Assembly (NCBI RefSeq): GCF_036370855.1
Contig: NC_088103.1
Location: forward strand, 5,643,404 to 5,707,403
DNA: 64,000 bases
Direction of reading: 5' to 3'
Origin: Dromaius novaehollandiae
Lineage: Eukaryota; Chordata; Aves; Casuariiformes; Dromaiidae
Shown here piece after piece: positions 1 through 64,000 of the stretch. The notes beneath the pieces are model-generated. The model searched no databases, was not told the origin of the DNA, and saw nothing but the letters and a program-made list of their open reading frames with translations. Numbering within the stretch: the stretch's first letter is position 1; each line of letters starts with the position of its first letter. Made by a program: the position numbers and the translations under genes.

Positions 1-2261
1 GGTGGGGGCCCTGACAGTTGGGCAGCTTTCAGCCCTTAGGAAACCAACACAAGCTGGATTTTTTGTCAGCCTGAATCTCCCCCGGGGGCTGAGGCCAAGG
101 CATTCCCTGGGGCACACACCCTCCCGCTCAGCTCCAGCACCACAGAGTAGGAGGAAAGGGATAAACGAGGGGGTACATGAGCCCTCCACGCCCTGGATCA
201 GGCCCCAGGGGACACTAGGGGTGTCCCTGCAGGGCAGAGCAGGCAGGTTCCCCGTCTGCTTGGCCAGCGCTGGCTGCAGGGAGCAGGAGGGGATGTAGCA
301 GCACGGGAGGCTGCAGCCCGAGCAACGGCAGCCCTTACCTGTACTCCCCAAAGAACTGCGAGACGCAGCCCTTTTCGAACCCGCAGGGGAAGTGGAACTT
401 GCGGGTGCACCGCTTCTGCTGGCACACAACGGTGGCCCCCTTCCTCCTACACACACAGCAGGTCTGCAAAGAGCACAGCAGCCCCCGACTCCCCGTCAGT
501 GACCTCAGGTCAGGGACCTCAAAACCTGCCCTGCACCTCAGGAAGGGATGCAGGGATGTCGAGGCCTGGCTGGGTCAAGGCCAGCAGCTCCGCATGCAGA
601 CAGGACTCTAGTGCAATCTGGGCTCGTGACCTGCTGGGACTGGCTAGGGGAGGCCGTGAGGGAGACCCGTCACAGCAACACAGCCCTCCCCTCCGCAAGA
701 TCCTCACCTTCCGAGCTGCCCGCTTCACTACCCGCCTGATATCCCCAGGCAGGAACCGGCAGAATCCCTCTCCGTCGGTGCCTCTCTGGAAAAGCCCCTT
801 GGCAGGATACTAGAAGAGAGAAAAGTGCAGGAGCTCATGAGGTCAGTGAGACAAGGACCTCTCCTAATGGCTTGTCCTGAGCCTGGAGAGACAGCAGCAG
901 CAGGCAAGGCAGTGTTCATTTCCCCTGGGGCTGGGCGAGCTGCAATAGTCCTCGCCTTAGACCTCACCCTCAGCAAAAAGCACAAAGGCATGGAGAGGGG
1001 GCGAGCCCCGGCTGTGCTGTGGCTGTGCAAGTGCAAGCCACTGACCCAGGGAGCTGTGGAGAAGAGCTGGTGGACACCACTGCAGAGCTGGCCGGCTGGG
1101 TCTGGTTGAGCTGAGCAGATGCCATGCTTGGGTGGCCGTGAAGAGCAAGAGGGGGCTCAGGAAAGCAACTCAAGGAGTCCCCAGGGCGGGCGCATCTGCT
1201 TGTGAGGGCCAGCTCAGGAGGCTTGGATCTCGCCCACACAGGGAATAGGGTCGCTCGGCAGCACCTGGGTGGGGGGGGCTGTGCTGGGAGCGCAGGAGGA
1301 GGAGTTGGCACCTACAGGGCATCTGGGGCTGCGATTCCACGCATGCACACATGCCCCTTGGGGTGCCAGGGCAAAGCTGTGGGCAGCCCCAGGGGAACTC
1401 ACCAGGCAAAACTCATGTGCGCAGAGGCCGTCCTCCTGGCACGTCTGCCCGTAGACATCCGGCTCAGAGTGGGCACGGCGACACAGCACACACTCTGGAG
1501 GCAGGGAGGGAAGGGAAGCAGCGAGGGAGAGCACACATCACCACCACTGAGCACCTCTCCAGGGGCTGGGGAGAGTCAGCCTGAGGATTTCCCCCAAGAG
1601 AGCATCCTCTCTCGGCTGTGCCGGGGGTGCAGCAGGCCTGGAGCCGTTGGCAGGGCCCTCGGGGGCCTTGGAGAGGAAGGGGGCATTGCTGGGATGAGCG
1701 TCACAACAGGCGCCCAGGAGTGCGATGGGCAGGAGGTGGCAGACAGCCTGCGGAAGGGTGTCGCTGGGTCTCAGGAGTCAGAGCGCCTCCCCACAGGCCG
1801 TGGGGCTTTGCCTTCACAGCCGGTCCCCGTCCACTCCCACGCACATCCCGCTCCCACGGACACCCCAGCCAAGAAGGTGCTGACTCCAGCCCCCGCCTCT
1901 CCCCGACTGTGCCACGCTCTGGCCCAAAGCAAGGCCCCTCCCAGCTCCCCACAGCCTCAGAGGCTCCCGCTCTCTCCCAGCCCTTGCCTTCCCCTTTCCT
2001 CCCTGGACTCCTGGAGCACAGCAAGCTCTGGGCAGCGCCTGCCCTCCCCACACAGCCCTCCCTCCCCACACAACAAGCCTCCTTGGCTGAAGTTCAAGAG
2101 GGGCCCTGCAGTGGGGCTCTTGAGGACCTCCTGCAGCCCATTGCCACCGCTCCCAGCTCCGCACAAAAGTCACCCCCACAACACCTTTGCCCGGTTTCTG
2201 GGAGCTGCTGGGATACTTTGCTCTCACCATCCTCCCTCGACTGGCGAGCCTTCCGCTTCAT
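1..2261 (-). CDS. PHF7: PHF7-like gene, copy A (5' part; continues beyond the left edge)
   Basis: Minus-strand multi-exon gene of the PHF7 (PHD finger protein 7) family. Four coding exons lie in the window: 2,228-2,261 (start codon at 2,261), 1,403-1,494, 708-809 and 339-463. Each has AG/GT borders and joined phases that stay open. They encode a short basic start, a C2HC pre-PHD module (first cysteines at about residues 13 and 16) and the PHD part rich in Cys/His at about residues 78-118, which together form an extended PHD. The RING-like and third zinc modules seen in copies B and C would lie left of position 1. Family members read methylated H3K4 and act as E3 ligases on histones in male germ cells; that role is family knowledge, not visible here. 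Whether this copy is complete cannot be judged. A weak TATA-like element mirrors the one described for copy B. Confidence 0.85.
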
Positions 2262-5200
2262 GGCGGCCACAGCGCAGGTCGGTGCTGAGAGCTCTGAAAA
2301 GGTCCTGCCACAGCTAGGCTGGGCTTTCCCCTCCAGAGGCTCCTCTGCCGACCCTGAGGGACGAGCAGGACAAGGGGGTGACTGCAGCACAGCACCAGGA
2401 CCTCAGAGGCATGGGCACCTGCTCCCTCCCTCAGCAGCACCCACCAAGCCCCTCCGTTGCCCTGACACTCAAGCAAGGCTGGTGCTGCCCAAGGCTCTGT
2501 CGCACCACAGGCGAGGGGCACTGCGGATGGGCCCCGGAGGCTGACAGCCCTTGAGCTCTGCGGCTCCCCTGAGAAGTGGCATTGTCTCCGCGGCTGCCCT
2601 TTCCCCCCTGCGCAGGACCCCCGATCCACACCCCTCCCCAAGCCATCCCTCTGCTGGACACCTGCCCCCACTCCCCTCACCTCACCAGGTTGCTCAGAGG
2701 TGCTGCCTCCCAACCTAGTGCCAGCCAGACACCAGGAGGCCTTTATCTCCTGGCCCTGGTGACCCGTGTCATCGCATTGTCCACTGTGACACCGTCACCA
2801 TTCTGTCACTGGGTTCCATGTGAAGACGAAGTCTGGGGGCCAGAAGCTGGGCACAAGAGCCCTTGGCTACCCTGGCAGACAGGGATTTTGCTCCTGCGGC
2901 TTCTTCAGAGCCCTCGCAACAAGCAGACCCTGCCCTTCAGGCCCCTCGCAGAGATGGTCGACAAAGAGAGCCTCCCATTGCTCCCTGGCTCTGGGCAGAA
3001 ATCCTCCACTCCTGGGGGCTGCCTTTCCCTCGCACACCCTCGTCTCTGCCTGCCAGTCCTGCTCCCAGGCTCCCTTGGCCTCCTCCCTGATGGCAGGCAC
3101 AGGCACGCCTCCATTGCAGCTGGGGCTGGGCAGCGCCAGGGGATTCTGTCCTAGCGCCTAAAGCGGAAACATCCACCCCAGAGCCCCTCTCTGCTGAAAC
3201 CTGCCCTCCCACAAGTGCCCTGACCTGAAGAGTGGGGCAGAAAATGAGAGAGGCTCTGCCATCCCTCCTGCCCTCACTCCAACAGACAGACATGGGCCTC
3301 TTGGATCACTCCTGGCTCTCCCCAGTGCCGTCGCGCTTGTGGGCCTCTCTCCTCCTTCCCACCGTGGGGTTCCTTGCAGTTTTCTGGAAACATGTCCGGG
3401 ACAGAAAAGGCGAATCCCCTGCAGCTGAAAAATGGCACACAGTGGGGTCCCCTCTGTGGTGGCAGGAGCACTGGCAGACCCTGCCTGTCCTGCAGCAGAG
3501 CCCCTTAGGAGCCCGTAGGAGCAAGGGCTACTTGTCGAGGTCTCTGCTTTCAGGCAGTCCTGAGAGGAGATCCTCTGAGGCTCCGCTTGCCTGACATCTC
3601 CCCTCATGCTCTCTGCTCCTCCTTCTGACATCCTGCAACAGCTCTCTGCAGAGTAGTCGTGCAAAGTGCACCTCAGCCACGAGGCCCTTCTGCTTGGGGT
3701 TTTGTCAAGAAGGCCAGAGGCCCCCTTTCACGCGCTACATTACATGTCAGGGCATGGAGTTGCACCATTGCTCCTCCTGATGAAGACCCAGGTTTCAAAG
3801 GATGACAGGACAGTGACAGCAGCAGCGGGAGTCCCGCAGCAGCATGCCTGCCCTCAGCCCCGGAGGTGCCGTCCCCAGGGACTGGCCAGTCTGGAGCTCC
3901 ATGCAGTCTTTACTCCTCAGCGAGCGGGGCCAGGGACGAGCCAAAGAGGGGCAGCCATCTGCCCTCCAGGGCCTGCTCAGAGGAGAGGCCCAGGCATTTC
4001 TGACCAGGGGGCATCTGGAAAAGACTCCCAAGCCCAGGACACAGCTTTGGCAGAGGGAAGGTACCTCCATCCAATCTCGTTCCCTGCCCTCTGCCCTCAA
4101 AGAGGTGCTCCCAAAGTCACCTGGGGCTGCGTTGCTGGACGAGGTTGTTCCCTGGCAGTGGCAGTTCTTGCCCAGTGCTGGGGACCCCTGGCTGGGTTGG
4201 CCTGGGCACCCAGGAGCTGCCTGGCTGTGCCTGCCCCTGGCTGATAAGCCCTGCTGCTCTCCTGCAATGGGATGCAGGGCCCTGCAGCTCTGCTCCATGA
4301 GTGCCCAGCGCTGCCTGGAGCTGAGCTTCCACCTCCCGCTCTTGGGATCCATGTTCTCCCCTTCACACCCCAAAGGCCCAGCGCTCCGGCAAGCCAAACG
4401 CACGCACACGAACGCAGCCAGGGCTGTGCATCAGGCAGCGAGGCTTGGGCTCGCTCCCTCCTCTCTCCAAGAGGGCTAGGCCAGCTCTTCCCTCCTCCCC
4501 GCAGAGTCCCCATCACCAGGGCATGTGCTGGGCACAGCAGCACCCCTGCCCTCCGCTGCCAGTGACCAAGAGAGACTGGGAGGTCCCTGAGTCACAACAA
4601 CCAGGGCTGCGGCTGAGTAGTTATGGCACGACCTTCGGAGACGGCTGTCCTGGCAGCAAGGCCTGGCAGGCAACCCTGACTCGCAGCTGTCCTCGTCCTG
4701 CCCCGCCAAAGCTCACATGTTGCTAAGAGCCGGTTTTCTGCCCCACCAGGGAAAGAGTCCCGTCAGTTTGGGGCCTTGGTTTAATTCAAGGGAACAAAAC
4801 TCAGAGTGTGCTGGCACAGCTGGCAGTCGCTGTCACCACTCCCTCTGGCACTGTTCATACTGGTCATGGTGCCAAGGCTTCCCCGAGTGCTAAGGAGTGA
4901 ATAGGAAGGGTTCAGGGTGATGCACAGGGAGAAGGCACAGAAATAGCGCGTGGTGACCTGGACCTGCATCTGCTGGAGCTTCAGTGCCCTCTGTCAGGCG
5001 ACAGCGACCCTCGTGTGCAAAGCCTGTTGGTGAGTCAGGCAGGCAGGAGACGCCGGACTGACCAGGCACCGACCCTCAGGGCAAAGCGCCTCAGTCTTGA
5101 GACTCTGGGAGGGAAGGACAGACTCTCTGGTTTGAGAAGGGAGAGCCAAACATCAACCCCCTTCTGCTAGCCTGCACTTTCATGGCCCTTCTTTCCATCT

Positions 5201-5655
5201 TTTTCTCAGTGCCCAACAAACACTCTCCGAATATCAGGGCTGTCTGATCCATGGCCCTGGGGCTTCTTCGTGGTGAACTGTGGCCACAGCAGCAGGGACA
5301 ACTTCTCCTTCTCACTCCATCTGAGCCCCTGGCCCAGCCCTGCGTGCATGGTCCCCGTTGTGCCCACAGCCTCTTCAATTCAGCATGAGGAGCAGGCATT
5401 TGCTTGGGCTGTCAGAGGGGCCCCTGGCGTCAGGGCCGAACCCAGGGCAATCTCATGTTGCAGAAAGCCAGAGGGTGCTGTATCCAGCCCCAAGGCTCTG
5501 GGATGTGGATCCCTGACACCTCTGTGGGGCATCGCCACGCGCCTGTCCCCGGCCTTTCTTGCAGCTGGCACACACACACTCAGCCTTTGGTCTTTAGCCT
5601 CTGCCTTTTTCTCTGTTGCAGAACTGAAGAGTGAAGTCGTCTTTTTCTCCTCTGC
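2262..5655. other. Intergenic / 5' region between PHF7-like copy A and the CCDC81-like gene
   Basis: GC-rich DNA upstream of PHF7-like copy A. It holds the mirror of the TATA-like element and 5' UTR donor described for copy B, near 2.69-2.75 kb. The rest (about 2.8-5.6 kb) has long open frames on both strands, but these lack domain signatures and look like GC-driven shadows. It is conserved at 56.7-60.1 kb, and its first half also at 17.4-18.9 kb inverted. No other gene is recognised. Confidence 0.5.
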
Positions 5656-8600
5656 TCATTTCTTCTGGCGGAGGAGGGCTTTCCTGCTTGCCGACTGTTC
5701 TTCCTGGCAGCTTCTCTTTGGCCCGGCATCGTCAGTCGGGAACCGGAAGAAGTCAGGGTCAAGAGCTGGGAGCGTTCCAGGACTTGGCTCCAGCTGAAGC
5801 ACAAATAAGAGAAAACATTTTGCCTTGCCTCTAGCCTCACTGCAACACACTGGGGATTCAGCGCTAGAGAAGCCAGGAACCCCAGGACCTGTGCAGCCGC
5901 ACCGAGCATTTTGCTGCTCTGGCCTCAGACACCCCAGGGACAACAGCTGCCCCGGGGCAGGAACGCTGCAGCCGTAGCTGGACAACCAGGGGAACTGCCT
6001 CAGCCTGCCGCAGGGCTACGTCTGTGTCTGAGCAAGGCTGTGCAGCACTTCCCCTCCAGCACTTCCCTCTCACTCTGAGATCACTCCAGGCCTCAGAAAC
6101 AGGGGGAAGGAACAGCCCTTGGCGGAGCAGCACCTCTGCTGTGCAATCTTGCCGGGGATTCAGCAGGTCAGACCAGCCCACCCAAAGCACCCCTTCTGGT
6201 CCCGGCCTTCACCCTCAGCACCAGTGCTCACTGCCACCCTTGCTGCTCCTCCAACAACTGTCCTCCTAGAAACGTGTGCTTAATCACATGAGGTCTTTTC
6301 TTGAGCCAGGGACCCAGTTCCTCATGTTTCTTGGCCTGTTCCACACACCGCTAGAAAGCAACGCCACAGCTTTGAGAAAGACGTTACCGGCGTGGGAAGT
6401 AGGTTTTCCTTTCCTAAAAAGGTCTTACTTCATCCACTCTGATCCAGTTAACATTCTTCCTTCTTTCCATTTCAAGAGCCACCACATCAATGGCAGAATC
6501 TCCCAGGCATCTTGCCTGATTTTCCAACTGTTAAGCAAGGGGAAAAAAGAGAATGCACTTAGTCGGAGAGGCCACCAGAAGGAGCATCACCGAGCAGCCT
6601 GGAAGGCATCTGCTGACTCTACAGCCATGCTCTCCACATTCAGCCCTGAAGTCTTTTTCCAGCCAGGTCAACATTCAAGGCTGCTTCTCTCCAGCCACAG
6701 AAGCCAATAGAAACCTTTTTCTTCTTCTTTCTTTCCCTCTCTCTCTCTCTCTTTCTTTCTTGATGTATTTATTTCTGTCTTTCTTTTTATGTATTTATGG
6801 TAGACTTACAGAACCAGACCTTCTTCTTAAGAAGAATACTACTGACTACGCTAATAGAGGTAGAGTAACAAAAAAGGCAGCCCCCCCACCCTCAGAGCTC
6901 TGCCCCTGCATGCAGTCTCAGGACAGCTGGCTCAAGCCATTTGACTAGGAGAGCTTGTGTTCAGGCTCCACGGCATGCACTGAAGGCAGAGATTGCCTAA
7001 GTGCAAGGAAGGGATGATGACTTCAAGCCCTCTCCCCAGCAGGTAACCATTTCTGTCCTGCCGGTTTTATTGGCAGCTTCTCCCTCCTAGCAATGAGCAG
7101 GCAAGCAAGGAAGGCAACAGTCCCACGGCCCGCTGTTGCCTGGCAGCAATGCTATGACTTGGATACTTGAGCCACCTTTAACACTCAGCTCCTCCACAGG
7201 AGAAGAAGACTCCTCTCTCCAAATGTTTCCCAAGCCTTCCAGTACCTGCGCCCTTCGGAGCTCTTCCCTCGCTCTTCTAGCTTTCAGAGCTGCCATCTCT
7301 GATCGCTCTTTCTTACGCTGCTTGTCCTCCCAGGAGGCCCAGCGATTGCGTTGGTCCCTTTGCAGGATCAGGTCGTGTATTTCCTGGAGGGCCACAGGAA
7401 TGCAAGAGCATGTGGGTGGTTTTTCTTTTGGGAGGGGGTGCTATTCTTACCCAGTTTTCTGCCCCGTGTCTTGAGGCTTTCTGTTAGCGGCGGTTTGCTG
7501 TAAAGCTCATCAAGGCACCCCTGAAACGCCCCTCCCTTCTGACCAAGGATGCAAACAACCCATGAACTGAAAAGGACCTCTCCCTTTTCTGTCATCCTAT
7601 ACAAGCCTCACAGTTACCTTTCCACTACAAAGGATGCCTGCGCAAGTGTTCTGCTGTGTTTCCTGAGGCTGCAGAAGTGAACAGTATGCTCAAAAAGTAC
7701 CGACTCCCCTGCCCCTTTTCAAGATCCAAAAGCCACACCCCAATGTTACAAGGAACACACCCTAAGGTCTGGTCTTTTCAGAACCAATGGTCGCATAACT
7801 GGGCTTCTCTACAAGTAAATGCGACACAATAATTACACACATCCATACCACATACCTGTCTGGCTCTCTGATACTCTTCACAAAGGGGAAGCTTGGTTTT
7901 GCGTTGGGCTTGAGGTGTTGGTTCCTGCTTGCCTTTCTCTTTCTTCAAGGAGCACCCTGGGATTGCTGGCAGCCAGCTGAAATGCACAGCGGGAAGACTT
8001 GGCATGAGCTCAGCAGTAGCTTGCTCTCCACACTGGGCTCACAAGCTCTGCACCTGCTTCTGCAGCAGAAGGCAATTGCGCAGCAGAGTTAGGTGTAATG
8101 TCTTAACTGTGCTCAAATGCAAACAGAAGAAGAGGGATAGGCCTGCGCTGTAACACCCAGATGTGGCGTGATGTCGGCAAAGGAAAGGCCAGGATCTCCG
8201 CTTTCCCTTGACGTGACAGGACACGCCATTCCCCTCTCCTGGCAATTGCAGTATAGACTCTTTGATGGCCTCCAGTACTGTGTGTTTAGGTTTGGAAAGA
8301 GGACTCTTACTTGCGGACAGTCTCGAAGGAGGAGGAAGTGATGCAGTGAGAAAAGCAAGCCTGCCACGTGTCTATCTACGGCACTTCTCTTGGCATTCAA
8401 TAGAAAGGGACAGACTCCTAGTGAACTAAACAGTGCCCCAAAGCTCAGTAAAGCAGCATCCGTTAAAGTAAAGCAAGGAGCTGCTTCATGTTTAATGCTA
8501 TCTGTGCCAGTTCTGCCTGAGCCCCAGGAGTAACCCAGAGCAGGACACAGCTCAGACAAACACGTGCACCACCCGAGAGCTATTTGAGAGCTTCTGCATC

Positions 8601-11600
8601 CCTCTGCGCTCTCATGGAAATGTCTATAGACCCTGAACCAGTTTCATCAAACAGAAAGATCCTTTCAGATACCTCTGAGGGGAAGAAGAAAAAGATCCTG
8701 AGCTTGTGGAGTCACAACTTGCCTTTAGGTGCCCAAAAGAGCTGTGTCCTGGAAGCAGAGGCAGGCGAGAAATGCAGGCAACACGAGAGTCTCACAAACA
8801 CCCACTACGCACTTGCCATGCAGCCAGAAAGCAGGCGTTGTTGTGGCCTGTGGTCATAGCCCTTCAAAGCTGGTGCAGACAGTTGCGTTCAAAGGACACC
8901 TCTCACTCGCACCAGAACAACAGCACAGCCTCACCCTCATCCCTTTCGACAAGAGACTCACCCCACGGAGGACTTTTTTCTCTGCTCCGTTTCTTCCTTC
9001 ACTTGTTCTCCAGGGAATGGCTTTTGTGCTGCTTTACCTGCTCCATACTCTGAAAAAGACAGCTTGCTGGGAGGAGATGGTGACTTAAGAAAGTCTCTCT
9101 GGGGGGAAGAATTTCACACAGGAGGAGCAGAATGTCTGATCTCTGTGGCTGGTCTCATGGGCATGACTTTGTCGTATTCAGCCTGAAGATCCTCGTTTTG
9201 AAATTCCCAGTTTTGAAAGGGAAATGGAGCTTTGGCACAGGTTGGCAGCCCTTTGACAATCATCTCTAGGTCATTTTTCTCCTCAAATTCAAACACAGTA
9301 GTTCTGTGAGGAACTACAGCGTTCTTTCTGCCCTTTGAATTCAAGGTAAAATTTGTTATTCACAAAGCCAATGGATTTCCCTAGCTTTTGTCGCCTTCCT
9401 GCACAAACTCCTCAAAGAGAAGAGCAGCTTGCAACGTATGCTTGGGAATGGAGTGCAGTGAGAAAGTGTCCTTCACCAGTGTCAGCTGCAGCCCGTGGGG
9501 CGAGCACCACTGTCAACTGCAACTGGTGGTGCAGGGCTGTTGGGGGCTCCTGGTCCAGAACAAGTCCCCAGAGATTTGCCATGCTGGGTGAAATAAAGTC
9601 CCAGGAAGCCCTTTAGACTCTCCCATACATCCCATGATAACCTTGGCTCTGCTTCCCTAGGGTTACGGACAACAGGGAAAGCTACACAGCTCTGTAAGGA
9701 GTCAGCTGTGACGTTACCTTTTTCGACCCTCTTATCGCTAAGCTCTTCTTCTTTCACCTTTGTTGCTCGAATAGGCTTTGCACTGTCTTTCACAGCAGGT
9801 TTCATGGCTCTTCTCCGAAGCTCAGTCTGAAGCTGAAACCTGGAAAGAAGGCGGCGGCACCAGGTTGGAGTGAGAACACACACATGCCCTTTGCAGTTTG
9901 CATTAGGGATCTGGTCACAGAGGTCTTTCAGAGGTGCTGTCAAGTCCAGAGTGTTCCAAAGCAGATGACGCAACATGCTTGCAGATATTTGAGAAAACTG
10001 AGACCAGTGCCTGGAGGGGCATAAATCTGCCTTCCTGCCATTGGATACCACCTCTAATCTCTTATTTGTAGAGTACATGGAGACCGGTCTCTTTTTCTCC
10101 AGTTAGACAAGACCATGGGGAAGGCTAGTTCTAAGAGCTACTTTCCACGTAAAAGTCAGTCCACGGGAAATAACCAGAATTCCCCTTCTTGTCTGTTTCC
10201 CAGTCTCAACCCTACAGAAAGAGAGCCAACGGGCTTTGGAGAAAGCGTTGCTCTTCCACATTACTCCTTGTGAAGACACACTTCGTCCAAAGTAAGGAAA
10301 AGCATGCGTGGGGTGCCGGCACTTGAAAGAGTTGGTCTCCAGCGACTTCCTGAGTAGACAAGCTCTTGCACGTCAGCCAGGGGCTGCTGAGCCAAACCTA
10401 CTCACTGTGGAAAGACGATGACGCGGCCGGAACGGGTCTGAGAAGCAGCAGTCTCGGTGCCCAACAGCAAAGAGTCCTTCATCCCCGGCATCTGCAGCAG
10501 GCACAGAGACAAGTGAGAGGATGCCAAGGAAATGACTGCCTTGCCCACAAAGGCAGCAAACCTCTCTTCTGCTCACACAAGAAGCTGGCTCTCAGACAGC
10601 TCTCAGAAATGGCTCTCTCACTCACACTGCTCCTCACTTCTGAAGAAGAGAAGCGGCACAGAAAACTGAGACTAGCTAATAATGCTGCCGGGCTTCTACA
10701 GGGGCAAGAAGCAACAGGCTCCGTCCACGAGACCAGCTCTTTCCTGATGGAAAGGATCAGGCAGGAGTTTTCAAATGGACACACAGAAATACTCTGTGCA
10801 TTGAACCTGCTGGACTCCCTGCCCCACAATGCCGGATGGGACCAAAGTAGAAGCAGCTTCCAAAAGCAGCGGGATCACCCCGTGCTCTTAACATCCAGGG
10901 ACACCTTAGCGGGGAGAGGCGGGGAGGGAAGTAGGGTGGGAAGTGCCCTGTTCTTGCCCTCTTTCCCAAAGGATTCGGGTCTGGCAGGCCGGGCTAGAGG
11001 GAGCTCTGCCTGCAGCCAGCACAGCTCTTCCGAGGTTCCTCTGGGTTGCCAAGACACTGAAGGTGAGCAAAGGACACCACAGAGCGCTGGCCTTGCCGCA
11101 GACCATGTCTAGCTCCAGCACCTGGAAGAGGCTGTGGCCTGCCAGCAGAAATCCATTCACTTGCCCTGTGAGAGAAGCCCCAAATGACTAGAAGCAGCCC
11201 TGGAAAGCAAAAAACTTACGCGGAGAAGAGCTTTGAACAGCTTGTCAGTCCCATTCAGCCTTTTCAGAAAGTCCTTGTAAAATCTCATTTTCACCTCTTT
11301 GCCCTGGATAATGAGCATGCCAATGTCCTTCAAAACAAAGGCAACGTTCTCGCCTTTCTCTGAGTAGTGACAGAAAAGATGCACGGTCTCTCGAATGCAA
11401 GCCTTCACTGTCTTCCTTGAAGCCACGACGTCCAAGGCTAAGTCAGCACACTTCAGTGGCTCCATTTGTTTCTGATCTAGCAAACAACAACAACAGACAC
11501 AAGAACTCACGGGACCATTCAAGAAACTGAATCCAAGCTTCAGCTGCCTCCAGGCTCTCAGGCAACACACAGCTTCAGAGCTGTCCTCTTGATGCCTCTG

Positions 11601-13250
11601 GCAGATTTCAGACACAAGCCGGTTTCCTGCCTTCTGGGAATAGGTTCAAAGCACCATGCACACGGAGGTGTGTGTGGCCCAGGCCCCACGGCCAGGTGCA
11701 CTCTGTGCACTCGGGGCTCAAAGGGACTCAGCTGTGCCATGTCAGAGGGGTGTCATGCAGAAGGCAAGCTCAAGGACTGCACAACAGATCTTTGGGTTAT
11801 TCAGGTCATCGCCCCACAGACCCTCAGATTGCAGCAGCAGATGCCTCAGCTTCTGGTGCCAGAGTCCTGTCCCTGGGCAGTGCCAGACCATCGTTCCCAA
11901 CGAAGAGATGACGGGGTCATGGGAGGGAAACAAATCACTGCAAACGCTGCCCCGAGCTCTCAGTGCCCCCAGGCACCAGCAATGATGTCACACTGCAGCC
12001 ACCGTGCTGACAGCACTGGCCAGAAATTATGATCCACATGGTCACCGATGGGATTTTCTACAAACCGCTGTTTCCATTTCTGTCTCAAGGTTGTCTGCAG
12101 ATGACTTAGTCCCCCTTCAATGAGAACAAGGCCATAGGAGTGAGCCGGAACCCTGGCATTTGCTTCAACAAGATCTGCTGCAGCTTAAATGTGGAGCGCC
12201 CACTGGTTAGAATAACCAACCCCAAAACACCGGGGATGTGGCCAGGCATCAAGCAGGTCAAAGACAGAGAGTCTCATGTTAGGCAGGATTCTGATCTGAG
12301 GAGTATTAAAAAACTCCTGCAGAAAGGGCCCCTTTTAGAAAGTGCTACTTGGTTGCTTGGTTGGCTGTTCTGGGCGAGCTGATGCTCTTCTTGGCAGCTT
12401 TTGAAGAAATCCTCATCACTTCTAAACAGCAATGAGCCCACAGCCCCGCTAGGGCGCAAAGGGAAGGAAAGGTTTTTCCTCCGTCCCCTTACCAAAAGCG
12501 TATGCTTTATCATCTGTGAGGCCATGAATGTCTGCAATAGTCTTTGCAAGATGAAACCTGGGTCTCCAAACAGTCAAAAGAGTATTCTCTCCACTCTCTA
12601 CTTGCGTTCGAACGACATCAAATGTCCCAAGTCTGGGAATTCTGATGCCCTGAAAACAAAAGAGAAGCCAAAGGAGCCATGGTAAGAGTTCTGCAGAGGG
12701 GAAAATTCACTCGCGATTCATCAGAGCGCAGGGACAGGGCTTTGCGCCCGGGCCACTCATGATGCGCAGAGGAGAAGACAGGCACCTCGGAAAGCTGCTG
12801 AGAAGGCCTAGAGGCTCAGCATTTTTTCTCCTTACTCTTCTCCCTCAAAGGAAGATCTGATGCAGTAAAAGCCGAGCAAGCCTCCCCAGCCAGATAAGAT
12901 CCAAGGGACTGCCAGCAATCAAACAACCCCAAAGAACGTCCCGGCTTCCTGTTTGGTCTTTGCACTCTAGCCGTGGGCCCTAGAGAAGCCCCAGAAAGTG
13001 TCCAGCACTTTCTCACACGGGGCTAGGCCTGATCGTCTATCTCTCTTGACAGAGGAGCTGCAGTGTCCTTCTGGGGTGGGTTTTCTGCTCCCAGAGGAGG
13101 GGAAGAATAATTGCACTGCCTCGCACAGGGGTGCCAGGAGGCCTGCAAGCATCAGGGTTTGATGGGAGGAAGAGCACACAAGACCCACCTTGTTCAGGAG
13201 CAGCTGCTGTACAATGTAGTCAGACACACACCCCCAGACAGCGAGGACCT
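5656..13250 (-). CDS. CCDC81: CCDC81-like gene (HU-domain protein), copy A
   Basis: Minus-strand gene rebuilt from splice signals. Coding exons are 13,189-13,250; 12,493-12,649; 11,220-11,476; 10,406-10,491; 9,718-9,839; 7,856-7,956; 7,246-7,383; 6,429-6,527; and a terminal 5,656-5,793 ending in TGA. Phases match at every join and no stop intervenes. The first two exons carry a first HU-like module (motif GIRIPRLGTF, residues of the CCDC81 N-terminal domain). The third holds the second HU-like module (core VAFVLKDIGMLIIQGKEVKMRFY), and the fourth ends in the family's VIVFP motif. Later exons are charged and Lys/Arg/Glu rich, probably coiled coil. The start codon lies upstream: an open stretch near 13.31-13.36 kb with a GTGAGC donor fits in phase, but I could not fix the ATG. 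CCDC81 is reported as centrosomal in mammals; function here is unknown. It lies 3.4 kb upstream of PHF7-like copy A on the same strand. Confidence 0.75.
6719..6800. repeat. Pyrimidine-rich microsatellite (CT/CTTT)
   Basis: A run of CTT, CT and CTTT units in an intron of the CCDC81-like gene. The second copy at about 61,160-61,245 differs by a C-to-G change within the CT tract. Confidence 0.8.
9114..9339 (-). CDS. Putative additional or alternative exon of the CCDC81-like gene
   Basis: An open minus-strand stretch of about 75 codons ending in TGA, with protein-like composition (acidic and aromatic, for example a FEFEEKNDLEMI motif). It lies in the intron between the exons at 9,718 and 7,956. 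An AG acceptor is possible at about 9,340 but the polypyrimidine tract is poor, and the phase (0) does not match the preceding exon (phase 1). It would need a small intervening exon, or it could be an alternative 3' terminal exon. Its copy at 63,563-63,788 is also open with only a few substitutions, which supports but does not prove coding status. Confidence 0.35.
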
Positions 13251-14213
13251 CTGGAAGGCAAGGGAAAGACACGTCATGCTCCAAGTCGACAAGCTCACCA
13301 TCATTCTGCACTTTCCGAAGCAAGGAGACAACCAGTGCGGGTGTAAGCTCCCCTTCCCTCCTGCCCCAAAACACACAGCCATGACAGGCACCAGCAAGTT
13401 CAGGCTTTCGCTTCAGACTGTACGCTTTACTTGGATACCAGGAGAGATCAGAGCTGAACCAGAGGCATGAGACACGCGGTGGACAAGGGCATCCTGCCGT
13501 CTGACATCCACAGCGGGAAGGTGCCTCCGAGCTCAAAGCCAGTCCTGCCAATGTGGAGCCGCAAGAAGATGCAGCAGGAGGAGGCCAGAGGCGGTGGCTG
13601 GGCTCCCACACAAGAAGCCAAGCAGAGCCACGGGGAACTCAAAGGTCTCTTGCCTAACACATGCATTGGCAGCATCTCTCCAGAGCCCAGCCAGAGCTGC
13701 ACGACACCTCAGCCCGCTCCAGCCAGGACTCCTTTCCACTCCACACTGGGGAAACTTGGCAATGGATCTCCATCCACCCTAGTGAGAGGATGGGCCTGTG
13801 CCCACAGGAGTCTCGAGGCCTCCCCCAGCGCCTCCCCTGCAGGGACCAGTTTCCCCCATTGCCTCTGTCCTTGCACAGAGACTCTGCACGCCCACCCGAG
13901 CAGCTCCAGCTCCTCCACTCAGCTCCAAGCTCCGGGTGGGCCATCCTCATTGCGAGGCTAGCAGCAACCCTCAGGGCCAGGCACTTCTGCCTGGGGCTGC
14001 CCCCGGAAGGCAGGGTCCGAGCCAGGACGAGGACCCTGGAGCCCTGGGGGACAGATTGGCACCTCGGCCCGTGACTGCACAGTCAGGACTCCCCGTGCAA
14101 CCCCCAGTCTGTTCACATCACCATCACAGCAGGTTTCCAGCGCTGTGCACAGCTAGTTCTTGAGTGCCTTCTCCACGTGACAAGCCTCAAGAAAGAGCTC
14201 CTGAAGGCCTTAC

Positions 14214-14440
14214 CCTTTGTGCTGAGTGTGGGAAACACGGGTATGTGCTGGGTCCTGTGGCAAAGGCCCCCGAAGTCCATCTCTGGGTCCCCCTCCATGC
14301 GGCTCAGCACATGCAGGAGGAAGGAGGCCAGGAAAATGTTTCTCTCCAGTCCCTTCCTCCTGTTCTTCACTTCACCACGCAGCCTCCAGCGTGATCCCAC
14401 CACCTCCCCCTGCCTACTCCTTTGCACGGCAAAGCAGCTC
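14214..14440 (-). CDS. Orphan exon-like open segment of an unrecognised gene
   Basis: A 227-bp minus-strand segment with a good acceptor (TGCTTTGCAG) and donor (GGTAAGG), open in one phase. It encodes a charged then hydrophobic stretch containing NIFLASFLLHVLSRMEGDPEM. It lies upstream of the CCDC81-like gene on the same strand. Its donor phase (1) does not match the acceptor I can see ahead of the first recognised CCDC81-like exon, so it is probably another gene's exon or a relic. No family is recognised. DNA from here to about 14,880 shows nothing else. Confidence 0.3.
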
Positions 14441-14884
14441 CTGCAAAGCAGAGCAGTGGTGAGAGCAGCCTCCAGCGCCTGGGCTCACCCCAGCCTCGCA
14501 GGGATGTGTGGGGAGAGGTCGGGCACAGTGGGGGAGAGGGCAGCTCTGGCTGCCAGGCCCCGTGTGCCACTGACCCCCAGAGCGTGTCACAGAGGAGCTG
14601 CAGGGACCCCACGCCCCTGACACTGCCAGGTGTTGCCCAACAATGGGCAGGGCAGGGCAGCTGCACCGGCCTTTTAGGGAGCTGACCCCACCCCGCTGCC
14701 CACTCCCCAAGGGGGCCGTGGGGCAGAGAGGTGTACCAGGAGGCTTTCCAGGTTCGAGGTTCACTCCCTGCGCTCTGCTGCACAGATTCCTGTCCTGTCC
14801 CCAAACAGGGGGCCACTGGGCTACAGTTGCTGTTGGGGAGGTTGGGAGGGGACCACACGATTGTGTTGCACATCTCTTAGGTTC

Positions 14885-15845
14885 ACAGGAGAAGACCATA
14901 GGATAACTGAGGTTGGAAGAGACCTCAGGAGGTCTCTAGTCCCACCTCCTGCTCAAGCAACATGAGCTAGGAGGTCACACCAGGCTGCTGAAAACCTTCA
15001 AGGATGGGGACTGCCCAGCCTCTCTGGGCAACCTGTTTCCCTGCTTGACTGTCCCATGGTGAAAAAGTTATTCCTCGCATCCAGTCAGAACCTCTCCTCT
15101 TTCAGGTATTGTTCATTGCCTCTCGTCCTCCCACCATGCACCGCTAAGAACCTGGCTCTCTCTTCTCAGCAACCTCCTTGGTGGTACTGGAGGGCTGCTA
15201 GGAAGGCCTCCCTGCAAAGCCGCCTCTTCTCCAGGCTGAACAAGCCTGGCTCCTTCAGTCTCTCCCTGACCATCTTGGGGGCTCGCTGCTGAATTTGCCA
15301 AGGATTACTGATGTCTCTCTTGTGTTGTGGGGTCCCAAACTGGACACCGTGCTAAGGCGGGCTGCGTAGAGGGGCATAACCACTTCTCCCCATTTACTGG
15401 CCCTGCTCCTGGGTCATACAGCCCAGGACACTGTGGGCCTCCTCTGCTGCCAGGGCTCACTGCAGCTTGCAGCCCACCAAGCCCCCCGGGTCTTTCCAGC
15501 AGAGCTACTCCCCAGCCAGACAGGCCCCAGGCTGCATCGCTGCAGGAGGACCTTCCTTCCCATGGGCAGGACTTGGCATTTCTCCTTGCTGCACTGCACA
15601 GGGCTCCTGTCGGCCCACTCCTGCAGTCTGGCTGGGTGCCTCTGGATGGCAGGCCTGCCTTCACCCACGCTGACCGGCCCCCACAATTTGGTACGTCCCC
15701 AAACCTGACCAGAGGTGCTCTGTTGCCTCCTCTGGGTTCATGAGAGAGGTATTACACAGCACAGATCCCAGGGCAGGCCCCTGCCATACTCCATGGTTTC
15801 TAGCCTCCAGGCAGAGTATGACCCATTGATCAGCACTCAGCTGCC
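14885..15845 (-). mobile_element. CR1 LINE, 3' fragment
   Basis: Antisense CR1 tail. It begins on the plus strand with the reverse complement of the CR1 3' end (ggataactgaggttggaag), followed by the familiar block ending ctctgggcaacctgtttccc. It continues through 3' UTR/ORF2-end blocks to phrases such as gacccattgatcagcac. It is 5' truncated, as most bird CR1 copies are, and has no open coding frame. It lies in single-copy DNA between the CCDC81-like gene and the left palindrome arm. Confidence 0.85.
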
Positions 15846-17425
15846 AGGGCTCACTGCAGGCTCCCCCACATCCTGTCTTGTCATAGCCTGGGCACCATCC
15901 GTGTTAACCTGCCATATTAACTTGACAACTCCCTGGAGCCCCAGTGCGATGATTAAGTGCTCCATTTTTCCATGTGCGTGTGGAGGCTGTGAAGGCTCGT
16001 AGGTTCTGGGAGCGTGTCCGTTGCACGCAGGGCTGAATGCTGACACCGGTCTGGTTACCAAACAGGCTAACTGGATGATCTCCAAATGTAAACGAGCTGT
16101 CCAATGAAGGTGATCCTTGGAGCTGATACTGCGTAGCCTGTTCTGCTGCTCCCCACTTTCCCACTTCCATAGGGAAGCTTTCCAGCATCCACGCTCATTT
16201 ACATGTCAGGCTTCCTTTCCAGGCCCTCTCCTCCCTCCACAGCCACCTGCCAACTCAAGAAAAGGAGAGAGCCATCGTTCTCCGTGGATAATTTTATGAA
16301 AATACCAAGCAAAGGGACCAGACAAGAACGGCTCCCCTTTGGAATTCTCCGGAGGGCAACACGAGCAAAGAGGAGGCGTAAAACAGCTCCACTGGGATGA
16401 GCAGGTGTTACGAATGAGAATGGTTTGATAGCAGGGAAGCCTGCCCACAGCAGCCTGGTTTCATCTCTCAGGCTCTGCATTGCAGCTGACGGCAAAGATT
16501 TTTCCTTTATCCAGAGTGGATAGATGGTGCTGACCGAGAGCAAGCTTCCTCTAAGAGAGGAGTGAGAAGAGGGAAAGCTTCTCTGAAGAAGGAACAGACT
16601 GGGGGCCTTTCCAAAGAGAGTTACTAAACCACTCACTTAGATTTCAGATGCCAGCAGTGCTGGGAGATACGATCTCTGGAGCCTTTCTGCTTGTGTAATT
16701 GTGGAGTAGAGGGAATAAGCTCATGGGAGTACTGAGGACCCGATCCGTTGAAATCCTGTTCTTACCAGCTCACATGCTTTTCCTGAAGGCTCCCAGGTGG
16801 CTTTTGTGTTTACAACTGTCAGGCTTTGTTTGCCAGCATTCACATGAAAGTTTCTCTGATGTTGTCTCATCTTATGCCGAGCACCAGTTTTCACCCTGGC
16901 GTGTAAGGCGTGCCTATGAGTCGGACCGACCTCTCAGCCTTGGAAGGAAACGATGTCTGTTCCCCATCAGAGTGTAGAACCCTTGACTCCTGTATGACTC
17001 TGCAGGCAGCTTTTAGTTCCAGCTTTGATGACTGTGCAGCATCACCAAAAGGAGGACCGTCGGGGGTCTCAGGAGGTCGGTGGGTCAGGTAGACCGCCTG
17101 GAGCAAAGCGCTGTGCAAGAAACAAATCAAGGAAACCCTAATAAACTCTGTTTAGGCGTATGCTCCATGACCCTCTTCTACCAGGATGCTGCTTCTCCTG
17201 TGTTCCTGGGGATGGGTGTGACCTTGCTGCTTATGCAACAGTATGCCCAAGGCATTGAGTTTTCTCTTTTAGATGACAAGTAAGCTAAGTAAGCAACACG
17301 AATCATTCCTGCCCTGAGCCAAACTGCTTTTCTGTAGTGAGGCTCTTAGCCCCCCCTAGCTTTAAGAATTAAATCCCCAAAGGCTTCTTCTGAATACCTG
17401 TCCTTTCAGCCTTGTCATCTTTTGA
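15846..17425. other. Single-copy DNA with no recognised gene
   Basis: This interval is not repeated elsewhere in the window. It has only short open frames with no splice-supported or domain-bearing segment. It separates the antisense CR1 from the left edge of the inverted repeat. Confidence 0.5.
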
Positions 17426-18427
17426 AACCTGGGTCTTCATCAGGAGGAGCAATGGTGCAACTCCATGCCCTGACATGTCATGTAGCGGGTGAAAGGGGGC
17501 CTCTGGCTTTCTTGACAAAACCCCAAGCAGAGGGGCCTCGTGGCTGAGGTGCACTTTGCATGACTACTCTGCAGAGAGCTGTTGCAGGATGTCAGAAGGA
17601 GGAGCAGAGAGCATGAGGGGAGATGTCAGGCAAGCGGAGCCTCAGAGGATCTCCTCTCAGGACTGCCTAAAAGCAGAGACCTCGACAAGTAGCCCTTGCT
17701 CCTACGGGCTCCTAAGGGGCTCTGCTGCAGGACAGGCAGGGTCTGCCAGTGCTCCTGCCACCACAGAGGGGACCCCACTGTGTGCCATTTTTCAACTGCA
17801 GGGATTCGCCTTTGCTCTCTCAGAGATGTTTCTGGACAACTGCAAGGAACCCCACGGTGGGAAGGAGGAGAGAGGCCCACAGGCGCGACGGCACTGGGGA
17901 GAGATGGGAGTGATCCAAGAGGCCCATGTCTGTCTGTTGGAGTGAGGGCAGGAGGGATGGCAGAGCCTCCCTCATTTTCTGCCCCACTCTCGAGGTCAGG
18001 GCACTTGTGGGAGGGCAGGTTTCAGCAGAGAGGGGCTCTGGGGTGGATGTTTCCGCTTTAGGCGCTAGGACAGAATCCCCTGGCGCTGCCCAGCCCCAGC
18101 TGTCCCTGCAATGGAGGCGTGCCTGTGCCTGCCATCAGGGAGGAGGCCAAGGGAGCCTGGGAGCAGGACTGGCAGGCAGAGACGAGGGTGTGCGAGGGAA
18201 AGGCAGCCCCCAGGAGTGGAGGATTTCCGCCCAGAACCAGGGAGCAATGGGAGGCTCTCTTTGTCGACCATGTCTGCGAGGGGCCTGAAGGGCAGGGTCT
18301 GCTTGTTGCGAGGGCTCTGAAGAAGCCGCAGGAGCAAAATCCCTGTCTGCCAGGGTAGCCAAGGGCTCTTGTGCCCAGCTTCTGGCCCCCAGACTTCGTC
18401 TTCACATGGAACCCAGTGACAGAATGG

Positions 18428-18540
18428 TGACGGTGTCACAGTGGACAATGCGATGACACGGGTCACCAGGGCCAGGAGATAAAGGCCTCCTGGTGTCTGG
18501 CTGGCACTAGGTTGGGAGGCAGCACCTCTGAGCAACCTGG
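18428..18540 (+). promoter_or_regulatory. Candidate core promoter and 5' UTR exon of PHF7-like copy B
   Basis: A TATA-like AGATAAAGG at 18,477-18,485 precedes a short segment ending in a good donor (CTG|GTGAGG) at 18,540. The next acceptor (CATCCCTCAG) at 18,871 opens the exon that carries the start codon at 18,964. This gives a plausible 5' UTR exon of about 35 bp. Upstream, at 18,428-18,438, there is a CRE-like half-site pair (TGACGGTGTCA). This is inferred from signals only; the mirrored copies A and C share it. Confidence 0.35.
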
Positions 18541-18963
18541 TGAGGTGAGGGGAGTGGGGGCAGGTGTCCAGCAGAGGGATGGCTTGGGGAGGGGTGTGGA
18601 TCGGGGGTCCTGCGCAGGGCGGAAAGGGCAGCCGCGGAGACAATGCCACTTCTCAGGGGAGCCGCAGAGCTCAAGGGCTGTCAGCCTCCCGTGCCCATCC
18701 GCAGTGCCCCTCGCCTGTGGTGCGACAGAGCCTTGGGCAGCACCAGCCTTGCTTGAGTGTCAGGGCAACGGAGGGGCTTGGTGGGTGCTGCTGAGGGAGG
18801 GAGCAGGTGCCCATGCCTCTGAGGTCCTGGTGCTGTGCTGCAGTCACCCCCTTGTCCTGCTCATCCCTCAGGGTCGGCAGAGGAGCCTCTGGAGGGGAAA
18901 GCCCAGCCTAGCTGTGGCAGGACCTTTTCAGAGCTCTCAGCACCGACCTGCGCTGTGGCCGCC

Positions 18964-21900
18964 ATGAAGCGGAAGGCTCGCCAGTCGAGGGAGGATGGTG
19001 AGAGCAAAGTATCCCAGCAGCTCCCAGAAACCGGGCAAAGGTGTTGTGGGGGTGACTTTTGTGCGGAGCTGGGAGCGGTGGCAATGGGCTGCAGGAGGTC
19101 CTCAAGAGCCCCACTGCAGGGCCCCTCTTGAACTTCAGCCAAGGAGGCTTGTTGTGTGGGGAGGGAGGGCTGTGTGGGGAGGGCAGGCGCTGCCCAGAGC
19201 TTGCTGTGCTCCAGGAGTCCAGGGAGGAAAGGGGAAGGCAAGGGCAGGGAGAGAGCGGGAGCCTCTGAGGCTGTGGGGAGCTGGGAGGGGCCTTGCTTTG
19301 GGCCAGAGCGTGGCACAGTCGGGGAGAGGCGGGGGCTGGAGTCAGCACCTTCTTGGCTGGGGTGTCCGTGGGAGCGGGATGTGCGTGGGAGTGGACGGGG
19401 ACCGGCTGTGAAGGCAAAGCCCCACGGCCTGTGGGGAGGCGCTCTGACTCCTGAGACCCAGCGACACCCTTCCGCAGGCTGTCTGCCACCTCCTGCCCAT
19501 CGCACTCCTGGGCGCCTGTTGTGACGCTCATCCCAGCAATGCCCCCTTCCTCTCCAAGGCCCCCGAGGGCCCTGCCAATGGCTCCAGGCCTGCTGCACCC
19601 CCGGCACAGCCGAGAGAGGATGCTCTCTTGGGGGAAATCCTCAGGCTGACTCTCCCCAGCCCCTGGAGAGGTGCTCAGTGGTGGTGATGTGTGCTCTCCC
19701 TCGCTGCTTCCCTTCCCTCCCTGCCTCCAGAGTGTGTGCTGTGTCGCCGTGCCCACTCTGAGCCGGATGTCTACGGGCAGACGTGCCAGGAGGACGGCCT
19801 CTGCGCACATGAGTTTTGCCTGGTGAGTTCCCCTGGGGCTGCCCACAGCTTTGCCCTGGCACCCCAAGGGGCATGTGTGCATGCGTGGAATCGCAGCCCC
19901 AGATGCCCTGTAGGTGCCAACTCCTCCTCCTGCGCTCCCAGCACAGCCCCCCCACCCAGGTGCTGCCGAGCGACCCTATTCCCTGTGTGGGCGAGATCCA
20001 AGCCTCCTGAGCTGGCCCTCACAAGCAGATGCGCCCAGCCCTGGGGACTCCTTGAGTTGCTTTCCTGAGCCCCCTCTTGCTCTTCACGGCCACTCAAGCA
20101 TGGCATCTGCTCAGCTCAACCAGACCCAGCCGGACAGCTCTGCAGTGGTGTCCACCAGCTCTTCTCCACAGCTCCCTGGGTCAGTGGCTTGCACTTGCAC
20201 AGCCACAGCACAGCCGGGGCTCGCCCCCCTCTCCATGCCTTTGTGCTTTTTGCTGAGGGTGAGGTCTAAGGCGAGGACTATTGCAGCTCGCCCAGCCCCA
20301 GGGGAAATGAACACTGCCTTGCCTGCTGCTGCTGTCTCTCCAGGCTCAGGACAAGCCATTAGGAGAGGTCCTTGTCTCGCTGACCTCATGAGCTCCTGCA
20401 CTTTTCTCTCTTCTAGTATCCTGCCAAGGGGCTTTTCCAGAGAGGCACCGACGGAGAGGGATTCTGCCGGTTCCTCCCTGGGGATATCAGGCGGGTAGTG
20501 AAGCGGGCAGCTCGGAAGGTGAGGATCTTGCGGAGGGGAGGGCTGTGTTGCTGTGACGGGTCTCCCTCACGGCCTCCCCTAGCCAGTCCCAGCAGGTCAC
20601 GAGCCCAGATTGCACTAGAGTCCTGTCTGCATGCGGAGCTGCTGGCCTTGACCCAGCCAGGCCTCGACATCCCTGCATCCCTTCCTGAGGTGCAGGGCAG
20701 GTTTTGAGGTCCCTGACCTGAGGTCACTGATGGGGAGTCGGGGGCTGCTGTGCTCTTTGCAGACCTGCTGTGTGTGTAGGAGGAAGGGGGCCACCGTTGT
20801 GTGCCAGCAGAAGCGGTGCACCCGCAAGTTCCACTTCCCCTGCGGGTTCGAAAAGGGCTGCGTCTCGCAGTTCTTTGGGGAGTACAGGTAAGGGCTGCCG
20901 TTGCTCGGGCTGCAGCCTCCCGTGCTGCTACATCCCCTCCTGCTCCCTGCAGCCAGCGCTGGCCAAGCAGACGGGGAACCTGCCTGCTCTGCCCTGCAGG
21001 GACACCCCTAGTGTCCCCTGGGGCCTGATCCAGGGCGTGGAGGGCTCATGTACCCCCTCGTTTATCCCTTTCCTCCTACTCTGTGGTGCTGGAGCTGAGC
21101 GGGAGGGTGTGTGCCCCAGGGAATGCCTTGGCCTCAGCCCCCGGGGGAGATTCAGGCTGACAAAAAATCCAGCTTGTGTTGGTTTCCTAAGGGCTGAAAG
21201 CTGCCCAACTGTCAGGGCCCCCACCCTGCAGGCAATGTCTCCAGCTTGGCATGAGTGCCCCAGGGCCCACCAAGGACATGTGGAGCTCAGGCCTCAGCCA
21301 GGACATGCCGGGCCCTTTTGGTGGGCAGTATGCTGGGAGGAAAGGCATGCGAAAAGGGACACTTGCACAGTGCACTGCAGAGGTGATGGCCTTTACGGCC
21401 TTACTCTTGCCATTCCTCCAGGCTCACCTCTTCCTCCTTCACCCAGGTCGTTGTGCTGGGAGCATCGCCCAGAGCAGACAGTGGAGACGCACCAGGATGG
21501 GGACACCACGTGCATCATCTGCATGGAGCCTGTGGAGGACAGGACCTCCTACAGCACCATGGTGTGCCCCTTCTGCAAGCACGCCTGGTTCCACCGTGGC
21601 TGCATCCAGGTTAGGAGACCCTTCCCTCACCTGCCTCTCCAGGCTGTCTGGGCTCCGCAAGCCACATTTGAGGACCCCCAAGGGTGAGGGTGCAGGGACT
21701 GTGGAGACTCTCCATGATCATGCAAAGCTTCTCTTGAGACACGGCCATGCTGGGGCCAACAGAAGACAGCCTGGAAGACCTCCTCCCACCTGGCTTTTTC
21801 CCTGGGGGCATGAGGAGGGCTGAGACCCTCTCTGCCCTCTCCCCACCCCCGTCTCATGGCCTTCTGCAGAGGTTGCCCTCAGCAGACCTCCCTGGATGGT

Positions 21901-23844
21901 CTCAATCCCCTGAGGGGCTCAGTGCCCAGCAGCCTGCCTGCTGCTCCGCTCATGTCCCTGGGGCCTGCAGCACGGAACGGAAGGGAATCCCAGGGCCTCT
22001 TCCTCCATTGCTGCCCAGCTGGGCCACGTCCTCCACACGAGGCCTTTTGCCTTGCCTTCTCAGTCACTCCAGCCCCGGTTGCACGGCCCACCACGGTGGT
22101 CTCTCCTCCCTTAGGCTTCGGGACAGGAGGTGCTCAGCAGCAGTGTCCTCTTCAGGCTGGTTGTGTCTCCCCTGCAGGGACAAGCTCTGCGGTCTGGCTT
22201 CAGCAACTTCAGGTGCCCGCAGTGCAAAGACGGGGACAGTTTCCCAGCAGAGATGTTGCGCTTGGGTATCCGAATCCCCATCAGGTAGGTCCCTTGTTCC
22301 CTTCCGCCAGGCCTAGGAGAGAGAAGAATGCCCAGGGAGCTGCGCCAGGCCAGCCCACAGTGCTGCAGGCAGGCTGTGTTCCCAGCAAGAGCAGCTGCCT
22401 GGAGGAGAGGAGCAAAGCGGCCTGCCTGCAAGAATGCCCCAGGCCCAGGCCCAGCCCCAAGAGTCACACTTGCTGAGCAAGAAGGCAGCTCTTGCTTATT
22501 GGGGTATTGCCAGCTCTGCAGGCATTTGCTCTCCCCTGAACTTTCCCAGATACTCCTTTTTTTTTTTCTTCTTTTTTTTCCAACTGGGGTCAGCTTCTGG
22601 CCCTCAAAGCTCTTCTGGGGCAAGCTGCTCAGGCAGTTGAGAGCAGAGGTCAGAGGTGTGATTGCCATTTGGCAGCAGGAGAACCTCAGGCCTGGGGCGG
22701 GCACAGAATGAAGACGAGTGTGTTAGCCTGGTCCCCTGCTTCACTGAGGTGATGGAAAGAAGGAGGTTCAGAAGACCAGGAACATGCTGGATCTGCCCAG
22801 GGGTGCCAGGGGTGGCCAGGCTCATGTCCTTGCCTTCCTTCGGCTGCAGAAGGCTGGCTCGTGAGGAGGAGGAGGAGGAGGAGAACTTTGCAGACCTCTT
22901 CGAAACGTACAGCCGCTGCGATGCCAGCCAGTGCCTCTACAGGGGAGGCAGGGAGCAGTCAGAAGAGGAGGGGTAAGCCTCTGCAGCAGCAGTTTCCCAG
23001 CCTCCTCCAAGGAGTGTGGCCAGATGTGTGAAGGGCTTGCAAGAAGGTGGAGGGACGCCCTCCCTGGGGTGGGGTGAGGGAGAGGAATGCACCTCTCCCA
23101 CGGGGATGCTGTTCTTGCAGAGGAGGCATGCCCCTCTTAGCACTGAGCAAGGGCTCCTCCAAGGAGTGGAGGGTGCTGCTGGGCTCTGCCCAGGGTCTTT
23201 GGTCTCAGCAAGAATACGAGCAGCCAGGACACTTGAGAGCCAGGTGGGGCCAGGCCAGGAAGCTCTGTGGGCACCGTCCCGCTCCGTCCCCTTGGTCTTT
23301 GAGGGGGGCTTCCTGGCATCACTCCCTGCTGGGACCTCCCTGCTCAGCAGCCTCTTTGCTTCCCCAGCCCATGGCAGCTGCTGCTGTGCTCCTCGTGTGC
23401 TGCCAGTGGGACCCACCGCCAGTGCTCCTCCGTGCGGGATGCCACGGGGCTGTGGGAGTGTGACGGCTGTGCTGGCCAGAGCACTGGTAAGGGGCTGAGG
23501 ACCTGGGTGCCAGGGCTAGAGGCAGGTGCCAGGCAGGCCCTGGCAGGGGGTGGTCAGGGTGGGCGTGGCGGAGCTTCTCCAATCCCGTTGCAGAGTTGGG
23601 GGCACTGCTCTGCCCTCACCAGCCCAAGAGGCATGGGGTGGATCTGCTGACCTTTCTGCCTCCCCTTACAGCATCCTGCGGGCTGTTGGCACCAGGCTGC
23701 CCCAGCACCAGCCAGGCAGCGCTGGCATCCTCCCCGGGCTCCCCGGATGCTGGGAGCAGCAGCTCGGTGCAGTCTCGGAGAGACAGGAGGGCAGGCCGCT
23801 CCAGGTTCCTGCACCGGCCCCCACATCCCTACAGCCGGCCCTGA
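18964..23844 (+). CDS. PHF7: PHF7-like gene, copy B (intact)
   Basis: Nine coding exons: 18,964-18,997; 19,731-19,822; 20,417-20,518; 20,763-20,887; 21,447-21,609; 22,178-22,284; 22,850-22,972; 23,368-23,486; 23,672-23,844 (TGA). All borders are AG/GT, phases match, and the joined frame is 345 codons plus stop, close to the ~380 residues of mammalian PHF7. Order of domains: C2HC pre-PHD plus PHD (about residues 13-118, an extended PHD); a RING-like Cys/His module starting at CIICMEP (about 136-185); an acidic Glu run (about 212-218); then a third PHD-like module (about 235-285, CSSC...HRQC...CDGC); and a Ser/Arg-rich tail. Mammalian PHF7 reads H3K4 methylation and ubiquitylates histones in spermatids; equivalent activity here is inference. 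The gene lies wholly inside the palindrome arm, so arm-to-arm conversion can homogenise it with copy C. Confidence 0.9.
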
Positions 23845-24015
23845 AGACCGCTGCTGAGGGCACTGATGCCCAGCCGCTGGCAGAGGCAGTCAAGGGGAAC
23901 ACCCCGGGGCTAGCTGTGCAGGAGCTGCCTGCGTGCTACAGCCCCACTGCAGTGCCTGCCCTGAGAGGGCCGCTGTCTTCCCAGCAGCAGGGAACCACGC
24001 TGTGCCAGCAAGGGG

Positions 24016-25800
24016 AGGCTTGGAGAAACTGGTGAGGCACTTCTCCCTGTTTGCAATAGTGCAACTGACTGCTCTGTCACAATGGCTGCAGCCCTGAAGG
24101 ACGCCAAAGACGAGAAGACCCTTGTGCTCGGAGCTGTGCAAAGGAGTAACTCTCTCAGGCTCCGCCTAGGAGAGTTGCCCAGCTGGAGTCTAGGCAGTGA
24201 GCAGCAGGCTGCCTAGGGGAGACAGTGTGCAATCTAGGGAGAAAGGCAGCTCTGTGTCTGAGCTGCTTCTGCTGCTTTCACCCTGGAGGTCCTTGTGATG
24301 CCCAGAGCACAACGACAAGCACAGGCGGGTTTTCCAGAGAAGTCTGCGATTGCCTTTGTGACCTTAGGAGACAGCGGCTCTGGCTGGGATAAGTTCCTCC
24401 GGCTGCTGACTCACTCACTGGGATTGTGAGACTCTGACTGCAGCCTTTTCCTTTGCTGGGGCACTTTTTCACTGCCTCTGCAGAGCCAAGCAGTTTGACA
24501 CAGATTTCAGATGCTCTGCCTTAGAAGCCGAATAATGCCTCCCTCACCAGTGCTGTGCTTTCCGAGGAAAGGAGGAGTCCCCTCGTGTACTCAGGTGCTG
24601 TCCCATGGGCAGGTGCTTTGCCTGAGGTGAGAAGGCACAAAGTGTCTCTCTGTGCATGGGCTCTCTTTCCAGGACACGGAAGACCAGTCGACACCCATGT
24701 GCACATGCTGCAGTGCGCAGAGTGTGTTGCATTTTTGTCGTCAGCTGATGGCGGTGTCATAGACAGCCAGGGAGCTGTGCATGCTTCAGTAATATTTGGT
24801 ATGCGGCTTAAAAAGGGAAAAGGGAAGGAGGCCTCAGAGACGTGCTACTGTATGTTGCGAGGAGGCGAGCAGGGCCTGCTTTTTTTGCCCTACCTCTCCC
24901 AACTCTGTCAGGTGGTTTAGCCTACAACTCCTGCCTCCCTTCCTGCCACCACGGCCACATGGCTGCTCTTTCAAACAGCCTCCCCACAAAGGTACTTTTT
25001 GGTTAATAGTTACAGCAACAAAAGGGAAAGGGCACTGTTGCTGATAGATATGCTTTCGGTGCCAGCTCGTGAACTACCTTCTACTAGAAACAGACGCCTA
25101 AAAGGCAGCATTCCAACAACTGTCTTCCTGCCACAGTCAGTGACATCAAGAGCTGCAAGCTATGACCACAGAATAGTCTACGCACGTGCTGCTGAGCGCT
25201 ATAAATTACCAGACATTTCTGCTTTGGAAGCTCCTGTTCTGACAAAAGGCCATGTCCAAGTAGTCACTCTGACTCCCTGGGGTTACAAACCAGACTTCTT
25301 CTTTTTCCAGCTGAGTTCCAACTTTCTCCCACAAGAAAAGAGGCAGCAAAATCATACACCTGAGCATATACTTATGGTATGCGTGTTAGATGCAGACTGA
25401 ATTGCACTAATCCTTCCAAAGTGCTCAGTGCCAATATCGACTTGGAAATTGCTCTGATCTTCCTCAGGGTCTTCATGCTCTAGTGTGTCTATCCCAATTC
25501 TTCCACAGCAGGACTTCAACACGCTTCCACAAAAAACCCTACTCAGAGTGCCACCATATAGTGTCAGCAAGTATCCAGGCAAACTTAAAGGGCATTGAGC
25601 CAGCTGTACTAAAAGGCACCAGGAGCTTGGTAGCAGAGCAAGCCTCTCAGACCAACGCCCATGAAGACTGCATGCTGCTGCTACACTCCCACCCCCATGC
25701 AATGGGCTGCTTGTATTTTGCCTTCTGGCTAGCATCCGGCTACCTGGGAGGCCACGCGGATTCACTTCGATATTGGAAATGTTCCGCACGAGAAAGAAGG
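24016..25800. repeat. Unidentified repeat at the PHF7-like 3' flank (left arm)
   Basis: DNA downstream of copy B with no recognised gene. Its first part (about 24,030-24,480, from ggtgaggcacttctccctg) recurs diverged at 28,094-28,540 and inverted at about 29,940-30,185. Its second part (about 25,070-25,760) recurs at 28,545-28,860 with the middle ~375 bp missing. A frame open over about 24,999-25,400 resembles no family I know. The right-arm mirror is about 49,860-51,650. Confidence 0.6.
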
Positions 25801-26019
25801 TGCAGCATCACTTCCTTACCCCAAATACTGTAGCTCAGCGTGTGACTGCACGGCATTTTCAAGAGTGATTATGCCTATAAGCTACAAGAGTTTGAACAGA
25901 AACTCAGGATCTGGCCTCTGCAGCTTCTTACAACTGCAGCACAGCCTTCATGCCCTAAGATCACTCTCTTTAAGGACTACGGACACGGACAGCCCCTGAT
26001 TTTGCTCCTGGTGCTCCTA

Positions 26020-26700
26020 GTGCCCCCCAGCGCCCTCCACTTGTCCTGCTGCGTGCCACGCAGGAGTCTGTATTCCGGGGCTGGGGTTGTCCTAATGCCC
26101 TTCCTGTGTGCTGCAGTGTGCCACATGGCCCTCTGCTCGCCTGGCTTCCCCTGACGGGCTGGGCTTCGTCCTCTGCTTGCGCCCCAGAGCTCGTCATTGG
26201 GTCTCTTGCCAGACGGGGAGCCCTGGGGAGGGTCTGAGACCTGCCGGAGCAGGGAGCACCAGGGCCGGTCCCAAAGAGGGCCTGCAGCGGGGCAGCCCTG
26301 CGCAGGGCCGGGGCCGCACCCCGGGGCCGCCGACAAGGACGAGGCGGCAGCGCGGCCGGGGAACGTCGCAGCGCGCCCTGCCCCGCGGCATGCCGGGACA
26401 TGTAGTCCGCTCGGTCCGGCTGCCGGGCGGCCATGTTGTGCCCCGCGGCACGCCGGGAGGTGTAGTTCCGGGTACGGGTGCCGCTCAGCGCCGCTGCGGC
26501 GGCCCAGCGCGTGTGTCCCGCGGCGGACAGGGGCTGCTCAGAGGCGGGAGAGCCCGCAGGTTGGCGCGGGCGGCGGGGCTTCCCGTCTCTTGGGGGAGCA
26601 GGCGGGGCTGTGCCGAGGGCAGCCCGTGCCCCTGGGCAGTGGGGGGATGGGAGGGTGCGAGGGGCCGTGGGGCCTGTGGGTAGCTGTGGGGCCTGGCAGT
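26020..26700. promoter_or_regulatory. CpG-rich promoter-like block with twin ZNF143-type motifs and a YY1-type site (left arm)
   Basis: A GC/CpG-rich block. On the minus strand it holds two near-identical 30-bp units (26,381-26,410 and 26,441-26,470) exactly 60 bp apart, each matching the ZNF143/STAF pattern ACTACA-NN-TCCCGGC-TGC. Between them a YY1-like ACAACATGGCCGCC sits on the same strand. The ATG at 26,434 opens a 154-codon minus-strand frame of low-complexity Arg/Ala/Pro content, which may be a first exon or 5' UTR. No downstream gene is recognised on either side, so the transcript is unknown; a noncoding RNA is possible. A 659-bp LTR follows immediately. The right-arm mirror is at 49,191-49,280. 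Confidence 0.55.
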
Positions 26701-26702
26701 GG

Positions 26703-27361
26703 TGTTACAAGACAGCCCTGGGAAGCTCAGAAAGAATGTTTGAACTAGGTAGATTAGGATAACGTCTAACTTTAAGTATAAAACTTGCTTAGCATGAGTA
26801 GCTAAATTTGCTGAAGCCTTAGGCCGCACTCCTAGTTCAGTAAGAAAGGGCCCCAGAGCTGGTGCAGGCTGGAAAGATAAGGGAGTTACAAGCAGTCTGC
26901 ATTCCTGTGCCCCACTCTCCGAAAGGGAGGATGTCAAGGCTTTGAAATAAGGCCTGCTTGGGCGCCAGGACCTTGGGAAGCAAAACCTCCTCTCACTGCT
27001 GAAACAAAGTTAATTAAGGGGTCTGGACTATCTCCCCCTTGTCAGGACTTTGGGAGATAACACCTACTGTCCCTGCTGGGGCAGTGTTAATTGATCTCCC
27101 CTCATCAGGACCTTGAGAGACAGGGGTGGGACCCAGGGAATGAAGAAATCACTAACCAATCAGTGTAAAAGGGAAAGTCGCAAATCTGGCAGTTTGTGTG
27201 TATAAATGCTACTTGAAAAGTTGGGGGGTGTGCTCGATTTGTGGGAAACCACCGAGCACCCAGGCTTGCGCAACTCTGAAATAAATAAGCAAATGTCTCT
27301 CCTGAGTGTGTAATTATTGGCTTATTGCACACCAGGCAACGAATCGGCTTTTCGGACAACA
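26703..27361 (+). mobile_element. Solo LTR of the class I ERV family (left arm)
   Basis: A 659-bp LTR from TGTTACAAGACA to CGGACAACA, related to the 672-bp LTRs at 33.1-46.5 kb but more diverged. It is flanked by a 4-bp target duplication GTGG (26,699-26,702 and 27,362-27,365), as gammaretrovirus-like elements make. TATAAAT is at 27,201, with an AATAAATAA polyadenylation signal further on. No internal sequence remains, so it is a product of LTR-LTR recombination. Confidence 0.92.
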
Positions 27362-27821
27362 GTGGGGCCAGGGTGGCAGTGGCTGTGAGGAGCGGCAGAG
27401 CCAGGACAGGGTGGCGCCGAGATGGCCCGGTATGATGGCAGCACCAGGGAAGAGCCCCGGGGCAATGGGAGGGTGAGGTGGCTGTGCAGGGCCGAGACCC
27501 CAGGACAGCCCCGCACACCCCACTGCAGCCCCGGAGACACCGCGTAACCTCCTGCCTGTCGAGGTCACCGCATTTGGGCACCTCTTAGAGCGTGCAAAGA
27601 GCCTGCAGGAGCCGCAGGCACAAGTACAGAAGGTCCCCAGTCTCCTCTGAGCACCTGCCGAGACTGCCTTTCTTTTCATTTTCCTTTCTGTGACGGGATT
27701 TTGCTGCTTCTGTGTTCCTTTGTGGGACCGTGTTCAGAGTGGCCCTTTTCAGCCCTCTCTGGTCTGCCTCAGCTGACAGCCAGGTCAAAACTGGGGAGTG
27801 CGTCTGAGAGCAACCGTTTTG

Positions 27822-27910
27822 TATTGTCTGCAGGCTTGCTGAAGGTGCCCTCGGTCCCATCATCCAGGTCGTTAATGAAGATATTAAAGATTAGTGGAGC
27901 CAGTACAGTA
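27822..27910 (-). mobile_element. CR1 fragment at the inner palindrome border
   Basis: A short antisense CR1 piece (gtctgcaggcttgctgaagg ... catccaggtcgttaatgaag). It starts within about 10 bp of the point where left and right arms cease to match. The following sequence to about 28,085 is unassigned. Confidence 0.65.
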
Positions 27911-28085
27911 AAAGAGAAAAACCCTGCCAGCATCCCATCAGGACCCATAGACTGCTGTGTGCCCAGCTGGTTTTCTCCATGTTCTCCAAGCTGATCCTTC
28001 TCTACTGAGGGGAGATCTTTCCTCTCCTGGAGGAAATCTGCTCCTGGCGGTCCAGGAGCCAACCCTCTCCTGAGGGAAAATTTCA

Positions 28086-28860
28086 CCTTAGAAACTGGTG
28101 AGGCACTTCTCCCTCTTTGCACTAGTGCAACTGACTGCTCTGTCGCAATGGCTGCAGCCCTGAAGGACGCCAAAGACGAGAAGATCCTTGTGCTCGGAGC
28201 TATGCAAAGGAGTAACTCTCTCAGGCTCCGCCTAGGAGAGTTGCCCAGCTGGAGTCTAGGCAGTGAGCAGCAGGCTGCCTAGGGGAGACAGTGTGCAATC
28301 TAGGGAGAAAGGCAGCTCTGTGTCTGAGCTGCTTCTGCTGCTTTCACCCTGGAGGTCCTTGTGATGCCCAGAGCACAACAACAAGCACAGGCGGGTTTTC
28401 CAGAGAAGTCTGCGATTGCCTTTGTGACCTTAGGAGACAGCAGCTCTGGCTGGGATGAGTTCCTCCACCTGCTGACTCACTCACTGGGACTGTGAGACTC
28501 TGATTGCAGCCTTTTCCTTTGCTGGGGCACTTTTTCCCTTCCTCCTACCAGGAACAGACTCCTAAAAGGCAGCATTACAATAAATACCAATCCTTCCACA
28601 GCAGGACTTCAACACACTCCCACAAGCAACCCTACTCAGAGCACCACCAAATTGTCAGCAAGTATCCAGGCAAACTTAAAGGGGATTGAGCCAGCTGTGC
28701 TAAAAGGCACCAGGAGTTTGGTAGCAGAGCAAGCCTCTCAGACCAACGCCCAGAAAGACTGCATGCTGCTGCTGCACCCACACCCCCATGCAATGCGATG
28801 CTTTATTTTGCCTTCTGGGTAGCATCCTGCCAGCTCCCTAGAGATGTGAATTCAAACATT
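28086..28860 (+). repeat. Diverged, internally deleted copy of the arm's 24.0-25.8 kb region
   Basis: It matches 24,030-24,480 and then 25,080-25,120 joined to 25,497-25,760, with substitutions well above the arm-to-arm level. A stretch of about 375 bp present at 25,120-25,497 is absent, the join lying near 28,580. It looks like an older duplication of the gene's 3' flank left in the spacer. Confidence 0.75.
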
Positions 28861-29690
28861 CAGAGGTATCCTCTCCAAAACGGAGAGGTGCTGTTCCTGA
28901 GGGAGCCGTGTCCTGCCAAAGCCCACCCTGGCCCTGCCTGCACCAGCCCATCTACCCACCCTCCCCTCTCCACAGCAGCAGGCTCTGGGCCCAGGGTCCC
29001 TGCCCCAGGGCAGAGACACAAAGCTCCCCAGCACTGGCCATGAAGCGTGCGCTTTTTTCCTGCTCCCTGCAGGGTCCGAGCAGCAGCAGAGGGCTCACAC
29101 AGAGGTGCCAGCGCCTCTGCCGTGGTGCCGCCCTGGGTGGGGATGCTCAGGCCTGTGCAGAGGCCTGGGATATGCCTCTCCTGGGCCAGCTGTGTGTGGA
29201 GGAGGGACTGCTCGTGCTGCCTGCCCCACGGAAAAGGCGCTGCAGTATGGACACCCGGTGCTGGGGGGCCGCAGCACCATCGCTCCACACACCAGGAGAG
29301 GCTCAGGAAGCACCCGCTCTGCCAGGACCTTGCATGGGAGCAGAGGAAAGGGGCAAGAGAGCCCTCCAAGGGCTGGCATTGGGGCTAGGGGGTTGTTAAC
29401 AGCTGACCAGCCCAGGGTTTCACCTTGGAAGAGCCACAGCCATTCCCACCTGCGTCCTGCGCTGCTGAGTGGGAGTGAACTCCTCCTGAGACTGCAGGTC
29501 TGACGTGCAGCCTGGCAGCAAGTACCTTCTTCGGAACAAAAATGTGAACGGGAAATGTTAACCCAGTCAGCCCTGCAAGGTATTCATTGCTGCTCTAGGG
29601 TTTTCTTCTCTCTCTCTCTGTAGACCTGCTCAGAAAGCCCCTGCTCTGCCAATTAGGGCTGGGCTCCGGAGCTGGGCATCTTTTTCTTCT
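28861..29690. other. Spacer DNA without a recognised gene
   Basis: GC-rich, with open frames on both strands over about 28,900-29,400. One acceptor-like site (TGCTCCCTGCAG, ~29,072) precedes an open Cys/Arg-rich stretch, but no donor or domain makes it convincing. The frames are probably composition-driven. Confidence 0.4.
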
Positions 29691-29696
29691 CAGCAA

Positions 29697-29769
29697 GCCT
29701 GGATAGCTCAGTTGGGAGAGCATCAGACTTTTAATCTGAGGGTCCAGGCTTCAAGCCCCTGTTCAGGCG
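29697..29769 (+). tRNA. tRNA-Lys(UUU)-like gene, probably degenerate
   Basis: A 73-nt cloverleaf with a 7-bp acceptor stem (GCCTGGA...TTCAGGC), a D arm, an anticodon stem/loop with CTTTTAA (anticodon UUU) and a T arm. The T stem has a C where box B needs G (GCTTCAAGC), which breaks the 53-61 pair and weakens the internal promoter. No run of four T's follows closely as a Pol III terminator. The structure is otherwise conserved. It may be an inactive nuclear tRNA copy. Confidence 0.75.
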
Positions 29770-29934
29770 ACAGCCTTCCTATTTACTCAGTGAGCTTTCC
29801 CCTTTGCACAACAAGTGGCACTGCCAAAACGGAGGAACCCCAGGGGCGTCCTTAGAGCCATAAATAAACTCTTGGCATCCAACTCCTGTCTCCCACAAAA
29901 GACACAAGCTCTCTCTATCCTTCCTCAAGGATGA

Positions 29935-30185
29935 AACCAGCAGAGGCAGCTCAGACACACAGCTACATTTCTTCCCACATTGCACTCTGCCTCCCCTAGG
30001 CAGCCTGCTGCTCATTGCCTAGGCTCCAGCTGGGCAACTCTCCTAGGCGCAGCCTCAGGGAGTTGCTCTTTTGCACACCTCCAAGCACTCCTAGACTTTG
30101 GTGTCCTTCAGGGCTGCAGCCACTGCGACAGAGCAGTCACTTGCACTGTTGCCAACAGGGACAAGTGCCTCACCGGTTTCTAAGA
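29935..30185 (-). repeat. Inverted diverged copy of the arm's 24.0-24.3 kb repeat
   Basis: The reverse complement matches 24,030-24,280 and 28,090-28,340 (for example cctaggcagcctgctgctca on this strand). It is more diverged than the arm copies. It is the third version of this unidentified repeat in the left half of the window. Confidence 0.7.
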
Positions 30186-30229
30186 CAAAATCCTCCCACA
30201 GGAGACGATTGGGTGTGATTTACCCACAG

Positions 30230-30298
30230 GAAGGCCTGGAGAAGATGAGGAAGGAGCAGCAAAAATACATCTTGCAGGACAAGAGCCTAACAGAAGCA
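30230..30298 (+). CDS. Small exon-like open segment of an unrecognised gene
   Basis: A 69-bp segment between acceptor TTTACCCACAG and donor GTAAGT. It is open for 23 codons encoding a Lys/Glu/Gln-rich helix-like peptide (LEKMRKEQQKYILQDKSL), as in coiled-coil proteins. No partner exon was found nearby, so it may be a relic. Confidence 0.25.
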
Positions 30299-30552
30299 GT
30301 AAGTCACAAACTACTGACGTGGGGCTTCTCTCCCCATGTGCAGGCAGGGTGAGTGCCCTCCCCGGGGGATGCATCCCAGCCCTCCCGTGCACCAGAGGCC
30401 ATGCAGAGGGTGCGGGGAGGATGCCCAGGCAGCAAGAGCCAGAGCCAGAGCCAGGCAGGATGCTGCCCTGGTACCCACTCCCCAAAACTGGCCTCCTGCT
30501 CCACTGCCTCTCTCCATGTAGCTCCATGGACACTGGGCCATGGAAGGGGCAC

Positions 30553-32580
30553 AGCCTTTCCCTCCAGGCTGGGACAGAGCTGGCGACTGGGGATTAAAGG
30601 GCAGACTAACATGGGTGACACTGCTGTGGGTGTTTGCTACAGGCCACCTGAGCAGGGAGGAGAAGGAAATGAGGCCTTCTACAGACAGCTGGAAGCAGCC
30701 TCACAGTCACACGCCTTGCTCCTCAGCGGGTTTTGAACCACCCCAATACCTGCTCAAGGCACGACACAGCAAGGCACCAGCAATCCCATGCTGGGATGGG
30801 GCTAGAAAGGCCAAGGCCCATCTGGACTTTAAACTGGCAAGAGGTGTCAAGGACAACAAGAAGGGCTTCTCTGAACACCTCCGTAACAAAAAGAAGGCGC
30901 GGGCAAATGTGGACCCGCTGCTGAATGGGGCAGGGGCCCTGCTGACAAAGCATACCAAAAGGTCTGAATGCCTTCTTTGCCTCAGTCTTTACTGGTATGA
31001 CTGGCCCTCAGGAATCCCAGGCCCTGGAGACCAGGGAAAAAGTCTGCAGAAAGGAAGACTTTCCCTTGGTGGAGGACGACTGGGTTAAGGATCCCTTAAG
31101 CAAACTGGACACCCACAAATCCACGGGCCCTGATGGGATACACACCCACGAGTGCTGAGGGAGCTGGCCGATGTCTTTGCAAGGCTGCTCTCAATCATCT
31201 TTGAAAGGTCATGGCGATCAGGAGAGGTGTCTGAGGACTGGAAGAAAGCAAACGTCACTCCAGTCTTCAAAAAGGGCAGCAAAAAGGACTCAGGGAACTA
31301 CAGGCCAGTCAGCCTCACCTCGATGCCTGGAAAGGTGATGGAGCAGCTCATCTCGGACACCATTTCCAAGCCTGTGAAGGATAAGCAGGTGATCAGCAGT
31401 CGTCAGCACGGATTCACAAAGGGGAAATCACACTTAACCAACCTGATAGCCTTCCAAGACGGAAGGACTGCCTGGGCAGATGAGGAGAGACCAGGGGATG
31501 TTGTCTACCTTGACTTCACTAAGGCTTTTGACACTGTCTCCCACAACATCCTCACAGGCAGGTTGAGGAAGTATGGGCTAGATGAGCAGACAGCGAGGTG
31601 GACTGAGAACTGGCTGAATGGCAGAGCTCAGAGGGTTGTGATGAGTGGCACAAAGTCTAGCTGGAGGCCTGTAGCTAGCGGTGTACCCCAGGGCTCAACA
31701 CTGGGTCCAGTCCTCTTCAACTTCTTCCTCACTGACCTGGATGAAGGGACAGCGTGCACCCTCAGCCAGTGTGCTGATACGAAGCTGGGAGAAGTGGCTG
31801 ACACACCAGAGGGCTGTGCTGCCATTCAGAGGGCCCTCAACAGGCTGGAGACATGGGCCAAGAGGAAGCTCATGCAGTTCCAAAAGGGAAGTGCGGAGTC
31901 CTGCACCTCGGGGTCAGTTACAACCCCATGCACCAGTAAAGGCTGGTGGCTCACCTGCTGGAAAGCAGCCCTGCAGAGAAGGACCTGGGAGTCCGGGTGG
32001 ACAACAAGCTGACCATGAGCCGACAATGTGCCCCTGTGGCCAAGAAGGCCAACAGTATGCAGGGCGGCATGAGGAAGAGTCTTGCCAGCAGGTCGAGGGA
32101 GGTGATCCTTCCCCTCTGCTCAGCCCTGGTGGGGCCACACCCAGAGCACGGTGTCCAGCTCTGGGCTCCCCAGTACAAGAGAGATGTGGAGCTCCTGCAG
32201 CGAGTCCAGCAAAGGGCTGCTAAGACGACTAAGGGACTAGAGCATCTCTCCTACAAGGAAAGGCTGTGACAGCTGGGACTGTCCAGATAAATATCTGAAG
32301 GGCGGTGGGGCCAGTCACTCTTCAGCGCTGCCCCCTGACAGGACAAGAGGCAAGGGGCACAAACTGAAACACAGCAAGTTCCGTTTGAACATAGCAGGGA
32401 CAAACTTCTTTCCTGTGAGGGCAGCAGAGCACTGGAACAGGTTGCCCAGAGAGGTTGTGCAGTCTCCAGCCTTGGAGATGTTCAAAAGCTGTCCAGATAG
32501 GGTCTCATGCTTGAGCAGGGGGTTGGACTAGGTGACCTCCAGAGGTCCCTGCCAACCTCAGCCATTCTGTGATTCGGTGA
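30553..32580 (+). mobile_element. CR1 LINE with decayed reverse transcriptase ORF2
   Basis: A CR1 element, 5' truncated inside ORF2. It ends at 32,580 with the CR1 terminal motif (ATTCTGTGATTC). From 31,152 a frame of about 250 codons shows LINE RT blocks: [38 protein letters not shown]. The catalytic FADD motif is damaged: near 31,771 the sequence reads CAD with one Asp codon lost. A frameshift near 31,895 moves the thumb/C-terminal part (AEKDLGV, VAKKAN, SRSREVILP) into another frame over 31,946-32,269. The element is therefore dead. It sits upstream of the compound provirus in the spacer. Confidence 0.9.
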
Positions 32581-33136
32581 ACTTCAGGTGAACACATATT
32601 CTTGCAACGGCATCTTTCCTGGGACAGATCTTCACTTCATTTCCTATTTTGCTTCAACAAATTCGCTTTTTCTATGCAGGGCTAGTTACCATAGGGAAAA
32701 AATTACTCAAATCAGCACCAAGAAATACAGACACCGTCTTCCCTCCCGGGACCCCTATCTGCCATCCTCCTTAACAACTACTGCCTGGACACAGATCTAC
32801 AATTACTGACTATACCCAGGATTCATAAGCCAGGCAATCAGCTGTTAGACCACCCAGAGCTCGCGTGCAATTGCCCAGGTTAAACACTGGCATTTTGTGG
32901 TGACCAAATTTTAACAATCCACTTTGTTTTGCTAAGCAGTCGCCTGCAGCAATGAAGACCAAGTTTTGCCACTTGACAGACGTGCACTTCCAAACCATCC
33001 CAAGGGGTCAGGAAAATCAGCTCAATTCCTGAAGTGCTTTCGCTGTAGATCCCAAACACCAGCACCTCTGAAGTGCAAGTGCACCGGCTCTGCTGGCTTG
33101 TGAGTTAAAGCGTTGCTCATGGGACAGCTAGAGATG
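32581..33136. other. Spacer DNA without a recognised feature
   Basis: AT-richer single-copy sequence between the CR1 3' end and the proviral target site. I see no gene, repeat or RNA here. Confidence 0.5.
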
Positions 33137-33140
33137 GGAC

Positions 33141-33812
33141 TCTTACAGGACAACTCTGAGAAGCTCAGAAAGAATGTTTGAAGTAGGTAGATTTGGATAA
33201 CTTCTATCTTAGATAGAAGTTGCTTAGCCTGAGTAGCCGCACACTTGCTTAGCATGAGTAGCTAAATTTGCTGAAGCCTTAGGCCGCGCTCCTAGTTCGG
33301 TAAGAAAGGGCCTCAGAGCTGGTGCAGGCTGGAAAGATAAGGGAGTTACAAGCAGTCTGCATTCCTGTGCCCCACTCTCCGAAAGGGAGGATGCCAAGGC
33401 TGAGAAATAAGGCCTGTTTGGGCGCCAGGACCTTGGGAAGCAAAGCTTCCTCGCACTGTTGAAACAGTGCTGACTAAGGGGTCTGGATTATGTCTTCTTC
33501 CTCAGGGCCTTGGGAGATAACACCTACTGACCCGGCTGGGGCAGTGTTAATTGACCAGGACCTTGAGGAGCAGGGGTGGGATCCAGGGAATGAAGAAATC
33601 ACTAACCAATCAGTGTAAAAGGGAAAGTCGTAAATCTGGCAATTTGTGTGTATAAATGCTACTTGAAAAGTTGGGGGGGTGTGCTTGATTTGTGGGAAAC
33701 CACCGAGCACCCAGGCTTGCGCAACTCTGAAATAAATAAACAAATGTCTCTCCTGAGTGTGTAATTACTGGCTTACTGCACACCGGGCAACGAATCCGCT
33801 TTTCGGACAACA
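33141..33812 (+). repeat. ERV LTR 1 (5')
   Basis: 672 bp. The expected terminal TG is TC here. U3 has AACCAATCAG at 33,604 and TATAAAT at 33,651; AATAAATAAA at 33,731 marks the R-region polyadenylation signal. It ends in ACAACA. It differs from LTR 2 at only about seven sites. Confidence 0.95.
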
Positions 33813-33818
33813 GTGTTC

Positions 33819-33836
33819 TGGCGACCCAGGTGGGAC
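33819..33836 (+). promoter_or_regulatory. Primer binding site, unit 1
   Basis: TGGCGACCCAGGTGGGAC lies 6 nt after the LTR. It complements a tRNA 3' end of the Arg type (ending GGGTCGCCA), a tentative assignment. A canonical donor (ACAG|GTAAGC) follows at about 33,962, probably for spliced env RNA. The leader to 34,134 has no open gene. Confidence 0.7.
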
Positions 33837-34134
33837 TCTCACTGTAAAGCCTTGCCCGGATCGTCTTGCCAGTGCCGGCGGGGAGACACTGCTCATCGGA
33901 CTCCAGCGCGCACCGACCGTTTTGTTCGGGGACTCCGTGAGCACTCTCCCTGGTCGGAACAGGTAAGCGGCTCAAAGGTGCAACGCAGTAATTATTAAGA
34001 GACATTGCATAAAGGGTATGATACAAGGGTAATTGGTTGTGGTAACCAAAGGTAAGCTTTGTACACGTTTGGACAGTGACGACTGGAGTGTACGAAAGCG
34101 TAATTGGTAAGAACGTTCTTTTAAGGGTAATAAT

Positions 34135-35906
34135 ATGGGAACAGGACAATCTGTGGGGGTATCCTCCTGTTCTCCTTTAGGATGCATCCTGAAACATTGG
34201 AGTGTAGGGAACGGCGATCGGAAGATCTCACGATGGCACGGAAAGAGGAAGGAAGAGGAAGGATATGACGTAGAGATAGCAGTATGCTTGTAGGTACATA
34301 AGCGAATACATGCGTACAATAAACGCCATTTGCAGCATCCTCATATTGGTGTCAGTGCTCATTGGCCCGGAGGCTGGGGGAGCCTCCGTGCCGTCTCAGG
34401 CGAACGGCAGATTGTCGCATCAGAAGGCGACATTGGAGTAAGTTTGGTGGGAATCCTTTAACAAGGAGAAAATTAAAGGAATACTGTACTCAGTGGTGGC
34501 CAATGTATAAACTGGAGGATGAGGAAAAATGGCCAGAAATGGGAACGCTAAACTATAATACAATCTTGCAACTTACGTTGTTTTGCAGAAGACAGAACAA
34601 ATGGGATGAGGTCCCATATGTAGATTTGTTCTTCTCTCTGAGAAATGATCATGAAACTAGAAAAAAATGTAAGCTATTGATCTCTGACTCAAATGTGTTA
34701 ATGATGATGGGAAACAAAGAGAAAATGCCTCGGTGTTGCTCTGCTTGTAGCATTGGGAAAAGATGTTTAGAAGTGGGTGATGAGGAAGAGGATGTACAAT
34801 TATTGGTCTCTCCGGAAAGAGATCAAGATAGTGTCGATAGCAGAAAGAAGGGAAGTGAGGCATGTAGCCCGATTGCAGGCAGAACTCGGGCTACTCGGGC
34901 TCAACAAAACCCCGCGATTCAGGCTCCGCTGCGTCAAGCAGTCGGACCAGACGGGATGCCTGTGTATGTGAAGGTCCCTTTTTCAACTACAGATGTAATG
35001 AATTGGAAGGAGTCTGCCGGGTCGTACCGAGAAAATCCAGAGAAGATGTATCAATCCTTTAAAATGATAATTGAGAATCATAATCCAGATTGGCAGGATT
35101 TACAGGTGCTTTTAAATACTTTGCTTGCACCTGAGGAGAAAAGAATGGTATTAGACAAAGCTCAAGAGGAGAATAAAAGCCAAAATGCTAGAGACGGACC
35201 AGACCGTTTTGTGCCGGCCCAGGAACCGGGTTGGGATCAAAACACAGGGGCAGGCAGGTTAATGACTAAACAGTACCAACAGTTAATATTATATGGGGTA
35301 AAGCATGGAGTACCCAGGCCCAAAAATATTGCAAAACTATATCAAGTCGCACAGGGTAAGAATGAGGATCCCTCTGCATTTTACGAGCGGTTATGTGAAA
35401 CTGCCCGAAAATGGACAGACTTGGATCCCGAGGACGAAGCAAATAAAATGACTTTTACTACATTATTTGTAGGACAATCAGCACCAGATATAAGGAGAAA
35501 GCTTCAGAAAGTAGATGGTATGTCGGGGATGTCAATATCGCAATTAATAGAAATTGCATATAAGGTGTACCATAACAGGGAAGAAGTAGAGAGAAAGGAA
35601 AAACAAAAGGAGAAACTGAAAGATAAGAGGCAAAATGCTGCAATCTTGGCAGCTGCATTTGCCCGGGCACAAACTCCCTCTCAGGGAAGGGGTTTTCTGA
35701 AAGGACAAGGACGTGGAAGAGGGCATAGAGTAGGAGGGAATTGGGGAAATAGAATTCCGCTAAGGAGAGATCAGTGTGCAATTTGCAGGGGGAAGGGGCA
35801 CTGGAAAAATGAGTGCCCGAAGAGACAATCAGATCATTGGAAACCTCAGTCTGCATCTGTTCCAGAGGCAGATTTGCTCATGATTGGTACAGAGGATTCA
35901 GACTGA
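34135..35906 (+). pseudogene. gag: gag of ERV unit 1, interrupted by a nested LTR
   Basis: The start (ATG at 34,135, followed by Gly for myristoylation) is cut after about 22 codons by a 230-bp LTR at 34,203-34,432. Reading resumes at 34,439 and is open to TGA at 35,904-35,906. The downstream part carries capsid with a major homology region and a CCHC zinc knuckle (C-X2-C-X4-H-X4-C), as in unit 2. The insertion puts foreign sequence, a polyadenylation signal and new codons between matrix start and the rest, so normal Gag is not expected. One residue (Val for Met) distinguishes it from unit 2 in the middle of the protein. Confidence 0.9.
34203..34432 (+). mobile_element. Nested solo LTR of avian alpharetrovirus type
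   Basis: A 230-bp element starting TGTAGGGAAC and ending AAGGCGACA. It is flanked by a 6-bp target duplication TTGGAG (34,197-34,202 and 34,433-34,438), the length typical of avian sarcoma/leukosis-type integrases. It contains TACAATAAACGCCATTTG at about 34,315, which matches the R start/polyadenylation block of avian alpharetroviruses, then an ATTGGTGT motif. It is absent from unit 2, so it inserted after, or on only one parent of, the tandem duplication. Confidence 0.88.
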
Positions 35907-36479
35907 TGGGGACCGGGGGTTGAGGAATTGGATTCCCCAGCCGAACCCCTGGTTTCAGTAAAGCTGGGGAACAAAACAGTTAAATTTTTAGTAGACACTG
36001 GAGCAACATATTCAGTACTAAATAGCTGTAAGGGACCAATGAGTAAATTCTCTATGCCAGTAATTGGGGCCACGGGAAAGCGAGAGGTCAAACCTTTCTT
36101 TCAACCAATTAAATGTGAAATAGGAAACAGGGTGTTAACACATGAATTCTTCTATATGCCAGAATGCCCATTACCCCTAATGGGGAGGGATTTACTGAAT
36201 AAACTGGGGGCACAGATAACCTTTGATCAAAACAAAGTTAAGGTGCACATTCCACAAAGTAACGCCTGGAAGGCACAAGCATATATGTTGCAGAAAGCAC
36301 TGGATTCCGAACAGGTGGAGGATGGACCAAGCGAAATTCCCTCTGAAGTAATGGACGCAGTAGTCCCTTTTGTGTGGGCAATGGAGAAATCTGGAAAAGC
36401 CAGATGTGCAGAACCGGTAAAGGTGGAATTAAAACAAGAAGCTAAACCGGTAAGGCGCGTCTTTATTACCACTTCATGA
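35907..36479 (+). pseudogene. pro: pro (retroviral protease) and start of pol, ERV unit 1
   Basis: In frame with gag after its TGA, so it would be made by stop-codon readthrough as in gammaretroviruses. It shows the aspartic protease signature LVDTGAT and the later MGRDLL motif. The frame runs a short way into the pol linker (VELKQEAKPVRR) and then stops at 36,477-36,479, where the RT polymerase domain should begin. The protease itself looks intact; the fusion to RT is lost. Confidence 0.85.
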
Positions 36480-37120
36480 AGAGGGGAGGTTGGCTCATGA
36501 CTGTCTGCAAACTATTGAGCGAGTATATTCCAGCCGTCCAGATTTGAGAGATATTGCAGAATCCGGACTGGGAATTATTTACCGATGGGAGCAGTTTTAT
36601 AATAAAGGGAGAAAGAAGGGCTGGACACGCTGTTGTCACTTTGGAAGGAGAAATCGAAGCAAGATCGCTACCAGCAAATACATCCGCCCAGAAAGCAGAA
36701 CTGATTGCTTTAACCCGGGCTCTGGAATTATCAGAGGGAAAACGGACTAATGTGTTTACAGATTCAAAATACGCCTTTGGGGTTATACATGCCCATGGCG
36801 CAATTTGGAAAGAAAGAGGATTGCTATCTTCTCAAGGGAATCCTATAAAATACAGTAAGGAGATTATGAGACTACTCAAAGCAGTTAATAAACCCAAAGA
36901 AATAGCAGTAACGCATTGCAAAGCGCACCAGTCCGGACAGACTGACATAGTTAAAGGGAACAAAAGGGCCGATGAGGCTGCAAAAAGGGCAGCATTATCC
37001 GTGTCGGTGGCAGCCTTAGTTCCAGAAAGAATGTTAAAAATGGAAATTCCAGTATACACTGAAAAAGAAAATAAATTAGCAGAAATACTGAAATGCATAA
37101 AAACTCCCAAAGGATGGTAG
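36480..37120 (+). pseudogene. pol: pol remnant: RT connection and RNase H, ERV unit 1
   Basis: The RT fingers/palm/thumb, including any YXDD motif, are missing. Only about 10 bp separate the pro stop from a connection-type segment (HDCLQTIERVYSSRPDLRD at about 36,493). A second frame change near 36,555 leads into an RNase H with all four acidic residues visible (FTDGSS, AQKAEL, FTDSKYA, NKRADEAAK). The frame ends at TAG 37,118-37,120 just before integrase, in the same frame, so that stop is a point lesion between RNase H and integrase. Confidence 0.88.
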
Positions 37121-38200
37121 GTGACATCTACTGGACAATGTGTGGTAACTTTGCCGATAATGAAGAAGCTGATGAAGCAAATACATGATAGCACCCACAT
37201 GGGAGCCGAGGCACTGGTTGAAACAGTTAAAAGATTTGCTGTGGGAGTCAGTATGCTAATAATTGTAAAGGGTATTACACAAAAATGTGAAATCTGTCTT
37301 AGAAATAATCCCAAGGTTCAGAAGAAGCCCCCCCCAGGGGAAGTAAAAAGGGGCTTCATGCCTGGGGATTACTGGCAAATTGATTTTTCTGAATTACCAA
37401 GATGTAATGGATATAAATATTTGTTGGTAATTGTTGACACCTTTTCAGGATGGCCTGAGGCTTTCCCGTGTCGTACCAATAAAGCCAGGGAAGTAGTAAA
37501 AATGTTATTCAAAGAAATTATACCAAGATTTGGGGTACCAGAAGGGTTTTCTTCAGATAGGGGACCTCATTTTATAGCAGAAATAGTACAGCAAATCTCA
37601 AAAATACTACAAATTAAATGGGACTTACATACCCCCTGGAGGCCACAATCCAGTGGAAAAGTGGAAAGAATGAATCAAACAATTAAGAGACAGGTAGGAA
37701 AATGGTGTCAGGAGACTCAGATGAAATGGACTGATGTTTTACCTCTGGCATTATTAAGAATCAGAATAACCCCAAGGGTTAGGGAGAAAGTTAGTCCATT
37801 TGAGATACTGTATGGTAAACCTTACACTGTAAATCTAACTGGAAATGAAATTCAAATGCACGTTAAGGGCGATCAAATTTTAAGTGATTATCTCTTGTCT
37901 ATGGCAAAGGTTCTTACTTCTCTCCGTAGGTACATCCAGTTAAGATCTCCTGTACTTTTAGATTCACCTGTACATTCATTCCAGCTGGGAGATCAAGTGT
38001 ATCTTCGGACCTGGAAGGATGAGCCATTGGCAGAAAAGTGGAGAGGACCGTATCTTGTACTGCTAACAACAAATACTGCTGTGAAACTGCAGGGAATTGA
38101 TTCCTGGATCCACTACACCCGAGTGAAAGCAGTACCTCAAGAGACGTGGAAAGCTGAACAAGTTCAACCTTTAAAGCTGAAAATATATAAAGATATATGA
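37121..38200 (+). pseudogene. pol: Integrase domain of pol, ERV unit 1
   Basis: A 359-codon open frame following the pol stop. It has the HHCC zinc site (H22, H26, C56, C59), the catalytic triad D88, D146 and E182 with 35-residue spacing (DD35E), and a C-terminal WRGPY block typical of gammaretroviral integrases. All key residues are present. Because it is cut off from the rest of pol by a stop and by the RT deletion, it is annotated as part of a broken gene. Its stop overlaps the next small frame by ATGA. Confidence 0.9.
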
Positions 38201-38385
38201 GTTGTATTGGAAGCGAATCGGTTTTAAATTTGGATTGTACGCAGGGAAGAATTGCTTTAATCTGTTTGTTAGGAATAGGGTTAATATTGTTGTTATGGCA
38301 TCTGTGTAAAAATAATGTTCTCCTTAATAACCAGGGGAGAAATGTGGTGGTTAGCTTTTCTAGGTTGCCTGAGCCAAACAATTAA
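38197..38385 (+). CDS. Small membrane-segment ORF between pol and env, ERV unit 1
   Basis: 62 codons. Its ATG overlaps the integrase stop as ATGA. It has one strongly hydrophobic segment ([17 protein letters not shown]) and its 3' end overlaps the env start in another frame. Unit 2 keeps it with one change (Cys to Tyr). It could be a remnant of an env leader or a chance frame. No known family. Confidence 0.35.
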
Positions 38386-39539
38386 AAGGAATCAGGAAGG
38401 ATTTTGGGGTCACAATCTCCATTTGGAAGTAATTACGAAATCTATGAAGATAGTTAACCAGAGGGATTGCTGGGTGTGTACCCACTTCCCTGAACATTCC
38501 AACAAGGGCTTCCCCCTAATTGGAGTGCCTCTTAATTTTTCCTTTATGGAATTTATGAAACAGATAAGAAATGATAGTGATCAAACGAAATATGATGAAA
38601 CAACCGAACAGGAATGGGAAGTCCAGAGTGTGACAGGAGATTATTATCAATGTATCCGAAGATGTAATAATAGTAATAGATGGTGGGAGAAAACTGTACT
38701 TTATGGAAAGCAACCGATCAACTGCAGTGGAGCCATTAAGGTAGGAGGTTATAAAGATAGCTCTCATATACCTGAAATAGGTTATAAGTGGCCAAGTAAG
38801 GAACTAAATGGGTGGCGTGTTCCAAAAGGTAGTGGATGGTATTGGTTGTGTGGGAACAAGGCACGAAAAGTGCTACCTCCTAATTGGTCAGGGACGTGTA
38901 CTTTAGGGGCAATAATCCCTAATGTTACTATAAGAAAAGAATTGGGTAATAAATATCAAAAATCCTGGCTAAGAACATTCATGAGGAGACAAAAGAGGGT
39001 CAGTAATCCTTTAATAGATCGACCTACTAGGTTTCAGTCATTCGTAAGGTGGCTGTTTCCACAACTGGGAGTGAGTGAACTTGAAAAAGCAATAGTAAAT
39101 ATTTCAGCAGTTATTGAAAAAAATAGGGAATAAAACCTCTGATGCCACTGCAGCTTTACAAGAGGAGGTTTCAGAAATTGCTAAAATAAGTACCCAAAAC
39201 AGGATGGCTCTAGATATGTTATTGGCATCTCAGGGAGGAGTATGTACAGTAATAAATACTAGTTGCTGTGTATATGTGGATCAAAGCGGGAGAATTTCTA
39301 CCGATCTAAATGAAATCTGGAAGCAGACTGAAATCTTACATGGGGTTCAGAAAGATGATACTTCTTTCGGATTTGAAGAAACATGGAAATGGTTGACTTC
39401 CTGGTTCCCTGATGTGAGCTCATGGGTTAAAAAATGTTTAACAATTTTGGGAATGGTGCTAGTAGTTTTTGTATGCGTTAATGTAGTGATTCAATGCATA
39501 TCCAAGTGTTTTACAAAATTAATATGGGAAAGATTTTAA
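38342..39539 (+). pseudogene. env: env of ERV unit 1, frameshifted
   Basis: The surface part starts at ATG 38,342 (the in-frame ATG at 38,315 is also possible) and runs to 39,133. It shows a CWVC motif, a WYWLCG block and a basic furin-type site RRQKR. The transmembrane part is in a different frame, 39,114-39,539, with a CX6CC motif, a preceding immunosuppressive-domain-like segment and a C-terminal membrane anchor (about 39,440-39,500). The frame change coincides with a run of seven A's at about 39,117-39,123, consistent with a single-base indel. The surface subunit is short. The same break is present in unit 2. Confidence 0.88.
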
Positions 39540-39578
39540 AAGAGTGAGACTAATATGAAAATGATCATAGAAGTCTCA

Positions 39579-39589
39579 AAGGGGGGAAT
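39579..39589 (+). promoter_or_regulatory. Polypurine tract, unit 1
   Basis: AAGGGGGGAAT directly abuts the TG of LTR 2, as expected for plus-strand priming. The interval from the env stop to here is noncoding. Confidence 0.85.
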
Positions 39590-40261
39590 TGTTACAAGAC
39601 AACTCTGAGAAGCTCAGAAAGAATGTTTGAAGTAGGTAGATTTGGATAACTTCTATCTTAGATAGAAGTTGCTTAGCCTGAGTAGCCGCACACTTGCTTA
39701 GCATGAGTAGCTAAATTTGCTGAAGCCTTAGGCCGCACTCCTAGTTCGGTAAGAAAGGGCCTCAGAGCTGGTGCAGGCTGGAAAGATAAGGGAGTTACAA
39801 GCAGTCTGCATTCCTGTGCCCCACTCTCCGAAAGGGAGGATGCCAAGGCTGAGAAATAAGGCCTGTTTGGGCGCCAGGACCTTGGGAAGCAAAGCTTCCT
39901 CGCACTGTTGAAACAGTGCTGACTAAGGGGTCTGGATTATGTCTTCTTCCTCAGGGCCTTGGGAGATAACACCTACTGACCCGGCTGGGGCAGTGTTAAT
40001 TGACCAGGACCTTGAGGAGCAGGGGTGGGATCCAGGGAATGAAGAAATCACTAACCAATCAGTGTAAAAGGGAAAGTCGTAAATCTGGCAATTTGTGTGT
40101 ATAAATGCTACTTGAAAAGTTGGGGGGGTGTGCTTGATTTGTGGGAAACCACCGAGCACCCAGGCTTGTGCAACTCTGAAATAAATAAACAAATGTCTCT
40201 CCTGAGTGTGTAATTATTGGCTCATTGCACACCGGGCAACGAATCCGCTTTTCGGACAACA
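39590..40261 (+). repeat. ERV LTR 2 (shared middle LTR)
   Basis: 672 bp, TGTTACAAGACA to GGACAACA. It serves as 3' LTR of unit 1 and 5' LTR of unit 2, with no target duplication on either side. TATAAAT is near 40,100 and AATAAATAAA near 40,180. Near its 3' end it shares variants with LTR 3 that LTR 1 lacks. Confidence 0.95.
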
Positions 40262-40267
40262 GTGTTC

Positions 40268-40285
40268 TGGCGACCCAGGTGGGAC
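40268..40285 (+). promoter_or_regulatory. Primer binding site, unit 2
   Basis: The same 18-nt sequence as in unit 1, 6 nt after LTR 2. The donor ACAG|GTAAGC follows at about 40,411. Confidence 0.7.
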
Positions 40286-40583
40286 TCTCACTGTAAAGCC
40301 TTGCCCGGATCGTCTTGCCAGTGCCGGCGGGGAGACACTGCTCATCGGACTCCAGCGCGCACCGACCGTTTTGTTCGGGGACTCCGTGAGCACTCTCCCT
40401 GGTCGGAACAGGTAAGCGGCTCAAAGGTGCAACGCAGTAATTATTAAGAGACATTGCATAAAGGGTATGATACAAGGGTAATTGGTTGTGGTAACCAAAG
40501 GTAAGCTTTGTACACGTTTGGACAGTGACGACTGGAGTGTACGAAAGCGTAATTGGTAAGAACGTTCTTTTAAGGGTAATAAT

Positions 40584-42119
40584 ATGGGAACAGGACAATC
40601 TGTGGGGGTATCCTCCTGTTCTCCTTTAGGATGCATCCTGAAACATTGGAGTAAGTTTGGTGGGAATCCTTTAACAAGGAGAAAATTAAAGGAATACTGT
40701 ACTCAGTGGTGGCCAATGTATAAACTGGAGGATGAGGAAAAATGGCCAGAAATGGGAACGCTAAACTATAATACAATCTTGCAACTTACGTTGTTTTGCA
40801 GAAGACAGAACAAATGGGATGAGGTCCCATATGTAGATTTGTTCTTCTCTCTGAGAAATGATCATGAAACTAGAAAAAAATGTAAGCTATTGATCTCTGA
40901 CTCAAATGTGTTAATGATGATGGGAAACAAAGAGAAAATGCCTCGGTGTTGCTCTGCTTGTAGCATTGGGAAAAGATGTTTAGAAGTGGGTGATGAGGAA
41001 GAGGATGTACAATTATTGGTCTCTCCGGAAAGAGATCAAGATAGTGTCGATAGCAGAAAGAAGGGAAGTGAGGCATGTAGCCCGATTGCAGGCAGAACTC
41101 GGGCTACTCGGGCTCAACAAAATCCCGCGATTCAGGCTCCGCTGCGTCAAGCAGTCGGACCAGACGGGATGCCTGTGTATGTGAAGGTCCCTTTTTCAAC
41201 TACAGATGTAATGAATTGGAAGGAGTCTGCCGGGTCGTACCGAGAAAATCCAGAGAAGATGTATCAATCCTTTAAAATGATAATTGAGAATCATAATCCA
41301 GATTGGCAGGATTTACAGGTGCTTTTAAATACTTTGCTTGCACCTGAGGAGAAAAGAATGGTATTAGACAAAGCTCAAGAGGAGAATAAAAGCCAAAATG
41401 CTAGAGACGGACCAGACCGTTTTATGCCGGCCCAGGAACCGGGTTGGGATCAAAACACAGGGGCAGGCAGGTTAATGACTAAACAGTACCAACAGTTAAT
41501 ATTATATGGGGTAAAGCATGGAGTACCCAGGCCCAAAAATATTGCAAAACTATATCAAGTCGCACAGGGTAAGAATGAGGATCCCTCTGCATTTTACGAG
41601 CGGTTATGTGAAACTGCCCGAAAATGGACAGACTTGGATCCCGAGGACGAAGCAAATAAAATGACTTTTACTACATTATTTGTAGGACAATCAGCACCAG
41701 ATATAAGGAGAAAGCTTCAGAAAGTAGATGGTATGTCGGGGATGTCAATATCGCAATTAATAGAAATTGCATATAAGGTGTACCATAACAGGGAAGAAGT
41801 AGAGAGAAAGGAAAAACAAAAGGAGAAACTGAAAGATAAGAGGCAAAATGCTGCAATCTTGGCAGCTGCATTTGCCCGGGCACAAACTCCCTCTCAGGGA
41901 AGGGGTTTTCTGAAAGGACAAGGACGTGGAAGAGGGCATAGAGTAGGAGGGAATTGGGGAAATAGAATTCCGCTAAGGAGAGATCAGTGTGCAATTTGCA
42001 GGGGGAAGGGGCACTGGAAAAATGAGTGCCCGAAGAGACAATCAGATCATTGGAAACCTCAGTCTGCATCTGTTCCAGAGGCAGATTTGCTCATGATTGG
42101 TACAGAGGATTCAGACTGA
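40584..42119 (+). CDS. gag: gag of ERV unit 2 (open)
   Basis: 511 codons from ATG 40,584, with Gly at position 2 fitting N-myristoylation of matrix. Capsid contains a major homology region at about residues 328-350 (QGKNEDPSAFYERL). The nucleocapsid has a basic GR-rich stretch followed by one CCHC knuckle at 469-482. The frame ends in TGA at 42,117-42,119; the codons after it continue in frame into protease, so readthrough of UGA would make Gag-Pro. This is the only full-length retroviral frame in the array. The provirus as a whole is still defective for lack of RT. A single central Cys/His/Lys-rich stretch near residue 115 (CCSACSIGKRC) is unusual for matrix. Confidence 0.92.
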   Translation: MGTGQSVGVSSCSPLGCILKHWSKFGGNPLTRRKLKEYCTQWWPMYKLEDEEKWPEMGTLNYNTILQLTLFCRRQNKWDEVPYVDLFFSLRNDHETRKKCKLLISDSNVLMMMGNKEKMPRCCSACSIGKRCLEVGDEEEDVQLLVSPERDQDSVDSRKKGSEACSPIAGRTRATRAQQNPAIQAPLRQAVGPDGMPVYVKVPFSTTDVMNWKESAGSYRENPEKMYQSFKMIIENHNPDWQDLQVLLNTLLAPEEKRMVLDKAQEENKSQNARDGPDRFMPAQEPGWDQNTGAGRLMTKQYQQLILYGVKHGVPRPKNIAKLYQVAQGKNEDPSAFYERLCETARKWTDLDPEDEANKMTFTTLFVGQSAPDIRRKLQKVDGMSGMSISQLIEIAYKVYHNREEVERKEKQKEKLKDKRQNAAILAAAFARAQTPSQGRGFLKGQGRGRGHRVGGNWGNRIPLRRDQCAICRGKGHWKNECPKRQSDHWKPQSASVPEADLLMIGTEDSD

Positions 42120-42692
42120 TGGGGACCGGGGGTTGAGGAATTGGATTCCCCAGCCGAACCCCTGGTTTCAGTAAAGCTGGGGAACAAAACAGTTAAATTT
42201 TTAGTAGACACTGGAGCAACATATTCAGTACTAAATAGCTGTAAGGGACCAATGAGTAAATTCTCTATGCCAGTAATTGGGGCCACGGGAAAGCGAGAGG
42301 TCAAACCTTTCTTTCAACCAATTAAATGTGAAATAGGAAACAGGGTGTTAACACATGAATTCTTCTATATGCCAGAATGCCCATTACCCCTAATGGGGAG
42401 GGATTTACTGAATAAACTGGGGGCACAGATAACCTTTGATCAAAACAAAGTTAAGGTGCACATTCCACAAAGTAACGCCTGGAAGGCACAAGCATATATG
42501 TTGCAGAAAGCACTGGATTCCGAACAGGTGGAGGATGGACCAAGCGAAATTCCCTCTGAAGTAATGGACGCAGTAGTCCCTTTTGTGTGGGCAATGGAGA
42601 AATCTGGAAAAGCCAGATGTGCAGAACCGGTAAAGGTGGAATTAAAACAAGAAGCTAAACCGGTAAGGCGCATCTTTATTACCACTTCATGA
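42120..42692 (+). pseudogene. pro: pro and pol start, ERV unit 2
   Basis: Same arrangement as unit 1: in frame with gag after UGA, LVDTGAT active site, MGRDLL motif, and an abrupt stop at 42,690-42,692 where RT should start. One substitution (Val to Ile) near the end distinguishes it from unit 1. Confidence 0.85.
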
Positions 42693-43333
42693 AGAGGGGA
42701 GGTTGGCTCATGACTGTCTGCAAACTATTGAGCGAGTATATTCCAGCCGTCCAGATTTGAGAGATATTGCAGAATCCGGACTGGGAATTATTTACCGATG
42801 GGAGCAGTTTTATAATAAAGGGAGAAAGAAGGGCTGGATACGCTGTTGTCACTTTGGAAGGAGAAATCGAAGCAAGATCGCTACCAGCAAATACATCCGC
42901 CCAGAAAGCAGAACTGATTGCTTTAACCCGGGCTCCGGAATTATCAGAGGGAAAACGGACTAATGTGTTTACAGATTCAAAATACGCCTTTGGGGTTATA
43001 CATGCCCATGGCGCAATTTGGAAAGAAAGAGGATTGCTATCTTCTCAAGGGAATCCTATAAAATACAGTAAGGAGATTATGAGACTACTCAAAGCAGTTA
43101 ATAAACCCAAAGAAATAGCAGTAACGCATTGCAAAGCGCACCAGTCCGGACAGACTGACATAGTTAAAGGGAACAAAAGGGCCGATGAGGCTGCAAAAAG
43201 GGCAGCATTATCCGTGTCGGTGGCAGCCTTAGTTCCAGAAAGAATGTTAAAAATGGAAATTCCAGTATACACTGAAAAAGAAAATAAATTAGCAGAAATA
43301 CTGAAATGCATAAAAACTCCCAAAGGATGGTAG
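42693..43333 (+). pseudogene. pol: pol remnant: RT connection and RNase H, ERV unit 2
   Basis: Identical lesion structure to unit 1: the polymerase core is deleted, a frame change occurs near 42,768, RNase H acidic residues are kept, and TAG at 43,331-43,333 precedes integrase. Differences from unit 1 are point changes (His to Tyr and Leu to Pro in RNase H). Confidence 0.88.
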
Positions 43334-44413
43334 GTGACATCTACTGGACAATGTGTGGTAACTTTGCCGATAATGAAGAAGCTGATGAAGCAAATACATG
43401 ATAGCACCCACATGGGAGCCGAGGCACTGGTTGAAACAGTTAAAAGATTTGCTGTGGGAGTCAGTATGCTAATAATTGTAAAGGGTATTACACAAAAATG
43501 TGAAATCTGTCTTAGAAATAATCCCAAGGTTCAGAAGAAGCCCCCCCCAGGGGAAGTAAAAAGGGGCTTCATGCCTGGGGATTACTGGCAAATTGATTTT
43601 TCTGAATTACCAAGATGTAATGGATATAAATATTTGTTGGTAATTGTTGACACCTTTTCAGGATGGCCTGAGGCTTTCCCGTGTCGTACCAATAAAGCCA
43701 GGGAAGTAGTAAAAATGTTATTCAAAGAAATTATACCAAGATTTGGGGTACCAGAAGGGTTTTCTTCAGATAGGGGACCTCATTTTATAGCAGAAATAGT
43801 ACAGCAAATCTCAAAAATACTACAAATTAAATGGGACTTACATACCCCCTGGAGGCCACAATCCAGTGGAAAAGTAGAAAGAATGAATCAAACAATTAAG
43901 AGACAGGTAGGAAAATGGTGTCAGGAGACTCAGATGAAATGGACTGATGTTTTACCTCTGGCATTATTAAGAATCAGAATAACCCCAAGGGTTAGGGAGA
44001 AAGTTAGTCCATTTGAGATACTGTATGGTAAACCTTACACTGTAAATCTAACCGGAAATGAAATTCAAATGCACGTTAAGGGCGATCAAATTTTAAGTGA
44101 TTATCTCTTGTCTATGGCAAAGGTTCTTACTTCTCTCCGTAGGTACATCCAGTTAAGATCTCCTGTACTTTTAGATTCACCTGTACATTCATTCCAGCCG
44201 GGAGATCAAGTGTATCTTCGGACCTGGAAGGATGAGCCATTGGCAGAAAAGTGGAGAGGACCGTATCTTGTACTGCTAACAACAAATACTGCTGTGAAAC
44301 TGCAGGGAATTGATTCCTGGATCCACTACACCCGAGTGAAAGCAGTACCTCGAGAGACGTGGAAAGCTGAACAAGTTCAACCTTTAAAGCTGAAAATATA
44401 TAAAGATATATGA
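43334..44413 (+). pseudogene. pol: Integrase domain of pol, ERV unit 2
   Basis: 359 codons with intact HHCC and DD35E residues and the GPY/F-type C-terminal block, as in unit 1. It differs from unit 1 by two residues near the C terminus (Leu to Pro and Gln to Arg). It is separated from RNase H by the shared in-frame stop. Confidence 0.9.
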
Positions 44414-44598
44414 GTTGTATTGGAAGTGAATCGGTTTTAAATTTGGATTGTACGCAGGGAAGAATTGCTTTAATCTGTTTGTTAGGAATAGGGTTAATAT
44501 TGTTGTTATGGCATCTGTATAAAAATAATGTTCTCCTTAATAACCAGGGGAGAAATGTGGTGGTTAGCTTTTCTAGGTTGCCTGAGCCAAACAATTAA
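44410..44598 (+). CDS. Small membrane-segment ORF between pol and env, ERV unit 2
   Basis: The 62-codon counterpart of 38,197-38,385, with the same ATGA overlap and hydrophobic segment and one substitution. Conservation between two recent copies says little about selection. Confidence 0.35.
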
Positions 44599-45752
44599 AA
44601 GGAATCAGGAAGGATTTTGGGGTCACAATCTCCATTTGGAAGTAATTACGAAATCTATGAAGATAGTTAACCAGAGGGATTGCTGGGTGTGTACCCACTT
44701 CCCTGAACATTCCAACAAGGGCTTCCCCCTAATTGGAGTGCCTCTTAATTTTTCCTTTATGGAATTTATGAAACAGATAAGAAATGATAGTGATCAAACG
44801 AAATATGATGAAACAACCGAACAGGAATGGGAAGTCCAGAGTGTGACAGGAGATTATTATCAATGTATCCGAAGATGTAATAATAGTAATAGATGGTGGG
44901 AGAAAACTGTACTTTATGGAAAGCAACCGATCAACTGCAGTGGAGCCATTAAGGTAGGAGGTTATAAAGATAGCTCTCATATACCTGAAATAGGTTATAA
45001 GTGGCCAAGTAAGGAACTAAATGGGTGGCGTGTTCCAAAAGGTAGTGGATGGTATTGGTTGTGTGGGAACAAGGCACGAAAAGTGCTACCTCCTAATTGG
45101 TCAGGGACGTGTACTTTAGGGGCAATAATCCCTAATGTTACTATAAGAAAAGAATTGGGTAATAAATATCAAAAATCCTGGCTAAGAACATTCATGAGGA
45201 GACAAAAGAGGGTCAGTAATCCTTTAATAGATCGACCTACTAGGTTTCAGTCATTCGTAAGGTGGCTGTTTCCACAACTGGGAGTGAGTGAACTTGAAAA
45301 AGCAATAGTAAATATTTCAGCAGTTATTGAAAAAAATAGGGAATAAAACCTCTGATGCCACTGCAGCTTTACAAGAGGAGGTTTCAGAAATTGCTAAAAT
45401 AAGTACCCAAAACAGGATGGCTCTAGATATGTTATTGGCATCTCAGGGAGGAGTATGTACAGTAATAAATACTAGTTGCTGTGTATATGTGGATCAAAGC
45501 GGGAGAATTTCTACCAATCTAAATGAAATCTGGAAGCAGACTGAAATCTTACATGGGGTTCAGAAAGATGATACTTCTTTCAGATTTGAAGAAACATGGA
45601 AATGGTTGACTTCCTGGTTCCCTGATGTGAGCTCATGGGTTAAAAAATGTTTAACAATTTTGGGAATGGTGCTAGTAGTTTTTGTATGCGTTAATGTAGT
45701 GATTCAATGCATATCCAAGTGTTTTACAAAATTAATATGGGAAAGATTTTAA
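44555..45752 (+). pseudogene. env: env of ERV unit 2, frameshifted
   Basis: Surface part 44,555-45,346 and transmembrane part 45,327-45,752 in different frames. The break is in the same A7 run (about 45,330-45,336) as in unit 1. CWVC, RRQKR and CX6CC motifs are kept. Two substitutions in the transmembrane part (Asp to Asn, Gly to Arg) distinguish the copy. Confidence 0.88.
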
Positions 45753-45791
45753 AAGAGTGAGACTAATATGAAAATGATCACAGAAGTCTCA

Positions 45792-45802
45792 AAGGGGGGA
45801 AT
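45792..45802 (+). promoter_or_regulatory. Polypurine tract, unit 2
   Basis: AAGGGGGGAAT directly before LTR 3. Confidence 0.85.
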
Positions 45803-46474
45803 TGTTACAAGACAACTCTGAGAAGCTCAGAAAGAATGTTTGAAGTAGGTAGATTTGGATAACTTCTATCTTAGATAGAAGTTGCTTAGCCTGAGTAGCC
45901 GCACACTTGCTTAGCATGAGTAGCTAAATTTGCTGAAGCCTTAGGCCGCGCTCCTAGTTCGGTAAGAAAGGGCCTCAGAGCTGGTGCAGGCTGGAAAGAT
46001 AAGGGAGTTACAAGCAGTCTGCATTCCTGTGCCCCACTCTCCGAAAGGGAGGATGCCAAGGCTGAGAAATAAGGCCTGTTTGGGCGCCAGGACCTTGGGA
46101 AGCAAAGCTTCCTCGCACTGTTGAAACAGTGCTGATTAAGGGGTCTGGATTATGTCTTCTTCCTCAGGGCCTTGGGAGATAACACCTACTGTCCCTGCTG
46201 GGGCAGTGTTAATTGACCAGGACCTTGAGGAGCAGGGGTGGGATCCAGGGAATGAAGAAATCACTAACCAATCAGTGTAAAAGGGAAAGTCGTAAATCTG
46301 GCAATTTGTGTGTATAAATGCTACTTGAAAAGTTGGGGGGGTGTGCTTGATTTGTGGGAAACCACCGAGCACCCAGGCTTGTGCAACTCTGAAATAAATA
46401 AACAAATGTCTCTCCTGAGTGTGTAATTATTGGCTCATTGCACACCGGGCAACAAATCCGCTTTTCGGACAACA
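45803..46474 (+). repeat. ERV LTR 3 (3')
   Basis: 672 bp, TGTTACAAGACA to GGACAACA, followed by the right copy of the target duplication GGAC. It carries private changes (for example CTGTCCCTGCTGG in U3) relative to LTRs 1 and 2. Confidence 0.95.
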
Positions 46475-46478
46475 GGAC

Positions 46479-47847
46479 TAGTAAAGATTCCACCAGGTAA
46501 GGGGCAGTTACATGCTGCAACATGCCCTTCTTGCACACAAATCCTCCCTAAGCAAGTCACTCCAACATTTACCCACTAATTTGCTCAGAAGAGTCACACT
46601 TGCATGCACCTGACCGTTATATGGTGCTAGAGAACTGTACTAAAGTTCTGCTCCTTAGTTCTGCTGATCTTCTTTGGCTTCCCAAAAACTTCAGAAGGAC
46701 TAAGGACTCAGCTCCTTAACACGTTCATCATGTGCCCAGTCACAGACTCATCAACAGCAAACACCAAGTCCAGCACATCGTTCTAGGGAAACGAAGAAAA
46801 GAAATATTGGTACTCGTGTGTCAGGAAGCAACCAGTTCTCCTCGTGTTCTTCTGACGTTCATGGACTACCCAGCTGAAGGCCCATCGCTACCTACAGAAT
46901 TTAAAAAATGCACAAGCATTAACATCACCTACCCCTGAAAGGTTCTAACAGACTTGTGCGGCTTCTGGTCAGCCTAGCTGAGACAGGCCACCATTTCCCT
47001 GTCCTGGTTACATGGCCAGCCTTCCACCTGCCTAAACAAGGGGGAGCACATGCCAGCACCTCAGCTGCCTGAGATCACAGCTCAACAGAAAACTGAGCTT
47101 AACCTGCTAACAAAGAGAACTTCTGCTAATGCTAAAGGATGTGAGCTGGGAGGAGGTGCGGGCAGATTTCCTGTGGGGCATATTTGACCTTGAGAGAGGG
47201 CTGGCACATACCGAGAGCAGTGGTTTCCAGCCCAGGGGCACATGAAGCAAATGAAAAGATGCAACACCTACAGGCTACCTAGATGCCTGCCAACACCCAG
47301 ACTCAAACGCCTCTGTCCCTGACCTGGCCCAACTGCCTACTCCCAACGCTACCGTTCCCCAGCAAGCCCAGAGAATGGGGTCTGCAAATGTGCCGTGGGA
47401 TTGGTCTCAGGGCGACCAGGGTTTAGGCAGGCAAGGATCAGGCCGCACGGCCATACACCCCAGGCATCCCAACACACCCAGCCCCAGCAGTTCAGAGAAC
47501 AACAAGATGCGTGCAGCATGTGCACAGACCCCGGAATGCAGACGGATCTGCAAGCACGACCAACCCACTGCCAAAATCCAGTCTTTGCCTAAGAAGGAAC
47601 TGCTTCTCCCCTGGGCAAGCCTAAAGGAGAGTGGGGGAAAAGAAAGGGCGGACGGGGCAGAGAGAGACTTTATTTGATAACACACCTGCCTCATCACCAC
47701 CTTACCCTGCTACTGCCACTCCTCTCAGAGTCACCACCCCATCTCAGCCCCTTAAGGTAGCTGTTTCTGACCCACACCTTCTCTCACATCCTACCACTGC
47801 GTCCCCTCCTGTGTGCAGGACACCAGGCAGCCCAGACACCCCGTCCT
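46479..47847. other. Spacer DNA without a recognised gene
   Basis: Single-copy sequence between the provirus and the right palindrome arm. It has short open frames only, with no splice-supported exon, repeat or RNA that I can identify. Confidence 0.5.
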
Positions 47848-48298
47848 TGCTCTCAGACGCACTCCCCAGTTTTGACCTGGCTGTCAGCTGAGGCAGACCA
47901 GAGAGGGCTGAGAAGGGCCGCTCTGAACACAGTCCCACAGAGGGACACAGAAGCAGCAAAAACCCATCACAGAAAGGAAAATGAAAAGCAAGGCAGTCTC
48001 GGCAGGTGCTCAGAGGAGACTGGGGACCCTCTGTACTTGTGCCTGTGGCTCCTGCAGGCTCTTTGCATGCTCTAAGAGGTGCCCAAATGCGGTGACCTCG
48101 ACAGGCAGGAGGTTACGCGGTGTCTCCGGGGCTGCGGTGGGGTGTGCGGGGCTGTCCCGGGGTCTAAGCCCTGCACAGCCACCTCACCCTCCCATTGCCC
48201 CGGGGCTTTTCCCTGGTGCTGCCATCACACCGGGCCATCTCGGCGCCACCCCGTCCCGGCTCTGCCGCTCCTCACAGCCACTGCCGCCCTGGCCCCAC

Positions 48299-48957
48299 TG
48301 TTGTCCGAAAAGCCGATTCGTTGCCTGGTGTGCAATAAGCCAATAATTACACACTCAGGAGAGACATTTGCTTATTTATTTCAGAGTTGCGCAAGCCTGG
48401 GTGCTCGGTGGTTTCCCACAAATCGAGCACACCCCCCAACTTTTCAAGTAGCATTTATACACACAAACTGCCAGATTTGCGACTTTCCCTTTTACACTGA
48501 TTGGTTAGTGATTTCTTCATTCCCTGGGTCCCACCCCTGCTCCTCAAGGTCCTGATGAGGGGAGATCAATTAACACTGCCCCAGCAGGGACAGTAGGTGT
48601 TATCTCCCAAAGTCCTGACAAGGGGGAGATAGTCCAGACCCCTTAATTAACTTTGTTTCAGCAGTGAGAGGAGGTTTTGCTTCCCAAGGTCCTGGCGCCC
48701 AAGCAGGCCTTATTTCAAAGCCTTGGCATCCTCCCTTTCGGAGTGTGAAGCGCAGGAATGCAGACTGCTTGTAACTCCCTTATCTTTCCAGCCTGCACCA
48801 GCTCTGGGGCCCTTTCTTACTGAACTAGGAGTGCGGCCTAAGGCTTCAGCAAATGTAGCTACTCATGCTAAGCAAGTTTTATACTTAAAGTTAGACGTTA
48901 TCCTAATCTACCTAGTTCAAACATTCTTTCTGAGCTTCCCAGGGCTGTCTTGTAACA
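48299..48957 (-). mobile_element. Solo LTR of the class I ERV family (right arm)
   Basis: The 659-bp mirror of the left-arm solo LTR, with the target duplication CCAC (GTGG on the element strand) at 48,295-48,298 and 48,958-48,961. The same insertion site in both arms shows that the LTR predates the arm duplication or was copied by conversion. Confidence 0.92.
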
Positions 48958-48999
48958 CCACTGCCAGGCCCCACAGCTACCCACAGGCCCCACGGCCCC

Positions 49000-49640
49000 T
49001 CGCACCCTCCCATCCCCCCACTGCCCAGGGGCACGGGCTGCCCTCGGCACAGCCCCGCCTGCTCCCCCAAGAGACGGGAAGCCCCGCCGCCCGCGCCAAC
49101 CTGCGGGCTCTCCCGCCTCTGAGCAGCCCCTGTCCGCCGCGGGACACACGCGCTGGGCCGCCGCAGCGGCGCTGAGCGGCACCCGTACCCGGAACTACAC
49201 CTCCCGGCGTGCCGCGGGGCACAACATGGCCGCCCGGCAGCCGGACCGAGCGGACTACATGTCCCGGCATGCCGCGGGGCAGGGCGCGCTGCGACGTTCC
49301 CCGGCCGCGCTGCCGCCTCGTCCTTGTCGGCGGCCCCGGGGTGCGGCCCCGGCCCTGCGCAGGGCTGCCCCGCTGCAGGCCCTCTTTGGGACCGGCCCTG
49401 GTGCTCCCTGCTCCGGCAGGTCTCAGACCCTCCCCAGGGCTCCCCGTCTGGCAAGAGACCCAATGACGAGCTCTGGGGCGCAAGCAGAGGACGAAGCCCA
49501 GCCCGTCAGGGGAAGCCAGGCGAGCAGAGGGCCATGTGGCACACTGCAGCACACAGGAAGGGCATTAGGACAACCCCAGCCCCGGAATACAGACTCCTGC
49601 GTGGCACGCAGCAGGACAAGTGGAGGGCGCTGGGGGGCAC
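49000..49640. promoter_or_regulatory. CpG-rich promoter-like block with twin ZNF143-type motifs (right arm)
   Basis: Mirror of 26,020-26,700. The motif units are at 49,191-49,220 and 49,251-49,280, with the YY1-like ATGGCCGCC at 49,226 starting a 154-codon plus-strand frame to 49,690. Both motif copies are preserved in both arms. No gene is recognised downstream. Confidence 0.55.
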
Positions 49641-49859
49641 TAGGAGCACCAGGAGCAAAATCAGGGGCTGTCCGTGTCCGTAGTCCTTAAAGAGAGTGAT
49701 CTTAGGGCATGAAGGCTGTGCTGCAGTTGTAAGTAGCTGCAGAGGCCAGATCCTGAGTTTCTGTTCAAACTCTTGTAGCTTATAGGCATAATCACTCTTG
49801 AAAATGCCGTGCAGTCACACGCTGAGCTACAGTATTTGGGGTAAGGAAGTGATGCTGCA

Positions 49860-51650
49860 CCTTCTTTCTCGTGCGGAACATTTCCAATATCGAAGTGAAT
49901 CCGCGTGGCCTCCCAGGTAGCCGGATGCTAGCCGGAAGGCAAAATACAAGCAGCCCATTGCATGGGGGTGGGAGTGTAGCAGCAGCATGCAGTCTTCATG
50001 GGCGTTGGTCTGAGAGGCTTGCTCTGCTACCAAGCTCCTGGTGCCTTTTAGTACAGCTGGCTCAATGCCCTTTAAGTTTGCCTGGATACTTGCTGACACT
50101 ATATGGTGGCACTCTGAGTAGGGTTTTTTGTGGAAGCGTGTTGAAGTCCTGCTGTGGAAGAATTGGGATAGACACACTAGAGCATGAAGACCCTGAGGAA
50201 GATCAGAGCAATTTCCAAGTCGATATTGGCACTGAGCACTTTGGAAGGATTAGTGCAATTCAGTCTGCATCTAACACGCATACCATAAGTATATGCTCAG
50301 GTGTATGATTTTGCTGCCTCTTTTCTTGTGGGAGAAAGTTGGAACTCAGCTGGAAAAAGAAGAAGTCTGGTTTGTAACCCCAGGGAGTCAGAGTGACTAC
50401 TTGGACATGGCCTTTTGTCAGAACAGGAGCTTCCAAAGCAGAAATGTCTGGTAATTTATAGCGCTCAGCAGCATGTGCGTAGACTATTCTGTGGTCATAG
50501 CTTGCAGCTCTTGATGTCACTGACTGTGGCAGGAAGACAGTTGTTGGAATGCTGCCTTTTAGGCGTCTGTTTCTAGTAGGAGGTAGTTCACGAGCTGGCA
50601 CCGAAAGCATATCTATCAGCAACAGTGCCCTTTCCCTTTTGTTGCTGTAACTATTAACCAAAAAGTACCTTTGTGGGGAGGCTGTTTGAAAGAGCAGCCA
50701 TGTGGCCATGGTGGCAGGAAGGGAGGCAGGAGTTGTAGGCTAAACCACCTGACAGAGTTGGGAGAGGTAGGGCAAAAAAAGCAGGCCCTGCTCGCCTCCT
50801 CGCAACATACAGTAGCACGTCTCTGAGGCCTCCTTCCCTTTTCCCTTTTTAAGCCGCATACCAAATATTACTGAAGCATGCACAGCTCCCTGGCTGTCTA
50901 TGACACCGTCATCAGCTGACGACAAAAATGCAACACACTCTGCGCACTGCAGCATGTGCACATGGGTGTCGACTGGTCTTCCGTGTCCTGGAAAGAGAGC
51001 CCATGCACAGAGAGACACTTTGTGCCTTCTCACCTCAGGCAAAGCACCTTCCCATGGGACAGCACCTGAGTACACGAGGGGACTCCTCCTTTCCTCGGAA
51101 AGCACAGCACTGGTGAGGCAGGCATTATTCGGCTTCTAAGGCAGAGCATCTGAAATCTGTGTCAAACTGCTTGGCTCTGCAGAGGCAGTGAAAAAGTGCC
51201 CCAGCAAAGGAAAAGGCTGCAGTCAGAGTCTCACAATCCCAGCGAGTGAGTCAGCAGCCGGAGGAACTTATCCCAGCCAGAGCCGCTGTCTCCTAAGGTC
51301 ACAAAGGCAATCGTAGACTTCTCTGGAAAACCCGCCTGTGCTTGTTGTTGTGCTCTGGGCATCACAAGGACCTCAAGGGTGAAAGCAGCAGAAGCAGCTC
51401 AGACACAGAGCTGCCTTTCTCCCTAGATTGCACACTGTCTCCCCTAGGCAGCCTGCTGCTCACTGCCTAGACTCCAGCTGGGCAACTCTCCTAGGCGGAG
51501 CCTGAGAGAGTTACTCCTTTGCACAGCTCCGAGCACAAGGGTCTTCTCGTCTTTGGCGTCCTTCAGGGCTGCAGCCATTGCGACAGAGCAGTCAGTTGCA
51601 CTATTGCAAACAGGGAGAAGTGCCTCACCAGTTTCTCCAAGCCTCCCCTT
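49860..51650. repeat. Unidentified repeat at the PHF7-like 3' flank (right arm)
   Basis: Mirror of 24,016-25,800, between the promoter-like block and the last exon of copy C. No gene recognised. Confidence 0.6.
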
Positions 51651-51815
51651 GCTGGCACAGCGTGGTTCCCTGCTGCTGGGAAGACAGCGGCCCTCTCAGG
51701 GCAGGCAGTGCAGTGGGGCTGTAGCACGCAGGCAGCTCCTGCACAGCTAGCCCCGGGGTGTTCCCCTTGACTGCCTCTGCCAGCGGCTGGGCATCAGTGC
51801 CCTCAGCAGCGGTCT

Positions 51816-54800
51816 TCAGGGCCGGCTGTAGGGATGTGGGGGCCGGTGCAGGAGCCTGGAGCGGCCTGCCCTCCTGTCTCTCCGAGACTGCACCGAGCTG
51901 CTGCTCCCAGCATCCGGGGAGCCCTGGGAGGATGCCAGCGCTGCCTGGCTGGTGCTGGGGCAGCCTGGTGCCAACAGCCCGCAGGATGCTGTAAGGGGAG
52001 GCAGAAAGGTCAGCAGATCCACCCCACGCCTCTTGGGCTGGTGAGGGCAGAGCAGTGCCCCCAACTCTCCAACGGGATTGGAGAAGCTCCGCCACGCCCA
52101 CCCTGACCACCCCCTGCCAGGGCCTGCCTGGCACCTGCCTCTAGCCCTGGCACCCAGGTCCTCAGCCCCTTACCAGTGCTCTGGCCAGCACAGCCGTCAC
52201 ACTCCCACAGCCCCGTGGCATCCCGCACGGAGGAGCACTGGCGGTGGGTCCCACTGGCAGCACACGAGGAGCACAGCAGCAGCTGCCATGGGCTGGGGAA
52301 GCAAAGAGGCTGCTGAGTAGGGAGGTCCCAGCAGGGAGTGGTGCCAGGAAGCCCCCCTCAAAGACCAAGGGGACGGAGCGGGACGGTGCCCACAGAGCTT
52401 CCTGGCCTGGCCCCACCTGGCTCTCAAGTGTCCTGGCTGCCCGTATTCTTGCTGAGACCAAAGAGCCTGGGCAGAGCCCAGCAGCACCCTCCACTCCTTG
52501 GAGGAGCCCTTGCTCAGTGCTAAGAGGGGCATGCCTCCTCTGCAAGAACAGCATCCCCGTGGGAGAGGTGCGTCCCTCTCCCTCACCCCACCCCAGGGAG
52601 GGCGTCCCTCCACCTTCTTGCAAGCCCTTCACACATCTGGCCACACTCCTTGGAGGAGGCTGGGAAACTGCTGCTGCAGAGGCTTACCCCTCCTCTTCTG
52701 ACTGCTCCCTGCCTCCCCTGTACAGGCACTGGCTGGCATCGCAGCGGCTGTACGTTTCAAAGAGGTCTGCAAAGTTCTCCTCCTCCTCCTCCTCCTCCTC
52801 ACGAGCCAGCCTTCTGCAGCTGAAGGAAGGCAAGGACATGAGCCTGGCCACCCCTGGCACCCCTGGGCAGAGCCAGCATGTTCCTGGTCTTCTGAACCTC
52901 CTTCTTTCCATCACCTCAGTGAAGCAGGGGACCAGGCTAACACACTTGTCTTCATTCTGTGCCCACCCCAGGCCTGAGGTTCTCCCACTGCCAAATGGCA
53001 ATCACACCTCTGACCTCTGCTCTCAACTGCCTGAGCAGCTTGCCCCACAAGAGCTTTGAGGGCCAGAAGCTGACCCCAGTTGGAAAAAAAAAGAAGAAAA
53101 AAAAAAAAAAAAAGGAGTATCTGGGAAAGTTCAGGGGAGAGCAAATGCCTGCAGAGCTGGCAATACCCCAATAAGCAAGAGCTGCCTTCTTGCTCAGCAA
53201 GTGTGACTGTTGGGGCTGGGGCTGGGCCTGGGGCATTCTTGCAGGCAGGCCGCTTTGCTCCTCTCCTCCAGGCAGCTGCTCTTGCTGGGAACACAGCCTG
53301 CCTGCAGCACTGTGGGCTGGCCTGGCGCAGCTCCCTGGGCATTCTTCTCTCTCCTAGGCCTGGCGGAAGGGAACAAGGGACCTACCTGATGGGGATTCGG
53401 ATACCCAAGCGCAACATCTCTGCTGGGAAACTGTCCCCGTCTTTGCACTGCGGGCACCTGAAGTTGCTGAAGCCAGACCGCAGAGCTTGTCCCTGCAGGG
53501 GAGACACAACCAGCCTGAAGAGGACACTGCTGCTGAGCACCTCCTGTCCCGAAGCCTAAGGGAGGAGAGACCACCGTGGTGGGCCGTGCAACCGGGGCCG
53601 GAGTGACTGAGAAGGCAAGGCAAAAGGCCTCGTGTGGAGGACGTGGCCCAGCTGGGCAGCAATGGAGGAAGAGGCCCTGGGATTCCCTTCCGTTCCGTGC
53701 TGCAGGCCCCAGGGACATGAGCGGAGCAGCAGGCAGGCTGCTGGGCACTGAGCCCCTCAGGGGATTGAGACCATCCAGGGAGGTCTGCTGAGGGCAACCT
53801 CTGCAGAAGGCCATGAGACGGGGGTGGGGAGAGGGCAGAGAGGGGCTCAGCCCTCCTCATGCCCCCAGGGAAAAAGCCAGGTGGGAGGAGGTCTTCCAGG
53901 CTGTCTTCTGTTGGCCCCAGCATGGCCGTGTCTCAAGAGAAGCTTTGCATGATCATGGAGAGTCTCCACAGTCCCTGCACCCTCCCCCTTGGGGGTCCTC
54001 AAATGTGGCTTGCGGAGCCCAGACAGCCTGGAGAGGCAGGTGAGGGAAGGGTCTCCTAACCTGGATGCAGCCACGGTGGAACCAGGTGTGCTTGCAGAAG
54101 GGGCACACCATGGTGCTGTAGGAGGTCCTGTCCTCCACAGGCTCCATGCAGATGATGCACGTGGTGTCCCCATCCTGGTGCGTCTCCACTGTCTGCTGTG
54201 GGCGATGCTCCCAGCACAACGACCTGGGTGAAGGAGGAAGAGGTGAGCCTGGAGGAATGGCAAGAGTAAGGCCGTAAAGGCCATCACCTCTGCAGTGCAC
54301 TGTGCAAGTGTCCCTTTTCGCATGCCTTTCCTCCCAGCATACTGCCCACCAAAAGGGCCCGGCATGTCCTGGCTGAGGCCTGAGCTCCACATGTCCTTGG
54401 TGGGCCCTGGGGCACTCATGCCAAGCTGGAGACATTGTCTGCAGGGTGGGGGCCCTGACAGTTGGGCAGCTTTCAGCCCTTAGGAAAGCAACGCAAGCTG
54501 GTTTTTTTGTCAGCCTGAATCTCCCCCGGGGGCTGAGGCCAAGGCATTCCCTGGGGCACAAACCCTCCAGCTCAGCTCCAGCACCACAGAGTAGGAGGAA
54601 AGGGATAAACGAGGGGGTACATGAGCCCTCCACGCCCTGGATCAGGCCCCAGGGGACACTAGGGGTGTCCCTGCAGGGCAGAGCAGGCAGGTTCCCCGTC
54701 TGCTTGGCCAGCGCTGGCTGCAGGGAGCAGGAGGGGATGTAGCAGCACGGGAGGCTGCAGCCCGAGCAACGGCAGCCCTTACCTGTACTCCCCAAAGAAC

Positions 54801-56703
54801 TGCGAGACGCAGCCCTTTTCGAACCCGCAGGGGAAGTGGAACTTGCGGGTGCACCGCTTCTGCTGGCACACAACGGTGGCCCCCTTCCTCCTACACACAC
54901 AGCAGGTCTGCAAAGAGCACAGCAGCCCCCGACTCCCCGTCAGTGACCTCAGGTCAGGGACCTCAAAACCTGCCCTGCACCTCAGGAAGTGATGCAGGGA
55001 TGTCGAGGCCTGGCTGGGTCAAGGCCAGCAGCTCCGCATGCAGACAGGACTCTAGTGCAATCTGGGCTCATGACCTGCTGGGACTGGCTAGGGGAGGCCG
55101 TGAGGGAGACCCGTCACAGCAACACAGCCCTCCCCTCCGCAAGACCCTCACCTTCCGAGCTGCCCGCTTCACTACCCGCCTGATATCCCCAGGGAGGAAC
55201 CGGCAGAATCCCTCTCCGTCGGTGCCTCTCTGGAAAAGCCCCTTGGCAGGATACTAGAAGAGAGAAAAGTGCAGGAGCTCATGAGGTCAGTGAGACAAGG
55301 ACCTCTCCTAATGGCTTATCCTGAGCCTGGAGAGACAGCAGCAGCAGGCAAGGCAGTGTTCATTTCCCCTGGGGCTGGGCGAGCTGCAATAGTCCTCGCC
55401 TTAGACCTCACCCTCAGCAAGAAGCACAGAGGCATGGAGAGGGGCGAGCCCCGGCTGTGCTGTGGCTTTGCAAGTGCAAGCCACTGACCCAGGGAGCTGT
55501 GGAGAAGAGCTGGTGGACACCACTGCAGAGCTGGCTGGCTGGGCCTGGTTGAGCTGAGCAGATGCCATGCTTGGGTGGCCGTGAAGAGCAAGAGGGGGCT
55601 CAGGAAAGCAACTCAAGGAGTCTCCAGGGCGGGCGCATCTGCTTGTGAGGGCCAGCTCAGGAGGCTTGGATCTCGCCCGCACAGGGAATAGGGTCGCTCG
55701 GCAGCACCTGGGTGGGGGGGCTGTGCTGGGAGCGCAGGAGGAGGAGTTGGCACCTACAGGGCATCTGGGGCTGCGATTCCACGCATGCACACATGCCCCT
55801 TGGGGTGCCAGGGCAAAGCTGTGGGCAGCCCCAGGGGAACTCACCAGGCAAAACTCATGTGCGCAGAGGCCGTCCTCCTGGCACGTCTGCCCGTAGACAT
55901 CCGGCTCAGAGTGGGCACGGCGACACAGCACACACTCTGGAGGCAGGGAGGGAAGGGAAGCAGCGAGGGAGAGCACACATCACCACCACTGAGCACCTCT
56001 CCAGGGGCTGGGGAGAGTCAGCCTGAGGATTTCCCCCAAGAGAGCATCCTCTCTCGGCTGTGCCGGGGGTGCAGCAGGCCTGGAGCCGTTGGCAGGGCCC
56101 TCGGGGGCCTTGGAGAGGAAGGGGGCATTGCTGGGATGAGCGTCACAACAGGCGCCCAGGAGTGCGATGGGCAGGAGGTGGCAGACAGCCTGCGGAAGGG
56201 TGTCGCTGGGTCTCAGGAGTCAGAGCGCCTCCCCACAGGCCGTGGGGCTTTGCCTTCACAGCCGGTCCCCGTCCACTCCCACGCACATCCCGCTCCCACG
56301 GACACCCCAGCCAAGAAGGTGCTGACTCCAGCCCCCGCCTCTCCCCGACTGTGCCACGCTCTGGCCCAAAGCAAGGCCCCTCCCAGCTCCCCACAGCCTC
56401 AGAGGCTCCCGCTCTCTCCCTGCCCTTGCCTTCCCCTTTCCTCCCTGGACTCCTGGAGCACAGCAAGCTCTGGGCAGCGCCTGCCCTCCCCACACAGCCC
56501 TCCCTCCCCACACAACAAGCCTCCTTGGCTGAAGTTCAAGAGGGGCCCTGCAGTGGGGCTCTTGAGGACCTCCTGCAGCCCATTGCCACCGCTCCCAGCT
56601 CCGCACAAAAGTCACCCCCACAACACCTTTGCCCGGTTTCTGGGAGCTGCTGGGATACTTTGCTCTCACCATCCTCCCTCGACTGGCGAGCCTTCCGCTT
56701 CAT
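51816..56703 (-). CDS. PHF7: PHF7-like gene, copy C (intact)
   Basis: Minus-strand copy with nine exons: 56,670-56,703; 55,845-55,936; 55,152-55,253; 54,783-54,907; 54,061-54,223; 53,386-53,492; 52,688-52,813; 52,174-52,292; 51,816-51,988. Splice sites, phases and the stop match copy B. The seventh exon is 126 bp against 123 in copy B because the Glu run has one more codon. In the RING-like exon two residues differ (Glu to Gln; Ala to Thr between the conserved Cys/His). All zinc-binding Cys and His are kept. Predicted 346 residues. Domain order and likely nuclear chromatin role are as for copy B. It lies in the right arm and points away from copy B's strand, so the two 3' ends face each other across the spacer. 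Confidence 0.9.
53080..53114 (+). repeat. A-rich homopolymer tract, length-variable between arms
   Basis: A run of A's with interspersed G's in an intron of copy C. The mirror T-run at 22,557-22,580 in copy B is clearly shorter, so it is one of the few indels between the arms. Confidence 0.8.
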
Positions 56704-59700
56704 GGCGGCCACAGCGCAGGTCGGTGCTGAGAGCTCTGAAAAGGTCCTGCCACAGCTAGGCTGGGCTTTCCCCTCCAGAGGCTCCTCTGCCGACCCTGAG
56801 GGACGAGCAGGACAAGGGGGTGACTGCAGCACAGCACCAGGACCTCAGAGGCATGGGCACCTGCTCCCTCCCTCAGCAGCACCCACCAAGCCCCTCCGTT
56901 GCCCTGACACTCAAGCAAGGCTGGTGCTGCCCAAGGCTCTGTCGCACCACAGGCGAGGGGCACTGCGGATGGGCACGGGAGGCTGACAGCCCTTGAGCTC
57001 TGCGGCTCCCCTGAGAAGTGGCATTGTCTCCGCGGCTGCCCTTTCCGCCCTGCGCAGGACCCCCGATCCACACCCCTCCCCAAGCCATCCCTCTGCTGGA
57101 CACCTGCCCCCACTCCCCTCACCTCACCAGGTTGCTCAGAGGTGCTGCCTCCCAACCTAGTGCCAGCCAGACACCAGGAGGCCTTTATCTCCTGGCCCTG
57201 GTGACCCGTGTCATCGCATTGTCCACTGTGACACCGTCACCATTCTGTCACTGGGTTCCATGTGAAGACGAAGTCTGGGGGCCAGAAGCTGGGCACAAGA
57301 GCCCTTGGCTACCCTGGCAGACAGGGATTTTGCTCCTGCGGCTTCTTCAGAGCCCTCGCAACAAGCAGACCCTGCCCTTCAGGCCCCTCGCAGAGATGGT
57401 CGACAAAGAGAGCCTCCCATTGCTCCCTGGCTCTGGGCAGAAATCCTCCACTCCTGGGGGCTGCCTTTCCCTCGCACACCCTCGTCTCTGCCTGCCAGTC
57501 CTGCTCCCAGGCTCCCTTGGCCTCCTCCCTGATGGCAGGCACAGGCACGCCTCCATTGCAGGGACAGCTGGGGCTGGGCAGCGCCAGGGGATTCTGTCCT
57601 AGCGCCTAAAGCGGAAACATCCACCCCAGAGCCCCTCTCTGCTGAAACCTGCCCTCCCACAAGTGCCCTGACCTCGAGAGTGGGGCAGAAAATGAGGGAG
57701 GCTCTGCCATCCCTCCTGCCCTCACTCCAACAGACAGACATGGGCCTCTTGGATCACTCCCGTCTCTCCCCAGTGCCGTCGCGGTTGTGGGCCTCTCTCC
57801 TCCTTCCCACCGTGGGGTTCCTTGCAGTTGTCCGGAAACATCTCTGAGAGAGCAAAGGCGAATCCCCTGCAGTTGAAAAAGGGCACACAGTGGGGTCCCC
57901 TCTGCGGTGGCAGGAGCACTGGCAGACCCTGCCTGTCCTGCAGCAGAGCCCCTTAGGAGCCCGTAGGAGCAAGGGCTACTTGTCGAGGTCTCTGCTTTCA
58001 GGCAGTCCTGAGAGGAGATCCTCTGAGGCTCCGCTTGCCTGACATCTCCCCTCATGCTCTCTGCTCCTCCTTCTGACATCCTGCAACAGCTCTCTGCAGA
58101 GTAGTCGTGCAAAGTGCACCTCAGCAACGAGGCCCTTCTGCTTGGGGTTTTGTCAAGAAAGCCAGAGGCCCCCTTTCACGCGCTACATGACATGTCAGGG
58201 CATGGAGTTGCACCATTGCTCCTCCTGATGAAGACCCAGGTTTCAAAGGATGACAGGACAGTGACAGCAGCAGCGGGAGTCCCGCAGCAGCATGCCTGCC
58301 CTCAGCCCCGGAGGTGCCGTCCCCAGGGACTGGCCAGTCTGGAGCTCCATGCAGTCTTTACTCCTCAGCGAGCGGGGCCAGGGACGAGCCAAAGAGGGGC
58401 AGCCATCTGCCCTCCAGGACCTGCTCAGAGGAGAGGCCCAGGCATTTCTGACCAGGGGGCATCTGGAAAAGACTCCCAAGCCCAGGACACAGCTTTGGCA
58501 GAGGGAAGGTACCTCCATCCAATCTCGTTCCCTGCCCTCTGCCCTCAAAGAGGTGCTCCCAAAGTCACCTGGGGCTGCGTTGCTGGACGAGGTTGTTCCC
58601 TGGCAGTGGCAGTTCTTGCCCAGTGCTGGGGACCCCTGGCTGGGTTGGCCTGGGCACCCAGGAGCTGCCTGGCTGTGCCTGCCCCTGGCTGATAAGCCCT
58701 GCTGCTCTCCTGCAATGGGATGCAGGGCCCTGCAGCTCTGCTCCATGAGTGCCCAGCGCTGCCTGGAGCTGAGCTTCCACCTCCCGCTCTTGGGATCCAT
58801 GTTCTCCCCTTCACACCCCAAAGGCCCAGCGCTCCGGCAAGCCAAACGCACGCACACGAACGCAGCCAGGGCTGTGCATCAGGCAGCGAGGCTTGGGCTC
58901 GCTCCCTCCTCTCTCCAAGAGGGCTAGGCCAGCTCTTCCCTCCTCCCCGCAGAGTCCCCATCACCAGGGCATGTGCTGGGCACAGCAGCACCCCTGCCCT
59001 CCGCTGCCAGTGACCAAGGGAGACTGGGAGGTCCCTGAGTCACAACAACCAGGGCTGCGGCTGAGTAGTTACGGCACGACCTTCGGAGACGGCTGTCCTG
59101 GCAGCAAGGCCTGGCAGGCAACCCTGACTCGCAGCTGTCCTCGTCCTGCCCCGCCAAAGCTCACATGTTGCTAAGAGCCGGTTTTCTGCCCCACCAGGGA
59201 AAGAGTCCCGTCAGTTTGGGGCCTTGGTTTAATTCAAGGGAACAAAACTCAGAGTGTGCTGGCACAGCTGGCAGTCGCTGTCACCACTCCCTCTGGCACT
59301 GTTCATACTGGTCATGGTGCCAAGGCTTCCCCGAGTGCTAAGGAGTGAATAGGAAGGGTTCAGGGTGATGCACAGGGAGAAGGCACAGAAATAGCGCGTG
59401 GTGACCTGGACCTGCATCTGCTGGAGCTTCAGTGCCCTCCGTCAGGCGACAGCGACCCTCGTGTGCAAAGCCTGTTGGTGAGTCAGGCAGGCAGGAGACG
59501 CCGGACTGACCAGGCACCGACCCTCAGGGCAAAGCGCCTCAGTCTTGAGACTCTGGGAGGGAAGGACAGACTCTCTGGTTTGAGAAGGGAGAGCCAAACA
59601 TCAACCCCCTTCTGCTAGCCTGCACTTTCATGGCCCTTCTTTCCATCTTTTTCTCAGTGCCCAACAAACACTCTCCGAATATCAGGGCTGTCTGATCCAT

Positions 59701-62700
59701 GGCCCTGGGGCTTCTTCGTGGTGAAGTGTGGCCACAGCAGCAGGGACAACTTCTCCTTCTCACTCCATCTGAGCCCCTGGCCCAGCCCTGCGTGCATGGT
59801 CCCCGTTGTGCCCACAGCCTCTTCAATTCAGCATGAGGAGCAGGCATTTGCTTGGGCTGTCAGAGGGGCCCCTGGCGTCAGGGCCGAACCCAGGGCAATC
59901 TCATGTTGCAGAAAGCCAGAGGGTGCTGTATCCAGCCCCAAGGCTCTGGGATGTGGATCCCTGACACCTCTGTGGGGCATCGCCACGCGCCTGTCCCCGG
60001 CCTTTCTTGCAGCTGGCACACACACACTCAGCCTTTGGTCTTTAGCCTCTGCCTTTTTCTCTGTTGCAGAACTGAAGAGTGAAGTCGTCTTTTTCTCCTC
60101 TGCTCATTTCTTCTGGCGGAGGAGGGCTTTCCTGCTTGCCGACTGTTCTTCCTGGCAGCTTCTCTTTGGCCCGGCATCGTCAGTCGGGAACCGGAAGAAG
60201 TCAGGGTCAAAAGCTGGGAGCGTTCCAGGACTTGGCTCCAGCTGAAGCACAAATAAGAGAAAACATTTTGCCTTGCCTCTAGCCTCACTGCAACACACTG
60301 GGGATTCAGCGCTAGAGAAGCCAGGAACCCCAGGACCTGTGCAGCCGCACTGAGCATTTTGCTGCTCTGGCCTCAGACACCCCAGGGACAACAGCTGCCC
60401 CGGGGCAGGAACGCTGCAGCCGTAGCTGGACAACCGGGGGAACTGCCTCAGCCTGCCGCAGGGCTACGTCTGTGTCTGAGCAAGGCTGCGCAGCACTTTC
60501 CCTCCAGCACTTCCCTCTCACTCTGAGATCACTCCAGGCCTCAGAAACGGGGAAGGAACAGCCCTTGGCGGAGCAGCACCTCTGCTGTGCAATCTTGCCA
60601 GGGATTCAGCAGGTCAGACCAGCCCACCCAAAGCACCCCTTCTGGTCCCGGCCTTCACCCTCAGCACCAGTGCTCACTGCCACCCTTGCTGCTCCTCCAA
60701 CAACTGTCCTCCTAGAAACGTGTGCTTAATCACACGAGGTCTTTTCTTGAGCCAGGGACCCAGTTCCTCATGTTTCTTGGCCTGTTCCACACACCGCTAG
60801 AAAGCAACGCCACAGCTTTGAGAAAGACGTTACCGGCGTGGGAAGTAGGTTTTCCTTTCCTAAAAAGGTCTTACTTCATCCACTCTGATCCAGTTAACAT
60901 TCTTCCTTCTTTCCATTTCAAGAGCCACCACATCAATGGCAGAATCTCCCAGGCATCTTGCCTGATTTTCCAACTGTTAAGCAAGGGGAAAAAAGAGAAT
61001 GCACTTAGTCGGAGAGGCCACCAGAAGGAGCATCACCGAGCAGCCTGGAAGGCATCTGCTGACTCTACAGCCATGCTCTCCACATTCAGCCCTGAAGTCT
61101 TTTTCCAGCCAGGTCAACATTCAAGGCTGCTTCTCTCCAGCCACAGAAGCCAATAGAAACCTTTTTCTTCTTCTTTCTTTCCCTGTCTCTCTCTCTCTTT
61201 CTTTCTTGATGTATTTATTTCTGTCTTTCTTTTTATGTATTTATGGTAGACTTACAGAACCAGACCTTCTTCTTAAGAAGAATACTACTGACTACGCTAA
61301 TAGAGGTAGAGTAACAAAAAAGGCAGCCCCCCCACCCTCAGAGCTCTGCCCCTGCATGCAGTCTCAGGACAGCTGGCTCAAGCCATTTGACTAGGAGAGC
61401 TTGTGTTCAGGCTCCACGGCATGCACTGAAGGCAGAGATTGCCTAAGTGCAAGGAAGGGATGATGACTTCAAGCCCTCTCCCCAGCAGGTAACCATTTCT
61501 GTCCTGCCGGTTTTATTGGCAGCTTCTCCCTCCTAGCAATGAGCAGGCAAGCAAGGAAGGCAACAGTCCCACGGCCCGCTATTGCCTGGCAGCAATGCTC
61601 CTATGACTTGGATACTTGAGCCACCTTTAACACTCAGCTCCTCCACAGGAGAAGAAGACTCCTCTCTCCAAATGTTTCCCAAGCCTTCCAGTACCTGCGC
61701 CCTTCGGAGCTCTTCCCTCGCTCTTCTAGCTTTCAGAGCTGCCATCTCTGATCGCTCTTTCTTACGCTGCTTGTCCTCCCAGGAGGCCCAGCGATTGCAT
61801 TGGTCCCTTTGCAGGATCAGGTCGTGTATTTCCTGGAGGGCCACAGGAATGCAAGAGCATGTGGGTGGTTTTTCTTTTGGGAGGGGGTGCTATTCTTACC
61901 CAGTTTTCTGCCCCGTGTCTTCAGGCTTTCTGTTAGCGGCGGTTTGCTGTAAAGCTCATCAAGGCACCCCTGAAACGCCCTTCTCTTCTCACCAAGGATG
62001 CAAACAACCCATGAACTGAAAAGGACCTCTCCCTTTTCTATCATCCTATACAAGCCTCACAGTTACCTTTCCACTACAAATGATGCCTGTGCAAGTGTTC
62101 TGCTGTGTTTCCTGAGGCTGCAGAAGTGAACAGTATGCTCAAAAAGTACCGACTCCCCTGCCCCTTTTCAAGATCCAAAAGCCACACTCCAATGTTACAA
62201 GGAACACACCCTAAGGTCTGGTCTTTTCAGAACCAATGGTCGCATAACTGGGCTTCTCTACAAGTGAATGCGACACAATAGTTACACACATCCATACCAC
62301 ATACCTGTCTGGCTCTCTGATACTCTTCACAAAGGGGAAGCTTGGTTTTGCGTTGGGCTTGAGGTGTTGGTTCCTGCTTGCCTTTCTCTTTCTTCAAGGA
62401 GCACCCTGGGATTGCTGGCAGCCAGCTGAAATGCACAGCGGGAAGACTTGGCATGAGCTCAGCAGTAGCTTGCTCTCCACACTGGGCTCACAAGCTCTGC
62501 ACCTGCTTCTGCAGCAGAAGGCAATTGCGCAGCAGAGTTAGGTGTAATGTCTTAACTGTGCTCAAATGCAAACAGAAGAAGAGGGATAGGCCTGCGCTGT
62601 AACACCCAGGTGTGGCGTGATGTCAGCAAAGGAAAGGCCAGGATCTCCGCTTTCCCTTGACATGACAGGACACGCCATTCCCCTCTCCTGGCAATTGCAG

Positions 62701-64000
62701 TATAGACTCTTTGATGGCCTCCAGTACTGTGTGTTTAGGTTTGGAAAGAGGACTCTTACTTGCGGACAGTCTCGAAGGAGGAGGAAGTGATGCAGTGAGA
62801 AAAGCAAGCCTGCCACGTGTCTATCTACAGCACTTCTCTTGGCATTCAATAGAAAGGGACAGACTCCTAGTGAACTAAACAGTGCCCCAAAGCTCAGTAA
62901 AGCAGCATCCGTTAAAGTAAAGCAAGGAGCTGCTTCATGTTTAATGCTATCTGTGCCAGTTCTGCCTGAGCCCCAGGAGTAACCCAGAGCAGGACACAGC
63001 TCAGACAAATATGTGCACCACCCGAGAGCTATTTGAGAGCTTCTGCATCCCTCTGCGCTCTCATGGAAATGTCTATGGACCCTGAACCAGTTTCATCAAA
63101 CAGAAAGATCCTTTCAGATAGCTCTGAGGGGAAGAAGAAAAAGATCCTGAGCTTGTGGAGTCACAACTTGCCTTTAGGTGCCCAAAAGAGCTGTGTCCTG
63201 GAAGCAGAGGCAGGCAAGAAATGCAGGCAACACGAGAGTCTCACAAACACCCACTACGCACTTGCCATGCAGCCAGAAAGCAGGCGTTGTTGTGGCCTGT
63301 GGTCATAGCCCTTCAAAGCTGGTGCAGACAGTTGCGTTCAAAGGACACCTCTCACTCGCACCAGAACAACAGCACAGCCTCACCCTCATCCCTTTCGACA
63401 AGAGACTCACCCCACGGAGGACTTTTTTCTCTGCTCCGTTTCTTCCTTCACTTGCTCTCCAGGGAATGGCTTTTGTGCTGCTTTACCTGCTCCATACTCT
63501 GAAAAAGAGAGCTTGCTGGGAGGAGATGGTGACTTAAGAAAGTCTCTCTGGGGGGAAGAATTTCACACAGGAGGAGCAGAATGTCTGATCTCTGTGGCTG
63601 GTCTCATGGGCATGACTTTGTCGTATTCAGCCTGAAGATCCTCGTTTTGAAATTCCCAGTTTTGAAAGGGAAATGGAGCTTTGGCACAGGTTGGCAGCCC
63701 TTTGACAATCATCTCTAGGTCATTTTTCTCCTCAAATTGAAACGCAGTAGTTCTGTGAGGAACTACAGCGTTCTTTCTGCCCTTTGAATTCAAGGTAAAA
63801 TTTGCTATTCACAAAGCCAATGGATTTCCCTAGCTTTTGTCGCCTTCCTGCACAAACTCCTCAAAGAGAAGAGCAGCTTGCAACGTATGCTCAGGAATGG
63901 AGTGCAGTGAGAAAGTGTCCTTCACCAGTGTCAGCTGCAGCCCGTGGGGCGAGCACCACTGTCAACTGCAACTGGTGGTGCAGGGCTGTTGGGGGCTCCT
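54446..64000. repeat. Right copy of the ~54.4-kb-period direct repeat
   Basis: Colinear with 1-9,551 and nearly identical. The first ~3.8 kb is also part of the right palindrome arm; from about 58,247 on it matches only the left end of the window. It is cut by the window edge. Confidence 0.95.
60104..64000 (-). CDS. CCDC81: CCDC81-like gene, second copy (3' exons; continues beyond right edge)
   Basis: Minus-strand exons matching the first copy: 62,305-62,405; 61,695-61,832; 60,875-60,973; and terminal 60,104-60,241 ending in TGA. All are open with conserved splice sites and only a few substitutions. The exons encoding the two HU-like modules would lie beyond 64,000. The uncertain exon-like segment of the first copy is also present (63,563-63,788). 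It lies upstream of PHF7-like copy C on the same strand, repeating the gene pair seen at 1-13 kb. Whether it is complete cannot be told. Confidence 0.7.

What the first reader, a model, noticed from the sequence alone, without database searches (positions are those of the whole stretch)
17426..58247. Large palindrome with an intact PHF7-like gene in each arm and a retroviral spacer
Two ~10.4-kb arms (17,426-27,812 and 47,848-58,247) match as reverse complements across a ~20-kb spacer. Each arm carries an uninterrupted nine-exon PHF7-like gene. Gene-bearing palindromes of this sort are characteristic of ampliconic regions of sex chromosomes (established for mammalian Y palindromes and avian W/Z gene families). 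PHF7 is a germline chromatin factor in other animals. An avian palindrome of PHF7-like genes is a good candidate for a sex-linked or meiotically selected amplicon; the chromosome is inference.
Basis: partly seen in the sequence, partly recalled or inferred. Interest (0 to 1): 0.75.

Follow-up and report, generated by a model that had tools for sequence, protein, structure and literature searches.

The report
Emu PHF7 palindrome array with retroviruses
The palindrome is real, but it is one piece of a 0.8-million-base array of 27 nearly identical copies of a sperm-type gene on an apparently ordinary (non-sex) chromosome of the emu, and the inverted copies are spaced by a broken retrovirus repeated head to tail up to 18 times.

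Summary
Confirmed and much enlarged. The arms (17,413-27,813; 47,847-58,255) match at 98.95%, each with an intact nine-exon PHF7-like gene (345 and 346 aa); a third, partial arm lies at 1-3,807. The window lies in a 0.8-Mb array on C6 with 27 PHF7-like copies in almost strictly alternating orientation: 13 head-to-head gaps near 19 kb, and tail-to-tail spacers that vary because they hold 0 to 18 tandem units (6,213 bp) of one RT-less gammaretrovirus-like provirus. Six of six fully read copies are open; coding DNA is constrained. C6 carries PAX2, while PAX5 (C33, C35) and a DMRT1-3-like cluster (C35) lie elsewhere: the array is autosomal, and sex linkage is not supported. The window's arms are no more alike than other copies, so homogenisation is array-wide. 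Spacers are inverted, relative to the window, in 4 of 13 head-to-head and 6 of 13 tail-to-tail cases, as recombination between inverted arms predicts. A second array (16 copies, C8) shares spacer DNA at 97%. PHF7 expansion in birds is known; this architecture is a new variant. Expression and copy number in live birds are untested.

The parts
17413..27813 (+). Left palindrome arm (10.4 kb)
   Evidence: BLAST self-match
47847..58255 (-). Right palindrome arm, reverse complement of the left
   Evidence: 98.95% identical
1..3807 (-). Third arm, partial (outer 3.8 kb of an arm), same orientation as the right arm
   Evidence: matches 17413-21225 inverted and 54445-58255 direct
18964..23844 (+). PHF7-like gene, nine coding exons, 345 aa: 18964-18997, 19731-19822, 20417-20518, 20763-20887, 21447-21609, 22178-22284, 22850-22972, 23368-23486, 23672-23844
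   Evidence: gene model; homology
51816..56703 (-). PHF7-like gene, nine coding exons, 346 aa: 56670-56703, 55845-55936, 55152-55253, 54783-54907, 54061-54223, 53386-53492, 52688-52813, 52174-52292, 51816-51988
1..2259 (-). 5' part (exons 1-4) of a third PHF7-like gene; its exon 5 lies just outside the window at C6:5643017-5643187. End coordinate approximate (within about 4 bp), carried over from the right arm through the direct repeat
3808..17412 (.). Head-to-head spacer (13.6 kb); its first 5.7 kb recur at 58256-64000
   Evidence: 13 copies found on C6, 4 of 13 inverted relative to the window
27814..47846 (.). Tail-to-tail spacer (20 kb) with the proviral block
   Evidence: 13 copies found in the C6 array, 6 of 13 inverted relative to the window
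33143..33813 (+). LTR 1 of the tandem proviral block
33814..39591 (+). Internal region 1: gag (Gag_p30), protease, RNase H, MLV-type integrase and env pieces; RT polymerase domain not found; frames interrupted
39592..40262 (+). LTR 2 (shared by the two units)
40263..45804 (+). Internal region 2, 99.7% identical to region 1, lacking a 226-bp stretch (34204-34429) of region 1
45805..46475 (+). LTR 3; the whole block is flanked by a 4-bp duplication GGAC
   Evidence: flank letters
26703..27362 (+). Related solo LTR inside the left arm (about 88% to the block LTRs), duplication GTGG
   Evidence: empty site in the leftmost arm fragment of the array
48298..48957 (-). The same solo LTR in the right arm
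29697..29769 (+). tRNA-like sequence in the tail-to-tail spacer
   Evidence: Rfam tRNA 60.7 bits
54445..64000 (+). Direct repeat of 1-9551 (99.0%)

Best explanation
The window is an internal stretch of an autosomal ampliconic array in the emu genome. The building block is an inverted pair of PHF7-like genes. Shown in this assembly: 27 copies in 0.77 Mb in nearly strict alternation; spacers present in both orientations; similarity of 98.5-99.9% over a 2.4-kb stretch among the 13 copies compared; six of six fully read genes intact, with coding variation below that of introns; one provirus at one site in the three tail-to-tail spacers read, present as a variable number of LTR-sharing tandem units whose divergence rises with distance. 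Inferred: copies spread and are homogenised by exchange between arms anywhere in the array (unequal crossing-over, conversion, inversion), not by arm-to-arm conversion within one palindrome. The defective provirus was carried along and multiplied by unequal exchange between its LTRs and units, without its own reverse transcriptase. Inferred from the family, not shown: the proteins are histone-reading E3 ligases of the PHF7 type used in spermatids, and copy number is kept by selection on dose in the male germ line.
For: 27 copies and coordinates; alternation and spacing; head-to-head spacer 9 + and 4 -; tail-to-tail spacer 7 + and 6 -; intact genes 6 of 6 read, of 27; exon 5 without a stop in 27 of 27; variable sites 12/1038 coding against 99/3366 intron, 7 nonsynonymous to 5 synonymous, pN/pS 0.41; distance matrix of 13 copies; 19 LTRs and 18 internals with period 6,213; mean unit difference rises from 10.5 at lag 1 to 17.9 at lag 9, and 0 of 10,000 permutations reach the observed adjacency; spacer length against unit number r2 0.98, or 0.90 without the 18-unit block; PHF7 match to solved structures 8jwj/8jwu; autosome by PAX2, with PAX5 and the DMRT-like cluster elsewhere.
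Against: No reads, expression or population data were available, and 21 of 27 C6 copies were not read in full. Unplaced contigs C173 and C87 carry tandem units of the same provirus, so block lengths in the assembly may be incomplete or from another haplotype. The pN/pS rests on 12 variable sites. One tail-to-tail spacer (5.18-5.24 Mb) is about 13 kb longer than its counted units predict. Recent bursts of duplication could give the same similarity without ongoing exchange. The head-to-head pair w1-w2 (11 of 2,428 differences) is closer than the tail-to-tail pair w2-w3 (17 of 2,427), so some pair-level effect is not excluded; the other pairs that could be compared, c2-c3 (head-to-head) and c3-c4 (tail-to-tail), differ by 22 each.
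Confidence: 0.8

Rival explanations
1. A sex-chromosome amplicon: the array belongs to Z or W and the palindrome protects genes where there is no crossing-over.
For: Gene-bearing palindromes are typical of sex chromosomes (search listing); a review passage reports 16 of 60 chicken PHF7 copies on Z.
Against: C6 bears a PAX2-type gene and none of the 6 DM-domain matches; PAX5-type genes are on C33 and C35 and the DMRT1-3-like cluster on C35. Arms are not specially alike.
Confidence: 0.04
2. An assembly artefact: false duplication of a few real copies, and looping through the proviral repeats.
For: Long arrays of near-identical units are hard to assemble; unplaced contigs with the same tandem units exist.
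Against: No two of the 13 compared copies are identical over 2.4 kb and no two of 17 compared proviral units, minimum 3 differences; no N in the 282 kb read on C6 (window, 20 tiles, two end pieces); unit divergence rises with distance, which looping would not readily give.
Confidence: 0.05
3. The tandem proviruses arose in one step at integration (a multi-LTR insertion), and later copies only lost units.
For: [quoted passage not shown] A single 4-bp duplication GGAC flanks the window's block.
Against: Neighbouring units are the most alike and runs of 2-4 neighbouring LTRs are identical, which points to later stepwise duplication; unit number differs between sister spacers from 0 to 18 as counted.
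Confidence: 0.15
4. Passive amplification: a recombination-prone region that grows without any benefit; the genes are carried along.
For: The provirus in it amplifies without evident function; CpG is depleted over most of the arm (observed/expected 0.22-0.40 in 12 of 13 bins, 0.71 in one bin near the solo LTR), with no CpG island at the gene start.
Against: Six of six read copies are open and coding variation is 0.4 times that of introns; an ostrich relative 86% identical over the full length is annotated and groups with the emu type, which suggests that the gene has been kept since the ostrich-emu split.
Confidence: 0.2

Closest known systems
Bird PHF7 multigene family (chicken 60 copies incl. 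16 on Z; turkey expansion)
   Same: Same gene family and extreme copy-number expansion (passages in PMC12794477, and PMC10360393)
   Different: Here two emu arrays on C6 and C8, the C6 one built of inverted pairs with proviral spacers; the window type groups with an ostrich protein in the tree
Sex-chromosome gene-bearing palindromes (mammalian Y palindromes; recalled, and listing)
   Same: Inverted arms with intact testis-type genes separated by a spacer
   Different: Autosome; arms about 99%, not above 99.9% (abstract of PMC3723533 in the listing); similarity spread over the whole array rather than arm to arm; 13 head-to-head pairs in series
Tandem HERV-K(HML-2) proviruses 7p22.1 and 6q14.1
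   Same: LTR-internal-LTR-internal-LTR with a shared LTR (passages, PMC11807958)
   Different: Two units there; up to 18 here. Matches to the provirus were counted in 11 of 13 tail-to-tail spacers, two or more complete units in 5; the same insertion site is shown for 3 and inferred for the rest; the element lacks the RT domain
Plant tandem LTR retrotransposons (rice and others)
   Same: Tandem arrays sharing internal LTRs, polymorphic (abstract, PMC11899658)
   Different: Vertebrate gammaretrovirus-like element inside a gene amplicon

Membership tests
PHF7 (PHD finger protein 7) | PHD, extended PHD and RING-like zinc modules in PHF7 order | tested here: met
   Pfam zf-HC5HC2H 1.1e-16 and zf-RING_2 (27.1 bits, just under its 27.3 cut-off); alignment to 8jwj over residues 7-291, E 2e-79
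PHF7 (PHD finger protein 7) | Histone H3 ubiquitin ligase activity and male germ-line expression | not testable with these tools
   No expression or biochemical data for emu
Sex-chromosome ampliconic palindrome | Location on a sex chromosome | tested here: not met
   C6 bears a PAX2-type gene; DMRT-like cluster on C35, PAX5-type genes on C33 and C35; gene names and their chicken chromosomes are recalled
Sex-chromosome ampliconic palindrome | Arm pair more alike than other paralogues (arm-to-arm conversion) | tested here: not met
   w2-w3 17/2427 against 3-35 across 13 of the 27 copies
Sex-chromosome ampliconic palindrome | Intact genes in inverted arms | tested here: met
   Both window genes open, 6 of 6 fully read copies open
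Tandem provirus (shared LTRs) | Alternating LTR and internal units with one shared LTR between neighbours | tested here: met
   3 LTRs/2 internals in the window; 19 LTRs/18 internals at C6:5.042-5.154 Mb
Tandem provirus (shared LTRs) | One target-site duplication around the whole block | tested here: met
   GGAC on both sides in the window; the block sits between the same flanks in two other spacers
Gammaretrovirus-like endogenous retrovirus | Gag p30, MLV-type integrase C terminus, TLV_coat env, 4-bp duplication | tested here: met
   (p30 7e-43, MLVIN_C 2e-18, TLV_coat 8e-15)
Gammaretrovirus-like endogenous retrovirus | Reverse transcriptase polymerase domain | tested here: not met
   No reverse transcriptase family in any of seven ORF pieces of the window's first unit; the element appears internally deleted

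The most novel reading that the evidence does not exclude
An autosomal counterpart of a Y-type ampliconic region: a male germ-line chromatin gene held in serial palindromes by selection on dose or by drive among sperm, in which a dead retrovirus, expanded into macrosatellite spacers of 0 to 18 units, acts as the recombination substrate that sets arm spacing and drives inversion and copy-number change. Exchange with the second array on C8 (spacer 97% alike, while gene-body stretches of the one C8 unit read are 69-82% alike) would make the two chromosomes one recombining family.
Probability: 0.2. Interest if true: 0.8.

Novelty: new variant of a known kind. Interest (0 to 1): 0.55.

Why it matters
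Gene palindromes are usually explained by the lack of crossing-over on Y and W. A palindromic array with 13 head-to-head pairs of a sperm-type gene on an autosome would say that the architecture does not need a sex chromosome, and the 13 sister spacers, each with its own proviral unit number and orientation, are ready-made replicates for measuring inversion and unequal exchange. It also suggests that bird PHF7 copy numbers depend on assembly quality.

Tried and rejected
A first distance matrix (second half) suggested two gene subfamilies; it was a misalignment of fragments of unequal extent and was replaced. A first gene model had an extra exon near 19,478-19,640; it had no GT donor and was dropped. 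Pfam on ten other long open frames in the spacers and arm gave only one hit, a reverse transcriptase of another retroelement at 31,134-32,009. CpG island at the gene start: none. Arm-specific gene conversion, false duplication and sex linkage were tested as told above and are disfavoured. Papers: Fouchecourt et al. 2022 on chicken PHF7 is not held and is known here only through PMC10360393. Searches for PHF7 with ampliconic/palindrome, PHF7 with emu/ostrich, PHF7 with avian gene family expansion, tandem proviruses, ERV tandem arrays, autosomal palindromes and ERV macrosatellites listed no account of this array. I saw only the top of the longer listings (15 of 25, 12 of 99, 12 of 13, 12 of 856, 15 of 569; all 3 and 1 in the last two), and subscription papers and preprints are missing, so this is no proof of absence.
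Full report
What was checked. The window compared with itself gives the palindrome as described: 17,413-27,813 and 47,847-58,255, BLAST identity 98.84% over 10,412 columns; a global alignment has 109 mismatches and 14 gap columns, 98.95% without gaps. Arms alternate in orientation.

The genes. A nine-exon model with GT/AG at every intron reads 345 codons in the left arm and 346 in the right; the third copy has exons 1-4 in the window. The protein matches PHF7: Pfam zf-HC5HC2H, and zf-RING_2 just under its cut-off, and the solved PHF7 structures 8jwj and 8jwu over residues 7-291/292 at 2e-79 and 6e-79. The best relatives are ratite proteins: ostrich P0001, 86% over the full length, and emu P0002, which matches the window letter for letter over long blocks but lacks an exon stretch and has an unrelated tail. 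In a tree of 36 rows (34 of the 120 listed hits, chosen by hand, out of 473; plus the two window proteins) the window type groups with P0002 and ostrich P0001 (SH-aLRT 96 and 95). It falls in one nine-row group with a second ratite type (ostrich P0004, rhea P0003, emu P0018, whose contig is C8) and two duck proteins; the order within that group is unresolved.

Whose genome. The source genome G000 is held: 1.468 Gb, 271 contigs, window at C6:5,643,404-5,707,403. C6 is 49,993,374 bp and C8 is 43,489,013 bp, exactly the contig lengths listed for emu (Dromaius novaehollandiae) PHF7-like proteins P0002 and P0018. The organism is thus emu, by inference from lengths and sequence.

The array. A 401-bp arm query finds 27 places on C6 between 5.00 and 5.77 Mb at 96-100% (40 of 45 candidates scored), and exon 5 also finds 27 on C6, all without a stop (117 of 831 candidates scored). 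Four further PHF7-like places lie on C1 and C2. Apart from the first two (both minus) the strands alternate strictly. Between query matches there are 13 head-to-head gaps, median 19,075 bp, 8 of 13 between 19,054 and 19,172 bp, and 12 tail-to-tail gaps of 17,072 to 134,161 bp. A 13th tail-to-tail spacer lies at the left end with only an arm fragment beyond it. The left end of the array is at 4,976,121; the right end lies between 5,769,931 and 5,773,001.

Inside the tail-to-tail spacers. The window's spacer holds LTR-internal-LTR-internal-LTR, flanked by GGAC on both sides. Seven open pieces, searched apart, show gag p30, protease, RNase H, MLV-type integrase and env, but no reverse transcriptase family. 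At C6:5.042-5.154 Mb the same site holds 19 LTRs and 18 internal regions with period 6,213 bp. A 401-bp proviral query lists 40 places, the best 40 of 932 candidates: 35 on C6, all in the array, 3 on unplaced C173 and 2 on unplaced C87, both with 6,213-bp spacing. Spacer length follows unit number (12 spacers; r2 0.98, and 0.90 without the 18-unit block). One spacer, 5.18-5.24 Mb, is about 13 kb too long for its counted units.

How the units multiplied. Among 17 units compared in five pieces no two are identical (3 to 24 differences), and the mean difference rises from 10.5 between neighbours to 17.9 at lag 9; 0 of 10,000 permutations reach the observed adjacency. LTRs T9-T11, T12-T13 and T14-T17 are identical within each run. 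That is the pattern of stepwise unequal exchange. The outer LTRs of that block differ at 9 of 671 sites. A second insertion, a solo LTR present in both window arms and in c1, c3 and c4, is absent from the leftmost arm fragment, which shows the empty site.

How the gene copies behave. All six copies that could be read in full are open (w2, w3, c1-c4); 21 of 27 were not read in full. Across these six, 12 of 1,038 coding sites vary (7 nonsynonymous, 5 synonymous), against 99 of 3,366 intron and 43 of 1,551 5'-flank sites (gapped columns dropped, c2 left out of the 3' flank because it ends at the stop codon). Thirteen copies compared over 2.43 kb differ by 3 to 35 sites; w2-w3 (tail-to-tail) by 17, w1-w2 (head-to-head) by 11, c2-c3 (head-to-head) by 22 and c3-c4 (tail-to-tail) by 22. 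The palindrome as such is not the unit of homogenisation, though w1-w2 is on the close side.

Inversions. The head-to-head spacer query finds 13 copies on C6, 9 plus and 4 minus; the tail-to-tail spacer query finds 13 in the array, 7 plus and 6 minus (three of these at 83-84% over a longer target stretch), plus an 89% partial match outside it at 5.797 Mb. Inversion of a spacer between inverted arms is what recombination between the arms predicts.

The second array. C8 carries 16 PHF7-like copies from 2.47 to 4.43 Mb; 11 of 16 score as full matches to the 451-bp query taken from one of them, and four lie at an exact 10,899-bp spacing. The one C8 stretch read (L011, 10 kb) is a mosaic against the window: about 95% in the 5' region, 69-82% in gene-body stretches, about 91% at the 3' end, 97% in a piece of proviral leader. 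The head-to-head spacer on C8 is 97% identical to that on C6 in 9 places and 90% in one. Exchange between the two arrays is the simplest reading (inference).

Which chromosome. PAX-domain hits place a PAX2-type gene on C6 and PAX5-type genes on C33 and C35 (names from residues recalled by me). DM-domain hits place a three-match cluster on C35, two matches on C8, one on C258 and none on C6 (76 of 76 candidates scored). C33 and C35 also share two pairs of parallel repeat positions. In chicken PAX5 and DMRT1-3 are Z-linked, PAX2 is on chromosome 6, and DMRTA2/DMRTB1 are on 8 (recalled). So C33 and C35 are most likely the sex chromosomes and C6 an autosome.

Mechanism and function. Shown: structure, intactness of the copies read, constraint, orientation mosaic, and unequal-exchange pattern in the provirus. 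Inferred: ectopic exchange among arms as the engine. [quoted passage not shown] chicken has 60 copies, 16 on Z (passage in PMC12794477). Selection on dose in spermatids is therefore the most likely reason the copies stay open, but nothing here tests expression.

Verdict. PHF7 expansion, palindromes and two-unit tandem proviruses are each known, so this is a new variant of a known kind.

Noticed in passing
C6:5006156-5006163 (L024): Second gene copy is fused: the head-to-head spacer (window 3808-5760) joins the arm at window 23844, exactly the stop codon, leaving the frame complete.
   Followed up: partly
window 34204-34429: 226 bp present in the window's first proviral unit; no match to it in the second unit or in the units read at C6:4.98-5.15 Mb.
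   Followed up: no
C6:5041933-5042654 and 4987899-4988620: The outer 5' LTR in two blocks is 722 bp with a 51-bp stretch that the window's first LTR (671 bp) lacks; the two are identical to each other.
   Followed up: partly
window 31134-32009: Open 292-codon frame with a reverse transcriptase domain of another retroelement in the tail-to-tail spacer; the stretch is present in the two other spacers read.
   Followed up: partly
window 29697-29769: tRNA-like sequence well over Rfam's cut-off inside the amplified spacer, so probably multiplied with it.
   Followed up: no
C8:3162250-3195397: Four C8 PHF7-like copies in one orientation at an exact 10,899-bp spacing, all full matches over 451 bp: probably a very recent tandem burst.
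   Followed up: partly
C173 and C87: Small unplaced contigs with 3 and 2 tandem matches to the same provirus at 6,213-bp spacing.
   Followed up: no
C121: Seven weak matches (74-81%, 59-100 bp) to the head-to-head spacer query spread over 0.2-2.0 Mb of one contig.
   Followed up: no
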